A stretch of 64,000 bases of DNA from Strigamia acuminata. Its lineage: Eukaryota > Arthropoda > Chilopoda > Geophilomorpha > Linotaeniidae. The position numbers and the translations under genes are program-made. The stretch lies in contig OX442316.1 in the NCBI GenBank assembly GCA_949358305.1, forward strand, positions 11,966,001 through 12,030,000, in the 5' to 3' direction. The notes beneath the pieces are model-generated. The model did not search any database. It was not told where the DNA came from and saw only the letters and a program-made list of their open reading frames with translations. Position 1 is the stretch's first letter. Every line of letters begins with the position of its first letter. This document shows, in pieces, positions 1 to 64,000 of the stretch.

Positions 1-86
1 ATTTTGAAATAAATTGCAGATATTAAGTAATGGATTTAGAATTTCATAAAAAAAAACAAAAAAATGGCGACGGTTTGAGTTTATTA

Positions 87-3000
87 TTATTTTTTTAAGT
101 AACTGGAAGTTCCAACATCTCTCCATTTTGATAAATCTAGTCGAGGCATAATACCACTCTTGCAAGCTACTCGTGGATTTCTTAATAACAAAAAACAAGA
201 AATAAAAAAATCTTAACTTCTATACACTTAACCTTTAGATATTTACATTTCGTGGGATGGAAGAACCATTGCATAAATCTGCAAACTTGCCATGTCATCA
301 GTATTGTCACACAGCATTCGAGATAATTTACTTTTCCTAATTTCTTGAAGTTGCTCTGTAACACGTTTGAACAAATATTTGGTATTATTAGTCACTTTAG
401 AATACAAAACATTAGCTTTCATTTTTATTAGAGAACCAATATCATTTTAAAAAATGCAAATGCCTTATTGGGGGTCTTTGATCAACCTTTGTGTGCACCA
501 GCCTCACCTCAAGACCCTCGAAAATTCGCAATTTCATAAACCATTTAATTGTGCTTACATAACTTTTTGGGCAATTTAGTTGTATTGGAATTTTATTTAA
601 ATTTTATTATTATTATTACCTAATGTAAATGAGCTAGGCCAATCTGGATTTTCATGCCAAAATCGATCACCTTGGCGTAAGTTTCTGAATTGAATTGCAA
701 TAATACATGATAAAGTTGGTCCCAACATTGCATCAGGTAGAGGACGCTCAGATACACCACCACTCCAGAGGTCGATGTCATCAGGATGACTATAATGGAA
801 AAAAAGAAGAGGAGAAGGTCAAGGCGAATTACCTGGAAAAAGCTCGAGAGACCTTGAGAGCCAATCCCCAATTATTGGTTGCTACGTTATTATTTCCGAC
901 TGATTTGTATTGCCATATAATTTTTAACTGTGTATTTTCTAAGGGTGAACACGCAACATAAATACGAATACATTTCAACATTTTTTCAAAGTTAAAAATA
1001 CTCTCCATAAATGTTTAAGTAATAAATAGCTGTGCATTTAGGTTAATATATCGTCTTTTAACTCTCCTATCACCATCACCAATAACATACTGCCCTCTCT
1101 CGAGAAAATGCGTAAAGTAATAAATCAATAAAAAAAATTACCGATAAATTTCGCTGAACTTTCGGACAGTTTCGTTCGGCATTGTTCCAATTAATTCATC
1201 AAATGAATGTACACGTCCCATGCCACAATATTCACGGTATGCGTTATATCCAGATACGCCATATTCACGAGCACGAGCCAAATTCAGAGATGCCAAATCC
1301 ATTCCAAACTTTTCTCCTGGTCTTTTAAATAAATGATTGGTCACCTGAAAAAGATTAGACAATTGTATCTACCATATATTGTAAAAAAAAAATTAAGAAT
1401 TTTGTCTTACTTCTTCAGTAATTGAAGCGTCCATTGCTTGAGCGACTTCGTTAGCAAATCCCAATATGTATTGATCCATAAAACCACCTTTGTACATATC
1501 AAAAGGGTGGCGAAGAACAGAACTTAATTTTTGGGATCCTTTGAACAAGAGAAACTTGTTTAATTTAATACCTTATGTCGAGATATCTGAGAAAAAATAC
1601 CGACAAATTTGTGATATTTATTCCATCTTTCAATATTGGATGGTAACAAACTGTGACCAAACCTAAACGCAGCTGTTAAAAACTCTGCGGTAGTACCCGG
1701 ATTGACATTTGGGTCATAACCATTGTAAAAACCCTAAAGTTAAAAAAAGCGTACGATAATTAAGATCTATGTTCTTGTTTTGCTTTCTGTAAAATCTTCG
1801 CCTCCCTGCACAACACGGATGTTCAGGGAGAAGCGACATTACAGGCGGGCAATGCGCACCTCTTTGAGCAATTTGAGACCATATTTTTCAAGGACAGTTT
1901 TTCCTAATAAAATCGGCAAAAATTCGTTAAAAGTAATAAATTGAACAATAGCTGCCATAATGTGTCTAGTTTCATGGTATAATGTTTCGTCTTCCCAATG
2001 TGGATTAACTTGAGATAATTCCTCAGCAACTCGGTTATGTTCTCGAACGAAAATGGTGTGTAAAACTGTCAGCATAATTTGTTCGTTCACGCGAATGTCA
2101 CCTATAAAGATATAAAAATAATTATCAATTAAAGGGGAAAAAATAAGAAAAAATGTGCCAATATTTTTAAAAACCAGTAGAATCGTGACACAGGCACTTA
2201 AATCTTGCAATTTGACATTTTTGGCCTTCATTTTTTATTAGTTTTGCTTTATTTACAAAAATGCCTTGACATGGAATTTAAATCTTTCAAGGTTTGCACA
2301 AGTGACTTGTCCGTTTAAAATACTTTTCCGTATTTTTTAAAGTTGCTCTTACCAGCGTCAAAGCAATACACATTTGTATTAGGACGATTGCATTGTTCGT
2401 CTGGATTTTCGTACTTCAACGGAAGTAAATCTTTTAAACCATGTTCCTTAAATGCAGGAAGTGTTCTCATTCTGCCTAAAACAGTAAAAACAAAACGTAG
2501 TGATACATGTACAAATTTACTGATTATGAATACGATGCACCTCCACGAAAAGCGCGCAAAGATTTGGCAAAATTATCACTGGATCCATAAATAAAATTAG
2601 CATCTATAATACCCGTTAGTGTGTTCATTTGATTGCGAGGCCCTAGAAATAAAATAAAAGTAAAACACGTATTTAATTAAAAATTCAATTCATCAAAACA
2701 AACCTAAGGTACATCCATTTCTTTGACCAACAGCAGAACGCACAAATTCAAGACACGACTGCCCATAGTGAGAATAAAACGAATCTCCTGCTGGAATGTC
2801 AATTTCCATGCAGTTGCGATGTTTTTGTCCGTGCGGAACACCGCAACAAATAGGTTCATCAACGCCATTCACTTAAATAAAACATATTCAATAAATCGAA
2901 CACATTATAATCATGTACTAAAAACCTGTTGATTGAACTGCCAGAGCAAGATCATGATCAACCATTTGTCCCCATGCTACCAACCATACAGTACAAGCAT

Positions 3001-4902
3001 GATCGTGGGCTCCTGTATCCGAATGCATATGCGCACTGATTGTGCGTGGACTCGGTAAAGGAAAACCATCTCTTCCAACTCGAGGTAACTCAATACCGTC
3101 TGGATAAACCGGTGGTACAAGGTGCATCACTGTTGTCAATGCAGCGCCCCATTGTGGACGTTTTAAGTTGTTGCAAAGACCGGAATATGTGCGATATCTG
3201 AATTTTGGGCATTGGAATGGACGAAGAAAAGCAGGGCAGATCGAAGAAATGAGTGTTTTACTCGTATCGATTAGTGGCAAGGCATTGATAATGGTTTCTG
3301 GCGATAGATTGTATCTAGAAATAAATGTTTGTCTGTGATAACTGACATCATTGAAGGGAAAATGCAAATAACAAACCTTTTGGCAATTAATTTTGTCACT
3401 TCAAGAACAATTTGTCCAGTGGGGTCGATTGAGAAACCTGTCCAAGGTTTGTCACGCGGAATACGATAAGCTAAAATAATTATATGTAAGTGATAGAAAT
3501 GAAAATGATAAAAAAAAATATATTACTGACGTATGGTGTCGCGAACTTGTAGAAACGCCTCGTCGATGGCATCGTATGGGATACATGAGTAACCTTCATA
3601 ACTATGAATTAAAATATCATGTTTAATTTATGAAATGTTATGAAAAAATAAAGATGGCATAACTTTTCTTTACCTGTTATGTACGAGTTGGCGTTTAAAT
3701 ATTCTGTTAATGTGATCACTGCGCTTGGATCGTGTCGATGGAATTAAAAGCGCGCAATTGCTACTTTTGGGGTAGTAAGTTTTGCTGCTCGAATAAGAGT
3801 CTTCGCCAATTAAAAGAGAAGTCGTCACAAAGATTAGCAGTAGGAAAATTAATTGAGGCACTTTTCGACACCTAAAAATAAAATAAAAAGAATATTCGGG
3901 TGTGTTAATTGGCTAAAATTCAAGAACATATATTCGTGAAATGTTATTTGAAATATTAAACTTGAAATCTTGAATGCTTCAAATAATTATAAGGAAAAGA
4001 AGTAATAATTGAGCGATCATTCTCTTCTTATTGTCATAAAGTAAGCCTAAACTGCTGGTAATTGTTGTGTCCAGGAAATAAAATTGTGCCAATATAAAGT
4101 ATGTGGATTTACTAACTTGCTGTTATTATACGTTGAAGGTCAATGCAGTGGAAGTAAATAAAACCGACTTAATTCTACTGTTTTGAAGCATGTAATGAAC
4201 ATTTGAAAACGAATTATTGCATTTCTTTCTACATATCAGATATGAGTACGTATGATGGCCTTGATGTTTGATTAGTGGGTTCATTTCCATTGTGACCTAA
4301 CTTGATCCATTAAGTAAAGTAAATAAAGGAAAAGAACCTTGCTTTCCGGAAGTATAAAAAAAGGAGTTGACTAAATATGTTTCTTTTGTATTCATGTGAA
4401 ACAAGAATGCAAAAATTGTTCAATGAATCCTATTTAAAAGTTTTCAGTTTCGCTCCAATAAATATTGATTATGATATCAACTGGTATTTAAAGATGTCCT
4501 CATTCGAAAATTCTGAAAATTATTTCCTTGTAAAACATTTTGATGATAAATGTGCCATAGAAAGATTCACTGTGCGAAATACTATAGAAAGTCTTGTAAG
4601 GAATAACTTAATGGATGAGCGATTAGAAAAAATAAAAACAAGTGCAGTGGCTCGTCCTCACAGGTCATTGAATGCAATTTAAGAAGGAATACGAATCGAA
4701 ATCCCAAAATACTAATATGAATGCATGAGTTTGCTAAAAATGCGTTGTTTTGATGTACGAAATGTGCAACAAAATATAACAAAAATAAAAGTAAATAAAA
4801 ATAACAGAAATGGATAACGGAAATAAATACCCAATCATTTTAAACAATAACTAACAAGAGTCCTTACCTGACAACTAGCAGCTGTTTAGTTAGTAGATCC
4901 AT
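87..4902 (-). CDS. Animal haem peroxidase 1 (chorion peroxidase/peroxinectin-like), 15 coding exons
   Basis: Secreted haem peroxidase using H2O2 to oxidise or cross-link substrates; the precise physiological substrate is unknown. Coding exons read from the sequence (minus strand): 4868-4902, 3674-3871, 3531-3601, 3377-3470, 2926-3314, 2704-2871, 2541-2642, 2353-2475, 2101-1860, 1733-1601, 1538-1411, 1344-1142, 789-620, 355-247, 180-87. All introns are GT-AG and phases close to give about 752 codons ending in TAA. Visible motifs: hydrophobic signal segment ([14 protein letters not shown]) early; distal-haem motif WGQMVDHD; catalytic-Arg motif VREHNR; proximal-His motif FRFGHS; C-terminal [10 protein letters not shown] region. 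All expected catalytic residues are present. The first exon ([11 protein letters not shown]...) is chosen because its phase 2 donor fits the phase of the next exon; it is the least certain part. A close paralogue with the same exon layout lies just upstream. Confidence 0.88.
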
Positions 4903-7145
4903 GAACAATGTCAAGTGCATAAATCCCAATTAGTTTGACTACAGTCACTGTTCCCTCATTCTGCGTCAGGTAGACTAGACCGAGCTCGTGCTCTACTGAC
5001 TTTATCTTTACACACTTCCTCACAGAAGTTTCATCCACGTCACGCATGCGCGTTGAGATTTGCTTCAATTCATTGTGCAGTAGGTTACAATATTTATAGA
5101 TCACATTAGCATCATGCGATAAGAAGTTTTACATTATAAAAAAAACTTATTGAGTTTCATGACCTTAAATGGTCTGATGAAAAAATGAGAGAAGGTTAGG
5201 GATGTCCAGTGAAACTGGATGATTGTGAATCGATGCATTGTAATTTCGATCAATTGTATTGCCGCCTTAAGGTGAAAATTTGTTGGAGGTTTGGTTTACA
5301 TTTGAACGAATGTTAGAGGTTGCTCTCATTTTCCCTCGCTCCTGACCCATATTTTAGCCGGTTTAGCAAGTTTCCACCAAATATCACCGTTATTATACAT
5401 AGTTCAAATAAAGTACGTTTAAAATTAATAGCTCTGAATAATAATATATTTATTTCATTTGGAAAAAGTTTTTTAAAAATAAATTTTGGATTTATGTTCA
5501 TTACCCAAGAAGATGATTCAATTGATGTTATTAAGTCACGCACGAATGTGATCTGCATATTAATATGCAGTATTTACTTTTTTTTCTGGTTGTTTATTGA
5601 AAAGTGTTTAGTTTCAAGGACGAGTGGGCAGTTGCAAGTTGAACTCCTTGACACACTCGGCCTAAATCTTGCGAAAAGTGTAACTACAATAAATTTTCAC
5701 TTGCGTAAAAATTTCTTCCATGTCCACACCTTTCCCTCTGGCTAGTTTTTGCCGTGTTTACTTTCTGCCAAAAATTTTGTTTTACTACTAACAGTCCATC
5801 CTTACAAAAAATCTTACCGATTTGAATATTATCCTATTAAACCATGCGAAAATATAATTGCAGTTTGTCGTTTCACTGACCCAGATCATAACAGCACAAT
5901 TATAATTAAAATTCCATCAAAGCAAAAATCGAAACTTCCTATAAATACTTTTTCACTCAATTTAACATTCACATATCACAATTCCATACAAAATAAAAAA
6001 AAAATAAAAATTGAGGGTCTTATTCATGTAACAAATGGATGTAAAAGTATTTTTAATTAGTAGTATTTCATCTCAAAAAAACAAATAAAAACAAATGATT
6101 TACCTTGGTGGCATCTGTAAGCCGATGCAATGACGGAAAAAAATGTTTGATAATGTATGGTGTAAATACCGTCCCGTTGAATAAGTTCTGCTCAGTCTTC
6201 ACACATGTCAGTTAAATATTAATCTGTAATAAAATCACGGTATTCACTATATTTTTGGTGCATATCCATGCGATTTCCCAGAAAGGTTGGTTTTGATCCG
6301 AAAAACCACGTAGGAAAGCCGAGAGGTGGTACAAATCAGTCTCACAATTTAATCTGTAAATGAGAAAGGTTTTCTCTTTTGCCTGGAGAAAGTGAATCGA
6401 TGGCATTGACCTATCTTCAAGATTGCCATTCTTTCAAAAGGAAATTAAAAAAGAAGAAAAAAAAATAGATTAACGAGTTTTGTATGTATTTATATAGCAA
6501 ATTCAATGATAAAATCTTAAGGAATTGGATTATTTACGACCATGAAGTTTACTAAACAAGTGAAAGTAGGACGACTTTTAGAATCATCACGAGAAATGAT
6601 GATTTTTCATATCTCATTTAGGTTAATGCAATCAAGCAATGGCTCAATGATTAGAAATCAATTATTTCTTCTCTTTGAAGTCAAAAAAATAAATTCCAGT
6701 TTTAATGGAGCAGTTGAAGAGATTATTTGGAGCGAAAATAAAATACAACTGGTGCATTAAATCATCGCACAACGGAAGGAAGAAAACTCAATGATCCATA
6801 AACGAGTGTGCGGTTTTGTGTGTGGATGTGATTCGTGGCTTTCCTTCTCTTTTGACATGGAAAGGATTTTTTTTGTAACACTTAAAAACAGAATATAGTA
6901 AAAATTTATTATAAATTAATAACAAGTAGAGTACATAAAAAAATGTTATAAAAATCTCACAATTTTCCTGAATTGTTAAATATATTTTCTATTGCCACAG
7001 TTATTTTATCGAAGTAAAATAGAATGAAATTGTTCTAATGGCACAAATATACGTAAGTGAATTCATTTCAACATTTTTAATTTGTTTTCAATAATTGTTT
7101 TGATAATTTTCTAAAAAATTATTGCTGTTTAAATAAAGTGGCTTT
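4903..7145. other. Intergenic region between the two peroxidase genes
   Basis: AT-rich. No recognised conserved gene. A plus-strand frame from 5320 to 6060 is open apart from one stop and is listed separately. A 101-codon frame (4377-4682) just inside intron 1 of peroxidase 1 and a 72-codon frame (6542-6760) have no recognisable domain and are not called as genes. Confidence 0.5.
5320..6060 (+). other. Long open frame with one internal stop, unknown origin
   Basis: One reading frame stays open from 5320 to the stop at 6058-6060 except for a single TAG at 5743-5745, giving about 141 plus 104 codons. That is long for DNA this AT-rich. The translation has a hydrophobic stretch (about residues 80-95) and no family I recognise. 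It could be a degenerate coding fragment or chance. No start context, splice partner or promoter supports a live gene. Confidence 0.2.
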
Positions 7146-10076
7146 TTACTTCCCAAAATTTGATTCTCTCCATTTTGACATATCCATCGATGGTAATACC
7201 TGACTCCTACAGGGTACTCGAGGATTACTGAAAATATATAACAGTACCATAATAAATAAATTTATTAAAACTTTTTCTTATTACCAATTCAAACTTACAT
7301 GTCATTGTCTGGTAGAACAAGTACATACACCTGCAAACTATCAATATCATCCGAATTGTCACAAATAATTCGCGATAATTTAATTTTCCTTATTTCTTGC
7401 AATTGCTCTAAAATGAAAAACAAATTGAATTAAATTTTTACATTTTCATTCAACCGATCAAACCAAACCTGGTGAAAATGATGAAGGCCATCCTTGATTT
7501 TCATGCCAAAACCGATCCCCTCTCCTTAAATTTCTAAACTGTAATCCAATAATGCATGCAAAAGTTGGCCCTACCATAGCCCCTCTTATTGGCCGCTCAG
7601 ATATTCCCGCGGTCCATAAATCGACATCATCTGGATGTCTTAAAATTCACACACAATTACATTTTTTTGGCCAACAAGAAGAAAAAAACAACAGCATTTA
7701 CCTGTATAATTCTCGTAACCTCAATATCGTATCATTATTGAGTGTATTACTAAACTCATCAAACGTTCTCGCTTTTCCAATTCCACAAAAATCACGATAA
7801 GCATTGTACCCTGGCACCCCATGATCCCGCCCTCTCTGAATATTCATAGCAGCTAAATCCAAACCGAATGATTCACCTGGTCTTTCAAATAAGTGATTCG
7901 TTACCTTTAAAAAAAAATATAATACAGTACAGTTGGTTTAAAGACACGTAAATATGTATTTTACTTGTAATTACCTCTTGACTTAATGCAGAATCTAAAG
8001 CCCAAGCTGCAGAATTAACAAAACCCAATATAAATTGATCCATCCATCCAGCACGATACAAATCAAACGGTTGTCTAATCACAGAGCTTAATCTTTGAGA
8101 TCCTAAAAAAGGAATTTTTTTTTTTTAATTTTTAAATCCTACCAAAAAAATACAATTGTGTGCGTTTACCTATCTGTTGATGAAATTTATTAAACCTTTC
8201 GAGAGTAGCTGGAACTAAACTATGCCCAAATCGAAATGCAGCCGTTAAAAATGAAGAAAATAAGGTCGGGTTTATCTTAGCATCGTATCCATCATAATAA
8301 CCCTACTAAATAGAAAGTTTTATAGTGTTAAATGACCTAACCCAGGTTGATGACACCCACCTCTTTAAGCAAAATGAGGCCGTAGCGCTCCATCACTTGT
8401 TTTCCCAAGAGCATTGGCAGGAATTCATTGAAAGTGATGTGCTGAGAGATAGCTGCCATAATGTGTCGACTTTCCTGGAATAATACTTCATCATTCCAAT
8501 GAGGATTTATCTAAAAATGCCCGTATTTAAAAATGGAAATATAAACAAAATCCAATAGATTTACTTGGCTTAACTGAGCTGCAACTTTGTTATGATGTCT
8601 CATCATAAACGTATGCAAAACTGTTAACATTATTTGCTCATTAGCTCTGATGTCACCGGCTTGGAAACAAAAGATGTTTGGATTGGGTCGAAGGCAAATT
8701 TCATCCGGACGCTGATGCTTCAGTGGAAGTAAATCTTTAAGTCCAAACTGGCGAAAAGCTGGCGTAGTACGTAATTGACCTACAATGTCATAAAAAACAA
8801 TTTAAAACGCCATTCGACATGAAAAAAGTTGACCAACCTCCTTGGAAAGTCCTTAAAGAGGATGACCACTCATTAGTCAATCCATAAATATAATTTGCAT
8901 CTAAAACGGATGTTACTTGGTCCATTTGTGACCGCACACCTAATTTGCAGCCGGGTGTAATCCCGGCAGCAGATCTAACGAAGTCCATACACCTTGCTCG
9001 TATAAAATCACCCGGTGGAACTTCAATTGGAAAACAGTTGGGATGACGCGCTTGAAATGCAAGATCGCAACAAGACGGCTCGTCTCCATTATCATCTATT
9101 AAAAAATAAAAAATTTAAATATTCAACGCTTCACAATTTTAATTACAATTGTTTTAAACCTTCCGTTGCTGCAGCCATGGCCATATCGTGATCGGTAAGT
9201 TGTCCCCAACCAACAAACAGAATCGTTGTTGCATGGTCTAACACATTTCCCGTATCTCTATGCATCACTGCACTGAGAACACGTGGATTCGGTAACGGCT
9301 GATTAGCGAGGCTCAATCGCGGGGCATCAACACCTATTAAAAATTGTTTTTGTAATTGCTTCTCCATTTTTAATGGGAGTCAACTAACCATCAGCGTACG
9401 TTGGCGGTAGAAGACGTTGCAATGTCATTCTGGTAGATCCCCATTGAGGGTTGTTTAAATTGTTACAAAGTCCCGTGATTTCTCGAAATCTTTTGGCTTG
9501 ACATGTAAAAGGTTTGAGAAAATTAGGACATATGTTATTGATTGCTGTTCTGCTAGTATCAATCAATGGTAGTCCGTTGAAAACTGCATTTGATGATAAG
9601 CCAAACCTGAGATATAATTAAAAAAAAAAAACAATTGTAATGGTTGATGAAATAACTTTTACGTAAACCATTTACTGGCGTGCTAGGATTTTAGATATTT
9701 CTACAAGTATTTGACCGTTTGGTGCAATATCTACTGTGGACCAATCCCGTCCTTGTGGAATTCGAGGAACTGCAAATAAAAATTATCTTTAAATAAATAA
9801 ATTATTCAGTATTTGAGACATACCTATCCTCTGACGAGCTTGTTGAAAGGCTTGATTAATGGCCTCAAAAGTTATGCAAATACTACTTCCTCTGTGTAAC
9901 AACAATTTTTCCTTTAACTGGCAAAAAGGTCACAATTAAGGTATACTCACCCTGAAATTTGATTAATATTATTTGCAGAAGGAATGACTAATGCACAATT
10001 TGATTGCTGTCCGTTTGCTGTTGGAAGCGCAGAAATGGCACAATAAACAATTAGAATTTGCCATCGTTGCATTAAC
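7146..10076 (-). CDS. Animal haem peroxidase 2 (paralogue of peroxidase 1)
   Basis: Same family and exon plan as the downstream peroxidase. Exons recognised on the minus strand start with a signal-peptide exon 9951-10076 (hydrophobic [14 protein letters not shown]), then 9824-9891, a series of exons down to 7.3 kb, and a last exon ending in TAA at 7146. Catalytic features: WGQLTDHD (distal His), MMRHHNK (Arg of the usual REHN motif retained, Glu replaced by His), FRFGHS (proximal His), HPDDVDLW near the end. The product should be an active secreted enzyme of about 750 residues. Exon 9951-10076 begins in phase 2; it fits a 5-nt coding exon (ATGGG) at 14180-14184, with an alternative in-exon ATG at 10070-10072. 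Tandem position and matching architecture imply local duplication. Confidence 0.85.
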
Positions 10077-10462
10077 CTGGAAGTAGCAGTAAAGTGTTAA
10101 TCCTAATGTTTACAACCAGTTTCTTATTATTTTGCTAACCGTACATGTTAAGAAATACAAGAAGCAACAACCTGAGGAAGCTACTAGAGTAGTTTGATTA
10201 AAAATCAAATTCTAGCCTATTTTTAATTTCTCATTAGCCTAACCTTTGATACATTTTCTATATTTTATCACAGAAGGAACTGAATGAGAATGTTTTAATA
10301 TTGCAATTTTTTAAGTTATGAACAATTGATTCGTCCAAGATTCGATCAACTGTATTGTAATTCTTTTCCTACTGAAGTTTAATGACATCAGGAATGCACT
10401 TATAATAAGCACATACATCAAGCCTTTAACTGTATTTTCAAATTGAAATGTTTAACATAGAT

Positions 10463-10787
10463 TACCGTACTGCCTCGATTTAACGCCGGGGCGTTTATTC
10501 ATTTTTTCTAGTTGACCCCCCCGGCGTTCATTCAAAGCCCGGCGATTATTCGCGCCGGGCGTCTACCCGAAAAAAAAAATTGGAAAGCCACTCATTGCTA
10601 GCTATTCTTCGATGTTTCGACCAAAAGACCTCTCAAAACGTTTAAAAAACGTTTCAACCCGGCGTTTAAACAAACCCGGCGTTCATTTAAGGCCGGCGTT
10701 TATTGCCATTTCGTCCTCAGTTTGCCCGGCGCTTAATCAGGAGCCGGCGTTTAGATACGACCGGCGTTAAATCGAGGCAGTACGGTA
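10463..10787. mobile_element. TIR miniature transposon (family TACCGTACTGCC), copy 1
   Basis: 325-bp element bounded by TA and perfect inverted ends that start TACCGTACTGCCTCGATTTA. The interior holds many short CCGGCGTTTA / GCCGGGCG type motifs in both orientations. No coding capacity. It sits in the putative first intron of peroxidase 2. Related copies are at 24550-24926 and 39374-39536. Confidence 0.85.
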
Positions 10788-13700
10788 ATACAGATTGATG
10801 CATATCAGATTAAACAAATGTGTTTTAGAAAATTTAGAAAATTTTAAAAATTATAACAAATTAAATTAAGCTTGATTAAGCATTTTATGTTCCTATTATA
10901 AATGAATGTGAAGAATAATTCTTGTTTTTAATTTATGCTTGATTTCATTATCAGTAGCTACGTCAAAAAGTATGAAATAATATCATTTGAATATTCTAAA
11001 TTCAAAGCTTGTTAATGCATAAAGAAAATGCCTGAATAATTTCTGCCAAGGAAATGTGTAAATTTAAACTCAAAAAAATTATTTTCGTTCGGTAAACATC
11101 AAAGGAAAATTTCCTTGCTTTCATTCTGGTGGTGCTTATGCATTCTGCATCAATATTTTGATCTGCACAAGCACGTTAAAGAAAAACCAATAAAAGCATA
11201 AACTCTTACTCCTTAAAATGAATTTCCGTACAAAAATTATCGAAAAAAAAAAATACATGGAAGTTCTGTGGGAATTTATTACGTTAAAATCAATAATTTA
11301 ATTTTTTTTTTAAGTTATAGATTAAAAACTATCAACTTCTTGTAGTACATGAAGGAATAAACAGGTTGCTAATTGCCTGCTAAGTTTTCCAATCTGTTTA
11401 CAAACGAGATTTCAAGGTGGGTGTAAGAATTTAAGAAAATTGGACCGGCAAAACAGTTCCACTCACAAAAACATGCTGTGATTCACAAGAAAAACTCTAA
11501 ATCAACAAACTGAACAAAAACAAATAATAATTTAAAACTGTATTTTTTACGCCGAGTGTAAGTGCAATCATCGTTCTCAAAAAAATTAATGATTTGAAAT
11601 AGTTCAGTTCCGAAATCAAATCATTAAACTGCAGCAAAGCAACGGGGGCAGAGAATGATGCTGCAGGAAAGCACCGGGCAGCACATGAAATGTTGTTCCT
11701 CACAACCGAACATCACTTGGAACAGAAAGTAACATTAATTAAAACGTAATATTTGGGTAAATCGTACTTGCTCTTCTTTGACATCAAAGCTAACCATCCA
11801 TAACCATGAGACAAAAGTGGGATTTGAGGAAAAAGACAAGTTGTTAATGGGTCAAACGTAACGTCACACCTCGCTGCAGTTGGTATGTTCATGTGTCAAC
11901 TTGTGATTTATTTATTGTCGAGGCACGTTGTAGTGTCATTTGAGACACGAGGAGGGGAAATGGGTCAGGCGGTTACATCGGAAATATCTAAGAATAAATT
12001 TTAAAAAATTTAAATAAAAAATTAAGTCGAAAACAAGTCTTGTTTTTCCGCGATGACAGATGAGAATCCGTTATCATTTTCATCATTTTTTTTTAAATTT
12101 AGTTTTACTGCTGAATGAAACCCATTTTAAGAATCGAGGACAAAAGCTATGGGGAAAAATATTAATACTTCCTTTTTTGAAATCCCACCAAAGTTCACAT
12201 CCACGACTTTTATCTATTCTTATATCTTTGTATAGATAGTTAAAATGAATACTACTTCCGGAACACAAATTATCAAAGTCATTTGAACAAAAAAAAAATT
12301 AAGTCCTAAAACCAAAAAATAAAAATCATAATCATGACTCATAATTGCAATAAGATGATTTTATCAAGAATAAAAAAATAAAAAAAATGACATTTACACA
12401 AAAGCAAGCGTGACCTGTTCAGAAAATGAAAAATGATCGAAGAAAAAATTGACACGCCACATAAAGAAATTCCCCACTGACATTTTAAATCATACAGATG
12501 AACCTTAACACTTCCAAGATGACCTAAATCAAAGAAAAACGTTAGAAATTCTCTCGTGACTTCACACGATCGCATCCATAGTCTATTTATCCCGTAAACT
12601 GTGGGAATATAGCAAAATGTACATCGTTGTGATCAATACCGCAATTTTACATGACCGTGTATCGACTTTTTCCCACCAACTGAAATACATTCAACAAGTT
12701 ATCAATTGCCGAGACGGAGAAACTACACATAGGGACGGAGGAGTCGAGGAAGTGGTCGTGGCCTGACCCCGTGATGAGAAATGGTCACTGTTGGGCACAA
12801 AGTAAAGTATAGTCAAAGAAACAAACCTTTATTTATAGGCCCACTTTTATTTTATTTGCACACTGCAATTACCGATCATTTCGACTTAATAAAAGATCTA
12901 TTTCGAAAAAAATAAATTTTTTCTTGCTGTTTTTGTTTTTTGTTTCGATAGGACTTATGAACTATTGAGCTATTACTTCCTATTTTTTGTTTGCATTACT
13001 TTTAATTCATGATTCGATGGCATAATTTCGGTAGGGAATGCACTTTTATGTATAATTTGATGGCGTAAAATGAAATTACGTTCTGTAATGAATCAAAGGC
13101 GGCTTTTCTAATGTTGCTAAATTAAATGTAGCCTATTCAAGGAACATGAATCAAATCTTGATTCATCATAAGTCAAAACGTTTTTGACGTGCACATTCTA
13201 AAATATTCTAAAATATTTTTATTTAAATTTCTAACTGAAGGAAGTTGGAATTTGGAAACAATTAAAACGAAGCAGGCAATTACATCTTTCCTTTACATTA
13301 ATGGTCATTGTCTTTAAGAAATACAAATTTCTCAAGAAAACAAAAAAACAATTGCTTTTTTACTGCTAAGTTTACAACTCAAAAATAGCTGCTTTTCCCA
13401 CACGATTTATAATTATTAATGGAAAAAAAAAGTTTTAACATAATAGTCTTTCACATACAGTAGCACTTTCTTTAATATTAAAAAAAAAATTTAAATAAAA
13501 AAAATTTAAATAATGTATTTTATTTAAATTTTTAAAATTACAAATCCCCTACTGCTGCAACATAAAAAAATCATTCACGTGATTTATCTTCGATTTTCAC
13601 GTTCTGATCGCAAATATTGTGCTACACTTTACGTAATAAACTCTCTATTGGATATTAAGATTTGGTTTATTTAAGTGCCAAGTTGGAACCAGAAAAATAA

Positions 13701-14179
13701 ACCTAAATCCAATTTTCTGTATTCTTTAAATTTAACCTTCAACTTGTAAAAACTACTACATTAAAAATTAAAAAAATAAACCACCAATTTGTTACATAGA
13801 AAGCCCGATCTTAAAAAGAAAGAAAAAACAACAACATACCATAGATATCTACAATTCCTGTACAAACAAGACCGGTTTTTTTCCTTAATAACCATGACAT
13901 TGCTATCTTAGACGACACACTGCCAGTCTGGAGCCAGAAATGCTCATCACCAGCCGCTACTAAATGCACAAAGTGCCCAATCAAGCCATCTCATCTCATA
14001 AAACGTCCTTGCGCAGCTACCACGCTTTCAACTTACCTGCACGACCTTCAAGCGTCCATTCAACTTCAAACACATTAAACAAACCAATAATACTACCAAC
14101 ACACATGACAACATACCAAAAAAGCTTATAATTTCACTAAATACGTTAAAAACCGATGATAAATAAGTCATGTACTTAC
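10788..14179. other. Putative first intron of peroxidase 2, no recognised feature
   Basis: About 3.4 kb of AT-rich sequence with short homopolymer runs. I see no conserved coding frame, RNA gene or clear transposon here. If the 14180-14184 exon is right, this is intronic. Confidence 0.4.
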
Positions 14180-14310
14180 CCCATTTTATTTTTCTTACTG
14201 CACGCACCTAATAAGGTGACAGGTAGTATCTTTTAGATCCTAGTGTTTTATTTGCGCCCTAAACTGTGCATGAGAAGCGTTTAAGCTCATGGCGGCCAAC
14301 TTTTATACGA
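14180..14310 (-). promoter_or_regulatory. Likely promoter and first exon of peroxidase 2
   Basis: On the minus strand a TATAAAAG box lies at 14300-14307. It is followed by about 115 nt of leader and then ATGGG with a strong donor GTAAGT (coding part 14180-14184). The phase 2 junction matches the exon at 10076, giving an N terminus Met-Gly-Leu-Met-Gln. The position of the box, start codon and donor together support a TATA-driven first exon 4.1 kb upstream of the gene body. Confidence 0.5.
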
Positions 14311-16879
14311 GTCCCGGCCCCGACAGTGTCCTACTTTTGCAGCCAATGTTGAGACGCGAGCCATGTGAGCAGTGGAGATGACGGCTGCCGCCCAGCCCAG
14401 TCTTCTTAGGGAGAATCAGGAGAATGAACTGCAAATGGATTTAGAATCAACAGATTGCAAAAATAAAATTTTATGCGATAGCTGATAGCTACTTTTAAAT
14501 ATTTTTCTCACGTAAAAGAAAAATCATTATATTTACTTATGAATTTGGTTCACGATGTTAGTTTACACTACTCGTTTATTAACTTCATCATCCCTGTTAT
14601 CAAGGTAAATGCCTCAAGATGTGCCAACGAAATATTCCATCGAGTACGTTTACGGTGTCCAATAGTACGCGTACGAAATTATACAGAAAGGGCAAGTAAA
14701 ACAATTCGCACAGCAGAATAAGAGCTCGGAGGAAAAGTTCTGGCATTTCAATTGTTTTTCATTTTTTTTTTAATCGTGATGTGCTTTTGATATAAATATT
14801 AAATACACGTGTTCCTAACCTTATTCGAGGCGTTGAATACACATAATAGTTACAATGGATCCCCACGTGAAAGTTTAATGAATTTATACAGTATTAGGTA
14901 ATTTTTAAATGATGAATCGTGTAAACTTCACTTGAGAATCCATCAAAATAGGGTCATTTCCCTTTAATTTTTTTTAAATCTTCAAGTGATAATTCTTTCT
15001 TATCAACACTATAATAACCTAGGTAACTTTCTAAATCATCGGCTCAATTAATTTAATTATAAACTTATAAAAGCTTCCGTGTGAAAATTATAAATCTTAT
15101 CCACAATTTTCTATAAGAAAATCTAGATCTGGATAACATTTTAAAAAAAAAATTTTAATTAGTAAAAAAAAAAATATAAGTAAATAAAATAAAAATAAAA
15201 ATAATTACTTTGATTACACGAATAATTGCAAAAGTGCACTTTTGTGTGTTTTTAAAAAATGGAGTGTATTCAACTTCAAAATAACAATGAAACAAAGTAA
15301 ATGAAATAAATTTCTGTATCTAAAAAACCCAATTTAAATCGTAACGTGACATAACTGTGATCAAGATTAAAATCATCACACCAGGAAACAAAACTGGCGG
15401 TTAATATTGTCTAATTAGGCCTTGAGATTCGAGCGGACGACCTTGAGAAAGGACCAAGGAAGAAAGCAGTCATAAAAGATAACAAAGTCTCAAATCACGT
15501 GAGTTATCGATTGAATTGAAGAGATATTAAATGGATGAAGACTCTAAACGGGTTAACCATATGCACGACCGCGATTGTGGCCATAAGAAAGAGTTAAAGC
15601 TTTCCCCTATTCAGGCCAAGGTAATTTATCTCGTTGTTACATCGTTTTGTGTCCCCAAACTTGCGATGTTACATCAAGGGCCGAATTAGCAAAATAAATA
15701 AGATTGTTAACTGTCATTTTTAACATCATATTCAGGTTTTTAGCGTATTACGCACTAATAAATTCTAGACAGTTTTTTTGTTGTTTAGCTGGGAAATTGT
15801 TAAACACTGCATGAGTTGTGAAAAGTCAGAAGAGAAGAAAAAAAAGTGTGAAAAATGTGAGAAAATTGGTTGAGAATGAAAATTACAGGGTGGCGTTATG
15901 TTCTTACTTCTGAATTAGGTAAGTTGAAAACCTTTTTGTGCTCGAGACAACTTAAACTGGCAATTTTCATTTCCCACTAATTGAAAAGCAATAAAGCTGT
16001 AGAGAAAGAGTTTGGAGGAAGCAAAATGTAATTAGCATGAAAAAGAAAATATATCTTTTATAGTCCGTGGAAGAACACAAACAGAATTGGGTTAGAATCT
16101 GAATAAATGTATATATATAAGTTATAGTGAATAAAAACAAACCTATTGAGTGAAATTTCTGCCACTGACCGAAGGATTCAATGTCCACTGACCTCCAATT
16201 ACGCTCAAACACATCTTGGCATGTTTTGGGCTTCATAATGACTAGAATCAAAGCAAAAAAAGGTCAGTAAATAGACTACAGTTGCAGAATAAATTATTTG
16301 CAGGATGGAAAAAAATGTTTCAACAATTTGTGAATTTAAACTTCGGCATAGAAAAATATGTAGAAATAAGTGTCAAATGATGCAACTTAGGTTTACTTAG
16401 TTTTACCTGTCCTCAAAACCGGCAGTTAACCCGTAATTAAAGAAACAAAGAAGCAAAGCAATCTGTCACAAATGGTAATTAAATTTCATTACAAATTAAT
16501 CACAATTTCTACCAGGTATTCCACGCGTCCATTTCCTCCTAATCAACGACCTAGTGAACCCTACACCCGAAGGAAAATGACGTAATTGGGCGGATTCAAT
16601 GACTAGACTAAAAAATTTCAAAATAAAAGAGTGTTTTGTGCATCGAAGCTATTTTTTGTATACTTATGATCGAGCGAGCTACATTTATTCTCTCTTGTTG
16701 GTCAGTGAAAACAGCCCTTCAGCTGCAGTTAAGCTGGTCATCGACTTGTGAATTGACGTACAAGTCGTTTGCCTTTTTAAAATCGAGCAAAAAATACAGA
16801 AATGAATAAAAACTGTCACAATTTGCTGCAGGTAATCAGTGAAACAGAACGCTGCATTCGAATATTTGCTTTATAATTG

Positions 16880-17065
16880 ATAAAAATAAAAACAATAAAT
16901 AAAATAAATAAATAAATAAAAATCAAATTTTTTTAAATGAACAAAAATTAAATTTTTTTAAATAAATAAAAATCAATTTTTTTTAAATAAATAAAAATCA
17001 ATTTTTTTTTTAAATAAATAAAAATCAATTTTTTTTTAAATAAATAAAAATTAAATTATTTTTAA
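16880..17065. repeat. AT-rich tandem repeat
   Basis: An (AAAT)n tract followed by repeated units of about 30-35 nt made of TAAATAAATAAAAATCAA plus a run of T. At least four units are visible. Confidence 0.8.
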
Positions 17066-17340
17066 TTATTTCAAAGTGATTCAATAAACCGTAATAAATT
17101 GCTTTCATTGCTCAGCTTGAAGAATCACCGGGATTGCATGCCCCATTTTTTTTGGCCGGATCTATTTAATTCGAACTCATGTCATTGTGGATTCATTACG
17201 ACTTTTTCGCCTTTGACATGCCACAGCAGTGCATTTGAATACGATTACCGGGATATCTTTTGTCATGTTAAATCATACCTTGAAAAATATTTAATAAATA
17301 GATCCGTCAAAACAAAAGAATAAATATGATACAACATATA

Positions 17341-17745
17341 GGGTGTTCATTTTAAAGTGTTTGCAGTCAAATATTTCTGCAACTAAGGAGCAATCACAAA
17401 TTAAGTTCACAAATCTAGAGTAAACAGTGTTGGCAAAATTCATTAAGCAATACAAATTTGGTTTTTCAACAATGTATCATGGATTATCGCATTGTAACTT
17501 AAAAAGTAACAATACAATCTGAAAAATGTAAATTGTAAAGGTATAGACTATAACTTTAAAATTGACATTTTTCAGATTGCATTGTTACTTTTTAAATTAC
17601 AATGCGAAATACCATGTTGCATTGTTGAAAACCCAAATTATGAAATGCCCAACCCCCGTTTACTCTAAAAGCGTGAACATAATTTGTGATTCCTGCTTCA
17701 TTGCAAAAATATTTAACTGCAAACACGTTAAAGTATATAAACATC
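17341..17745. repeat. Foldback (long inverted repeat) element
   Basis: The left half (from GTGTTTGCAGTCAAATATTT) reappears as the imperfect reverse complement of the right half. The arms meet near 17.54 kb around paired tracts resembling AAAGTAACAATGCAATCTGA. Arms are about 190 nt and roughly 80% alike by eye. It looks like a non-autonomous foldback transposon; no coding frame. Confidence 0.55.
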
Positions 17746-18469
17746 TGATTTCAGTAAACTGCACTGATTGAAAATAGGTCAAGGTAATGAGTTATTCAAG
17801 TGTAGTAGGCTATGGCTATTGAATGCTCTGTGCAATAAAAGGTCTTTACATCTTAACCTCCTAAGCTCAAACAATTCGATGACCCTCTAAAATGCTGGTA
17901 GCAATTCTTTTTATTTGTATTTATTTAAAAAATTAAAAATTTGACACGAAAATTATTGAAAAAAATCTCAGAAATTAAACAAAGTCAGAAAAATTTCTGA
18001 ATTTTATGATTCCACCAGTAAAGTAATAAACAAAATTGTCTTCATTACTAAAATCTTCAATTTCTTAGGTCTAATTTTCTTGTATAATGATACATGCTTT
18101 CAAAGCGTGTATTTAACCAATTTAAAAGTTCCATCGTGTGTGTGTGTCTATTTACTGCTGGTGTAATTGTTTCTAATCAGGGTCAGTACCTGGGCTAATT
18201 ACGTCCATCACCCTAGCGTCCTCTCAGCTTAATCCAATTATGCAACGTATAATCAGTCCTTCATGGCGCCATCTACTAGTAAAACAACTAAGCACAAACT
18301 ATAAATTATTAACAAAATCATTTTCTATTTTTAAAAATAATTTCTTACCCATTTATGCGATGACAAAAACAAGCTCGGAGAAGTCCCTCTGTACGTTTTG
18401 TATGAGTCGAGCAACATACATATTTCTATTACGATGAAATTTAATATAACGCCTGCATATTGGCTTTCT

Positions 18470-18691
18470 TGCTCAACCTGCGTGCCCAAGTGGCGAGTGG
18501 AACCAGAGTGGGAGGACGGAAGGGCGCTAGTAGTTGGAGTTTTCGTTCAGATCGATGCTCGTGTTTGCCTTGATGTGGGCGGCACGAGAATCGCCGCGAA
18601 CCGCATTCATGCGCGCAAAATACTGCAATGAGTGTTCTTTGAAGAACCGTCTCTTCACTGCCAATGCATCAAACGCAGCAAGCCTTTAAGG
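18470..18691 (+). promoter_or_regulatory. Possible promoter / 5' UTR exon of the sulfotransferase gene
   Basis: A GC- and CpG-richer patch in AT-rich surroundings, ending at a plausible donor (CTTTAAG then GTAATT) at about 18690. A matching acceptor (TTGCAG) lies at about 19316, 28 nt upstream of the coding start. This suggests a noncoding first exon; expression data would be needed to confirm it. Confidence 0.3.
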
Positions 18692-19343
18692 TAATTATAA
18701 CGGGGTTGACGAGTTGTAAAACGATAATTCGGGAGAAAATATCTTGTAGAAAAAGTTCCACAATGGGAAATCGAACAGAAACAAAACGCACGAGCAAAGG
18801 ATTAACTTTGCTCTCATTAGAGCTACAGTTAAGCACAAGTCTAGAAAGGAGCTACCGCAATTATTTGTATTACTATAATAGAAATGTTACATTTTAAATC
18901 TTTTGTTTGAAGTTTGGTGAGTTTGTTAATTGTTTATTCGAAATAGATTTGATTTAAACTGTTATAAATGCTTTTAAAAAAAATCGATTTTTATAAAGAA
19001 TCTCAGTTTGCTGTATGCACGCTAAATCGATAGATAGTGTGTGTACATGTATACACACAGGGGGGCGCATTATTGGTAGCGCAATCTGCTTTGAGTTTTG
19101 CCGTCTTGCCTTTCAAAGAGTTCCGACAAGCGATTCCAATTACTTATTCATTGAGATTTAATTGAAATTTTGTCGGCAACAAATTAACATGCGAAGATTA
19201 GAGTGCGTTATCTAATGTAACTGGAGATTATTATATTTTTAATAAATAATTAATATAAATTTTAATATTTTTAATACATTTTTTCTTTTCCCGATATGAA
19301 AATTCTTTCTTGCAGGTTTCTCGAGACGATACAATTAAAAATA

Positions 19344-21349
19344 ATGCTGACTTCACAACGATTTCGAATAATTGGAAGCGCGATTTTCGGTTTGTCTCTC
19401 AGTGTATTGATCCTGATGCCAAAAAGTCAAGATGAAATTCAAACCACTTTGAGGTAATGAAACATTTCAATTGAAAACAACGAAAAGACTAAAATTCTTA
19501 AAAATTAAACACCGCTTTTTCATGTCAAAAATTCGATATTTTCATTACATTTTGTCACTCCCACCCAAGCCAATACCCTGGGTAGGGTAAAAGGGGACAA
19601 AGATTGAACATTTCAACCTTGAAAAGCTGTCACTCTCCCACAATGCTTTGTGTTTGATTCAATGGACTTAGACATTACGATTCGCCCGTGGTCAATTGAT
19701 GATGAAAGATCTGTCCCTCCTGATCAAATAACAGTGAAAGCAACCTTAAAATGATGTGTTAAGGGTCTGCTTTTGCTCTGCATAGCATAGGGGAGGCTGT
19801 GGTTTGAATGATGAATATGACCCCCCGTCGCGTTTCCCCTTCGTCAATAACAAGGCAGACGTCGAGTAATCTAATGTCTTTTAAAAGCATCTTCTTTACA
19901 TCCGCTCAACCCATCGTATTACTTCATAAACGTGTTAAAAATCAATCTCAATAACCGGATGTGCACACACGAAACAACTAAAACTAATTACGCAAACTTT
20001 TGAATGCTTATTAAAACTTTAGCTCGCATGCAAATTACAAAATGTTCCCCCTTTCCTTCCCTGCATGACAGCGTACCGCCTCTCATAAGAAATTGAAGGC
20101 GGCAGCACAAAGACGAAGCGGCTTGATTCAAGTCCTTTTTTTCACCATTTTTTTTCCTGAAGATAGAATTTCTTCTCCACTACTTCTCTTAAAGATGAAA
20201 ATAAATATAAAACAAGTTGGAAATACTAAACAAATAGAAATATAAAAATATTCAAATATTATCTTAATTTGTTAATTATTTCCTTCTGATTTTTACAGAC
20301 CAGACGAGCACTTACACAAGTTAGTAGATTTACTAATAGCTAATCAGCAACGTGAAGAAAAGAGCATCAAGAAAAAAATCTGGACAACAAATCGCATAAT
20401 CCACGAACGATTTAAATGGTTGCAACACAAAACTGTTGCAAATCACCTGCTAACACCCAATTCACAGCCCAGCAAATCATCAATCATGGTTTTCCTCCAT
20501 TTACCTCGAACAGGCGGGATAGAAATTAGAAAATGTGTGAAAGAAATTGGGCGTAATTACAGTCTTTTGCTGTTTCCGGATTTAAGTGACCAGCAACGAA
20601 TGCTGTGGGATCTGCCTCATCAACTCACGCATGGATATCGCGAAGGATTCGATGCACACATGGGAATGAACCTGTTTGGATTATGTGATAATGTAAGACG
20701 ACCTTGCTCTTATTTTGTTGTGATGCGCCAACCTCTAGAAAGGGCAGTGTCCAGTTATTTTCACTGTTTGCAGTCCCTGAGTGATCCAAACTGCATTGCA
20801 GTGAACGCAAACGACATGGACCTTCGTTCGTGGGTGATTTTTCAAGGAAGTGTTTTCTTCAGAAGTCTACTTTTCAATAGTGCGCATTGTCAAATCAAAG
20901 TTAACGTTACTTCTTTGGAATACAGTCTGTTGAATCCTAAAAATATTCCTTGTTGGTTGAAGCACAAGATTTGGTTCGATTCGCTACCAGATGACGACCA
21001 AACAGTTCTTTTAGATTACGTTCTGGAGCATTTAGAAACGTGGTTCAGTGGTGTTGGTGTCACGGAAGATATGATTTCGACTGTTTTTGTGCTGGAAACC
21101 GTGTATTCTTTACCATTTACAAGTTGCTCTAATCTAAACACACGGGATCGTGATGGGCAGTGGAGGGCGCGAGTGGAAGACAATAGTGTCAATTTAAGTG
21201 AAAAAGATGTTTTAAACAACGAAGAGTTTCTTGATTTACAATATGATTTGGGGGTACAAAAAGCTCTGTATGCGGATTATAAACTGTACAAAAAAATTAA
21301 TGACATTTTTCGAATGCAAAAACAAATACTTTTTAACAAAATCAAGTAA
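19344..21349 (+). CDS. Golgi type II membrane sulfotransferase (Sulfotransfer_2-like)
   Basis: Transfers sulfate from PAPS, most likely to a glycosaminoglycan or other carbohydrate in the Golgi lumen. Two coding exons, 19344-19453 and 20299-21349, join in phase 2 to give 386 residues. A short cytoplasmic tail is followed by one membrane anchor at about residues 8-25 (IIGSAIFGLSLSVLIL). The 5' PAPS-binding loop is FLHLPRTGG (about 102-110). The 3'-phosphate site is VVMRQPLERAVSSYF (about 177-192, with the usual Arg and Ser). The FLHxxxTGG form is closer to the heparan sulfate 6-O-sulfotransferase type than to 2-O enzymes, but the acceptor cannot be decided here. Flanked by unrelated genes on the opposite strand. 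Confidence 0.82.
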
Positions 21350-21920
21350 ATTATAAATATACACATCCAATTTGTAATTTGCAACAAGTCGCAAGTGTCA
21401 CGATAAGCTGCATTTACGATCCAGTAAGAATACAACTTAAAATGTCATTTTCAAATATGACTCTACCTCTACTATAATACCGGTAGTCTAAATGGTAAAT
21501 ACCACAGAATTTCTTTTGCATCCACAAGGATTCTCTTCAATAATATTTGGAAATAATTTATAATAATAAATCCGATTGAATAATGGCAAGCAAATAAATC
21601 ATCCATTTGATACACGATTACATGTACTGTATAAATTTATTCACGACAGTTGTGCAGAACAATTACTGCTGACTAAAATAAGCAAAGAAAAAGTGAACTT
21701 ACGGTTTCATTAGTTTCGTCGTTTTTAGTCCACAGTGCACACTTTATCGCTGATTCGTTCCGCGTGGAAAGCGCGTCGTCCGTCACTGCTGGGCCTCGTC
21801 CAACATCGTACCTATGATGCTTTGATTACACGGGGTTTGTGCGGCTTGTAGGAATGAAACATTGACACACTACACAGTTTCATGTGTATACCTAGATAAT
21901 AAACATTTATAGCCGATATA

Positions 21921-21962
21921 CAATAAATAAATAAGTAAATAAATAAATAAATAAATAAATAA
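21921..21962. repeat. (AATA)n microsatellite
   Basis: About ten tandem AAAT/AATA units with one interruption, in the spacer between the sulfotransferase and the channel array. Confidence 0.9.
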
Positions 21963-22104
21963 GATACAAATAACACATTAACATCAGCTAGTTCATACTC
22001 TAATTAGATTAGCCAAAACTTCAGTTTGATTATTTTTCTACAAGTCACATGGACAGAATAAGAATGACAGACATTTAACTCAGTATTTTGTAATCTGAAC
22101 TAAC

Positions 22105-25100
22105 TTAAAACCCGCAAATTTGTTTTTTCAACCACGATATTGGATGACCGCTAAATCTTAGAATAGACAAAACACTCATGCCCAAAGCTAGTCCAAAGCT
22201 ATTGCCAATATGAGCACACAGAGCCACTAGTGAATAGTCATCAACTTCAATTATCTGTTCTACTATATTAGAAAGCATGAGAAATGCAATGAGAAAAGGT
22301 TGAGATGTGGGTTGAATTTGATTGTAGGTATTCAGAATATAGATTGACTCACTACAAGACCGAATGCAAGAACAAGATTTAGTAATATTGCTCGAAATAA
22401 TCATATATTTGTTAAAGGTTTCCTTTGCTGCTGCAGCCGATGTACATTCTGAAAGATTCGCTACTGTTTCTTCTAGAAATGGCAACCTATGGTAATTAAT
22501 TTGAAGATCGGAGCTAAATTGTTTTAAAACTCTTTAATAACTTGATCTTACTTGCATAATTCAGCTTTTCGAATTTGTTCCAATAAACAAGTTTCTCGAC
22601 ATTTACGAAAGTCTGACTTGTCAATACAGGGATTCATCGGATTATTTAATCTTTTAACCTAGAAATAAAAGATTGTACGACATGAAATCATAAACAAGAA
22701 ATTTAGTCCTATAATAATAATATCTATTCTACTACTGACGGTTGTAAGACGAATGTCAGTTACAGTAATGGAATGCACAGCAGCAAGAAATAATTTTAGC
22801 TCGTCATAAGTCTCCGCATGAGTAGAATCAACATCACTAACATATATCTAAAAATAATGCAATTGAATTTGTTAGTTTTCATTTAAAAACTTATTTCATT
22901 TACATTTACAAATTTACATTTAAAACTGTATCGAACTACAGAGTAAAAACCCCATTTTATATTCATTGTCAGCTACTGCAATGTAATGTAATGAATACGA
23001 TATTGCATGTAGAATTGTTGAATATAAATGGCTTAGTTTCCATACTGTTTTTTATCAATTATTTTGAAGTAATTAAAAGATTTCCTTACTCTGAATGCAG
23101 CATTTGGGCACTTATAAAATGGTAATTCTTCCTGTGAAAGCATTGGTAACGGAAGAAAAGAAAAGAAACCAGCATATTCTGTTTCCGCTGTAAATGAAAT
23201 ATATCACATAAAATATAGGAAATAATTCATACATGAGGTTCGATCACTTTAGCAACGGGGTGTTTTAGTGAAGCAATAGTATGGTGTTAAGCTAAGTACG
23301 CATGATCTAATTCCGTGCACGAAATGGTCACTTTCTGTGAGCGGCCAGAAGTTTTGGTCGACGTGGTACACATAGTTCCGCTTACCATACACTGAAACTT
23401 TCTGGCAACCGGAATTCTATTCTTTCTGGCAGTGATGGTGTGCAGAAAAATCCAATTGTTTCCATGCACGAACAAATTCTGAGTACCCAGAAATGTATTG
23501 TGGCAATGCGCTCGATCGTGACCGATCGTACATAAGCTGGAGGTGGATACTGAATACAAAGACAGATAATACTAAAATTGTTTGATTAATTTATTTTATA
23601 ATTTATTATTAATTATTAATTTCAAAATACTGTAATCCACTTATTTTGCACAATCAAACTACAATATTTTGTAAAAGTGGTCGCCATTTGTTATTACAAC
23701 ACCTGCACAAATTGTGTGTACCAAACAATTTCCGCACATGGAAAGACCAGCCAAACACACAGGCGAAATCATTTTGTTTGCGGCGTGACAACCTGAAAAT
23801 TTAGACTCTGAACGTCTTATGTGTACTGAGCTTCAAGTCGCTCCTGTCGCTAAAGTGAACCTAGCCCCATTAGCAACTGTAATATTGTCTTGAATGATTT
23901 TGTTCGTTATGGCAGATGTAAATAAACCTCTACGTATAAATTAGTACAAAGATCCAGTGGCGGATTTCCCATAAGATAAAGCCTAGAGACTCCAAAAATT
24001 TAGAATTTGCGTTTTTCTTAAAAAAAAAAATTTTATCTTTGCAAAATAAGCATTTTTTCTAACCTATTTGACAATGGGGGCCCCAAAGGTCCTTGTACCT
24101 AGGGGCCTCCTCAACCACTGCAAAAGGATCAAACGCAGTGGCGTAGCAATCGGTAGTGCAACGCGTGCTTGGATGAAGGCCCACGAGCCTAGGGGCCCAT
24201 GGAGGATAAATGATAACGTGATTTTTTTTTTAGGTTTTTAGGTATTCGGAGGATAAAAACCCTAGCTATGGCTCTGCTAAAGGGCCCATCATCAAACTTG
24301 CTCACTGGCCCATTGATGTCTTGTTACACTGATCAAACGGTTAATTTACAAGCCTTGGCAAGCGGCGTCGACCCGAGTGTGTCTTCCCTTCTACTCAAAA
24401 AATTAATTGCTATGTATAAGCCAAGCTTCATACGTCACTTAAAGACAAGAACCAATAATTGACTTCTTCGTGCATGTGCATGTGCATTTTTTTTCGAGTT
24501 AGCCCAGCAGCCAAATTGCCATTTAAAAAATTAAGTTGTCTAAGTTAACTACCGTACTGCCTTGAATAAAGGCCGGGCGTAATGAAGCGCCGGCTCTTGA
24601 TTAAGCGCCGTCCAACCGACAGCCGAGAAGTCAATAAGCGCCGGCCCCGAATAAACGCCGGGCTTGTTTAACCGCCGGGCTTATTGTAAATTTGTGATGA
24701 CGTTTTATATCTACCGTACACGTACACGTAGCGTACGGTAGAAATGAGCTATTTAACACTCCTTCATTGTTTCACTGCTGCATTTCTACCATTAATACAG
24801 CGATATGGCTCCAACAAATTTGAAAAAACGTGCATACAACCACAAATTTTTTATAACTTGTTATTTTCAACTCAAGAGTCGAAAAAATAAATAAACGCCC
24901 GGGCGTTTATTCAAGGCAGTACGGTAAGTTATCAATGCGCATTTGTCAAATAAAATCATTCATGATCTGTAAAACAAAAATATACTATCCAAATATACGA
25001 GTACTTACTAAATTTGTAGTGATTACAATCCCCATGAGGAGTTGGTATGAATGTTTGGTTTGCAATTAATAGGTCAATTTGTACTATATTCTGCAAAGGT

Positions 25101-28100
25101 TAAAACACACAGAAGTAGTATACTTCCTACTCTAATGACAGGTTAGAGACCATCTATCTATGAAAAAGGTATTGGGTGTGTAAACAATCCAAGTAATCCA
25201 GCCCACAAAAGTACAGAGATTGATAAGCCTAGCATCAGTAGTCAAGCAGAAAGACTCCAATTTGAGTTTCAGTCTATATGCTATAGCTGGAGCAACAGCA
25301 AGTGCGATAATTTAAGTTTAAACTTAACAAAAGTTTTTTGTTGCATTAACTGGAACACACAATTGACGCCCCAATATTTTCAAAAATGTAACTAAAATGT
25401 CATGCTTGTGGCTATCACACCAGTTACCTGCCCGTTCAGGCTAACAAGTAAGTAAAGTGTAAGTTATATGATAGCATTAAACTTATGCTATGCTCACACT
25501 AGAACCAATTATCTACATAACTACTGTACCTAACTTTTAGAAACTCTCGTGTTTACACTTGTACGAGTTTACAACAACTCAAAACAAAATGGCGACTCTT
25601 CTACAACTTTAATGCCATGTTCACACTTGAACCACTTTTCTACAAAACCTGCCCACTTTTAAAAAGTCGTGTGTTCACACTTGTTCCAGTTTTTTACAAC
25701 TCAGAACAAAATGGCGACACTTCTACAACTGAACAAGGAAGGCGTCTGACCGACCGACCAACCGAACATCTGAGGCACATTACCTGGACGTTACGTTTAC
25801 CTGGCACCAATTTGAAACCCAGCGTTAATACGAACCAGGCGCCTATTGAATTTTGGGCGGCTAACTGCCAGCTAAAACGGGGCCGGCGCTTAAATGAACC
25901 CCGGCTATTAAACGAGCGGTACAGTACATGTTTCTACCTCTTACAGTTCGTGAAATACGAGCATAAATACGTTTCAGTCGCTTCGGTTAGAGTGGAAACA
26001 AGATTGTGACCATCGTTTTGGCCCCAAAATTATCTACTTTTAATGCAGAAACAAATTTAAAAACTATGTCAGTTTACTAAACTGGCATCTGCCTTTCTTT
26101 TAAAAAAGAATAGAAGTTTCTATCTTTAATGGTTCCTTAGCTACAAGTAGAAATGCAAACCCATACCTTTCAATGGATAACATCTTGCCAGACATAAACC
26201 ATCTACATTTATTTTTGGAATGCATTATTTACTCCAAGTAAAGTCACTAAAATTTCTACAAAACATGTAAACACCCACTTTTTAGCTTCTACAAGTTAAA
26301 GTTTGTAAAAGTGGCAACTTCTACAAAAGTGGTTCAAGTGTGAACTAACTTGTAAGCATTACTTGTCCAGTTATGCTTTCTTGTCATTGGTACATCAATA
26401 ATAGTTTTACCTTGATTATACCTGCAGCTCCTCCATAAAAATCTAAACGAGTCAATGTCCACAAACGCTTTAAAGTTTTGATTGGTTTCGGATATAAATC
26501 CAGTGATTCCACATCACACAAGCTGGTAATATTTTTTCCCTTCATGTATTTTTCTTTGTAGAATGCAAGTTTTTGATTTTCTCCACAAATAGTCAATGAT
26601 GGAAATGTCACATGACTCAGATACTTCAATTTTACAATATTCCGTGTAGGATGTTTAAAGTAATACAATGCACGTTCTTGAATCATAAATGTTGCCAAAG
26701 CAAAACACAGAATCAGTGTTACGTTCCACAAATAATTAGCCCTGTATTGCATTTGTATGTCGGTTAATCGTTTCAGTTGAACTTGTCTTATTTTAGCTTT
26801 TATTTTGTTGGCTGTGTATATTTTGAAAATAGTGATCTCCATTCGATTCAATTTGCTTTTCTTTGCTCTTCTGCATCTCCACATGATAATATGTTGAAGA
26901 ATATCTGTAATTGACAGCACTGATAAACCCATGAATAAACTCAAGTTTCCACCAATATCAGTTAATAAACTGATTTCATCGTAGGCGACTCGCTGAGTTA
27001 CAACCACTGCTTGTTTATTGATTCCAATCATTAAAGATGTGCCGTTTGATTCAAGGATGGCAGGTTGAATAGTATACACGTATTGGCGACATGTTGGCAC
27101 GCATTTGCATTCGGTATAGACTTTAGGAGTTAGGATTGCTTTGAGAGCAATAAAGAAACTTTTTTCTGCATTTTCTTTATCAGAACTTACGCAAGATGGC
27201 AGTTTGATTCTTGAATCTACGAAAGGCAGCCTATTAAAATCAAATGATATTAATAGTTTTAAAATTTATTTATATTTATAATTTGATTGACTAACTTGCA
27301 TTCAGCTTCAGAAAATTTTTTGCGTAAACAGTTTTTGTAACATTTTTTGAATTCTTCATCGCTAACACATGGATTTGAATACGTGCTTGACAAATAGTAC
27401 TAATTTTATAAATTAAAAAAAAAGATAGATTTAAAATTTGCAATGTGGGGAAATCTGATTTTACGCATAATATAAGCTTAGGTGCGAGAAGGAGATTGAT
27501 AATAACGTCCTGTAAAGCCCCCAAATTCCAAAAAAAATATAAAAAAAAATTTCTTAAAATAATATTCAAAAGCATTTTTTTTCGAATTCTTTTTTCAAAG
27601 GCCCGCCTCTGGGGCCCCAAACTTACACCGCGTCTATATGCCTCAAATGGTGTAAACGCGCCACTAGACTGATGTCATTGAATCTCAATGGATTTTTATG
27701 CCACCAGATACAGTAGATAAACTTAAAATAGCTAAACTAAAGGGAAGTGTTTTTTTTGTCCATGGTGACCTAAGAGAATGTGATCCACCACTTTTGTTCA
27801 ACAATAAAATGTCCAGTGTTTTAAATTTGTGTACAGTAGTAAAACTTACTCACTTTTCTGAATGTGACCAATATATCATAAGCATAGCCTGTTATTATTG
27901 GAATAAGAAATGCAAAATCAATTTTTTCACTAATTCCCACCTGAAACAAATCGTTTAATGTATTATAACCAACAAACATGCAGTTGCAAAGAAATATTAC
28001 TATTGTCAAAGATGGTGAACATCGTTTGGAAGGAATTAGCTTCAAATCAAGATGAGCATTTAATGTATTTCCACGTAACATTTCTATTGAAATAAAGTTA

Positions 28101-29887
28101 ATCCAACAGGTTAACAACCGAGATACAAAATTCTAAGCAATGAGTGATGTTGTCTTTTCTTGCTTTTGGAAACACTATCGTCTTCCCCCAAATACAACGT
28201 CATGACGTTGTATTCGAATATAACGTCATGATGTTGTATTGTGTCTTTTTGTGAAACTTCTCAAAAAAGACTATCAGTAATTGATCATGTAATTTTGTAA
28301 AATAGGAAGCACATCTTGACTTTGTAACTCATTCGTTTCATGATTTTCATGAAAATAAATCAGGGAATTGAAGCACACGGTTGTAAAGACTTCTAACTTT
28401 TAATCTAAGTTCAAGATGGACAGTACCGGTAGTAGCTGAAAACATATTGTTAGCGTAATTTAATGTTATCAATTTGTTTTCAATTCCCGGCATCACACCC
28501 GTAAAAAGCGCACCCAGCAACGCTTTCTGGCATCGTAACCGTCAAAATCGCAGCGCATGACGATCGAAAACAGTCAATGCACTCGAAAAGGCACGTTTTT
28601 GAAAAAACTCGAATACAACGTCATGTATTCGGGGGAAGACAGTAGGCGCACTCTGTAAAGTAATTGAGACTAGTGCTTCTGAAAGTGAAATCCGTGGGCT
28701 GCCGGTCCGTACATAAGTACGTAAGTTTGGCAGCCCACTCTACGCATCCCAATCCCACTCCTAATTCTAATTGTTATTTAGCAGCATTAAGCCTAATATT
28801 AAGCCTACCGGTAATAATGCTAAAATAAAGTCCTAAACTCATCATTAAAAGTAATTTACAGCGTAGTACCAAAATAGTGTTGTTTTATTTTCTGTGTGCA
28901 ACAAGCTTGACAATCGCCATGTTAAATGCACGCACAGAATGTGATGCGCAGTTTGAATTTAGCATCAAAATACCGGGCGCGAACCGTAGTTTCATCAAAA
29001 TTTCACTGTAACTGACTCTAGTATGATATGGGTCCATGACACATTGAGACTAACAAGTAAGATTACTGGCCTTCTACAATACAAATTTTGAAAAGCACTG
29101 ATTTAGACTAGACTAGACTAGACAGCATTTAAAACAACATGTTTAACTGCTTGTCTCAATCTAGTAGTCTACGCACTGCATTTAAACAACAAAACATGTT
29201 TAAACATGACTTTATGAATGCGCCCACACACTTCCAGCACTTGTAAATGAAATAGAATACTTACTAGTAAAATTCAATGTGGTGCACTGGCCAATTAATG
29301 ATTTACTAGTTGAAATTGTTAGTCCATCGACGGTAATATTCTATCAAAAAATGTAAATAATATTATCAATTATAGAATGTCTTCGAAAGCACTATAATTG
29401 TCTAAATGTGACTTACTTTTTTAAAATCAAGTTTTTCTAAAATGATTGACTTATTTTTGTAACTCCAAAATTTGGCGTAGTCAACCATTTCGTCCAACGG
29501 TTTCTCCAATTTCCAAATTTTTAAAGTTGGAGCCACGCAGGCCAATGGATCATAAATGTTGTGCTCCGCAAAAAAATCCACAACGTAGTCACTTTCAGCC
29601 GAACATAGTTGAATGTTAGGAATTCGGACAGTCTGCAATTCGCCAATTTCAATATCAACTGCTGTTGGATATGACAAGTAGTAAAGAAACCTGTCCGCTA
29701 TTTGATAGCAGCAACCTAGTAAGCAAGTGACTACTACGCAAAGCCACATTCCCCGTAAATAAATAGACTGCGAGGAATCAACCAGTACTTCATAATCCGC
29801 TGGTAGTTGATAAATGTCGGTCCGAAAGTTGTTTACAATTTTGCAAATTGTGCGACGAAGCTTTTTACTAATCCAAATGAATGTCAT
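22105..29887 (-). CDS. Twin-module DEG/ENaC (pickpocket-like) channel, copy I
   Basis: Amiloride-type cation channel family, plasma membrane. Exons: 29417-29887, 29265-29340, 28001-28083, 27854-27940, 27296-27399, 26411-27230, 25009-25090, 23090-23187, 22740-22847, 22552-22658, 22105-22486. All junctions are GT-AG and sum to 2418 nt (805 residues), with no internal stop seen. It contains two full channel modules. Module 1 has TM1 near residue 50 (GMWLCVVVTCLLGCCY), a Cys-rich ectodomain and TM2 with pore motif GGNLSLFMGLS. Then come a basic linker of about 45 residues and module 2 with TM1 (LWNVTLILCFALATFMI), FPSLTIC motif, Cys-rich region and TM2 with GNSFGLALGMS. Both GxS selectivity motifs are kept. 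Introns 2, 6 and 7 carry small transposons. The most divergent of the three copies. Confidence 0.88.
24550..24926. mobile_element. TIR miniature transposon (family TACCGTACTGCC), copy 2
   Basis: 377 bp with TA at each edge and inverted ends TACCGTACTGCCTTGAATAA at left and the reverse complement form at right, with internal GCCGG-rich motifs. A second short inverted pair (TACCGTAC ... GTACGGTA) sits inside at about 24714-24742. Lies in intron 7 of channel copy I. Confidence 0.82.
25496..26360. repeat. Probable TIR element with tandem left end
   Basis: The left side has two imperfect tandem copies of a roughly 120-nt block (25496-25611 and 25612-25735) sharing GTTCACACTTGAACCACTTT-like starts and an AACAAAATGGCGAC core. 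The right end at about 26320-26350 is the reverse complement of that start. An internal segment (about 25790-25925) carries GCCGGCGCTTAAAT motifs related to the neighbouring miniature transposons. Intron 6 of copy I; no credible protein. Confidence 0.45.
28176..28644. mobile_element. TIR miniature element with palindromic end
   Basis: 469 bp in intron 2 of copy I. Ends read TATCGTCTTCCCCC on the left and GGGGGAAGACAGTA on the right, so they are inverted with TA at each edge. Both ends continue into AATACAACGTCATG-type sequence. The left end includes a perfect 24-nt palindrome at 28191-28214 centred on a TGACGT-containing core. Confidence 0.65.
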
Positions 29888-31259
29888 TTTTAAAACTTGC
29901 TAACTTACAGTTCATTAACTGATATTTTAAAAGATTTTTTTGACTACACTGCGGCCACTACATTTGTACATAACCAATCTTCTACTCAGTCTGAATAATC
30001 AAATATAGGTCGCAGTTGGCCACTCAACGAGCAAATTACTTATTTGCGTGCAAATTATATTCGTTAAAAGAAGTATTTACTACTCACTGTAATTATATAA
30101 ATTGATTCTACAGTACGTCTCTCGACCTTTCAAATTAAACGAACAGAAATGGCGTGCTTATTCCATGATAATTTACAAGAAGCTATAAAAGCAGTAAATA
30201 CTACACAAAAAACCATCAAGTGCTTATATGAGTGACATTTTATTTCATGTCAGCTTGCAAATTGCAAGCTTAATCAAACGAAAGTTAAGTTGTTTATCAT
30301 TTAATAGATAAGTGAATTATTTATTTGCATGCAGATGGAAATCATTTCTTATCATTTTCTTGTTTCGTGTCATTATCAATTCTTTGGGTCGTTTAGTAAT
30401 TATTCGTACGTAATTAAATTTGATGTTTAAATGAAAATAAAAATAATATTTACATTTTCATTACAAAAAAAAGAGCTTTTGTAACTTATTATTTAACCCA
30501 GAATCCAGTAATGCGTCCTTGGGTTCAAGAAATATTATACGAACCTAGTCTCTAACTTGCTTTTCTAGTTGCAAATAGTTTTCTAACACGAAGTTTCTAC
30601 GGACCTGTTGAAAGTTAGACACCATCGTTGTTGCGAGATTGTCTACATTGCACATGCGCGTGTAAAACTTTTTCCGGTCACATGCTACAGTCTGGTGGTG
30701 ACTCGGAGCATTTCCACAGATTTCGTCTTGAAAATTATTGTATTTCTTTTCCGTAATAACAAATTGATTTCGTCATCAGTTATGTTGAATTGAATTGATT
30801 TTTTCCAGCACATGTCTGTGGTGTTTATGACATCTCCTAAGTTCGCGCTATGTACGCCTACTTTAATTCCTGTTAGACCTTCGAAGCAAGCTCCCGTCTC
30901 CAGAAAACAACCAAATCACAAATAATCTGAACATTATATGATCGGTCATGTGATTATAGATCATTTTTATTGCTAATTAAATACAAGTACAGGTAAAATC
31001 AGAATTTAAGTTATTAAGTATACTAAGAGTTGACAGAGTTCAATTTGTGTTTCAAAGAATTTAATTTATTAAATTGCACAAATGGAATCCCAAAAATAAA
31101 TATGAGAAAGGCTCCGTACAAACAAAAACTTTAATTTATTTTTATTTATTTAGCATTGTACCAGGCGTGATGTCCTCGACAGTCGACCTTACACCTAAAT
31201 CATATTGTCAGTTACAATGGACATTTTGACTCCCACCCACAATGCATAGTTTGAATAAG
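29888..31259. other. Intergenic spacer between channel copies I and II
   Basis: Holds the copy I upstream region and the copy II downstream region. Much of it is recognisably repeated at about 36.36-38.13 kb, upstream of copy III's 3' end, so it belongs to the duplicated unit. No independent gene seen. Confidence 0.6.
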
Positions 31260-34200
31260 CTAAACGCTCCGGACTTTAGTTTGCAACCACATTATTGGAC
31301 GGTTGGAATATCTAAGAAAAGACAAAACACTCATGCCTAAAGCTAGCCCAAAACTATTGCCAATGTGAGCACACAGAGCAACCAGTGAATAGGCTTCGAC
31401 TTCGATTACGTGTTCTACTAGATTAGTAGTCATTAGAAATATTAGAAACGCAAGTGGTTTATCTTCGGGCTGAGCTTGATTGTAGCTATTGGTAAAATAG
31501 ACCATATCCTCGCAAGGTCGAACGCAAGTGCAAGATTTAAGTACATTACTTGTAATATTCATGTATTTTTTGAGAGTTTTCTTTGCTGTTGCAGACGAGG
31601 AACAGTCGGAAACATTCGCTAATATTTCATTTAGAAAAGGCAACCTACAATAATTAATTCGAAAGTCACTACTAAATTTATTCAATATGTTAATAACTTG
31701 CTCCTACTTGCATAATTTAGCTTTTTGAATTTGTTCTAGTAAACAAGTTTTTCTACATTATCTAAAGTCTGAGTTTTTAATACAGGGATTCGTTGGACTA
31801 TTCAGTCTTTTTATCTAAAATCAAAAATTGAAAATTGAATTGAAATCAGTTTTGTAAGAATGTTTAAATGTAAATTTTGTTTTGTGGCTTATCTATCTGT
31901 ATGAAAGTTTAATAAGGAATTCATTTGTAATTTGCGTGTATACTTACAACACTCAAGCGAATATCGGTTGCAGTAATTGTAAATCTAGGCCCATGCAACA
32001 GTGATAACTCATCAAATGTCTCAGGATTAGTAGAATCAACATCACTAATGTACAGCTAAAAAATTCAATCATATTTGTTAGTGTAAACAATTGCAATTCA
32101 GCATTCACAAGTAGAGTATTTATGTTATTTTCGTTTTTATTAATTTACCGGTATTTGTTTTACTAAAATTAAGCATTCCTTACTTTGTATAAAGAATTTG
32201 GACAATATATATAGTTATCATTCTTGATTTCCACAAAGGGTAATATAAACAAAGAAAAGAAACCAGCATATTCTGTTGACTCTGTAAATAATTTAGCTTG
32301 CAAGAAATTACTCCCTGCATCAGAAAAAATTAACTCCTACCAAATAACGCACTCTAAAAAAGTTTAAGTTGGCTCAGGGACAACTAAACAATTTAATAGA
32401 ATGATCTAACTCTGATTGTTGCCTTTACTAAAGTAACAAAATCCTAAAATTGTCTTTTAAGCAAATGTTTAATTGTCGCTGAGCCAACCAAATATTTAGT
32501 TAAAACAATCAATCCGTTTTTATAGATTGCGGGCACAACTGGCTTGAAATGGAACAAGCGCAACATTTTAGTTGGATTTTCGCAAATATTGGGAATACAT
32601 AATCTTCCATTATGTGTCTCTGTTAAGGCGCAAGGGGTCCAGGGCGTCTTGCTTTTTCGACTAGATTTAAACCTAAATTGTCGCGCTTGTCGCTGTAGTG
32701 CCAGCTTTTGCGAGCATCCCGTGTTATCTGTACCGTATTACCCCGCCTATTGCTGCATGCCGTTGGGCATGGGTTCATCATAGTTTTGAAATTGGGGGTA
32801 AAAAATCAATACCGGCATGCCGGTATAGAGCGAAACATGCCGGTATAAGTGAAAAAATTGGTTTTTTGTTTTTTTTGTTTAAAAGAGCCCAGATGATAAA
32901 TTATGTTAAAATTTGGGCCCTTAATTAAGTTTTCTTGATATTCTGAAGATTACTACTAAATTTTGTGGAACCTTTATAGAAATTTCGGCCAATTTCCTAC
33001 GTTTTAGACATCTAAATAGGCGTTTTAAGCATGTTTTGGGCTCAAAATTAAAAAAAAAATTCGTACTCACTTACACCGGCATGCCGTTAAAAACGGGGTT
33101 TATCGGCATGCCGGTAATACTCGCACTACACCGGCATGTGGCAATAAGCGGGGTAATACGGTAGGATCCTAACTTTGCTTGGTTTTAAGTCTACCAAAAA
33201 CTAAACCAGTATTTCACACAAGGATATATTTAAAATTGTATTTACCAAATCTGTAGAGAAGACAGTTTCCGTAAGGAGTTGGTACGTGTGATTGATTTGG
33301 TCGTAAAAATTCAATTTGGATTATCCCCTGCAAATAGTAAATATTTGACAATAAAACCACTGCTTCAAAAACGATCAACAGGGGTAACATGTTATTTTAA
33401 GTAGTCTATTTATATGCTGAAGCGTAACAACCCAATGTATGTACAATTTACAGCGCCCTCGTCCCAATCTAGCCATATTATACGATTAATTTTTTTTTAC
33501 TTTGATGCGGAGAACACATCAACCATTTTGTTCGATTATGAACAATGCCGGAAGAAAGGAAGGGCTAAACTGTCACTGGGCTTGTAACGCTTATGTATGT
33601 GCTTTGGTGCCATTAATCGTGTCTTGTACTCTTGGATGGGCATGCCGCTGTAGAAGAAATGAAATCTCTCTTTTCGTTGCATTATGATGATGTAAACAAT
33701 AAGGTTTTACCTTGACTTGGTTTGCAGTATCAGTGGGAGAAAGCCGTGTACTCTCCCACAACTTTTCCAAAGTCAACTTGTCTGGCAAATATAAATCTAG
33801 TAATTCCACTTCACATCTGGTAATGTTAAGCTTATGTTTACGTATATGTTTCTCCGCACGTTGAATAAATTTTGAGGTTTCACCACAAATAGTTATTGTT
33901 GGAAATGTAATATTGTGTAAAACCTCCAATTGCACAATATTACGAGTAGGATTTTTAAAACAATAAGATGCACGTTCTTGAATCATAAATATTGCCAAAG
34001 TAAGACATAGAAATAGCGTTATGTACCACAAGTAATTGGTCTGGCAATTTTGTAGTATTTTGACTGATTGTTCCAGTTTAGCATTTCTTATTTTAGCTTC
34101 TCTTATGCTGGCTGTGCATATTTTGAAAATCTTAGTTTCCATTCGATCCAGTTTTTTCATCTTTTTTCTTCTGTTTACCCACAAGATGATTTGTTGAAGA

Positions 34201-35816
34201 ATATCAATAATTGCCAGCGTTGACAAACCCATGAATAAACTCAAGTTTCCACCAATATCCGTTAATAAACTGATTTCATCGTAGGCCAATCGCTGAGATA
34301 TGGACACTTCGATTTGATTCAGTGAAATTTTTATGTGAGTATCATCCGATCGAGTGAGAGAAGGCCGAAAAGCGTAGGTGTACTGGCTGCAAGTTGGCAA
34401 GCAATTGCATACGGTGTATACTTTAGGAATCAGGATAGTTTTGAAAACATTGAAATAACTTCTTTTTGCATTTATAAGATCAGAACCATTGCAAGTTGGT
34501 AGTTTAATATTTTGATCTACGAAGGGCAGCCTAAACAAATACCGAGTATTAATGATTTAGATTAATTTATATTTGTTAATTTAATTATTTGCTGCACTGA
34601 ACTGACTTGCATTGAGCTTCAGAGAGTCTCTTGTTCATACAATTTTTGTAACATTTAGTAAATTCTTCATGCGTAACACACGGATGATTGCGTGTGCTAC
34701 TGAAATAGTACTGTTTTGAATACATAAATTAAAATAAAACATTATTGCAAACCATGTTAAATTAGTATTTTAGTATGCCAATATTACTAATCAACTTAAA
34801 AAATATGCTTACTGATTTGAAGATGATTTCCAAATCATAAAAATATCCACTTATTACTGGAATAACAATTGCAAAATCAACTTTGTCCTGTACTGCGATC
34901 TAGACAAATTACGGTAATAAATTTAACATATAACATCCAAAAAAATAATATTACTATTGGCAAAGATGGATTACATCGCTTTGATTTACGTAACTTCATT
35001 AAAAGTTCACCCTTTAATAGTTTCCCTTCTAACTTTCCTGCATAAAAAAATTAAAATTTTACTTAAATTGAATAAAACTGATTACTTTGATTTAAAGAAT
35101 TAAACATTTTAAAATGATTTTGTGATTTAGGTTATATATTGCCTAATCCAAACATTCAATTCGTATACTTAACTGGTTATTTCCACTTTTGTGCACTGAC
35201 CAAAAAGAGATTTATAAAACGATTTTTGTACACCTTTTAAATGAATATTCTACCAAAAAAATAAAAAAATTTATTTTAATTACTTCTAAACATTTATTAA
35301 ACAGCCGAAAAATTTATTAAGTATTAAATCTAGTAATAAATTATTCAAACAACTTACGTTTGTTGTATGAAGTGTATCCAATATGAGGGATTCGTTCTTA
35401 TAATTCCACACTTTCGAGATGTCAACTTCGTCGCTTTCGTCCATATTCCAGATTTTTATAAGTGGAAAATAACAAACTAATGGATCACGGCTTTCCTTAA
35501 ATAAATCAAGTATGTAGTCACTTTCACTTGAACAGACATCAATAATAGGAAATTGGAGCGGCTGCAAACTGTCGATTCGAATGTCAACGGCTGTTGGAGC
35601 TGACACGTAATAAAGAACTCTGTCCGTTATTTGATAGCAGCTACCGAGTAAGCAAACAAATACTACGCAAAACCACAATCCGCGGACGTAAATCGAATGC
35701 TTGGAATCAACCAAAATTTGATAATCATCTGGTAGTTGATGATTATCGGTCCTGAATTTATTCACAATTTTGTAAATTTTATACCGCAGCTTCGTGTCAA
35801 TCCAAATGAATGTCAT
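31260..35816 (-). pseudogene. Twin-module DEG/ENaC channel, copy II, with premature stop
   Basis: Exons: 35358-35816, 35174-35249, 34955-35037, 34813-34899, 34607-34710, 33711-34530, 33246-33327, 32184-32281, 31948-32055, 31708-31814, 31260-31644. They sum to 2409 nt with lengths identical to copy III. All splice sites and frames are intact, and the protein would be 802 residues. Helices fall at about 46-66, 357-387, 435-455 and near the C terminus. Exon 10 carries one in-frame TAA (31758-31760) where copies I and III have a Lys codon (AAA) in the DFRKCRKTC-like motif. As read, the product would keep module 1 and most of the module 2 ectodomain but lose its last Cys-rich part and pore helix. 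It could be a young pseudogene, a truncated channel, or a base error; I favour a recently disabled gene. Confidence 0.72.
32731..33163. mobile_element. TIR miniature transposon (TACCGTATTACCCC ends)
   Basis: 433 bp in intron 7 of copy II. Ends TACCGTATTACCCCGC and its reverse complement, with TA on both sides; internal CCGGCATGCCGG motifs. The matching intron of copy III near 39.88 kb has the same flanks (ATCTG-TA-GGATCCTA) without the insert, which proves a TA target duplication. Confidence 0.88.
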
Positions 35817-36073
35817 TTTTTACACTTCCTAAATTACAGTTCAATAATTTTCTATGATTTTTAAAATGTACATACGATACTGATTTACATTATGAATCTT
35901 CCCCTGGGTCACGGCGCTTTTTGTTAAGCCTCATAAATGAATGCCATTTTACACTTTCAAAATCAGCTTAATAAAAATGATTAATAAAATTTTACGTCGT
36001 GTTAGTTTGAAAGCCAAAACACACTAATAAACAACCTGTAGATTGTAGTTGATCATTTAACAAAACATTTGTA

Positions 36074-36350
36074 TGCTAGGAAGTTGGACAGTCTGCAATT
36101 CGCCAATTTGAAAATCAACTGCTGTTGGATATGACAAGTATTAAAGAAACCTGTCAGCTATTTGATAGCAGCAACCTAGTAAGCACGCAAATTATACGCA
36201 AAGCCTCATTCCCCGGAAATAAATCGACTGCGAGAAATCAACCAGTACTTCATAATCCGCTGGTAGTTAGTTGGTCGATCCGGAAGTTGTTTACAATTTT
36301 GCAAATTGTGCGACGAAGCTTTTTGCTAATCCAAATGAATGTCGCTATAA
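36074..36350 (-). pseudogene. Truncated exon-1 relic of the channel family
   Basis: Closely resembles exon 1 of copy I (29615-29890), including the first membrane helix region, but with small indels and loss of the ATG (upstream AAAATG changed to GCG). Similarity begins abruptly at about 36074 and continues past the start codon into the copy I upstream sequence. It marks one end of the tandem duplication that produced copies II and III. Confidence 0.75.
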
Positions 36351-38126
36351 CTTACAGTTCATTAACTAATATTTTAAAAGATTTTTTTGACCGGACTGCA
36401 ACCACTACATTTGTACATAACCAATCTTCTACTCAGTCTGAATAATCAAATGTACGACGCAGTTGGCCACTCAACGAGCAAACTATTCATTTGCGTGCAA
36501 ATTGTATGTGTTAGAAGAAGTGTTTACTACTCACTGTAATTATATACCGTAAATTAATTCCACAATCTCTCGACATTTTAAATTAAACGAACAAAATTGG
36601 CGAGTTTATTTCGTGATAATTTGCAAACAGCTATAAAAGCAGTAAATACTACACAAAATAACATCAAGGGGCTGTCTATAAATTACGTAACGCAAATTTT
36701 TAGATTTTTAGACCCTCTCCCTCCCCCCTGTAACAGTGTCGTAACAAACCCGCAAACCCTCCTAAGAAATTACGTAATAAAACTGACCACCCACCATCCC
36801 CTAAATTTTGATATCTATAATACAAATTCAGTAATTTTAAATTTCATTTTTCAAATTTACAATTTACAAAACAAAATAATAATAAATTGAAGCATTTAAA
36901 ATAAAATTTTCGAATTTTCAATAATTTTACGTAACATTATTGAAAACTCCCCTCTACATCGTAACAACCTGGAACAAAGTTTGAAACCCCCTCCCTTCCC
37001 CCTAACGTGTTACGTAATATATGGACGGCCCCCAAGTACTTACATGACTGACATTTTATTTCATGACAGCTTGCAAATTGCAAGCTTAATCAAACGAAAG
37101 TTAAGTTGTTGATCATTTAATAGATGCCGTTAAGTGAATTACTTATTTGCATGCAGATGGAATAAATCATTTCTTATCGTTTGCGTGTATCCTTAATTAA
37201 TTTTTGTTTCGTTTTCTTGTTTCGTGTCATTATCAATTGTCATTATTGGGTTTCGTTTAGTAATTATTCGTACGTAATTAAATTTGATGTTTAAATGAAA
37301 ATAAAAATAATATTTACATTTTCATTACCAAAAAAAGAGCTTCTGTAACTTATTATTTAACCCAGATTCCAGTAATTCGTCCTTGGGTTCAGGAAATATA
37401 TTATATGAACCTAGTCTAACCTGCTATTCTAGTTGCAAATAGTTTTCTAACACGATGTTTCTTCGGACCTGTTGAAAGTTGGACACCATCGTTGTTGCGA
37501 GATTATCTACATTGCACATGCGCGGGTAAAACTTTTTCCGGTCACATGCTACAGTCTGGTGATGAGTCGGAACATTCCCACAGAATTCGTCTTGAGAATT
37601 ATTGTATTTTTTTTCCGTAATAACAAATTGATTTCGTCATCAGTTATGTTGAATTGAATTGATTATTTCCAGCACATGTCTGTGGTGTTTGTGACATCTC
37701 CTAAGTTCGCGCTATGTACGCCAACTTTACCGTACTTCCCGTTTGACCTTCGAAGCAAGCTCGTCTCCAGAAAACAACCAATTCACAAATAATCTGAACA
37801 TTATATGATCGGTCATGTGATTATAGATCATTTTTATTGCTAATTACTTACAAGTATATGTGAAATCGGAATTTAAGTTATTAAGTCTCCTAAGAGTTGA
37901 CAGAGTTCAATTTGTGTTTCAAAGAATTTAATTTATTAAATTGCACAAATGGGATCCCAAAAATAAATATGAGAAGGGCTCCGTACAAAGAAAAATTTTA
38001 ATTTATTTTAATTTATTTAACATTGCACCTGGCGTGATGTAGTCGACAGTCGACCCTACACCTAAATCATATTGACAGTTACAAAGGGCATTTTAACTCC
38101 CAACCACAATGCATAGTTTGAATAAG
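36351..38126. other. Intergenic spacer between copies II and III
   Basis: Paralogous to 29888-31259 (shared blocks near 30.0/36.4 kb and 30.6-31.2/37.5-38.1 kb), interrupted by a miniature transposon at 36668-37032. No gene seen. Confidence 0.6.
36668..37032. mobile_element. TIR miniature transposon (GGGGCTGTC ends)
   Basis: 365 bp. Left end GGGGCTGTCTATAAATTACG; right end, read in reverse, GGGGCCGTCCATATATTACG. Flanked by CAA direct repeats (36665-36667 and 37033-37035). The paralogous spacer after copy I (about 30.22 kb, ACCATCAAGTGCTTA) is an empty site with a single CAA. Confidence 0.82.
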
Positions 38127-39543
38127 CTAAACACCCCGAATTCTACTTTGCAACAACATTATTGGACGGTTGGAATATCTAAGAAAAGACAAAACACTCA
38201 TGCCTAAAGCTAGCCCAAAACTATTGCCAATGTGAGCACACAGAGCAACCAGTGAATAGTCTTCGACTTCGATTACGTGTTCTACTAGATTAGTAGTCAT
38301 TAGAAATATTAGAAACGCAAGTGGTTGATCTTCGGGCGAAACTAGATTGTAGCTATTGGTAGAATAGACCATATCCTCGCAAGGTCGAATGCAAGTGCAA
38401 GATTTAGGTACATTACTTGTAATATTCATGTATTTCTTGAGAGTTTCCTTTGCTGTTGCAGACGAGGTACAGTCTGAAACATTCGCTAATATTTCTTTTA
38501 GAAATGGCAACCTATAATAATTAATTTGAAAGTCACTACTAAATATTTTCAATACGTTAATAACTTGCTCCTACTTGCATAATTTAGCTTTTAGAATTTG
38601 TTCTACTAAGCAAGTTTTTCTACATTTTCTAAAGTCTGAGTTGTCAATACAGGGATTCGTTGGACTATTCAATCTTTTTAACTAAAATCAAAAATTGAAA
38701 ATTGAATTGATATCACTTTTGTAAGAATATGCAAATGTAAAGTTTGTTTTGTAGCTTATCTATCTGTATGAAAGTTCAATAAGGAATTTATTTGTAATTT
38801 GGGTGTATACTTACAACACTCAAGCGAATATCGGTTGCAGTAATTGTAAATCTAGGCCCATGCAACAGCGATAACTCATCAAATGTCTCAGGATTAGTAG
38901 AATCAACATCACTAATGTACAGCTAAAAAGTTCAATCATATTTGTTAGTGTAAACAATTGCAATGCAGCATTCACAAGTAGAGTAGGTATTTATGTTCTT
39001 TTGATTTTTATTTGTTTATTTCTTTTACTAAAATTAAGCATTGCTTACTTTGTATAAAGAATTTGGACAATATATATAGTTATCATTCTTGAATTCCAAA
39101 AAGGGTAATATAAACAAAGAAAAGAAACCAGCATATTCTGTTGACTCTGTAAATTAAATTTACTACAATATAAAATAAAATATTTGATGTCTTATAGCTC
39201 ATACTATATCCTACAAACAATTTAGCTCGCAAGAAACTACTAATATCACTTTGTCTCCCTGCATCAGAAGAAATTAACTCCTACCAAATAAAGCACTCTA
39301 AATTTTTTTTAGTTGGCTCAGAGACAACTAAACAATTTAGTAGAATAATCTTTTTACTCCTATGAGTCCTATGTACCGTACTGCCTCATTTAAACGCCCG
39401 GGTTCATTCAAACGCCGGGCCCGAATAAATGCCGGGGGTTCGGCGGAGTTTATTGCACCGCGCGCCGCCCCGAACCGACTTTACCGGGAGGGGGGCCGGC
39501 CCAAAAAAAAGGGCGTTTAAATGAGGCAGTACGGTAGTGCGCA

Positions 39544-39575
<32 letters not shown>

Positions 39576-42500
39576 ATAGGTTCAGGTAACCAAATCCTAA
39601 AATTGTCTTTTAGTTGTGACTAAGCCAACCAATTTTTAGTTAAAACATTAAAACAACCAATCTGTTTTTAGGGTGCACGCATAACTGGTTTGACATGGAA
39701 CAAGCCCAACATTTTAGTTGGATTTTCGCAAATATTGGGAGTACATAATCTTCCATTGTGTATTCCTGTTCAGGCGCAAGGGGTCCAGGGCGACTTGCTT
39801 TATCGACTAGATTTAAACCTAAATTGTCGCGCTTGTAGCTGTCGCGCCAGCTGTAGCGAGAATCCCGTTTTATCTGTAGGATCCTACAGTAACTCCGCTT
39901 GGTTTTAAGTCTACCAAAAACTAAACCAGTATTTTACTCAAGGATATACCGTATTTTACCGATTAAGAGTCGCCCTCGAATAGTAGCCGCGGCTGAGACA
40001 CCTAGAATACCGTATTTTGCAAAACTATGGCATTGTGTCCTTATTTAACCTCACGAACGATGAACGTTGTTGCGTTCCTGGATGTTCCCAAAATATATGA
40101 TAATAATAATTGCACAGAATATTAATCTAATTCAATGCAAAAGGTCCCGGTATTCAACCTGTGGAAAGCAGTTGAATGCCGTAAAAGGTCTTCTATCGGG
40201 TTTGGCAGTTAAGTTGGTGTCTAGGGGTTTTTTGGCTGTGGTTTTTGTGTCTAGGGGTTTTTTGGTAGCAAATGCAATAATAACAAGTAATTTAAAAAAG
40301 GATAAACAGTTTTATTAACGTTAAAATTAAGGAGTAATATAAATACAAGGGATAAATGAATAATTAAATGAATATTGATAAAGTTAAACAAGGAAAGAAG
40401 AGAAAGGCGCGAGAACAATGGAATTGTTCGCGCGCGCGGAAACAATAGGTTGAGAAAATGGCGGCAACGAATCGCCGTGAAAATTGGTGCAAATGCACAC
40501 AAACGGGCGCGGAATCGTGAGATTTCGCGATGTGATTCGGCTGTGGAGCCAGAATCGTGGCCAGCTAAATAGCCAGGCCGGGGTGGAGAATACGAGGTGT
40601 GAACCCTCGAGTTGAAACGGGAAATTCTCCGTTGAAAACTCACGAGTCCAACTGGCGTAGTTCGCACTGTCGAATTCGGTTTTCAGGTCCGTTTCTTCTC
40701 GGCAAATTATCGTCGTCGGCAGGTCGAGCGTCGAGGTTTCGTCGGCTTTCGCGCGTCGTCCCTCGTCAACTCGGCGGCTGGCTGGCGTCGATCTTCAACG
40801 TATGTTGATCGAATTACCGTCGTCGGTGGCTAGCGTCGAGGTTTCGTCGGCTTGGCGCGCGTCGTCCCTCGTCAGCTTGGCGTCTTCCAGGCGTCGGTCT
40901 ACGATGGCGTGTGTACGTTTATCTTCGGGCGGCGGCGGAAACAACGGTTGCTCGGTCCGTTGCACGTCGACTTCGTCGTCCGGGAAGGAGTCACTTGATG
41001 TGGATTGGCATCAAGCAAATCGGATGAAACTTTGCAATTACTCACGGATCACGGACAAAACAGTGTTGGTTTGGTTGAACAAAGCTGTGTCGGTGTGAAC
41101 GGTGTGAGGAGGAGGCAAAGAGTGAGTAATAAACGAATTTATTACTCAAACTTTGGCCGGAAAATCGGTCGAGTGCGCATGCGTGGCATGCACCTGGCAC
41201 ACTTCGTGCCCAGCAACGGTGCAAATTAGGAGCTGGCCATAGCAACCCCCCAATTTGGCAGTTAGGTTGCCATGGCAGTCCTAACGGCTTCTGTTTAACA
41301 GCCGAAAGCACTTGGCAATTGCAAATAAAATGAGTATTTTATTTGCACAAGCAAGCAAAAAATATGTAATTATTTTAACAAATAATTCATTAAAAACACT
41401 AAAATAAATTGATTCCTTAAATTACCAATTTCTACTATTTCTAAATAATTAAAGGGACTGTAAAACAATTTATTTAACACATTAAATAGATTAAATTATT
41501 AATTTCTTATACTCCAAATATTCCAAATAAAAGGAACATTTGAGATCACAACACTTCCCCCCAATTAAAATCAAACATTTTTAATTTAAAAGGATGGAAT
41601 ATAGTGGGTCCTGATCACAAATTGTTCAAATAATTAAATTATTAACAAATTTGATAGTAATAGGATTTACAAATTTGCAAATAGAGGTTAAAACACGGAA
41701 TAAAATAATTTAGTAGTGAAGAATTAGTTATTTTCTAGGCTAAAACTGAATTTCAACTAAAATTATTGGTAGTCACTACAGTAGTGCATTAAATAATTCG
41801 AATAACAATTTGATTTTCAAGAAAAAGTTATGCAAATGATTAAATACGTAAAAAACAATGATATTAAAAATTTTAACATAAAAAGTTATTTAGTGGCATT
41901 GAATCCAATAAATGATGCCGATTGGTAACTCTGGGGCTAAAGGAGTCGGCAATCGAGGTAAGCTCATGTCTGTTGTCTTGTCTCGAAGGTTTTCCCTCTC
42001 GAGGACAAGTTCAAACGGACGGCCGGTATACGGCCCAAAAATTAAATCTGTGTTGTCGTGCAACCACTCACTTCTAATTGAGCAAAAGTTGACGTTATCT
42101 TCAAACGTTATTTCGTTATTTTCTCGGGGCATTTTCGGCTTTTTTCTAACTTTTGTTAGCCGCTGATAATGAATCCACGGCTGCTTTGCCTCGATGTGGC
42201 GTTCTGAGCGCTCTTGATCTTCGTACCCGAGATTAACTGAATTTTCTTGCAGCATCCTCATGTGTGGTTGCAGTCTTGAGTAGGTTTTTCGTAATTGGCG
42301 GTAAATTGTCAATTCTTCTTGATCTTCCAACTGTTTCGAGGGAATTGAACAAGGTTTCGCCGGTGACGGCGGTTTTGTCCGTGATGGACGTCTCTTTTTT
42401 GTAGACTGTCGAGTCACGGGAGGTGCGAAGGCACATGTTTCACTGATTGGTCTTGTCGCCAATGCGCCTTGTGCATCATGCACTTGTGACGGTCATGACG

Positions 42501-45500
42501 TCATATTTAGTCCCAAGTTCACCGATAGATGGCGCTATTTCCCATTTCGGCGGGAAATTCGAATATACATGTTATTTATGTGATATTTATATAAAATTAA
42601 AGGTTTTATATAAATCCACGGTATCCTTAGATATTATATCATACTAGTATGATATAGTTGAGTCTTTATTCCTCCAGTTGTGTTATGATTTGGACAAATT
42701 ATAACAACACCTGGGCAAAAGGATTAAGTCACCCCTCACCACCCACAGTGTTTGAAGATACACTTTGAATTAAGACAATAGCCTTAATTGCAAATGTGTC
42801 CTCCGTATCCACTTCCTGGGACAGACTTTGTAGAAGACTGTGTCCCCTGTATCCACTTCCTATTTACTAGGATTGGACAGTTTTGAGTGACCAGTGTTCC
42901 TATTGGAGCAATGGTCAACTCATTGTTTCTACTGAGCATATATTCCAGTGTAAACCGGAAATAGCTCGCTCTTGTTTTTGTTTCTGTTTGATATCTACTT
43001 GAGCCCTTATTCTACGCTTCGCTTCGCTTCGCTTCATGCCAACATTCCGTTGTAGGGGCACGTGCATTAAATTCCGTGCTCAAACCCTTTCCGTACTTCA
43101 TGCCAACATTCCGTTGTAGGGGCACGTGCAGTAAAATGCCGTGCTCAAACCCTTTACCTGACTACATGCCAACATTCCGTTGTAGGGGCACGTGCATTTT
43201 ATGCCGTGCTCAATTCCTTTTTCCGCCGAGACATTAGGGTCAAACCTAGTGTTGGATTGACGTGAGCGCCATTGATTCAATTCTGGGCTGGTTGTACTTT
43301 GGTGCAACAGAATCGACAGGGTCTTTTCATAATCGTTTTATTTATACAGGTTTTTTTAGTTATGTTTGGTTATTAGATTATTTGTAATTTAATAACTCAA
43401 TTCATACCTTTGCATGTTTGGATTTATTCGTAAATTTAACATGAGTTTCGAAGTCTAACTTTGAGTAACTTTTATTTATGGTTATTTTGATAATCATAAA
43501 TAGACCAATTGGTAAATATCTACGAATAGATATTTAAACCAATGGTCACCCAAAGTTGTGACGATGCAGCAAAGACAACCGCATTCCTCGGATAATTTGG
43601 TTACACAGAACCAACCGAAGCAGACGACAATCAGTCCGATTGCAGACGACACCTTTTACGCCCGAAATAAGAACTTTACACACTCTTATTTCAAGGCTGA
43701 ACACAACTGTTAACGTTATTAGGGCTTTTTGAGCCACTCGTTTGTATAGTTAGTTACACACATATTTTACTGGCCATTTTGTCGGCCATAGTTATTATAT
43801 AACTTATTTTGACTTGAATAAATGTTCTATGTTTTGAGAAACATAAACGCTTCATTCTTTGCACTTTACTACACTCTGCAGTTTCACTTGTCCTTTTAGC
43901 CTTAATTCCTATCCCGGGTAGTCATCGTCACACGTGGAGGTTCCACCGAGATAGGTTGCAATTTTAAAGTGAACTCTGAGTTTAAAAAGTGCAATTTTAC
44001 CAAAATTTGAAAATTTGAAAAAATGAAAATTTTTCTAAGTTATTTTTTGTACAAAAATCTAACTAATAAATTTTGGATTTCTCGTGAAAAATCTGTTTGT
44101 ATATTTTTTTTTTTTTCTGAAAAATATTTCAAAGAGAATTTTTTGCTTATTTTTTCTAAGTTTTATTCTTTCACTGGAAGGTTAAAACTGTTGAAATAAT
44201 CCAAAGCAGGGCAAGAATGTGAGATTTGAGCCAGGAACAATGCCATTCGAAGGAGGTCACATCACTTTTGGATTATAGAAATATCTGGGACTAAACTCCG
44301 CAGGTATTTCTCAATTTTCCAATCACGATTGACCATTTGGACAAAGGATTCAAGAAAGCAAAAGTGCCAAGTTCTCACTTGCTTTCCAACAGCTTGACCA
44401 ACCTGACGTGACATTGAACCAGTGCCATTTCGAACCACTTCTTGACCGTTTTGCCGACCAGTTTTGACCGAGACCAGACCATTTGTGCCCGTAGCCACTT
44501 CAGATCGCGAAAAGGTAGGAAATATTTCCGTTATTAGTTTAATTTAAGCGTATTTTTCGTTGAAAAAACGCGTAGTTTAACTTTTATTCTTTTGTGGGAT
44601 TTAAAAGTGTATTTCACTTCTTGTACAAGTGTACAAATTGCGTTTTAAGAAGAACTAGAATATTCTTCGAGTGTTAAAAAAGGCTTTACTAGTTTTCCGA
44701 CTTATTTTCCTTCAGTGTATCCTTCTCCATGCCACGCGATCAGTCTATGGTGTTGTTCGGCTCAGTGCACGGGGGCAGTGGAGACGGCGATCGGCCTATC
44801 GAACGCTCGAATCCAAACTCCCTCAGGACCGAACATTTACCCATACCTGATGAGCTCGAAGTATTTTGTCGTCACTATCAGTTAAATATGACACAATTTT
44901 CCTCAGTGGGAGAAGCGAGGCGCTTCACGGAGAATTGCCGTGGACGCCCGCCTCCTCAACCACTTTCACCCGAAGTGATAGTGGTAAATAGGCAGACTAG
45001 CCGGGGAACGCTTCCTAACACGTACCAGCGTGATAGGAATCCAGATCCCGAAGCGGCTAGATCGAGGCCGCGCGAAGAAGCTCCGTTGTTCGCAGCGGAA
45101 AATTCTGAGCCGAATCCACCACCGCGTAGCAGTTCGCGTCAAGAACGAGAAATCGATCGGATCGGACCTGCAACGCCGGAAAGGAGACGTTCAGCGTCTC
45201 CCACTTCACGACGCCAGCGGGAACAAAGCAGACGCACCCCGCCTTGGCGTGATCCGTTTCCCGACGGCCGTGAAGATAATGGGTTAAGAAATACTCGAAC
45301 TCCTCAACCCGAACTGCGCTCACCTAACTTTTATCGCAGAAGGTTAAGTCCACGACGAGAAAATTCCCCACGACGAGGAAATTCTACGCGAATTTCCCCC
45401 TCGCGCTCAAATCGTTCACGTGACGTTTCTCCGGTTCGAAACAATTTCAATGATCGTAATAATAATAATTATAACGATTTTGATGATGATAATTTTAATT

Positions 45501-48500
45501 ATAATCATCGAGGAAGAGATAATTACGGCCCTCACTCTCGAGGTGGGCGTAATAATTTTTATCCCCCACGTTATGATCGTAACGATCAGAACGAGGAAGA
45601 TAATCGAAATTATCAGAACGATCGGAGTGATCGAAATAACCAGTACGATCGGAATGATCGAAACGATCAAAACGATCGAAACAATCGAAATCATTTTCGG
45701 CGAAGCCATTCACCGAGAATGAGTCAGGATTTTTCTTCGAATAATTCTGCGCCACCTTTATCTAACGACAGCCTGAGACAGATAATTCAAGGATTATCTG
45801 GTCAGAGCCGTAATCATCAAAACCAAAATCGACAATCTGGAAAAAGCTTGGAAATTCCGATTTTCGACGGGAACCAAAAAGAGGTTGCTCGATTTTTAGA
45901 AATCGTGAAAGCAGCCGCGCTCGGTAGAGGAGTGCCACTGGATGACATGGTACATCAAGATGTACCCGGGCATTTATTGGGCCATGCCCAAAAATGGTTC
46001 CATCAAAATAACCACCAATTCTCGAATTGGAAGACTTTCGAAAGAATGTTTGTAAAGAGATTCGATCTGGTCCCGCTCACTCGAGCGAGACGACTCGACA
46101 ATGTGAAACAACGCAGTGACGAATCACTGTATTGTTTCCTCCTGCGGTTCACGCAGGAACAAGGGAAAATACCGCCTGGCGACATGGCAGGTACCACCAG
46201 TTTGTTTAAAAACATTAACCAAGAGAGTTTCTCACTTTTAATGACGCACGGACTCTACGGAGATTGTACAGTGGACGACATACTTCAATATGTCGGTACA
46301 CATCGCTGCAGGTTCGAGAACGCAACTCAACTTGCTGCGGAACTCGAATGTGACAATGGTGAGACTCCCTCTGTTGCTAAAAACAACAAGGAATCAAAAC
46401 TATTTCCAAGCAAAACTTCTTTTCGTGCTACTCACACGGAAGAAGAAAACTCGAATGAACAAGACTCCGACGACACCGACGGTGAAGTCGAGGAGAGTTC
46501 AATGGAGAGAATGTTCGCAGCTCATTTTGAAAGCACTACTGGAAAGTGCTACTATTGTCACGAGCCGGGACACATAAAAAGAAATTGTCTCAAGCTCGCC
46601 AACAAATTAAAAGAAGGAAATGGGGGAAAAAGCGACTCCAACAAGCGCTTTAACCCCTCTTCAACACTTGACCTGTCTAAAAGACCCAAACCCAACTGGG
46701 TAACGGCCGAGTTTCTCGATCAAAAACTTGACGCGAAGCTCGCAGACTTTCAAGCAACGATGACGGATTTATTTAAATCACATCTTAAAGCTGCGACTGC
46801 CCCAGTTCCCACTCCTAGTGAAGATAAAAAAAACTAATTCAGGGGGTTGACACGATTTCTCAACCCCCGATTAAACCTTTTATTTCGCTGGATAAGGCTA
46901 TCGATGCGGTATCGTTAGAACAACCCAAACTTTTAACAAAGGGGTTAACAATACCATACTTGAGTGATTCAAAAAATTCACTCGACCCACTTGATATGGA
47001 GATTGATTTTGATTTGATTCCGACTCTCGTTCAAGCCACGAGTTCTACTGGTGGAGTGAACGAAGGAATAGACTCGATGACGAATCAACTCGAAAATTTA
47101 TCCATTTTTCACGGAAATTGGAATAAATATAAAATCAAGAATAAGTTTGGAAAAATTAAAAGATCCCAACTTGGCAAGATTTTTGTCCCCAAAGATAGAG
47201 TTGAAAAAATTAGCAAAGTTTACGACAGTAAATCAGCTACTCGTTTCATCGACGATCCTCGAATGAACATAAATATTGGAGGATTAAATTATAATGCTCT
47301 AATGGATTCGGGGGCGACCCAATGCTTTATTGGGATTCAACTACTGTCAAACACCGAGATTCCAGTGGAATTCATCCAAGAATGTCCAAAAGGAATGCGT
47401 GTTTGTGCCGTAGGAATCGACCACAAGCCGTTAGGTCAAGTGACACTTTGTGTCAATTGGGCTAACAAAACTAAAATGACCCCGACTAATTTCATAATTC
47501 TCGAAAAGAATGTGTGTGGCCTAATTCTTGGCCACAACTTCATGAGAAGGACTGGAATAAATTTAAATCCACTCCGGGCTGTCTTCACTTGTGATTTTAT
47601 GCCTGGTTGGACTGCTCCTTATGAAACCACGGAGTTGAACTGCAGTCTAGCAAGACTCCGCGCAATTGATGCTAAGGGGGACGAAACTCACACCCCAGCT
47701 GATTGGGCGGAGAGACTAGTGGCAGATTGCGACAGCTCCGACGAGAATAAAGAGAAATTACGACAGGTAATTTTGAGTGTTCAAAATGCCTTTCGTGACA
47801 AGGTTGGCTGCACCAACGTTGCAAAACATAGCATCAAGTTCAAAGAAGGTGCTAAATGGAAATTGCAGCCATATAGAATGTATAATCCGGCCAAGAAGGC
47901 GATTATGACAGAGCTCGTAGAGGAACTTGAAGCAGAGGGCCTAATTGAGCCCTCTACCGGTCCCTACATCAGTCACCCGGTGATAGTCGCTAAGCCTAAC
48001 GGGACTTATCGACTGTGCATCGATTACAGATGGCTAAATAATATTACGGTAATTGACACGATCCAGATGCCAAGCATTGATCTGTTAATCCATAATACTA
48101 ACAAAGCAAAATATTTTACTTCTCTGGACCTGACTCAAGGTTACCATCAGATGGAAATGGCAGAGGAGGATAAAAGTAAAACAGCATTTTACACGCCCAA
48201 AGGGAAATTCCAATTTAAAAGAATGCCCTTTGGTTTGTGCAACGCACCCTCTTCGTTTCAACATTTAATGAGTGGAGTAATGGGCGAAGCACTTTACAAT
48301 CATGCGTTAGTCTATCTCGACGATATTATTATTTTTTCAACTAGTTGGAAAAAACATTTAGAACATGTTAAGGACGTCCTGGAAAAACTGGATAAGGCCA
48401 ATTTAACTATTAATAAGGCCAAATCCAAGTTTGGACGGACCGCCTTGAAATTTCTCGGGCATTATATTACCTCTGAGGGATTATTGCCCGACCCAGATAA

Positions 48501-51500
48501 GACGTCAGCAGTTAGGAAATTTCCAACTCCTACCTGCTCTAAGGATATTCAACGCTTTCATGGACTGTCTAACTTTTTTCGAAAATTTATTCCGCACCAT
48601 GCGACTATAGCTCGTCCATTAACTAGTATAATGCACGATTCCGCAAAATTCGTTTGGGGAAAGGCACAAGAAGACGCTTTTGAGCGCATAAAAGACATTT
48701 TATGCGACAAAGACCAAGCATTACATATGCCGGACATGACTAAACAATTCGTTGTCTTGACCGACGCGTCCCACGACGGTCTCGGTGCCGTCCTTTGCCA
48801 AGACGTTGAGGTATTTGACGCCAAAAAGCAAAAAATGGTTTTACACCCAAAACCGGTTGCTTACGCCAGCCGAGTTTTGAGAGGAGCAGAAGAACGTTAT
48901 TCTACCCCGGAGTTAGAGTGTTTGGCGGTGGTATGGGCAGTCGACAAGTTTCGCCCCTACCTAGAATACACTACCTTCACCCTAGAATCGGATGCTCAGG
49001 CTTTAAAATGGCTAATGAGCACACCGGAACCATCGGGTCGATTTGGTCGATGGGCCGTGCGCATTCAGTGCGGCGCGTTCAAAATCGAATTTCGTCGAGG
49101 CGCTTTAAATCAAGTAGCCGACGCTCTTTCACGTGCTCCGTTGTCAGCACTGGATACTCCAGCGGATGACTACCTAGAGCCGGAGGAGATCACCCAATTT
49201 TTCCCAAATTGGACAGGAAATAGACACTTGTGTCTAAAACCTTCCGACAAACGTTGTGCGACATTCTCGAATTTACACGTTCATTTTGACGATTTTCCAG
49301 AAGCAGCCAATGCTGACGTATCGGCTATTTCTGGAGAAAAGGGGGAGGATACTGATAATTGTTGCAAAAACAAAAATGCAACTCTTTACAGTGCACTAAC
49401 TGATGTTTTAAAAGAAGCTCCTCCAACTCGTCGTGAAATCATTGACGCGCAGTTGAAAGATCAGGAGTGTAGTAAAATTCTAGTTTATCTGAAAGCCACA
49501 GATGAACAGAAAAAGGAAATTACCGATGAATATTGGTTAAATATTACCCAAAGATATAGTTTGGACGAAGAAGAAGAAGATGGCGGTCAAATGCTCATCT
49601 ACTTCTGTCCAACTTACGAAGAAGAACTCAACGACTCGGGAAATGGTTTTAAAGCCGTGATTCCACGTGTTTTAGTCAAACGAGCGTTGTTTGCCTGTCA
49701 TGGTCACCCACTCACTGGCCATGCAGGTATGAGCAAAACTCTAGAACGAGCAAAGCTCATGTATTTTTGGCCAAAAATGAGAAAAGACGTGCGCAACTAC
49801 GTGCGCAGCTGCCCTCATTGCCAGCAATACAAGCCAAACCAGCATCAACAAAGACGATCTGGTTATGTGCCGCATAACATGACGAACCCCTGGGAGACGG
49901 TCAGCATCGACTTGATGGGACCAAAACCAGCGGGTAGATCACAGCTTCAATGGATCTTAGTAGTCATTGATCACTGTACGAAGTGGGTGGAAGTGTTCGC
50001 ACTAGCCACAGCTTCTAGCGAATGCATTGTCAATCGCCTAAGTGAAGTATTTCACAGATGGGGCTACCCCAAAAAGATTATATCTGATAATGGAAGACAA
50101 TTTGTGAGCACTGTTTTTGAAGAATTCTGCAAAAGAAACCACATTGACATTATTCACGTCAGTCCGTATCACGCCGCCGCTAACATTACAGAAAGGGCCA
50201 ATAGAGACCTGAAAATGTTATTGGCAATTTATTCCGATGTGCACTCCCACTGGCCGAAATATTTAAACCATTTCGCCTTTTCAATGCACACGACCAAGAG
50301 CGAGGCGACGAATACAACTCCGATGTTACTTAACACGGGAAGAACTGTTCCTTTGCCGTTCGATCCTCGCATAATAAAACATGCGATCAAGTTCGACAGA
50401 GAAAACCCCGAAGCTTATGTATTTAGCATTCTGGAAGTGATCAAAAGAGCACACCAGGAAATGCATAGAAAAATACAGCGGAATTATGAAAAACACGATA
50501 AAATTCACAGAGATAAATTTTATATTTGTGATTTTGTTGTTGGAGATTTAGTATGGAAGGCAACACACATCTTATCCAATAAAGATAAGGGAATCTCAGC
50601 AGGTTTCGCCGAAAAGAGAAACGGACCGTGGGAAATCACGGCGGTTCTCAGCGGCGGTAGCGCTTACGCTTTAAGGAAAATCTCTGATGGTTCCAAGGAA
50701 CCATCAGTGAATATCCAAGATTTGTCGCCTTACATCCCTTCCTACCCGATCGAGGAATGGACAATAGACCAAAGAGTAGGAACAAGCGGTCCTCATCCCA
50801 CCCCCAAATGGATGGAGGAACACGCTACTAATTCCGAGAAATTAATAAAAGAAAATATCCCGATGGAAACCGAAATTCCCATAGAGAGTCGTAAAGACGA
50901 GGTTCCTCAGAAATCTCGTAAAAAACGAAAATTGGAAACACCCGCCGAAAGGCCAAAACGTGTTACCAAACCTAATCCTAAATACGTAACCGATTTTGTA
51001 CAATTGCTAAAATCATTACGTCAAAAAACTTGGACGGGATTTAAAGAAAAATCCCCTCGAATTAGAAAAGTCAGAAATCAAAAGAAATCGGCCTGATTTT
51101 TTGGAACTTATATATTGCCTTAGTAAATAATTTTTCGAAATTACTCACTAAATTTAATTTTGTGTGACTCGATTTCCACGAAGTTATTTATTTAAATTAA
51201 TCCTCGTGTAAACATTTGCATACAAGTGTCTACCCCTGTGAATTAATAACAAATTCCAGGATGAGTAATTACGAACCAATGAGAAGATCCCTCGAAATTA
51301 GAGTTGACCCCTAGTTAGAGAGTAGTTTTTCTCACCTTCGTATTACTCAAAGCGTGACACTTCACTTGACAAATCGCAACCATTGCCTTCGTCTAGATCT
51401 GCCGAGATTCGAGTTCCGACACGTATTCAATCGTAAGTTTTCTCGAAAATTTAACATGAACTCACGTTTACATGACAATTTGATTTTCTTTCAAGGAAAA

Positions 51501-54500
51501 TTCAATAATTCCGTCACCAACCCGTTGCTTCATCAGCGACGAGTTTGTTCATCCACGTCAAAGTTTCGTCGGAAACTCGTTGAATAGTGCGTTCAACAAC
51601 GCGTACATTCGTAAGTTTTTCGAAATTTATTTTAAAACGATTATAATATGTTAGATTCTAAGTTTGAATTTAAATATTTTGTGTAATTTTTTGAGTTTTT
51701 CTAGTGTTTGTTTTTCTGAAGAAAATAACCAGTTATTTTTGTAACCATTTATTCAATAATTTAAACATTATTTAATAAAACATTTTGAAGCATTCCATTT
51801 TTCGGTTTAGAGATTTTTAATTCTGTTAAAAATTCGACGAAAAATTAGTTTGATCTTCGGTTACGATAAAAGTTGAGATTAATGATGATTTCCGGTGAAC
51901 TTGTTTGTTTTTGAGAATTAGTCGAAGTGTTTGCACTTCAGCCTAATTAAGGGGGACTTGTGACGGTCATGACGTCATATTTAGTCCCAAGTTCACCGAT
52001 AGATGGCGCTATTTCCCATTTCGGCGGGAAATTCGAATATACATGTTATTTATGTGATATTTATATAAAATTAAAGGTTTTATATAAATCCACGGTATCC
52101 TTAGATATTATATCATACTAGTATGATATAGTTGAGTCTTTATTCCTCCAGTTGTGTTATGATTTGGACAAATTATAACAACACCTGGGCAAAAGGATTA
52201 AGTCACCCCTCACCACCCACAGTGTTTGAAGATACACTTTGAATTAAGACAATAGCCTTAATTGCAAATGTGTCCTCCGTATCCACTTCCTGGGACAGAC
52301 TTTGTAGAAGACTGTGTCCCCTGTATCCACTTCCTATTTACTAGGATTGGACAGTTTTGAGTGACCAGTGTTCCTATTGGAGCAATGGTCAACTCATTGT
52401 TTCTACTGAGCATATATTCCAGTGTAAACCGGAAATAGCTCGCTCTTGTTTTTGTTTCTGTTTGATATCTACTTGAGCCCTTATTCTACGCTTCGCTTCG
52501 CTTCGCTTCATGCCAACATTCCGTTGTAGGGGCACGTGCATTAAATTCCGTGCTCAAACCCTTTCCGTACTTCATGCCAACATTCCGTTGTAGGGGCACG
52601 TGCAGTAAAATGCCGTGCTCAAACCCTTTACCTGACTACATGCCAACATTCCGTTGTAGGGGCACGTGCATTTTATGCCGTGCTCAATTCCTTTTTCCGC
52701 CGAGACATTAGGGTCAAACCTAGTGTTGGATTGACGTGAGCGCCATTGATTCAATTCTGGGCTGGTTGTACTTTGGTGCAACAGAATCGACAGGGTCTTT
52801 TCATAATCGTTTTATTTATACAGGTTTTTTTAGTTATGTTTGGTTATTAGATTATTTGTAATTTAATAACTCAATTCATACCTTTGCATGTTTGGATTTA
52901 TTCGTAAATTTAACATGAGTTTCGAAGTCTAACTTTGAGTAACTTTTATTTATGGTTATTTTGATAATCATAAATAGACCAATTGGTAAATATCTACGAA
53001 TAGATATTTAAACCAATGGTCACCCAAAGTTGTGACGATGCAGCAAAGACAACCGCATTCCTCGGATAATTTGGTTACACAGAACCAACCGAAGCAGACG
53101 ACAATCAGTCCGATTGCAGACGACACCTTTTACGCCCGAAATAAGAACTTTACACACTCTTATTTCAAGGCTGAACACAACTGTTAACGTTATTAGGGCT
53201 TTTTGAGCCACTCGTTTGTATAGTTAGTTACACACATATTTTACTGGCCATTTTGTCGGCCATAGTTATTATATAACTTATTTTGACTTGAATAAATGTT
53301 CTATGTTTTGAGAAACATAAACGCTTCATTCTTTGCACTTTACTACACTCTGCAGTTTCACTTGTCCTTTTAGCCTTAATTCCTATCCCGGGTAGTCATC
53401 GTCACACACTAGTCGGGTGACCAAGCGATTTTTCCGCTGAAGAAATGTTTTTGGCCTGGCGCCTGAGCTGGCATAATCGACAGTCCGTAGGATGGGCCCG
53501 CTGGAATTGGGTCTTGACGTTGAAATCGACGAGTTGACGGGCTGTATTGTCGTAAATTGTCCTGAGGTCTTTATAGCCTTTTTGGTCGCTTTTACAGCAA
53601 CACCAGCAGCAGGATTCAATGTTGATGAAGGTCTCGTTTTCTTCTTGACCAGGGAGACCGGCATTTCTTCTGGTTGAACTGATTCGAGCTCCGTTTGGTA
53701 GGTATCTCCTCGTTCATCTCGTTCATTCAGCAGTTTGACCAACTCGGCCGAATGTTTGGAAATCGAAGCTGGTGGAGACTTCTTTTTTAGCGTTGGCGAA
53801 ACTGGTGTCTCTACTGATTGAATCGCTGGGAGTACATGCTTGTGAGCGATCTTCCGTGGCTTCCGCTTCTTGTGAAGTTGGATGGCCGATTCGGCCAAGT
53901 GTTTGTTACTAACAAGTACAAGTTCTTGCTGTATGGTCGACGAATCTAGGAGAATGGACCTCCAGTAGTCTAAAAAATTATCTTGGTTACCGGTATTCAT
54001 CGGTGGTGTCCAGAGACATATTGCGTCTGCGAGGGCAATTCGATTGCTTGTGGCGGTGCTCTGAGTTAAAATGCTGCAGAGTCCCGCGACCAATAATTGT
54101 TGTAAAGCGGAGAGTTGAATGTCCAGGGCATTGGTTGGCTCCATGTCGCGCAGATGATTGATTATACGCTGCCAATTTTGAATGGTTTTGCTAATTTGAG
54201 TCCTTTGATACTCATTCAGGTCTTCCATCAAAATATCTTGTGTGTCACGAGGCAATACTTCAACACTGGACTTCGTCATGTCATAATTTTGGTCAAACGA
54301 TCGGCTTTGAGTCAAAGAAACTGTTTCGAATTTCTCAGCCGGAAATTGGGATTTTGTGGTGCTTGTTTTTGGATACACAGAGGTCGTGATGGAGTTTCTA
54401 ACAATAGATACTTCTTGTGCATTCGGATGTGTTAACACTGGGGTCAAATGGGTAATTGGTTTCTCCAAATTTTCAACTTGCATTAACACTGGGGTTGAAT

Positions 54501-57500
54501 TGATAATTGACTTTTCCCAATTTTCAACTTGCGTTGCCCAATCCATAGCCGTTTGGTCGGCAGTCTGTGAAAATTCCAAGGGATAATCTTTTTTGATTTT
54601 TGCCGCTGTTGGCACGGAATTAATATTTTCCAACAAGGCGATTGATGTTGGAGTGGCGGAGATCGGCGCATCACTGGTTGAGACATAAATTTCCGTCGGC
54701 TGCGATGTGTCGGTCTCTGCGTCCCATCGTTTCTCTGCTTTGCTGAGAGGCTTTTCCTTTGCAATTGTCCCAGATGCATTAAACGAACCTTTTGTAAAAA
54801 GTTTTTTAGGCTTACATTTAATTTCAGTCACATGTTTAGCTAACACTACACTGGTGTTACTAATTGTTGAGCCGGTTTCTTTTTCGGCTTTCACTTTAGC
54901 TTTGAGATCGACTTCATTCATCGAGTCAACAATGGTAAGTCGAGTATGAGAATGAGAAGTTTTTGTAGAACAATGAGGATTCTGCACTTGATTAATGTTT
55001 TTTGCCGGTTTCTCGGCAAATGTAGCTGCACTTGATCTCTCGAAAGTTTGTTCTCGGTATTCAAATGTTTTTTCAATCTCTTCAGTCGCGTTATAAATTG
55101 GGGTCCAATCTGAGAGCGAAGATGCACATGTTTGAGGACGACTTTGTTGTCCCCCCACCTTAGGTGAACGCGTTGACTGTTCACTGCTGAAAGCGGAATT
55201 TTCACGTCTTGATTGATATGGCGGAGAACAATCACTACTTTTTTCGCATTCCCTCTTTGGTGGATTAATATATGTTGGTGAACCGTAATGTGATTGAGAG
55301 TCATTGAAATTATTTTCGATATCTGAATTTTTGCAGAAGTTGCTGGATAATTTCGCACTTTGTTCACAATTTTTTGAGTCTATTATATTCAATAATGCAT
55401 GGCTATTATTAAATATTTCATCACTTGAAGTGTTCCATTTTTTACAGTCAGAAGCTTCCATCGTTGAACTTCTTTTCGTTTGAAATTTTCGTTTGTCATT
55501 ACTGGACGCACAGAACGAACGATTATTGTCAGTAGTTGCAAGATTAACCATTTTAGGTTTGAACGCCGTGACATCCGGCGGATTCGGTTGTTGAGTTGTA
55601 AACTCGGCTGATCGAATCTTCTTCAAGAGTTCGTCTATCTCTTCCTGAGATTTTTGTATTTCCGCAAATTTTGCCGTCCATTCGGTTTTGTGAAATTGTC
55701 GGCATGGTGATGATGGTGTTTCACGAATTTCATGCGACTTTTTCCATTTTCGATCCGCATCTAACCGTTGTTGTGGTTGTAAGGTGAAGGATTCGTCCTC
55801 ACGGTGGGATAAATTCTTTGTACGCACTTGTCGCAGATTGGCTATTTCTTGAAGTTCCAATTCGCGGGCTTTAGTTCTATTACAAATTTCTTCGTCTAGA
55901 GCTTGTTTAGTTTCGTCAAGCTCTCTGCTTGTTCTTTCCAATTCTTCAATTTCGGCACTTTCATTTGCATTTTCCTCGGCCGCACAATGTTTATTTAAAA
56001 CGAGTTTGGCTTGTGATAAATTCAATCGGTCACGAGTTAGTTCCATTTCGAATGCTAATGTCTCTATTCGATAATCCATTTCATCGACAAATTGTTCGCT
56101 TTCAAAATTGATCGTGGCTAGGCGAATTTTCTCGGCCGCGTCTGGATCTACGAGGAGAACTTCGGCAACGAGCGCTTCAAACTCTGGTGACCGCTGAGGA
56201 AATTCATATCTTTGTCTTGGAGTCGAGGTGCGTGGTTGAGTACGATCATTTACTTTGTCAATACTCCTTTTTGTTTCAGCATCCATTTCACGATCCGTTG
56301 AAACATTTTTGAATTTTTGAAATGAACGTTTTTTCGCATCAAGTGAAATTTCAGCCGATATCTCGGCTTCGGCGATTTCCAATCGAGTTTCGGCTGAGCG
56401 TTTAGCCGTTACTTCCTTTGGAAAACTACTGCGCCGAGTTTGGGCACCTTGTGGGCAGTTAGACCCGACTATTGGACGACTATACGTCCTTCCCTCAATT
56501 GGCGAAGGGACTTCATCATGTAACTTAGGCATGATGGCAAGAATGTTACAAAAAGAGAAGAAAGATGATAGGAAAGTTAGAAAAATAGGTAAAAAATACT
56601 AAAATGGGGAAAAACAAGATTTTTTAATTTTTTAATCTTACTTTAAATTCTAAAAATTCTAAAAATTGGGATAATCCCGGACGGGCCCCCAAGTGTTGCG
56701 TTCCTGGATGTTCCCAAAATATATGATAATAATAATTGCACAGAATATTAATCTAATTCAATGCAAAAGGTCCCGGTATTCAACCTGTGGAAAGCAGTTG
56801 AATGCCGTAAAAGGTCTTCTATCGGGTTTGGCAGTTAAGTTGGTGTCTAGGGGTTTTTTGGCTGTGGTTTTTGTGTCTAGGGGTTTTTTGGTAGCAAATG
56901 CAATAATAACAAGTAATTTAAAAAAGGATAAACAGTTTTATTAACGTTAAAATTAAGGAGTAATATAAATACAAGGGATAAATGAATAATTAAATGAATA
57001 TTGATAAAGTTAAACAAGGAAAGAAGAGAAAGGCGCGAGAACAATGGAATTGTTCGCGCGCGCGGAAACAATAGGTTGAGAAAATGGCGGCAACGAATCG
57101 CCGTGAAAATTGGTGCAAATGCACACAAACGGGCGCGGAATCGTGAGATTTCGCGATGTGATTCGGCTGTGGAGCCAGAATCGTGGCCAGCTAAATAGCC
57201 AGGCCGGGGTGGAGAATACGAGGTGTGAACCCTCGAGTTGAAACGGGAAATTCTCCGTTGAAAACTCACGAGTCCAACTGGCGTAGTTCGCACTGTCGAA
57301 TTCGGTTTTCAGGTCCGTTTCTTCTCGGCAAATTATCGTCGTCGGCAGGTCGAGCGTCGAGGTTTCGTCGGCTTTCGCGCGTCGTCCCTCGTCAACTCGG
57401 CGGCTGGCTGGCGTCGATCTTCAACGTATGTTGATCGAATTACCGTCGTCGGTGGCTAGCGTCGAGGTTTCGTCGGCTTGGCGCGCGTCGTCCCTCGTCA

Positions 57501-60500
57501 GCTTGGCGTCTTCCAGGCGTCGGTCTACGATGGCGTGTGTACGTTTATCTTCGGGCGGCGGCGGAAACAACGGTTGCTCGGTCCGTTGCACGTCGACTTC
57601 GTCGTCCGGGAAGGAGTCACTTGATGTGGATTGGCATCAAGCAAATCGGATGAAACTTTGCAATTACTCACGGATCACGGACAAAACAGTGTTGGTTTGG
57701 TTGAACAAAGCTGTGTCGGTGTGAACGGTGTGAGGAGGAGGCAAAGAGTGAGTAATAAACGAATTTATTACTCAAACTTTGGCCGGAAAATCGGTCGAGT
57801 GCGCATGCGTGGCATGCACCTGGCACACTTCGTGCCCAGCAACGGTGCAAATTAGGAGCTGGCCATAGCAACCCCCCAATTTGGCAGTTAGGTTGCCATG
57901 GCAGTCCTAACGGCTTCTGTTTAACAGCCGAAAGCACTTGGCAATTGCAAATAAAATGAGTATTTTATTTGCACAAGCAAGCAAAAAATATGTAATTATT
58001 TTAACAAATAATTCATTAAAAACACTAAAATAAATTGATTCCTTAAATTACCAATTTCTACTATTTCTAAATAATTAAAGGGACTGTAAAACAATTTATT
58101 TAACACATTAAATAGATTAAATTATTAATTTCTTATACTCCAAATATTCCAAATAAAAGGAACATTTGAGATCACAACAACGTACACTTCGTTTGTGACG
58201 TTCAGACTTCGTTTGTTACATTAAACAAATGTAACAAACGAAAAACCGAAATTGTAATTGCTGACAAAAATGGCAGTTTTGAATAAGAGCCGCAACTATT
58301 GATCGATAAAATATTGTATTTTTAAAATTGTATTATTTACCAAATCTGTAGTGAAGACAGTTTCCGCAAGGAGTTGGTACGTATGATTGATTTGGTCGTA
58401 AAAATTCAATTCGGAGTACTTGCTGCAAATAGTAAAGCACATTAATTCAATATTTGACAAGAAAACCACTGCTTCATAAACGATCAACTGCAATATTGTA
58501 CTGAGATGTGACAGGCAATTATAAGTAGTTTATTTATGCTGAAGCGTAACAATCCAATGTACAATTTAAAGCGCCCTCGTCCCAATCTACCCCTATTATA
58601 CCATTACTTCTTTTACTTTGATGCGGTGAACAAATCAACCACTTTGTTCGATCATCATTCCACTTCTGAATTTATAAACAATGCCGGAAAAGAGGAAGGG
58701 TTAAACTGTTACTGGGGTTGTAACGCTTATACTACTCAAACCCAGGTGTAAGTGGTCACCTCTTTTCAGTATGTAATCAAAATGTTTATTTCAAGTTTTT
58801 CAGGTTTAGTGTAATAAATAAATAAATTTGCACATGAGGGTTGAAAAATACACTGAATTTACTTTAATTCAAAAAAAAAAAAACCAAAATAAAGAAATAA
58901 ACAAAAAAGTTATGACTGATTTCAGTTGTGTCACTTGCCTCAAATGAAAGTGGTCACTGCACTACTTGACTCATGTGAAAGTGGTCAAGTCATTTTAATA
59001 TCTTGTAACATCTCCTTTAGCATTAATTACTGCCTGAATACGGTCTGGCAAGGTTTCTATTAGTTCTTGACAATATTCTGGAGTGATCGAGTCCCACACT
59101 TCGTCAAAACCTACGTGTGATGGGTTTGGAAAACTGAGCAAATGAGTTGACTTTATGTTTAGAATCATTTTCCTGCTGAAATATCCATGTCAAAGGCAGT
59201 TTATTATCTGCAAATGAAAGCATAACAACCCTCCAATACTTTTTCATAAGTATATTGGTCCATGAAACCCTTAATTTAATGTTGGAAAATGATTCTAAAC
59301 ATAAAGTCAACTCATTTGCTCAGTTTTCCAAACCCATCACACGTAGGTTTTGACGAAGTGTGGGACTCGATCACTCCAGAATATTGTCAAGAACTAATAG
59401 AAACCATGCCTGACCGTATTCAGGCAGTAATTAATGCTAAAGGAGATGTTACAAGATATTAAAATGACTTGACCACTTTCACATGAGTCAAGTAGTGCAG
59501 TGACCACTTTCATTTGAGGCAAGTGACACAACTGAAATCAGTCATAACTTTTTTTTTTATTTCTTTATTTTGGTTTTTTTTTTTTGAATTAAAGTAAATT
59601 CAGTGTATTTTTCAACCCTCATGTGCAAATTTATTTATTTATTACACTAAACCTGAAAAACTTGAAATAAAAATTTTGATTACATACTGAAAAGAGGTGA
59701 CCACTTACACCTGGGTTTGAGTAGTATGTGCTTGGGTGCCACTAATCGTGTCTTGGATAGGCATGCCGCTGTAGAAGAAATAAAATCTCTCTCTTTTCGT
59801 TACATTATGGTGATGTAAACAATAAGGTTTACCTTGACTTGATTTGCAGTATCAGTGGGAGCAAACTGTGTACTCTCCCACAATTTTTCCAAAGTCAACT
59901 TGTCTGGCAAATATAAATCTAGTAATTCCACTTCACATCTGGTAATGTTAAGCTTATGTTTACGTATATGTTTCTCCGTACGTTGAATAAATTTTGAGGT
60001 TTCTCCACAAATAGTTATTGTTGGAAATGTTATATTGTGTAAAAACTCCAATTGCACAATATTACGAGTAGGATGTTTAAAACAATAAGATGCACGTTCT
60101 TGAATCATAAATATTGCCAAAGCAAGACACAGAAATAGCGTTATGTACCACATGTAATTGGTCTTGGAATTATGCAGTGTTTTGGCTGATTGTTCCAGTT
60201 TAGCATTTCTTACTTTAGCTTCTCTTATGCTGGCTGTGTATATTTTGAAAATCTTAGCTTCCATTCGATCCAGTTTTTTCATCTTTTTTCCTCTGTTTAC
60301 CCACAAGATGATTTGTTGAAGAATATCAATAATTGACAGCGTTGACAAACCCATGAATAAACTCAAGTTTCCACCAATATCCGTTAATAAACTGATTCCA
60401 TCGTAGGCTAATCGCTGAGATATGGACATTTCGATTTGATGCAGTGAAACTTTTATGCGAGTATCATCTGCTGCAGTGATAGAAGGCCGAAAAGCGTAGG

Positions 60501-61935
60501 TGTATTGGCTGCAAGTTGGCGTGCAATTGCATACGGTGTATACTTTAGGAATCAGGATAGTCTTGAAAGCATTGAAATAACTATTTTCTGCATTTATAAG
60601 ATCAGAACTATTGCAAGTTGGTAGTTTAATATTTTGATCTACGAAGGGCAGCCTAAACAAATACGACGTATTAATGATTTAGATTAATTTATATTTGTTA
60701 ATTGAATTATTTGCTGCACTGAACTGACTTGCATTTAGCTTCAGAGAGTCTCTTCTTCATACAATTTTTGTAACATTTAGTAAATTCTTCATTCGTAACA
60801 CACGGATGATTGCGTGTACTACTGAAATAGTACTGTTTTAAATACATAAATTAAAATAAAACATTATTGCAAACCATGTTAAATTAGTATTTTAGTATGC
60901 CAATATTACTAATGCTTAGAAAATTTGCTTACTGATTTGAAGATGAGTTCCAAATCATAAAAATATCCAGTTAATACTGGAAGAACCAATGCAAAATCAA
61001 CTTTGTCCTGTACTGCAACCTAGACAAATTACGGTAATAAATTTAACATATAACATCCAAAAAAAAATATTACCATTGGCATAGATGGATTGCATCGCTT
61101 TGATTTACGTAACTTCATTAAAAGTTCACCCTTTAACATTTTCCCTTCTAATTTTCCTGCATAAATCAATTAAAATTTTACTCAAATTGAATAAAACTGA
61201 TTACTTTGTTTTACAGAATTAAACATTTTAAAACGATTTTGTGGTTTAGTTTATATATTGCCTAATCCAAACATTAAATTCGTATACTTAACTGGTTATT
61301 TCCACTCTGGTGCACTGACCATAAAGAGATTTATAAAACGATTTTCGTAAAACTTTTAAATGAAGATTCTACCGAAAAAATGTGAAAATATCATTTTATT
61401 ATTTCTAAACATTTACTAAACAGCCGAAAAATTTATTAAGTATTAAATCTATTAGTAAATTATTCAAACAACTTACGTCTGTTGCATCAAGTGTATCCAA
61501 TATGAGAGATTCGTTCTTATAAGTCCACACTTTCAAAATGTCAACTTCGTCGCCTTCGTTCATAGTCCAAATTTTTATAAGTGGAAAATAACAAGCTAAT
61601 GGGTCAACGCTTTCCTTAAATAAATCAAGTACGTAGTCACTTTCACCTGAACAGACATCAATAGTAGGAAATTTGAGCGGCTGCAAACTACCAATTCGAA
61701 TGTCAACGGCTGTTGGAGCTGACACGTAATAAAGAACTCTGTCTGTTATTTGATAGCAGCTACCGAGTAAGCAAGCAAATACTACGCAAAACCACAATCC
61801 GCGGACGTAAATCGAACGCATGGAATCAACCAATATTTGGTAATCATCTGGTAGTTGATGATTATCGGTCCTGAATTTATTCACTATTTTGTAAATTTTA
61901 GAACGAAGCTTCGTGTCAATCCAAATGAATGTCAT
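38127..61935 (-). CDS. Twin-module DEG/ENaC channel, copy III (intron 7 holds nested transposons)
   Basis: Exons: 61477-61935, 61293-61368, 61074-61156, 60933-61019, 60729-60832, 59833-60652, 58341-58422, then across 19.2 kb of inserted DNA 39049-39146, 38815-38922, 38575-38681, 38127-38511. Every exon has the same length as in copy II; the total of 2409 nt is open (802 residues). Module 1: TM1 GLWFCVVFACLLGSCYQI, FPTIDVC, pore helix GGNLSLFMGLS. Module 2: TM1 LWYITLFLCLALAIFMI, FPTITIC, pore helix GNSFGLALGMS. The split exons still carry clean splice sites, so splicing over the giant intron is possible, though the insertion may reduce expression. Copy II lacks these intron insertions, so they postdate the II/III duplication. 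Confidence 0.85.
39374..39536. mobile_element. TIR miniature transposon (family TACCGTACTGCC), copy 3
   Basis: 163 bp with inverted ends TACCGTACTGCCTCATTTAA and reverse complement, TA at both sides, GCCGGG-rich interior; the shortest of the three copies. Intron 7 of copy III. Confidence 0.82.
39545..39578. repeat. (AAAT)n microsatellite
   Basis: About eight tandem AAAT units right after the miniature transposon at 39374-39536. Confidence 0.9.
40068..41553 (-). repeat. 3' LTR of element A
   Basis: 1486 bp, equal in length to 56694-58179; I noticed no differences by eye. It has a CpG-rich block (about 40400-41000) containing two imperfect tandem copies of a roughly 115-nt GTCGTCGG/GCGCGTCGTCCCTCGTC unit in an otherwise AT-rich window. 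Also two close copies of TGTCTAGGGGTTTTTTGG near 40220-40265. Short frames inside are duplicated in both LTRs and are not genes. Confidence 0.92.
41554..41566 (-). other. Polypurine tract of element A
   Basis: On the minus strand AATTGGGGGGAAG lies directly before the 3' LTR start. This is the expected place for plus-strand DNA priming in reverse transcription. Confidence 0.8.
41890..42480 (-). pseudogene. C-terminal part of element A ORF, cut off by element B
   Basis: Open for 196 codons to a TAA at 41890. Frame and position fit exactly as the continuation of the long ORF that ends at 53407: with the insertion and one CACT copy discounted, the reading frame is continuous. Rich in Pro, Lys and Arg near the junction; no retroviral enzyme motif. 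Any apparent GTG start at 42481-42483 is the target duplication and not a real start. Confidence 0.75.
42485..43932 (+). repeat. 5' LTR of element B
   Basis: Matches 51959-53406. Contains a perfect CRE-type TGACGTCA at 42496-42503, a perfect 22-nt palindrome at 42635-42656, three tandem 64-66-nt units (43035-43222) and two AT-rich hairpins near 43470-43535. Confidence 0.95.
43035..43222 (+). repeat. Three tandem ~65-nt repeats in the LTR
   Basis: Units start at 43035, 43099 and 43165 with CATGCCAACATTCCGTTGTA, followed by GGGGCACGTGCA (containing the E-box CACGTG) and a variable tail. Preceded by CTTCG microsatellite repeats. The same array is at 52509-52696 in the other LTR. Confidence 0.88.
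43935..43952 (+). other. Primer-binding site of element B (tRNA-Gln type)
   Basis: TGGAGGTTCCACCGAGAT starts 3 nt after the 5' LTR and is complementary to the 3' end of eukaryotic tRNA-Gln (…CTCGGTGGAACCT plus CCA), as known from the tRNA family. Confidence 0.8.
43953..44728 (+). other. Leader (5' UTR) of element B
   Basis: 776 nt between the primer site and gag. No reading frame with family features; this is the usual location for packaging and translation signals, none of which I can identify with confidence. Confidence 0.5.
44729..46837 (+). CDS. gag: Gag polyprotein of element B
   Basis: 702 codons from ATG (MPRDQS) to TAA at 46835. Structural protein of the retrotransposon particle that packages its RNA. 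The N-terminal third is Arg/Ser/Pro rich. Residues about 230-330 are extremely Asn/Asp/Arg rich, with repeated DRND/NDRN motifs. The capsid-like region begins near residue 371 (LEIPIFDG...) and extends to about 545. One CCHC zinc knuckle (CYYCHEPGHIKRNC, about 607-620) provides nucleic acid binding. The last sense codons AAA AAA AAC immediately precede the stop and form a ribosomal slip site. Confidence 0.93.
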   Translation: MPRDQSMVLFGSVHGGSGDGDRPIERSNPNSLRTEHLPIPDELEVFCRHYQLNMTQFSSVGEARRFTENCRGRPPPQPLSPEVIVVNRQTSRGTLPNTYQRDRNPDPEAARSRPREEAPLFAAENSEPNPPPRSSSRQEREIDRIGPATPERRRSASPTSRRQREQSRRTPPWRDPFPDGREDNGLRNTRTPQPELRSPNFYRRRLSPRRENSPRRGNSTRISPSRSNRSRDVSPVRNNFNDRNNNNYNDFDDDNFNYNHRGRDNYGPHSRGGRNNFYPPRYDRNDQNEEDNRNYQNDRSDRNNQYDRNDRNDQNDRNNRNHFRRSHSPRMSQDFSSNNSAPPLSNDSLRQIIQGLSGQSRNHQNQNRQSGKSLEIPIFDGNQKEVARFLEIVKAAALGRGVPLDDMVHQDVPGHLLGHAQKWFHQNNHQFSNWKTFERMFVKRFDLVPLTRARRLDNVKQRSDESLYCFLLRFTQEQGKIPPGDMAGTTSLFKNINQESFSLLMTHGLYGDCTVDDILQYVGTHRCRFENATQLAAELECDNGETPSVAKNNKESKLFPSKTSFRATHTEEENSNEQDSDDTDGEVEESSMERMFAAHFESTTGKCYYCHEPGHIKRNCLKLANKLKEGNGGKSDSNKRFNPSSTLDLSKRPKPNWVTAEFLDQKLDAKLADFQATMTDLFKSHLKAATAPVPTPSEDKKN
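46828..46868 (+). promoter_or_regulatory. Programmed -1 frameshift signal (gag to pol)
   Basis: Slippery heptamer A AAA AAC at 46828-46834, in the gag frame and directly before the TAA. After a 7-nt spacer there is a perfect 9-bp stem: GGGGGTTGA (46842-46850) pairs with TCAACCCCC (46860-46868) around a 9-nt loop. The pol frame is -1 to gag and is open from this point, so the elements fit the classic retroviral design. A pseudoknot is possible but not shown. Confidence 0.88.
46834..51096 (+). CDS. pol: Pol polyprotein of element B (Ty3/gypsy)
   Basis: Open from the frameshift site, about 1420 codons; expected to be made only as Gag-Pol fusion. No ATG near the start; numbering below is from 46960. 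Domains in order: aspartic protease (ALMDSGATQ, Asp 116); reverse transcriptase (fingers KWKLQPYRMYNP, palm YLDD with Asp near 454); RNase H (TDAS near 602, ELECLAVVWA, ESDAQAL); integrase zinc finger (HPLTGH ... CPHC, near 915-950); catalytic core Asp 984, Asp 1043 (SDNGRQF), Glu 1078 (NITERANR); GPW-containing GPY/F-like module; Lys-rich tail. All catalytic residues are present and no stop or frameshift interrupts them, so the element may be functional. Confidence 0.94.
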   Translation, partial: LIQGVDTISQPPIKPFISLDKAIDAVSLEQPKLLTKGLTIPYLSDSKNSLDPLDMEIDFDLIPTLVQATSSTGGVNEGIDSMTNQLENLSIFHGNWNKYKIKNKFGKIKRSQLGKIFVPKDRVEKISKVYDSKSATRFIDDPRMNINIGGLNYNALMDSGATQCFIGIQLLSNTEIPVEFIQECPKGMRVCAVGIDHKPLGQVTLCVNWANKTKMTPTNFIILEKNVCGLILGHNFMRRTGINLNPLRAVFTCDFMPGWTAPYETTELNCSLARLRAIDAKGDETHTPADWAERLVADCDSSDENKEKLRQVILSVQNAFRDKVGCTNVAKHSIKFKEGAKWKLQPYRMYNPAKKAIMTELVEELEAEGLIEPSTGPYISHPVIVAKPNGTYRLCIDYRWLNNITVIDTIQMPSIDLLIHNTNKAKYFTSLDLTQGYHQMEMAEEDKSKTAFYTPKGKFQFKRMPFGLCNAPSSFQHLMSGVMGEALYNHALVYLDDIIIFSTSWKKHLEHVKDVLEKLDKANLTINKAKSKFGRTALKFLGHYITSEGLLPDPDKTSAVRKFPTPTCSKDIQRFHGLSNFFRKFIPHHATIARPLTSIMHDSAKFVWGKAQEDAFERIKDILCDKDQALHMPDMTKQFVVLTDASHDGLGAVLCQDVEVFDAKKQKMVLHPKPVAYASRVLRGAEERYSTPELECLAVVWAVDKFRPYLEYTTFTLESDAQALKWLMSTPEPSGRFGRWAVRIQCGAFKIEFRRGALNQVADALSRAPLSALDTPADDYLEPEEITQFFPNWTGNRHLCLKPSDKRCATFSNLHVHFDDFPEAANADVSAISGEKGEDTDNCCKNKNATLYSALTDVLKEAPPTRREIIDAQLKDQECSKILVYLKATDEQKKEITDEYWLNITQRYSLDEEEEDGGQMLIYFCPTYEEELNDSGNGFKAVIPRVLVKRALFACHGHPLTGHAGMSKTLERAKLMYFWPKMRKDVRNYVRSCPHCQQYKPNQHQQRRSGYVPHNMTNPWETVSIDLMGPKPAGRSQLQWILVVIDHCTKWVEVFALATASSECIVNRLSEVFHRWGYPKKIISDNGRQFVSTVFEEFCKRNHIDIIHVSPYHAAANITERANRDLKMLLAIYSDVHSHWPKYLNHFAFSMHTTKSEATNTTPMLLNTGRTVPLPFDPRIIKHAIKFDRENPEAYVFSILEVIKRAHQEMHRKIQRNYEKHDKIHRDKFYICDFVVGDLVWKATHILSNKDKGISAGFAEKRNGPWEITAVLSGGSAYALRKISDGSKEPSVNIQDLSPYIPSYPIEEWTIDQRVGTSGPHPTPKWMEEHATNSEKLIKENIPMETEIPIESRKDEVPQKSRKKRKLETPAERPKRVTKPNPKYVTDFVQLLKSLRQKTWTGFKEKSPRIRKVRNQKKSA
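51097..51948 (+). other. 3' noncoding region of element B
   Basis: About 850 nt between the pol stop and the polypurine tract. Contains a short unsupported frame (51354-51587) only. There is no envelope-like gene. Confidence 0.6.
51949..51958 (+). other. Polypurine tract of element B
   Basis: AAGGGGGACT abuts the 3' LTR; a G-rich purine run in the expected priming position. Confidence 0.75.
51959..53406 (+). repeat. 3' LTR of element B
   Basis: 1448 bp, same length and, as far as I can see, same sequence as 42485-43932, including the triple repeat and palindrome (52109-52130). Confidence 0.95.
53407..56532 (-). pseudogene. Giant ORF of element A (N-terminal 1042 codons), broken by element B
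   Basis: Starts at a true ATG at 56530-56532 (MPKLHDE). It is open to the insertion point, after which it runs seven codons into the LTR of element B and stops at 53383. Ancestral length with the part at 41890-42480 is about 1238 codons. Rich in charged residues with a long probable coiled coil (about residues 120-240, heptad-like Leu/Glu/Arg pattern), then Ser/Thr/Asn-rich low-complexity segments, and a more ordered, hydrophobic-patterned stretch near 790-920 (YQRTQISKTIQNWQRI ... LDYWRSILL). No CCHC knuckle, protease, RT or integrase seen. Possibly a Gag-like structural protein or a captured coding sequence; function unknown. Confidence 0.8.
56673..56691 (-). other. Primer-binding site of element A (tRNA-Pro type)
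   Basis: On the minus strand TGGGGGCCCGTCCGGGATT begins 2 nt inside the 5' LTR boundary. It is complementary to the 3' end of eukaryotic tRNA-Pro with one mismatch (C where the usual tRNA-Pro site has T). Confidence 0.75.
56694..58179 (-). repeat. 5' LTR of element A
   Basis: 1486 bp, paired with 40068-41553. Same CpG-rich internal block; no differences noticed by eye. Confidence 0.92.
58730..59726. mobile_element. Foldback Tc1-like transposon: near-perfect 444-bp inverted arms
   Basis: TA-bounded 997-bp palindromic element in intron 6 of copy III. Arms 58730-59173 and 59284-59726 are near-perfect reverse complements around a 110-bp loop. Each arm encodes the C-terminal end of a Tc1/mariner transposase (right arm, plus strand: WDSITPEYCQELIETMPDRI ... 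then stop). The minus strand across the loop gives WIFQQENDSKHK, matching the Tc1 FQQDND(P)KH catalytic motif with Glu before the catalytic Asp. No complete transposase. The corresponding intron of copy II (about 33.59 kb) lacks it. Confidence 0.85.
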
Positions 61936-64000
61936 TTTTTACACTTCCTAAATTACAGTTCAATAACTTTCTATGATTTTTAAAATGTACATACGATACT
62001 GATTTACAAGTAGATTATTATGAATCTTCCCCTGGGTCACGGCGCTTTTTGTTAAGCCTCATAAATGAATGCCATTTTACACTTTCAAAATCAGCTTAAT
62101 AAAAATGAATAATAAATTTTTACGTCCTGTTAGTCTGAGAACCAAAACACACTAATAAACAACTGTAAATCGTAGTTGATCATTTAGCGAATCTTATTTA
62201 TTTGCGTGCAACTTGTATCTTTTTAATGCAAAGTTCTAACTAATATCTATAATTTTTGAAATTATTCCTTCACTTTCTTTCACCGTTAATTCACTTCCTG
62301 AACCATTAATGAGGTTTATCGATTTACAATTTGTAGTTTAGTTTGCCATTCAAAACAACGAAATAGAAATTAACCGGGAAAAAACTTATACGGGTCACAT
62401 ACTAAGCATATTTTGGAGTGTTCGTACTCCATTAACAACAACAATCCAACTCCATCACATCGTAAGGAACACATTACATTTCTATCATACTTTATAAATT
62501 ACTTTTGTGGTTTTAATACGGTACAATGAATAGCAAGAAAAAGAAAATGATAATGACAAATTAAGACACCGCACGTGTGTATGTTCAATCGCACGAACTG
62601 TCTGTGATAGATGGTGATTAGTGTCACTTTTATAGAGAGATAATTGAGGAACAATTTTCAGCCGACTTTTAATTAAAATGCCACATTTTGTATTCTGACG
62701 AATAATTTTGGTTTTTTAATCCCTTAAGTGATGACAAATGTGTACAATATATTTCGTTAGTCACTGGACGGCCTTTTGACTTTAATAATTAGGTAAATAC
62801 AGAAAAAAATTTGCTTGAATGTATACATTTTTTTTGTACCTGATAAACTGCAAGTTCAAGTAAATTGTACGCTGACACTTACACTAATTAACGTAAACGC
62901 AAACAAGTCATCAAGTCAAGAAAATGTGAAAATAAATACATTATTGCGTGCAGGCAATGAAATTAAGCTACTTTCAACATACTGTACACAAAAGTTCAAT
63001 TCATAAATTGAGACATGAAGTGAAGCGTTGAATTACCTAGATAGTAGTTTATGGATTATTTTTTAATTCTCGCAATTTTAATAAAGTAATTTTTGTTGAA
63101 AGCAGATTGAAATTTTAACTTATCTGATGATTTTCTTCTTGGTCGAAATAAAACATGCTTTGCATTCAAAGAAATTGCGACATTTTATGGGGTTTACATG
63201 TGCAAAATAAAGAACTTAGGGTAAAACCAGACTTCCGACCGCGCGTCATCCAATCTCATGTCCAAAAGCGCCGCTTCGATGTTGGATTATCTGCACAACT
63301 CTGTGCACTGACGCGCGTTCCCCCACTTGTGAAACACTCTAGTTTTCACAGTATTTTCGAATTCTTATTGTATTTGAAGATTTCCATTGGACTAAGTGTG
63401 TAGATTAAGGGTTGAAGCCTTAATCCACCTCGCGTTTAAGTCAAACATTATTGCCAAAACAATAAAAAGCAACACGTCCTCGCCAAATTAAGCTTGGGGT
63501 CCTCCAACAGACAGAATTCATCACACAAATCGTTGTTGTTTCAGGGTTGCCAACAATTTACTGCACAAATGGCGGTTAATTCATATCTTGCGTTATTTTT
63601 GGGACACCCTTTACTAGAATCGTAATTGATAACATATTTGTCAAATTTTCAAAAGGCAATTAGTCCAGCGTATTATTAAATTGATTATGTGTAAATGTTT
63701 TATACAGAACAAAAGGTGGACATATGTCTTTATATAATAACAAGATAAGGACAGAAAAATGACATAAAAATTCAAAACTACAAATGGAATCGAAAAATGA
63801 GTCTTCCAATTTAATCTGATATACAGTACTACAGGTTTGTCCTACCTAAGCTGTGCAGCAATGACTAAAATTTAAAAATAAAAACCTTTGCTCACTGAAG
63901 TTCTTCACTATCATAAACAACATGTTTTTATTTTCTTCTTGCACTTTCATGGTTTACCTTTACCCAAGACAGGGCCCGACGAGCATACCTAACATACGAC
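61936..64000. other. Upstream flank of copy III and gene-poor end of window
   Basis: 61936 to about 62185 is paralogous to the upstream flank of copy II (35817-36060), after which similarity stops: the other breakpoint of the duplication. Beyond that I see no supported gene or RNA; the frames at 62815-63006 and 63155-63403 have no family features. Confidence 0.5.

Follow-up and report, generated by a model that had tools for sequence, protein, structure and literature searches.

A gene family for putative two-module DEG/ENaC chains in the centipede Strigamia acuminata

RESULTS

Three genes of one 11-exon plan

We analyzed a 64,000-nucleotide stretch of the Strigamia acuminata genome (here, the window; positions 11,966,001 to 12,030,000 of a 19-Mb contig in a 237.5-Mb assembly). 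Three genes in the window (A, B, and C), all on the minus strand, follow a plan for a DEG/ENaC chain made of two channel modules (module 1 [M1] and module 2 [M2]); we refer to such genes and their predicted products as twins. Exon-by-exon splice models gave each gene 11 exons separated by GT-AG introns. Gene A (22105..29887) is intact and encodes 805 amino acids, with exons 1 to 6 at 29887-29417, 29340-29265, 28083-28001, 27940-27854, 27399-27296, and 27230-26411, and exons 7 to 11 at 25090-25009, 23187-23090, 22847-22740, 22658-22552, and 22486-22105. Gene B (31260..35816) has the same 11-exon plan (exons 1 to 6 at 35816-35358, 35249-35174, 35037-34955, 34899-34813, 34710-34607, and 34530-33711; exons 7 to 11 at 33327-33246, 32281-32184, 32055-31948, 31814-31708, and 31644-31260). 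Because of an in-frame TAA in exon 10 (31758..31760; residue 658, in M2), this gene is probably broken in M2. Gene C (38127..61935), also intact, encodes 802 amino acids and has a 19-kb intron 7 (exons 1 to 6 at 61935-61477, 61368-61293, 61156-61074, 61019-60933, 60832-60729, and 60652-59833; exons 7 to 11 at 58422-58341, 39146-39049, 38922-38815, 38681-38575, and 38511-38127). The products predicted from the coding sequences of genes A and C are ~92 kDa each.

Exons 2 to 10 are identical in length in the three genes (76, 83, 87, 104, 820, 82, 98, 108, and 107 nt). An initial reading of this DNA made from its letters alone (the sequence-only reading) had stated that exon lengths are kept across three paralogues, which holds for these nine exons. 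That reading had also counted the three paralogues as joint support for a functional fusion. The common exon plan stands, but the three genes are unequal witnesses, since B and C are recent copies of one another (88.7% identity over the 820-nt exon) and B contains a stop. A segmental duplication (30217-32295 / 37033-39162 and 33595-36059 / 59724-62186; 91-93% identity) pairs gene C and an orphan first exon with gene B and the start of gene A. The orphan first-exon remnant (36066..36342, minus strand) is spread over two frames and is nearest to exon 1 of gene A (80.6% over the main stretch).

Other elements were also present in the window. Two nested long terminal repeat (LTR) retrotransposons occupy intron 7 of gene C (40068..58179), with outer LTRs at 40068-41553 and 56694-58179 and inner LTRs at 42482-43933 and 51956-53407. 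Each pair is 100% identical, and both insertions therefore look young. The inner element (42482-53407) contains a plus-strand pol open reading frame (ORF) (RVT_1, RNase H, and integrase) and a gag-like ORF with a Pfam score just below the cut-off, and the outer element apparently carries an ORF of 1071 aa on the minus strand (53383-56598) that matched nothing in Pfam. A 1-kb inverted repeat (58729-59727; 92.9%, blastn) lies in intron 6 of gene C. Outside the three genes, we observed exons of an animal haem peroxidase gene on the minus strand (1839-9114), apparently in at least two copies, and a 357-aa plus-strand ORF (20276-21349) with no Pfam match, which by eye looks sulfotransferase-like.

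The junction exon

The two modules meet within exon 6, an 820-nt exon found at 26411..27230 in gene A, 33711..34530 in gene B, and 59833..60652 in gene C. The sequence-only reading had placed these exons exactly, without giving their strand (minus in all three). An AG acceptor and a GT donor border each of them; the coding frame contains no stop (0 in A, B, and C), and the remaining two forward frames contain 11 to 26. In this frame, the M1 pore helix with GGNLSLFMGLS (26921..26953 in gene A) is followed by a linker, a hydrophobic helix, and then FPSLTIC or FPTITIC. The linkers of gene A (26738..26878; net charge, +13), gene B (34038..34178), and gene C (60160..60300; net charge, +10) are each 47 codons long and contain 14 to 15 K/R versus 2 to 4 D/E. 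In all three genes, exons 7 to 11 encode a second ectodomain and a second pore helix with GMS. The proposed stop-free passage from a pore helix through a basic linker into a new first helix with an FPxxTIC motif, followed by this second ectodomain and GMS-bearing helix, was thus borne out, with the linker length fixed at 47 residues.

Both modules belong to the DEG/ENaC superfamily

The Pfam ASC profile (PF00858) matched genes A and C with 119.3 and 117.1 bits, respectively (gathering score, 23.6), in three stretches each. The ASC family search also exceeded the cut-off in 1 of 14 control genomes (Thermotoga maritima), which is odd for an animal channel family. On hydropathy only, peaks at residues 42-60, 372-390, 439-457, and 766-784 of the gene A product correspond to two helices per module, and further peaks lie in the ectodomain (208-226) and directly before the last helix (742-760).

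An FPxxTxC-type motif after helix 1 is typical of the DEG/ENaC superfamily. In the window genes, it has the M2 forms given above and degenerate forms in M1 (IPNIQLC, FPIIDVC, and FPTIDVC). The G-x-S filter in helix 2 reads GLS and GMS in the window genes and GMC in M2 of Strigamia maritima; over 76 junctions from the genome-wide set described below, the M1 filter was GLS in 63, GFS in 5, GMS in 4, DLS in 2, GLL in 1, and GVS in 1. The His-Gly dipeptide before TM1, a conserved motif that we did not take as defining, was found in neither module of genes A, B, and C. A canonical DEG/ENaC subunit has one module per chain; the coding sequences of genes A and C hold two.

We also compared the modules with solved structures. 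Residues 441-803 of the gene A product matched BRTNaC1 (broad-range thermal receptor 1 of centipedes; PDB 8ymr and others) with an E value of 2.4e-20, and residues 39-396 matched PDPNaC1 (proton-dissociation-permeated sodium channel of Scolopendra; PDB 9jf7) with an E value of 1.3e-16. As profiles, both modules scored BRTNaC1 best (M1, 1.7e-21; M2, 6.6e-22), with PDPNaC1 at 2.1e-19 for M1 and 4.2e-11 for M2. Within one gene, M1 and M2 share 20-22% identity (72/366 to 80/367), and comparison of their profiles gave a probability of 98.4 (E value, 5.8e-15) over 331 columns. The intron phases 0,1,0,0,2 recur in both modules (5/5), and four of the five intron pairs lie within 2 alignment columns of each other. 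Because the introns of the two modules share phases, order, and (4/5) positions, exon 6 is most simply explained as the last exon of one six-exon unit joined, with no intron, to the first exon of the next.

Pore position 18'

An ASIC study (PMC5449180) describes an acidic residue at position 18' of helix 2 as highly conserved in DEG/ENaC channels. In ASICs, E18' lies at the inner pore end and sets sodium selectivity; E18'A is nonfunctional, and concatemers with one of three E18' residues neutralized kept the selectivity order, which neutralizing two or three abolished (PMC5449180). Among the window and S. maritima sequences that reach 18', M1 has Asp (5/5) and M2 has Arg (5/5). In a set of 12 twins, with the nearest downstream pore-helix exon assigned to M2 and two last exons read by eye (L117 and L118), every chain had exactly one acidic 18' (12/12), the M1/M2 pairs being D/R (7 twins), D/H (1), E/H (1), A/E (2), and E/L (1). 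Over the 76 junctions, the M1 residue was D in 31, N in 19, E in 18, A in 5, and K, Y, and H in 1 each; the twins with Asn (19/76) may lack any acidic 18'. The asymmetry is reversed in the subfamily comprising L057, L108, and L116 (C1:26.8-28.6 Mb), with Ala in M1 and Glu in M2.

A genome-wide family of junctions

A genome search with the S. maritima protein T1JD59 scored 90 matches, of which 78 span the junction, and four more searches with divergent junction exons listed 150, 151, 153, and 150 matches. We counted 81/90 rows from the first search (the other 9 covered the first helix region only) and 143/150, 136/151, 73/153, and 150/150 rows from the others; many of the rows omitted from the 153-match search looked present already from other searches. 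After places no more than 700 bases apart on one contig were merged, at least 440 unique places in the 237.5-Mb genome had a match spanning the junction with both motifs. Of these, 426 were stop-free in at least one search, and 14 showed a stop in every search that detected them. Since 335 of the 440 places turned up in a single search, the family is probably larger. A small number of identical copies are part of the count, as are 8 places on small contigs (C30, C32, C50, C68, C76, and C95) that may be haplotypes.

Ninety-nine of the places were examined at the sequence level, the rest of the 440 being known from match coordinates, and 96/99 cross the junction in one open frame. The first sample consisted of 76 fetched T1JD59 places and the three window exons, and 76/79 run from the M1 pore helix to M2 helix 1 without interruption; the exceptions are L019, L024, and L031, with L024 falling short of the far side of the junction. 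All 20 places in a second sample, hand-picked across contigs and not random, also cross it. The linker is 32-54 aa long (median, 38) across 76 junctions and is net positive in 75 of them.

To these we added ten 10-kb stretches, chosen by hand across contigs and not at random. Six showed the full order of TM1 exon, junction, pore-helix exon, and a stop 7 to 41 residues on (L108, L109, L110, L112, L113, and L115, the first exon of the last being weak and cut by the end). The others were incomplete: L114 lacked the last exon, L116 lacked the first, and L107 and L111 had the junction only, even by motif scan. In none of the ten stretches did a first exon and a last exon enclose more than one junction; the plan as observed thus has two modules and no more. 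The cluster in the window extends beyond it, with at least three more junction exons (L016, L017, and L018; G000:C4:12038034-12052629) on the same strand. On contig C10, we found 18 pore-helix matches to BRTNaC1 and, among the matches listed, none of the 440 junction places. Single-module DEG/ENaC genes, which would be candidate third subunits, may thus exist in the same genome (e.g., at C6:3525121 or on C10).

Junction-crossing proteins in Strigamia maritima

Protein searches, which reached only relatives sharing short exact words, returned four matches, all from S. maritima (228 to 472 aa). Two of the four (T1IIL9 and T1JD59) cross the junction, T1ITW4 falls short of it, and T1JD36 ends inside the linker and may represent a one-module gene or a cut gene model. 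The best junction-spanning match of T1JD59 in the present genome has 62% identity over a junction exon, too low for S. maritima itself to be the source of this DNA. The sequence-only reading had looked to related crustacean genomes; the four S. maritima matches and the nearest solved structures, two Scolopendra channels, agree with a myriapod source instead. Compared with the 805-aa twin, these fragments illustrate that gene predictors can miss the fusion. The main text of the S. maritima genome paper contains no mention of degenerin, ENaC, pickpocket, or amiloride.

When the modules were placed in one tree, the M1 rows formed one clade (100/100) and the M2 rows another (100/100). BRTNaC1 and PDPNaC1 fell outside both clades on long branches, with unsure placement. 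Neither module grouped with BRTNaC1 or PDPNaC1 as an orthologue would; each forms its own clade. Given that S. maritima proteins cross the junction and that the M1 and M2 rows group separately, the fusion most simply predates the split of this lineage from S. maritima.

Selection on the linker

We estimated dN/dS from 30 independent close paralogue pairs (i.e., the set after removal of three near-identical copies; linker lengths differ in 5/30 pairs). The values were 0.46 for the M1 part, 0.66 for the linker (95% interval, 0.56-0.80; 0/1000 bootstraps at or above 1), and 0.45 for the M2 part. An earlier set of 32 pairs had given 0.72 for the linker. In the window genes alone, linker dN/dS was 1.7-2.4 with intervals that include 1, i.e., no purifying selection was visible, and a neutral-drift test on the window linkers of A versus C was weak (chance of no stop, 0.11-0.28). 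Both flanks of the junction thus show purifying selection; the linker shows it only when the family is pooled. The pooled value over the 30 pairs argues that the linker is translated.

DISCUSSION

A probable single chain with two modules

The central claim of the sequence-only reading was that two modules and four helices share one frame and that selection has kept them so. This claim is upheld by at least 440 genomic places, 96/99 loci, two of the four S. maritima proteins, and the constraint on the pooled linkers. We consider it highly probable, from these genomic data, that the loci encode a natural family of single-chain, two-module DEG/ENaC proteins. One mRNA would give one ~92-kDa protein with four helices, both ends and the linker being cytosolic; M1 and M2 would be complete, nonequivalent modules joined by a short, positive, and probably cytosolic linker. 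We found no report of a natural two-module DEG/ENaC chain in the open-licence literature searched.

Such a gene could have arisen from a six-exon gene duplicated in tandem or from two related neighbors that fused. In either case, loss of the DNA between the ancestral units would have merged the terminal exon of the upstream unit and the initial exon of the downstream unit into a single exon. With regard to these two origins, BRTNaC1 and PDPNaC1 stand on long branches, and the profiles of both modules score BRTNaC1 best.

How twins might assemble

The DEG/ENaC superfamily is described as trimeric (PMC9822975; PMC12714832). A two-module chain alone leaves a module over in any trimer, which makes the stoichiometry rule testable with natural constructs. 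The sequence-only reading had proposed 1.5 chains per trimer, a twin with a single subunit, or a hexameric or novel assembly, all of which are candidate solutions. We tentatively favor a model in which the twin is a preassembled heterodimer that would fill two of the three positions in an ordinary trimeric pore. Given two unequal modules, a short basic linker, and a superfamily described as trimeric, the simplest reading is a hard-wired heterodimer in need of a third module. Either a single-module DEG/ENaC subunit or a module from another twin could take the third position. Within the chain, the acidic 18' would come from one module, and its partner, which has Arg, His, Ala, or Leu there, would tune conduction or gating. 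ASIC concatemers engineered with added linkers of 19 residues are functional (PMC10329638); joining subunits in one chain therefore need not prevent function. An AlphaFold2 model of T1IIL9 (13 rows) was of low confidence (mean pLDDT, 41; pTM, 0.24), and we drew nothing from it.

Two other arrangements of whole twins appear unlikely. In one, two twins would form a single pore of four modules (2 x 2), against the trimer rule of the superfamily. A doubled module usually suits an even-numbered pore, as in K2P channels and two-pore channels (TPC). In addition, cross-linking has been used to argue that ASIC1a forms tetramers at the cell surface, and concatemers of the tetrameric kind were reported to function (PMC4529235). 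Against this, each structure entry of the solved relatives BRTNaC1 and PDPNaC1 contains three chains, and the study of PDPNaC1 reports a homotrimer (PMC12714832).

The other arrangement, which we judge similarly improbable, consists of three twins, in which modules of one kind would form the conducting trimer and those of the other kind would be tethered to it as another trimer or arranged around it as a ring. The deep split between M1 and M2 (20-22% identity) and their difference at 18' fit such like-with-like assembly, but the two trimers would have to be connected through three linkers of 32-54 residues each.

It is quite improbable that each locus instead gives two proteins, with M2 made alone from an internal transcription or translation start, or with the linker cleaved, so that ordinary single-module subunits assemble. 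An in-frame Met in the linkers of A, B, and C, with a favorable G at +4, could start M2; its -3 base, however, is C, versus A at the exon 1 starts of the three genes, and the Met is replaced by Ile in T1IIL9 and missing from many linkers of the family. T1JD36 ends in the linker, and a donor-like GTAAG occurs in the linker of gene C, not in those of A or B. Against separate products, 96/99 loci have no stop between the modules, and the pooled linker is under purifying selection. The M1 pore-helix exon of A, B, and C has no stop before the M2 start, and read-through into intron 6 meets a stop only 8-39 codons on, past the first helix of M2. Intron 5 is just 65-76 nt, and a promoter for M2 alone would therefore sit mainly in M1 coding sequence. 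As for cleavage, a cytosolic linker would be away from furin-type proteases.

An artefact of assembly or gene models (merged tandem genes or pseudogene debris) might be suggested by the stop in gene B, the 14/440 stop-bearing places, the identical copies L041-L043, and the match of L015 on the small contig C50 to the gene C junction, but it is extremely improbable, since the junction sits within a single exon and not between merged models, and varied junction sequences occur in hundreds of places and in a second species, and the pooled dN/dS of each flank is below 1.

Possible significance

The size and clustering of the family suggest that the twins constitute a previously unrecognized sensory receptor repertoire in centipedes. 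We regard it as possible, though doubtful, that myriapod twins are among the largest animal ion-channel families (hundreds of genes) and form a chemo-, thermo-, or pH-sensory repertoire with an assembly new to the superfamily, i.e., a pore of hard-wired asymmetry in which each chain typically has one module with an acidic 18', built as 2+1, 2x2, or 3x2. The asymmetry at 18', the selectivity residue, offers a ready functional handle.

Comparison with known channels

The predicted twins are DEG/ENaC proteins by homology, yet they differ from the known channels, which are defined by a one-module subunit. K2P and two-pore channels also carry a duplicated pore module in one chain, but their fold is unrelated and their pore symmetry is even-numbered; they are a precedent for twins only in how they work. 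BRTNaC1 is the closest solved relative of M2, and the M1 profile also scores it best. It is a compact DEG/ENaC chain of 431 residues with a GIC filter, one module, and three chains per structure entry, and it has Glu at 18', where M2 of the window genes has Arg. PDPNaC1 (421 aa; GAS filter) is related to M1 and more weakly to M2, and its structure entry likewise holds three chains. It is reported to be a single-module homotrimer encoded by a nine-exon gene (PMC12714832), whereas the window chains are two-module. Subunits of ASICs, ENaC, and degenerins resemble twins in the ASC profile, in modules built of an ectodomain and two helices, and in the GxS filter; they differ in having one module per chain and an acidic 18' (E18' in ASICs; PMC5449180), in place of the two modules of a twin. 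Engineered ASIC concatemers resemble the twins in that subunits are joined end to end via short cytosolic linkers (PMC10329638 and PMC5449180). They differ from them in being laboratory-made constructs of three units, with known subunits and designed linkers of 19 residues (PMC10329638).
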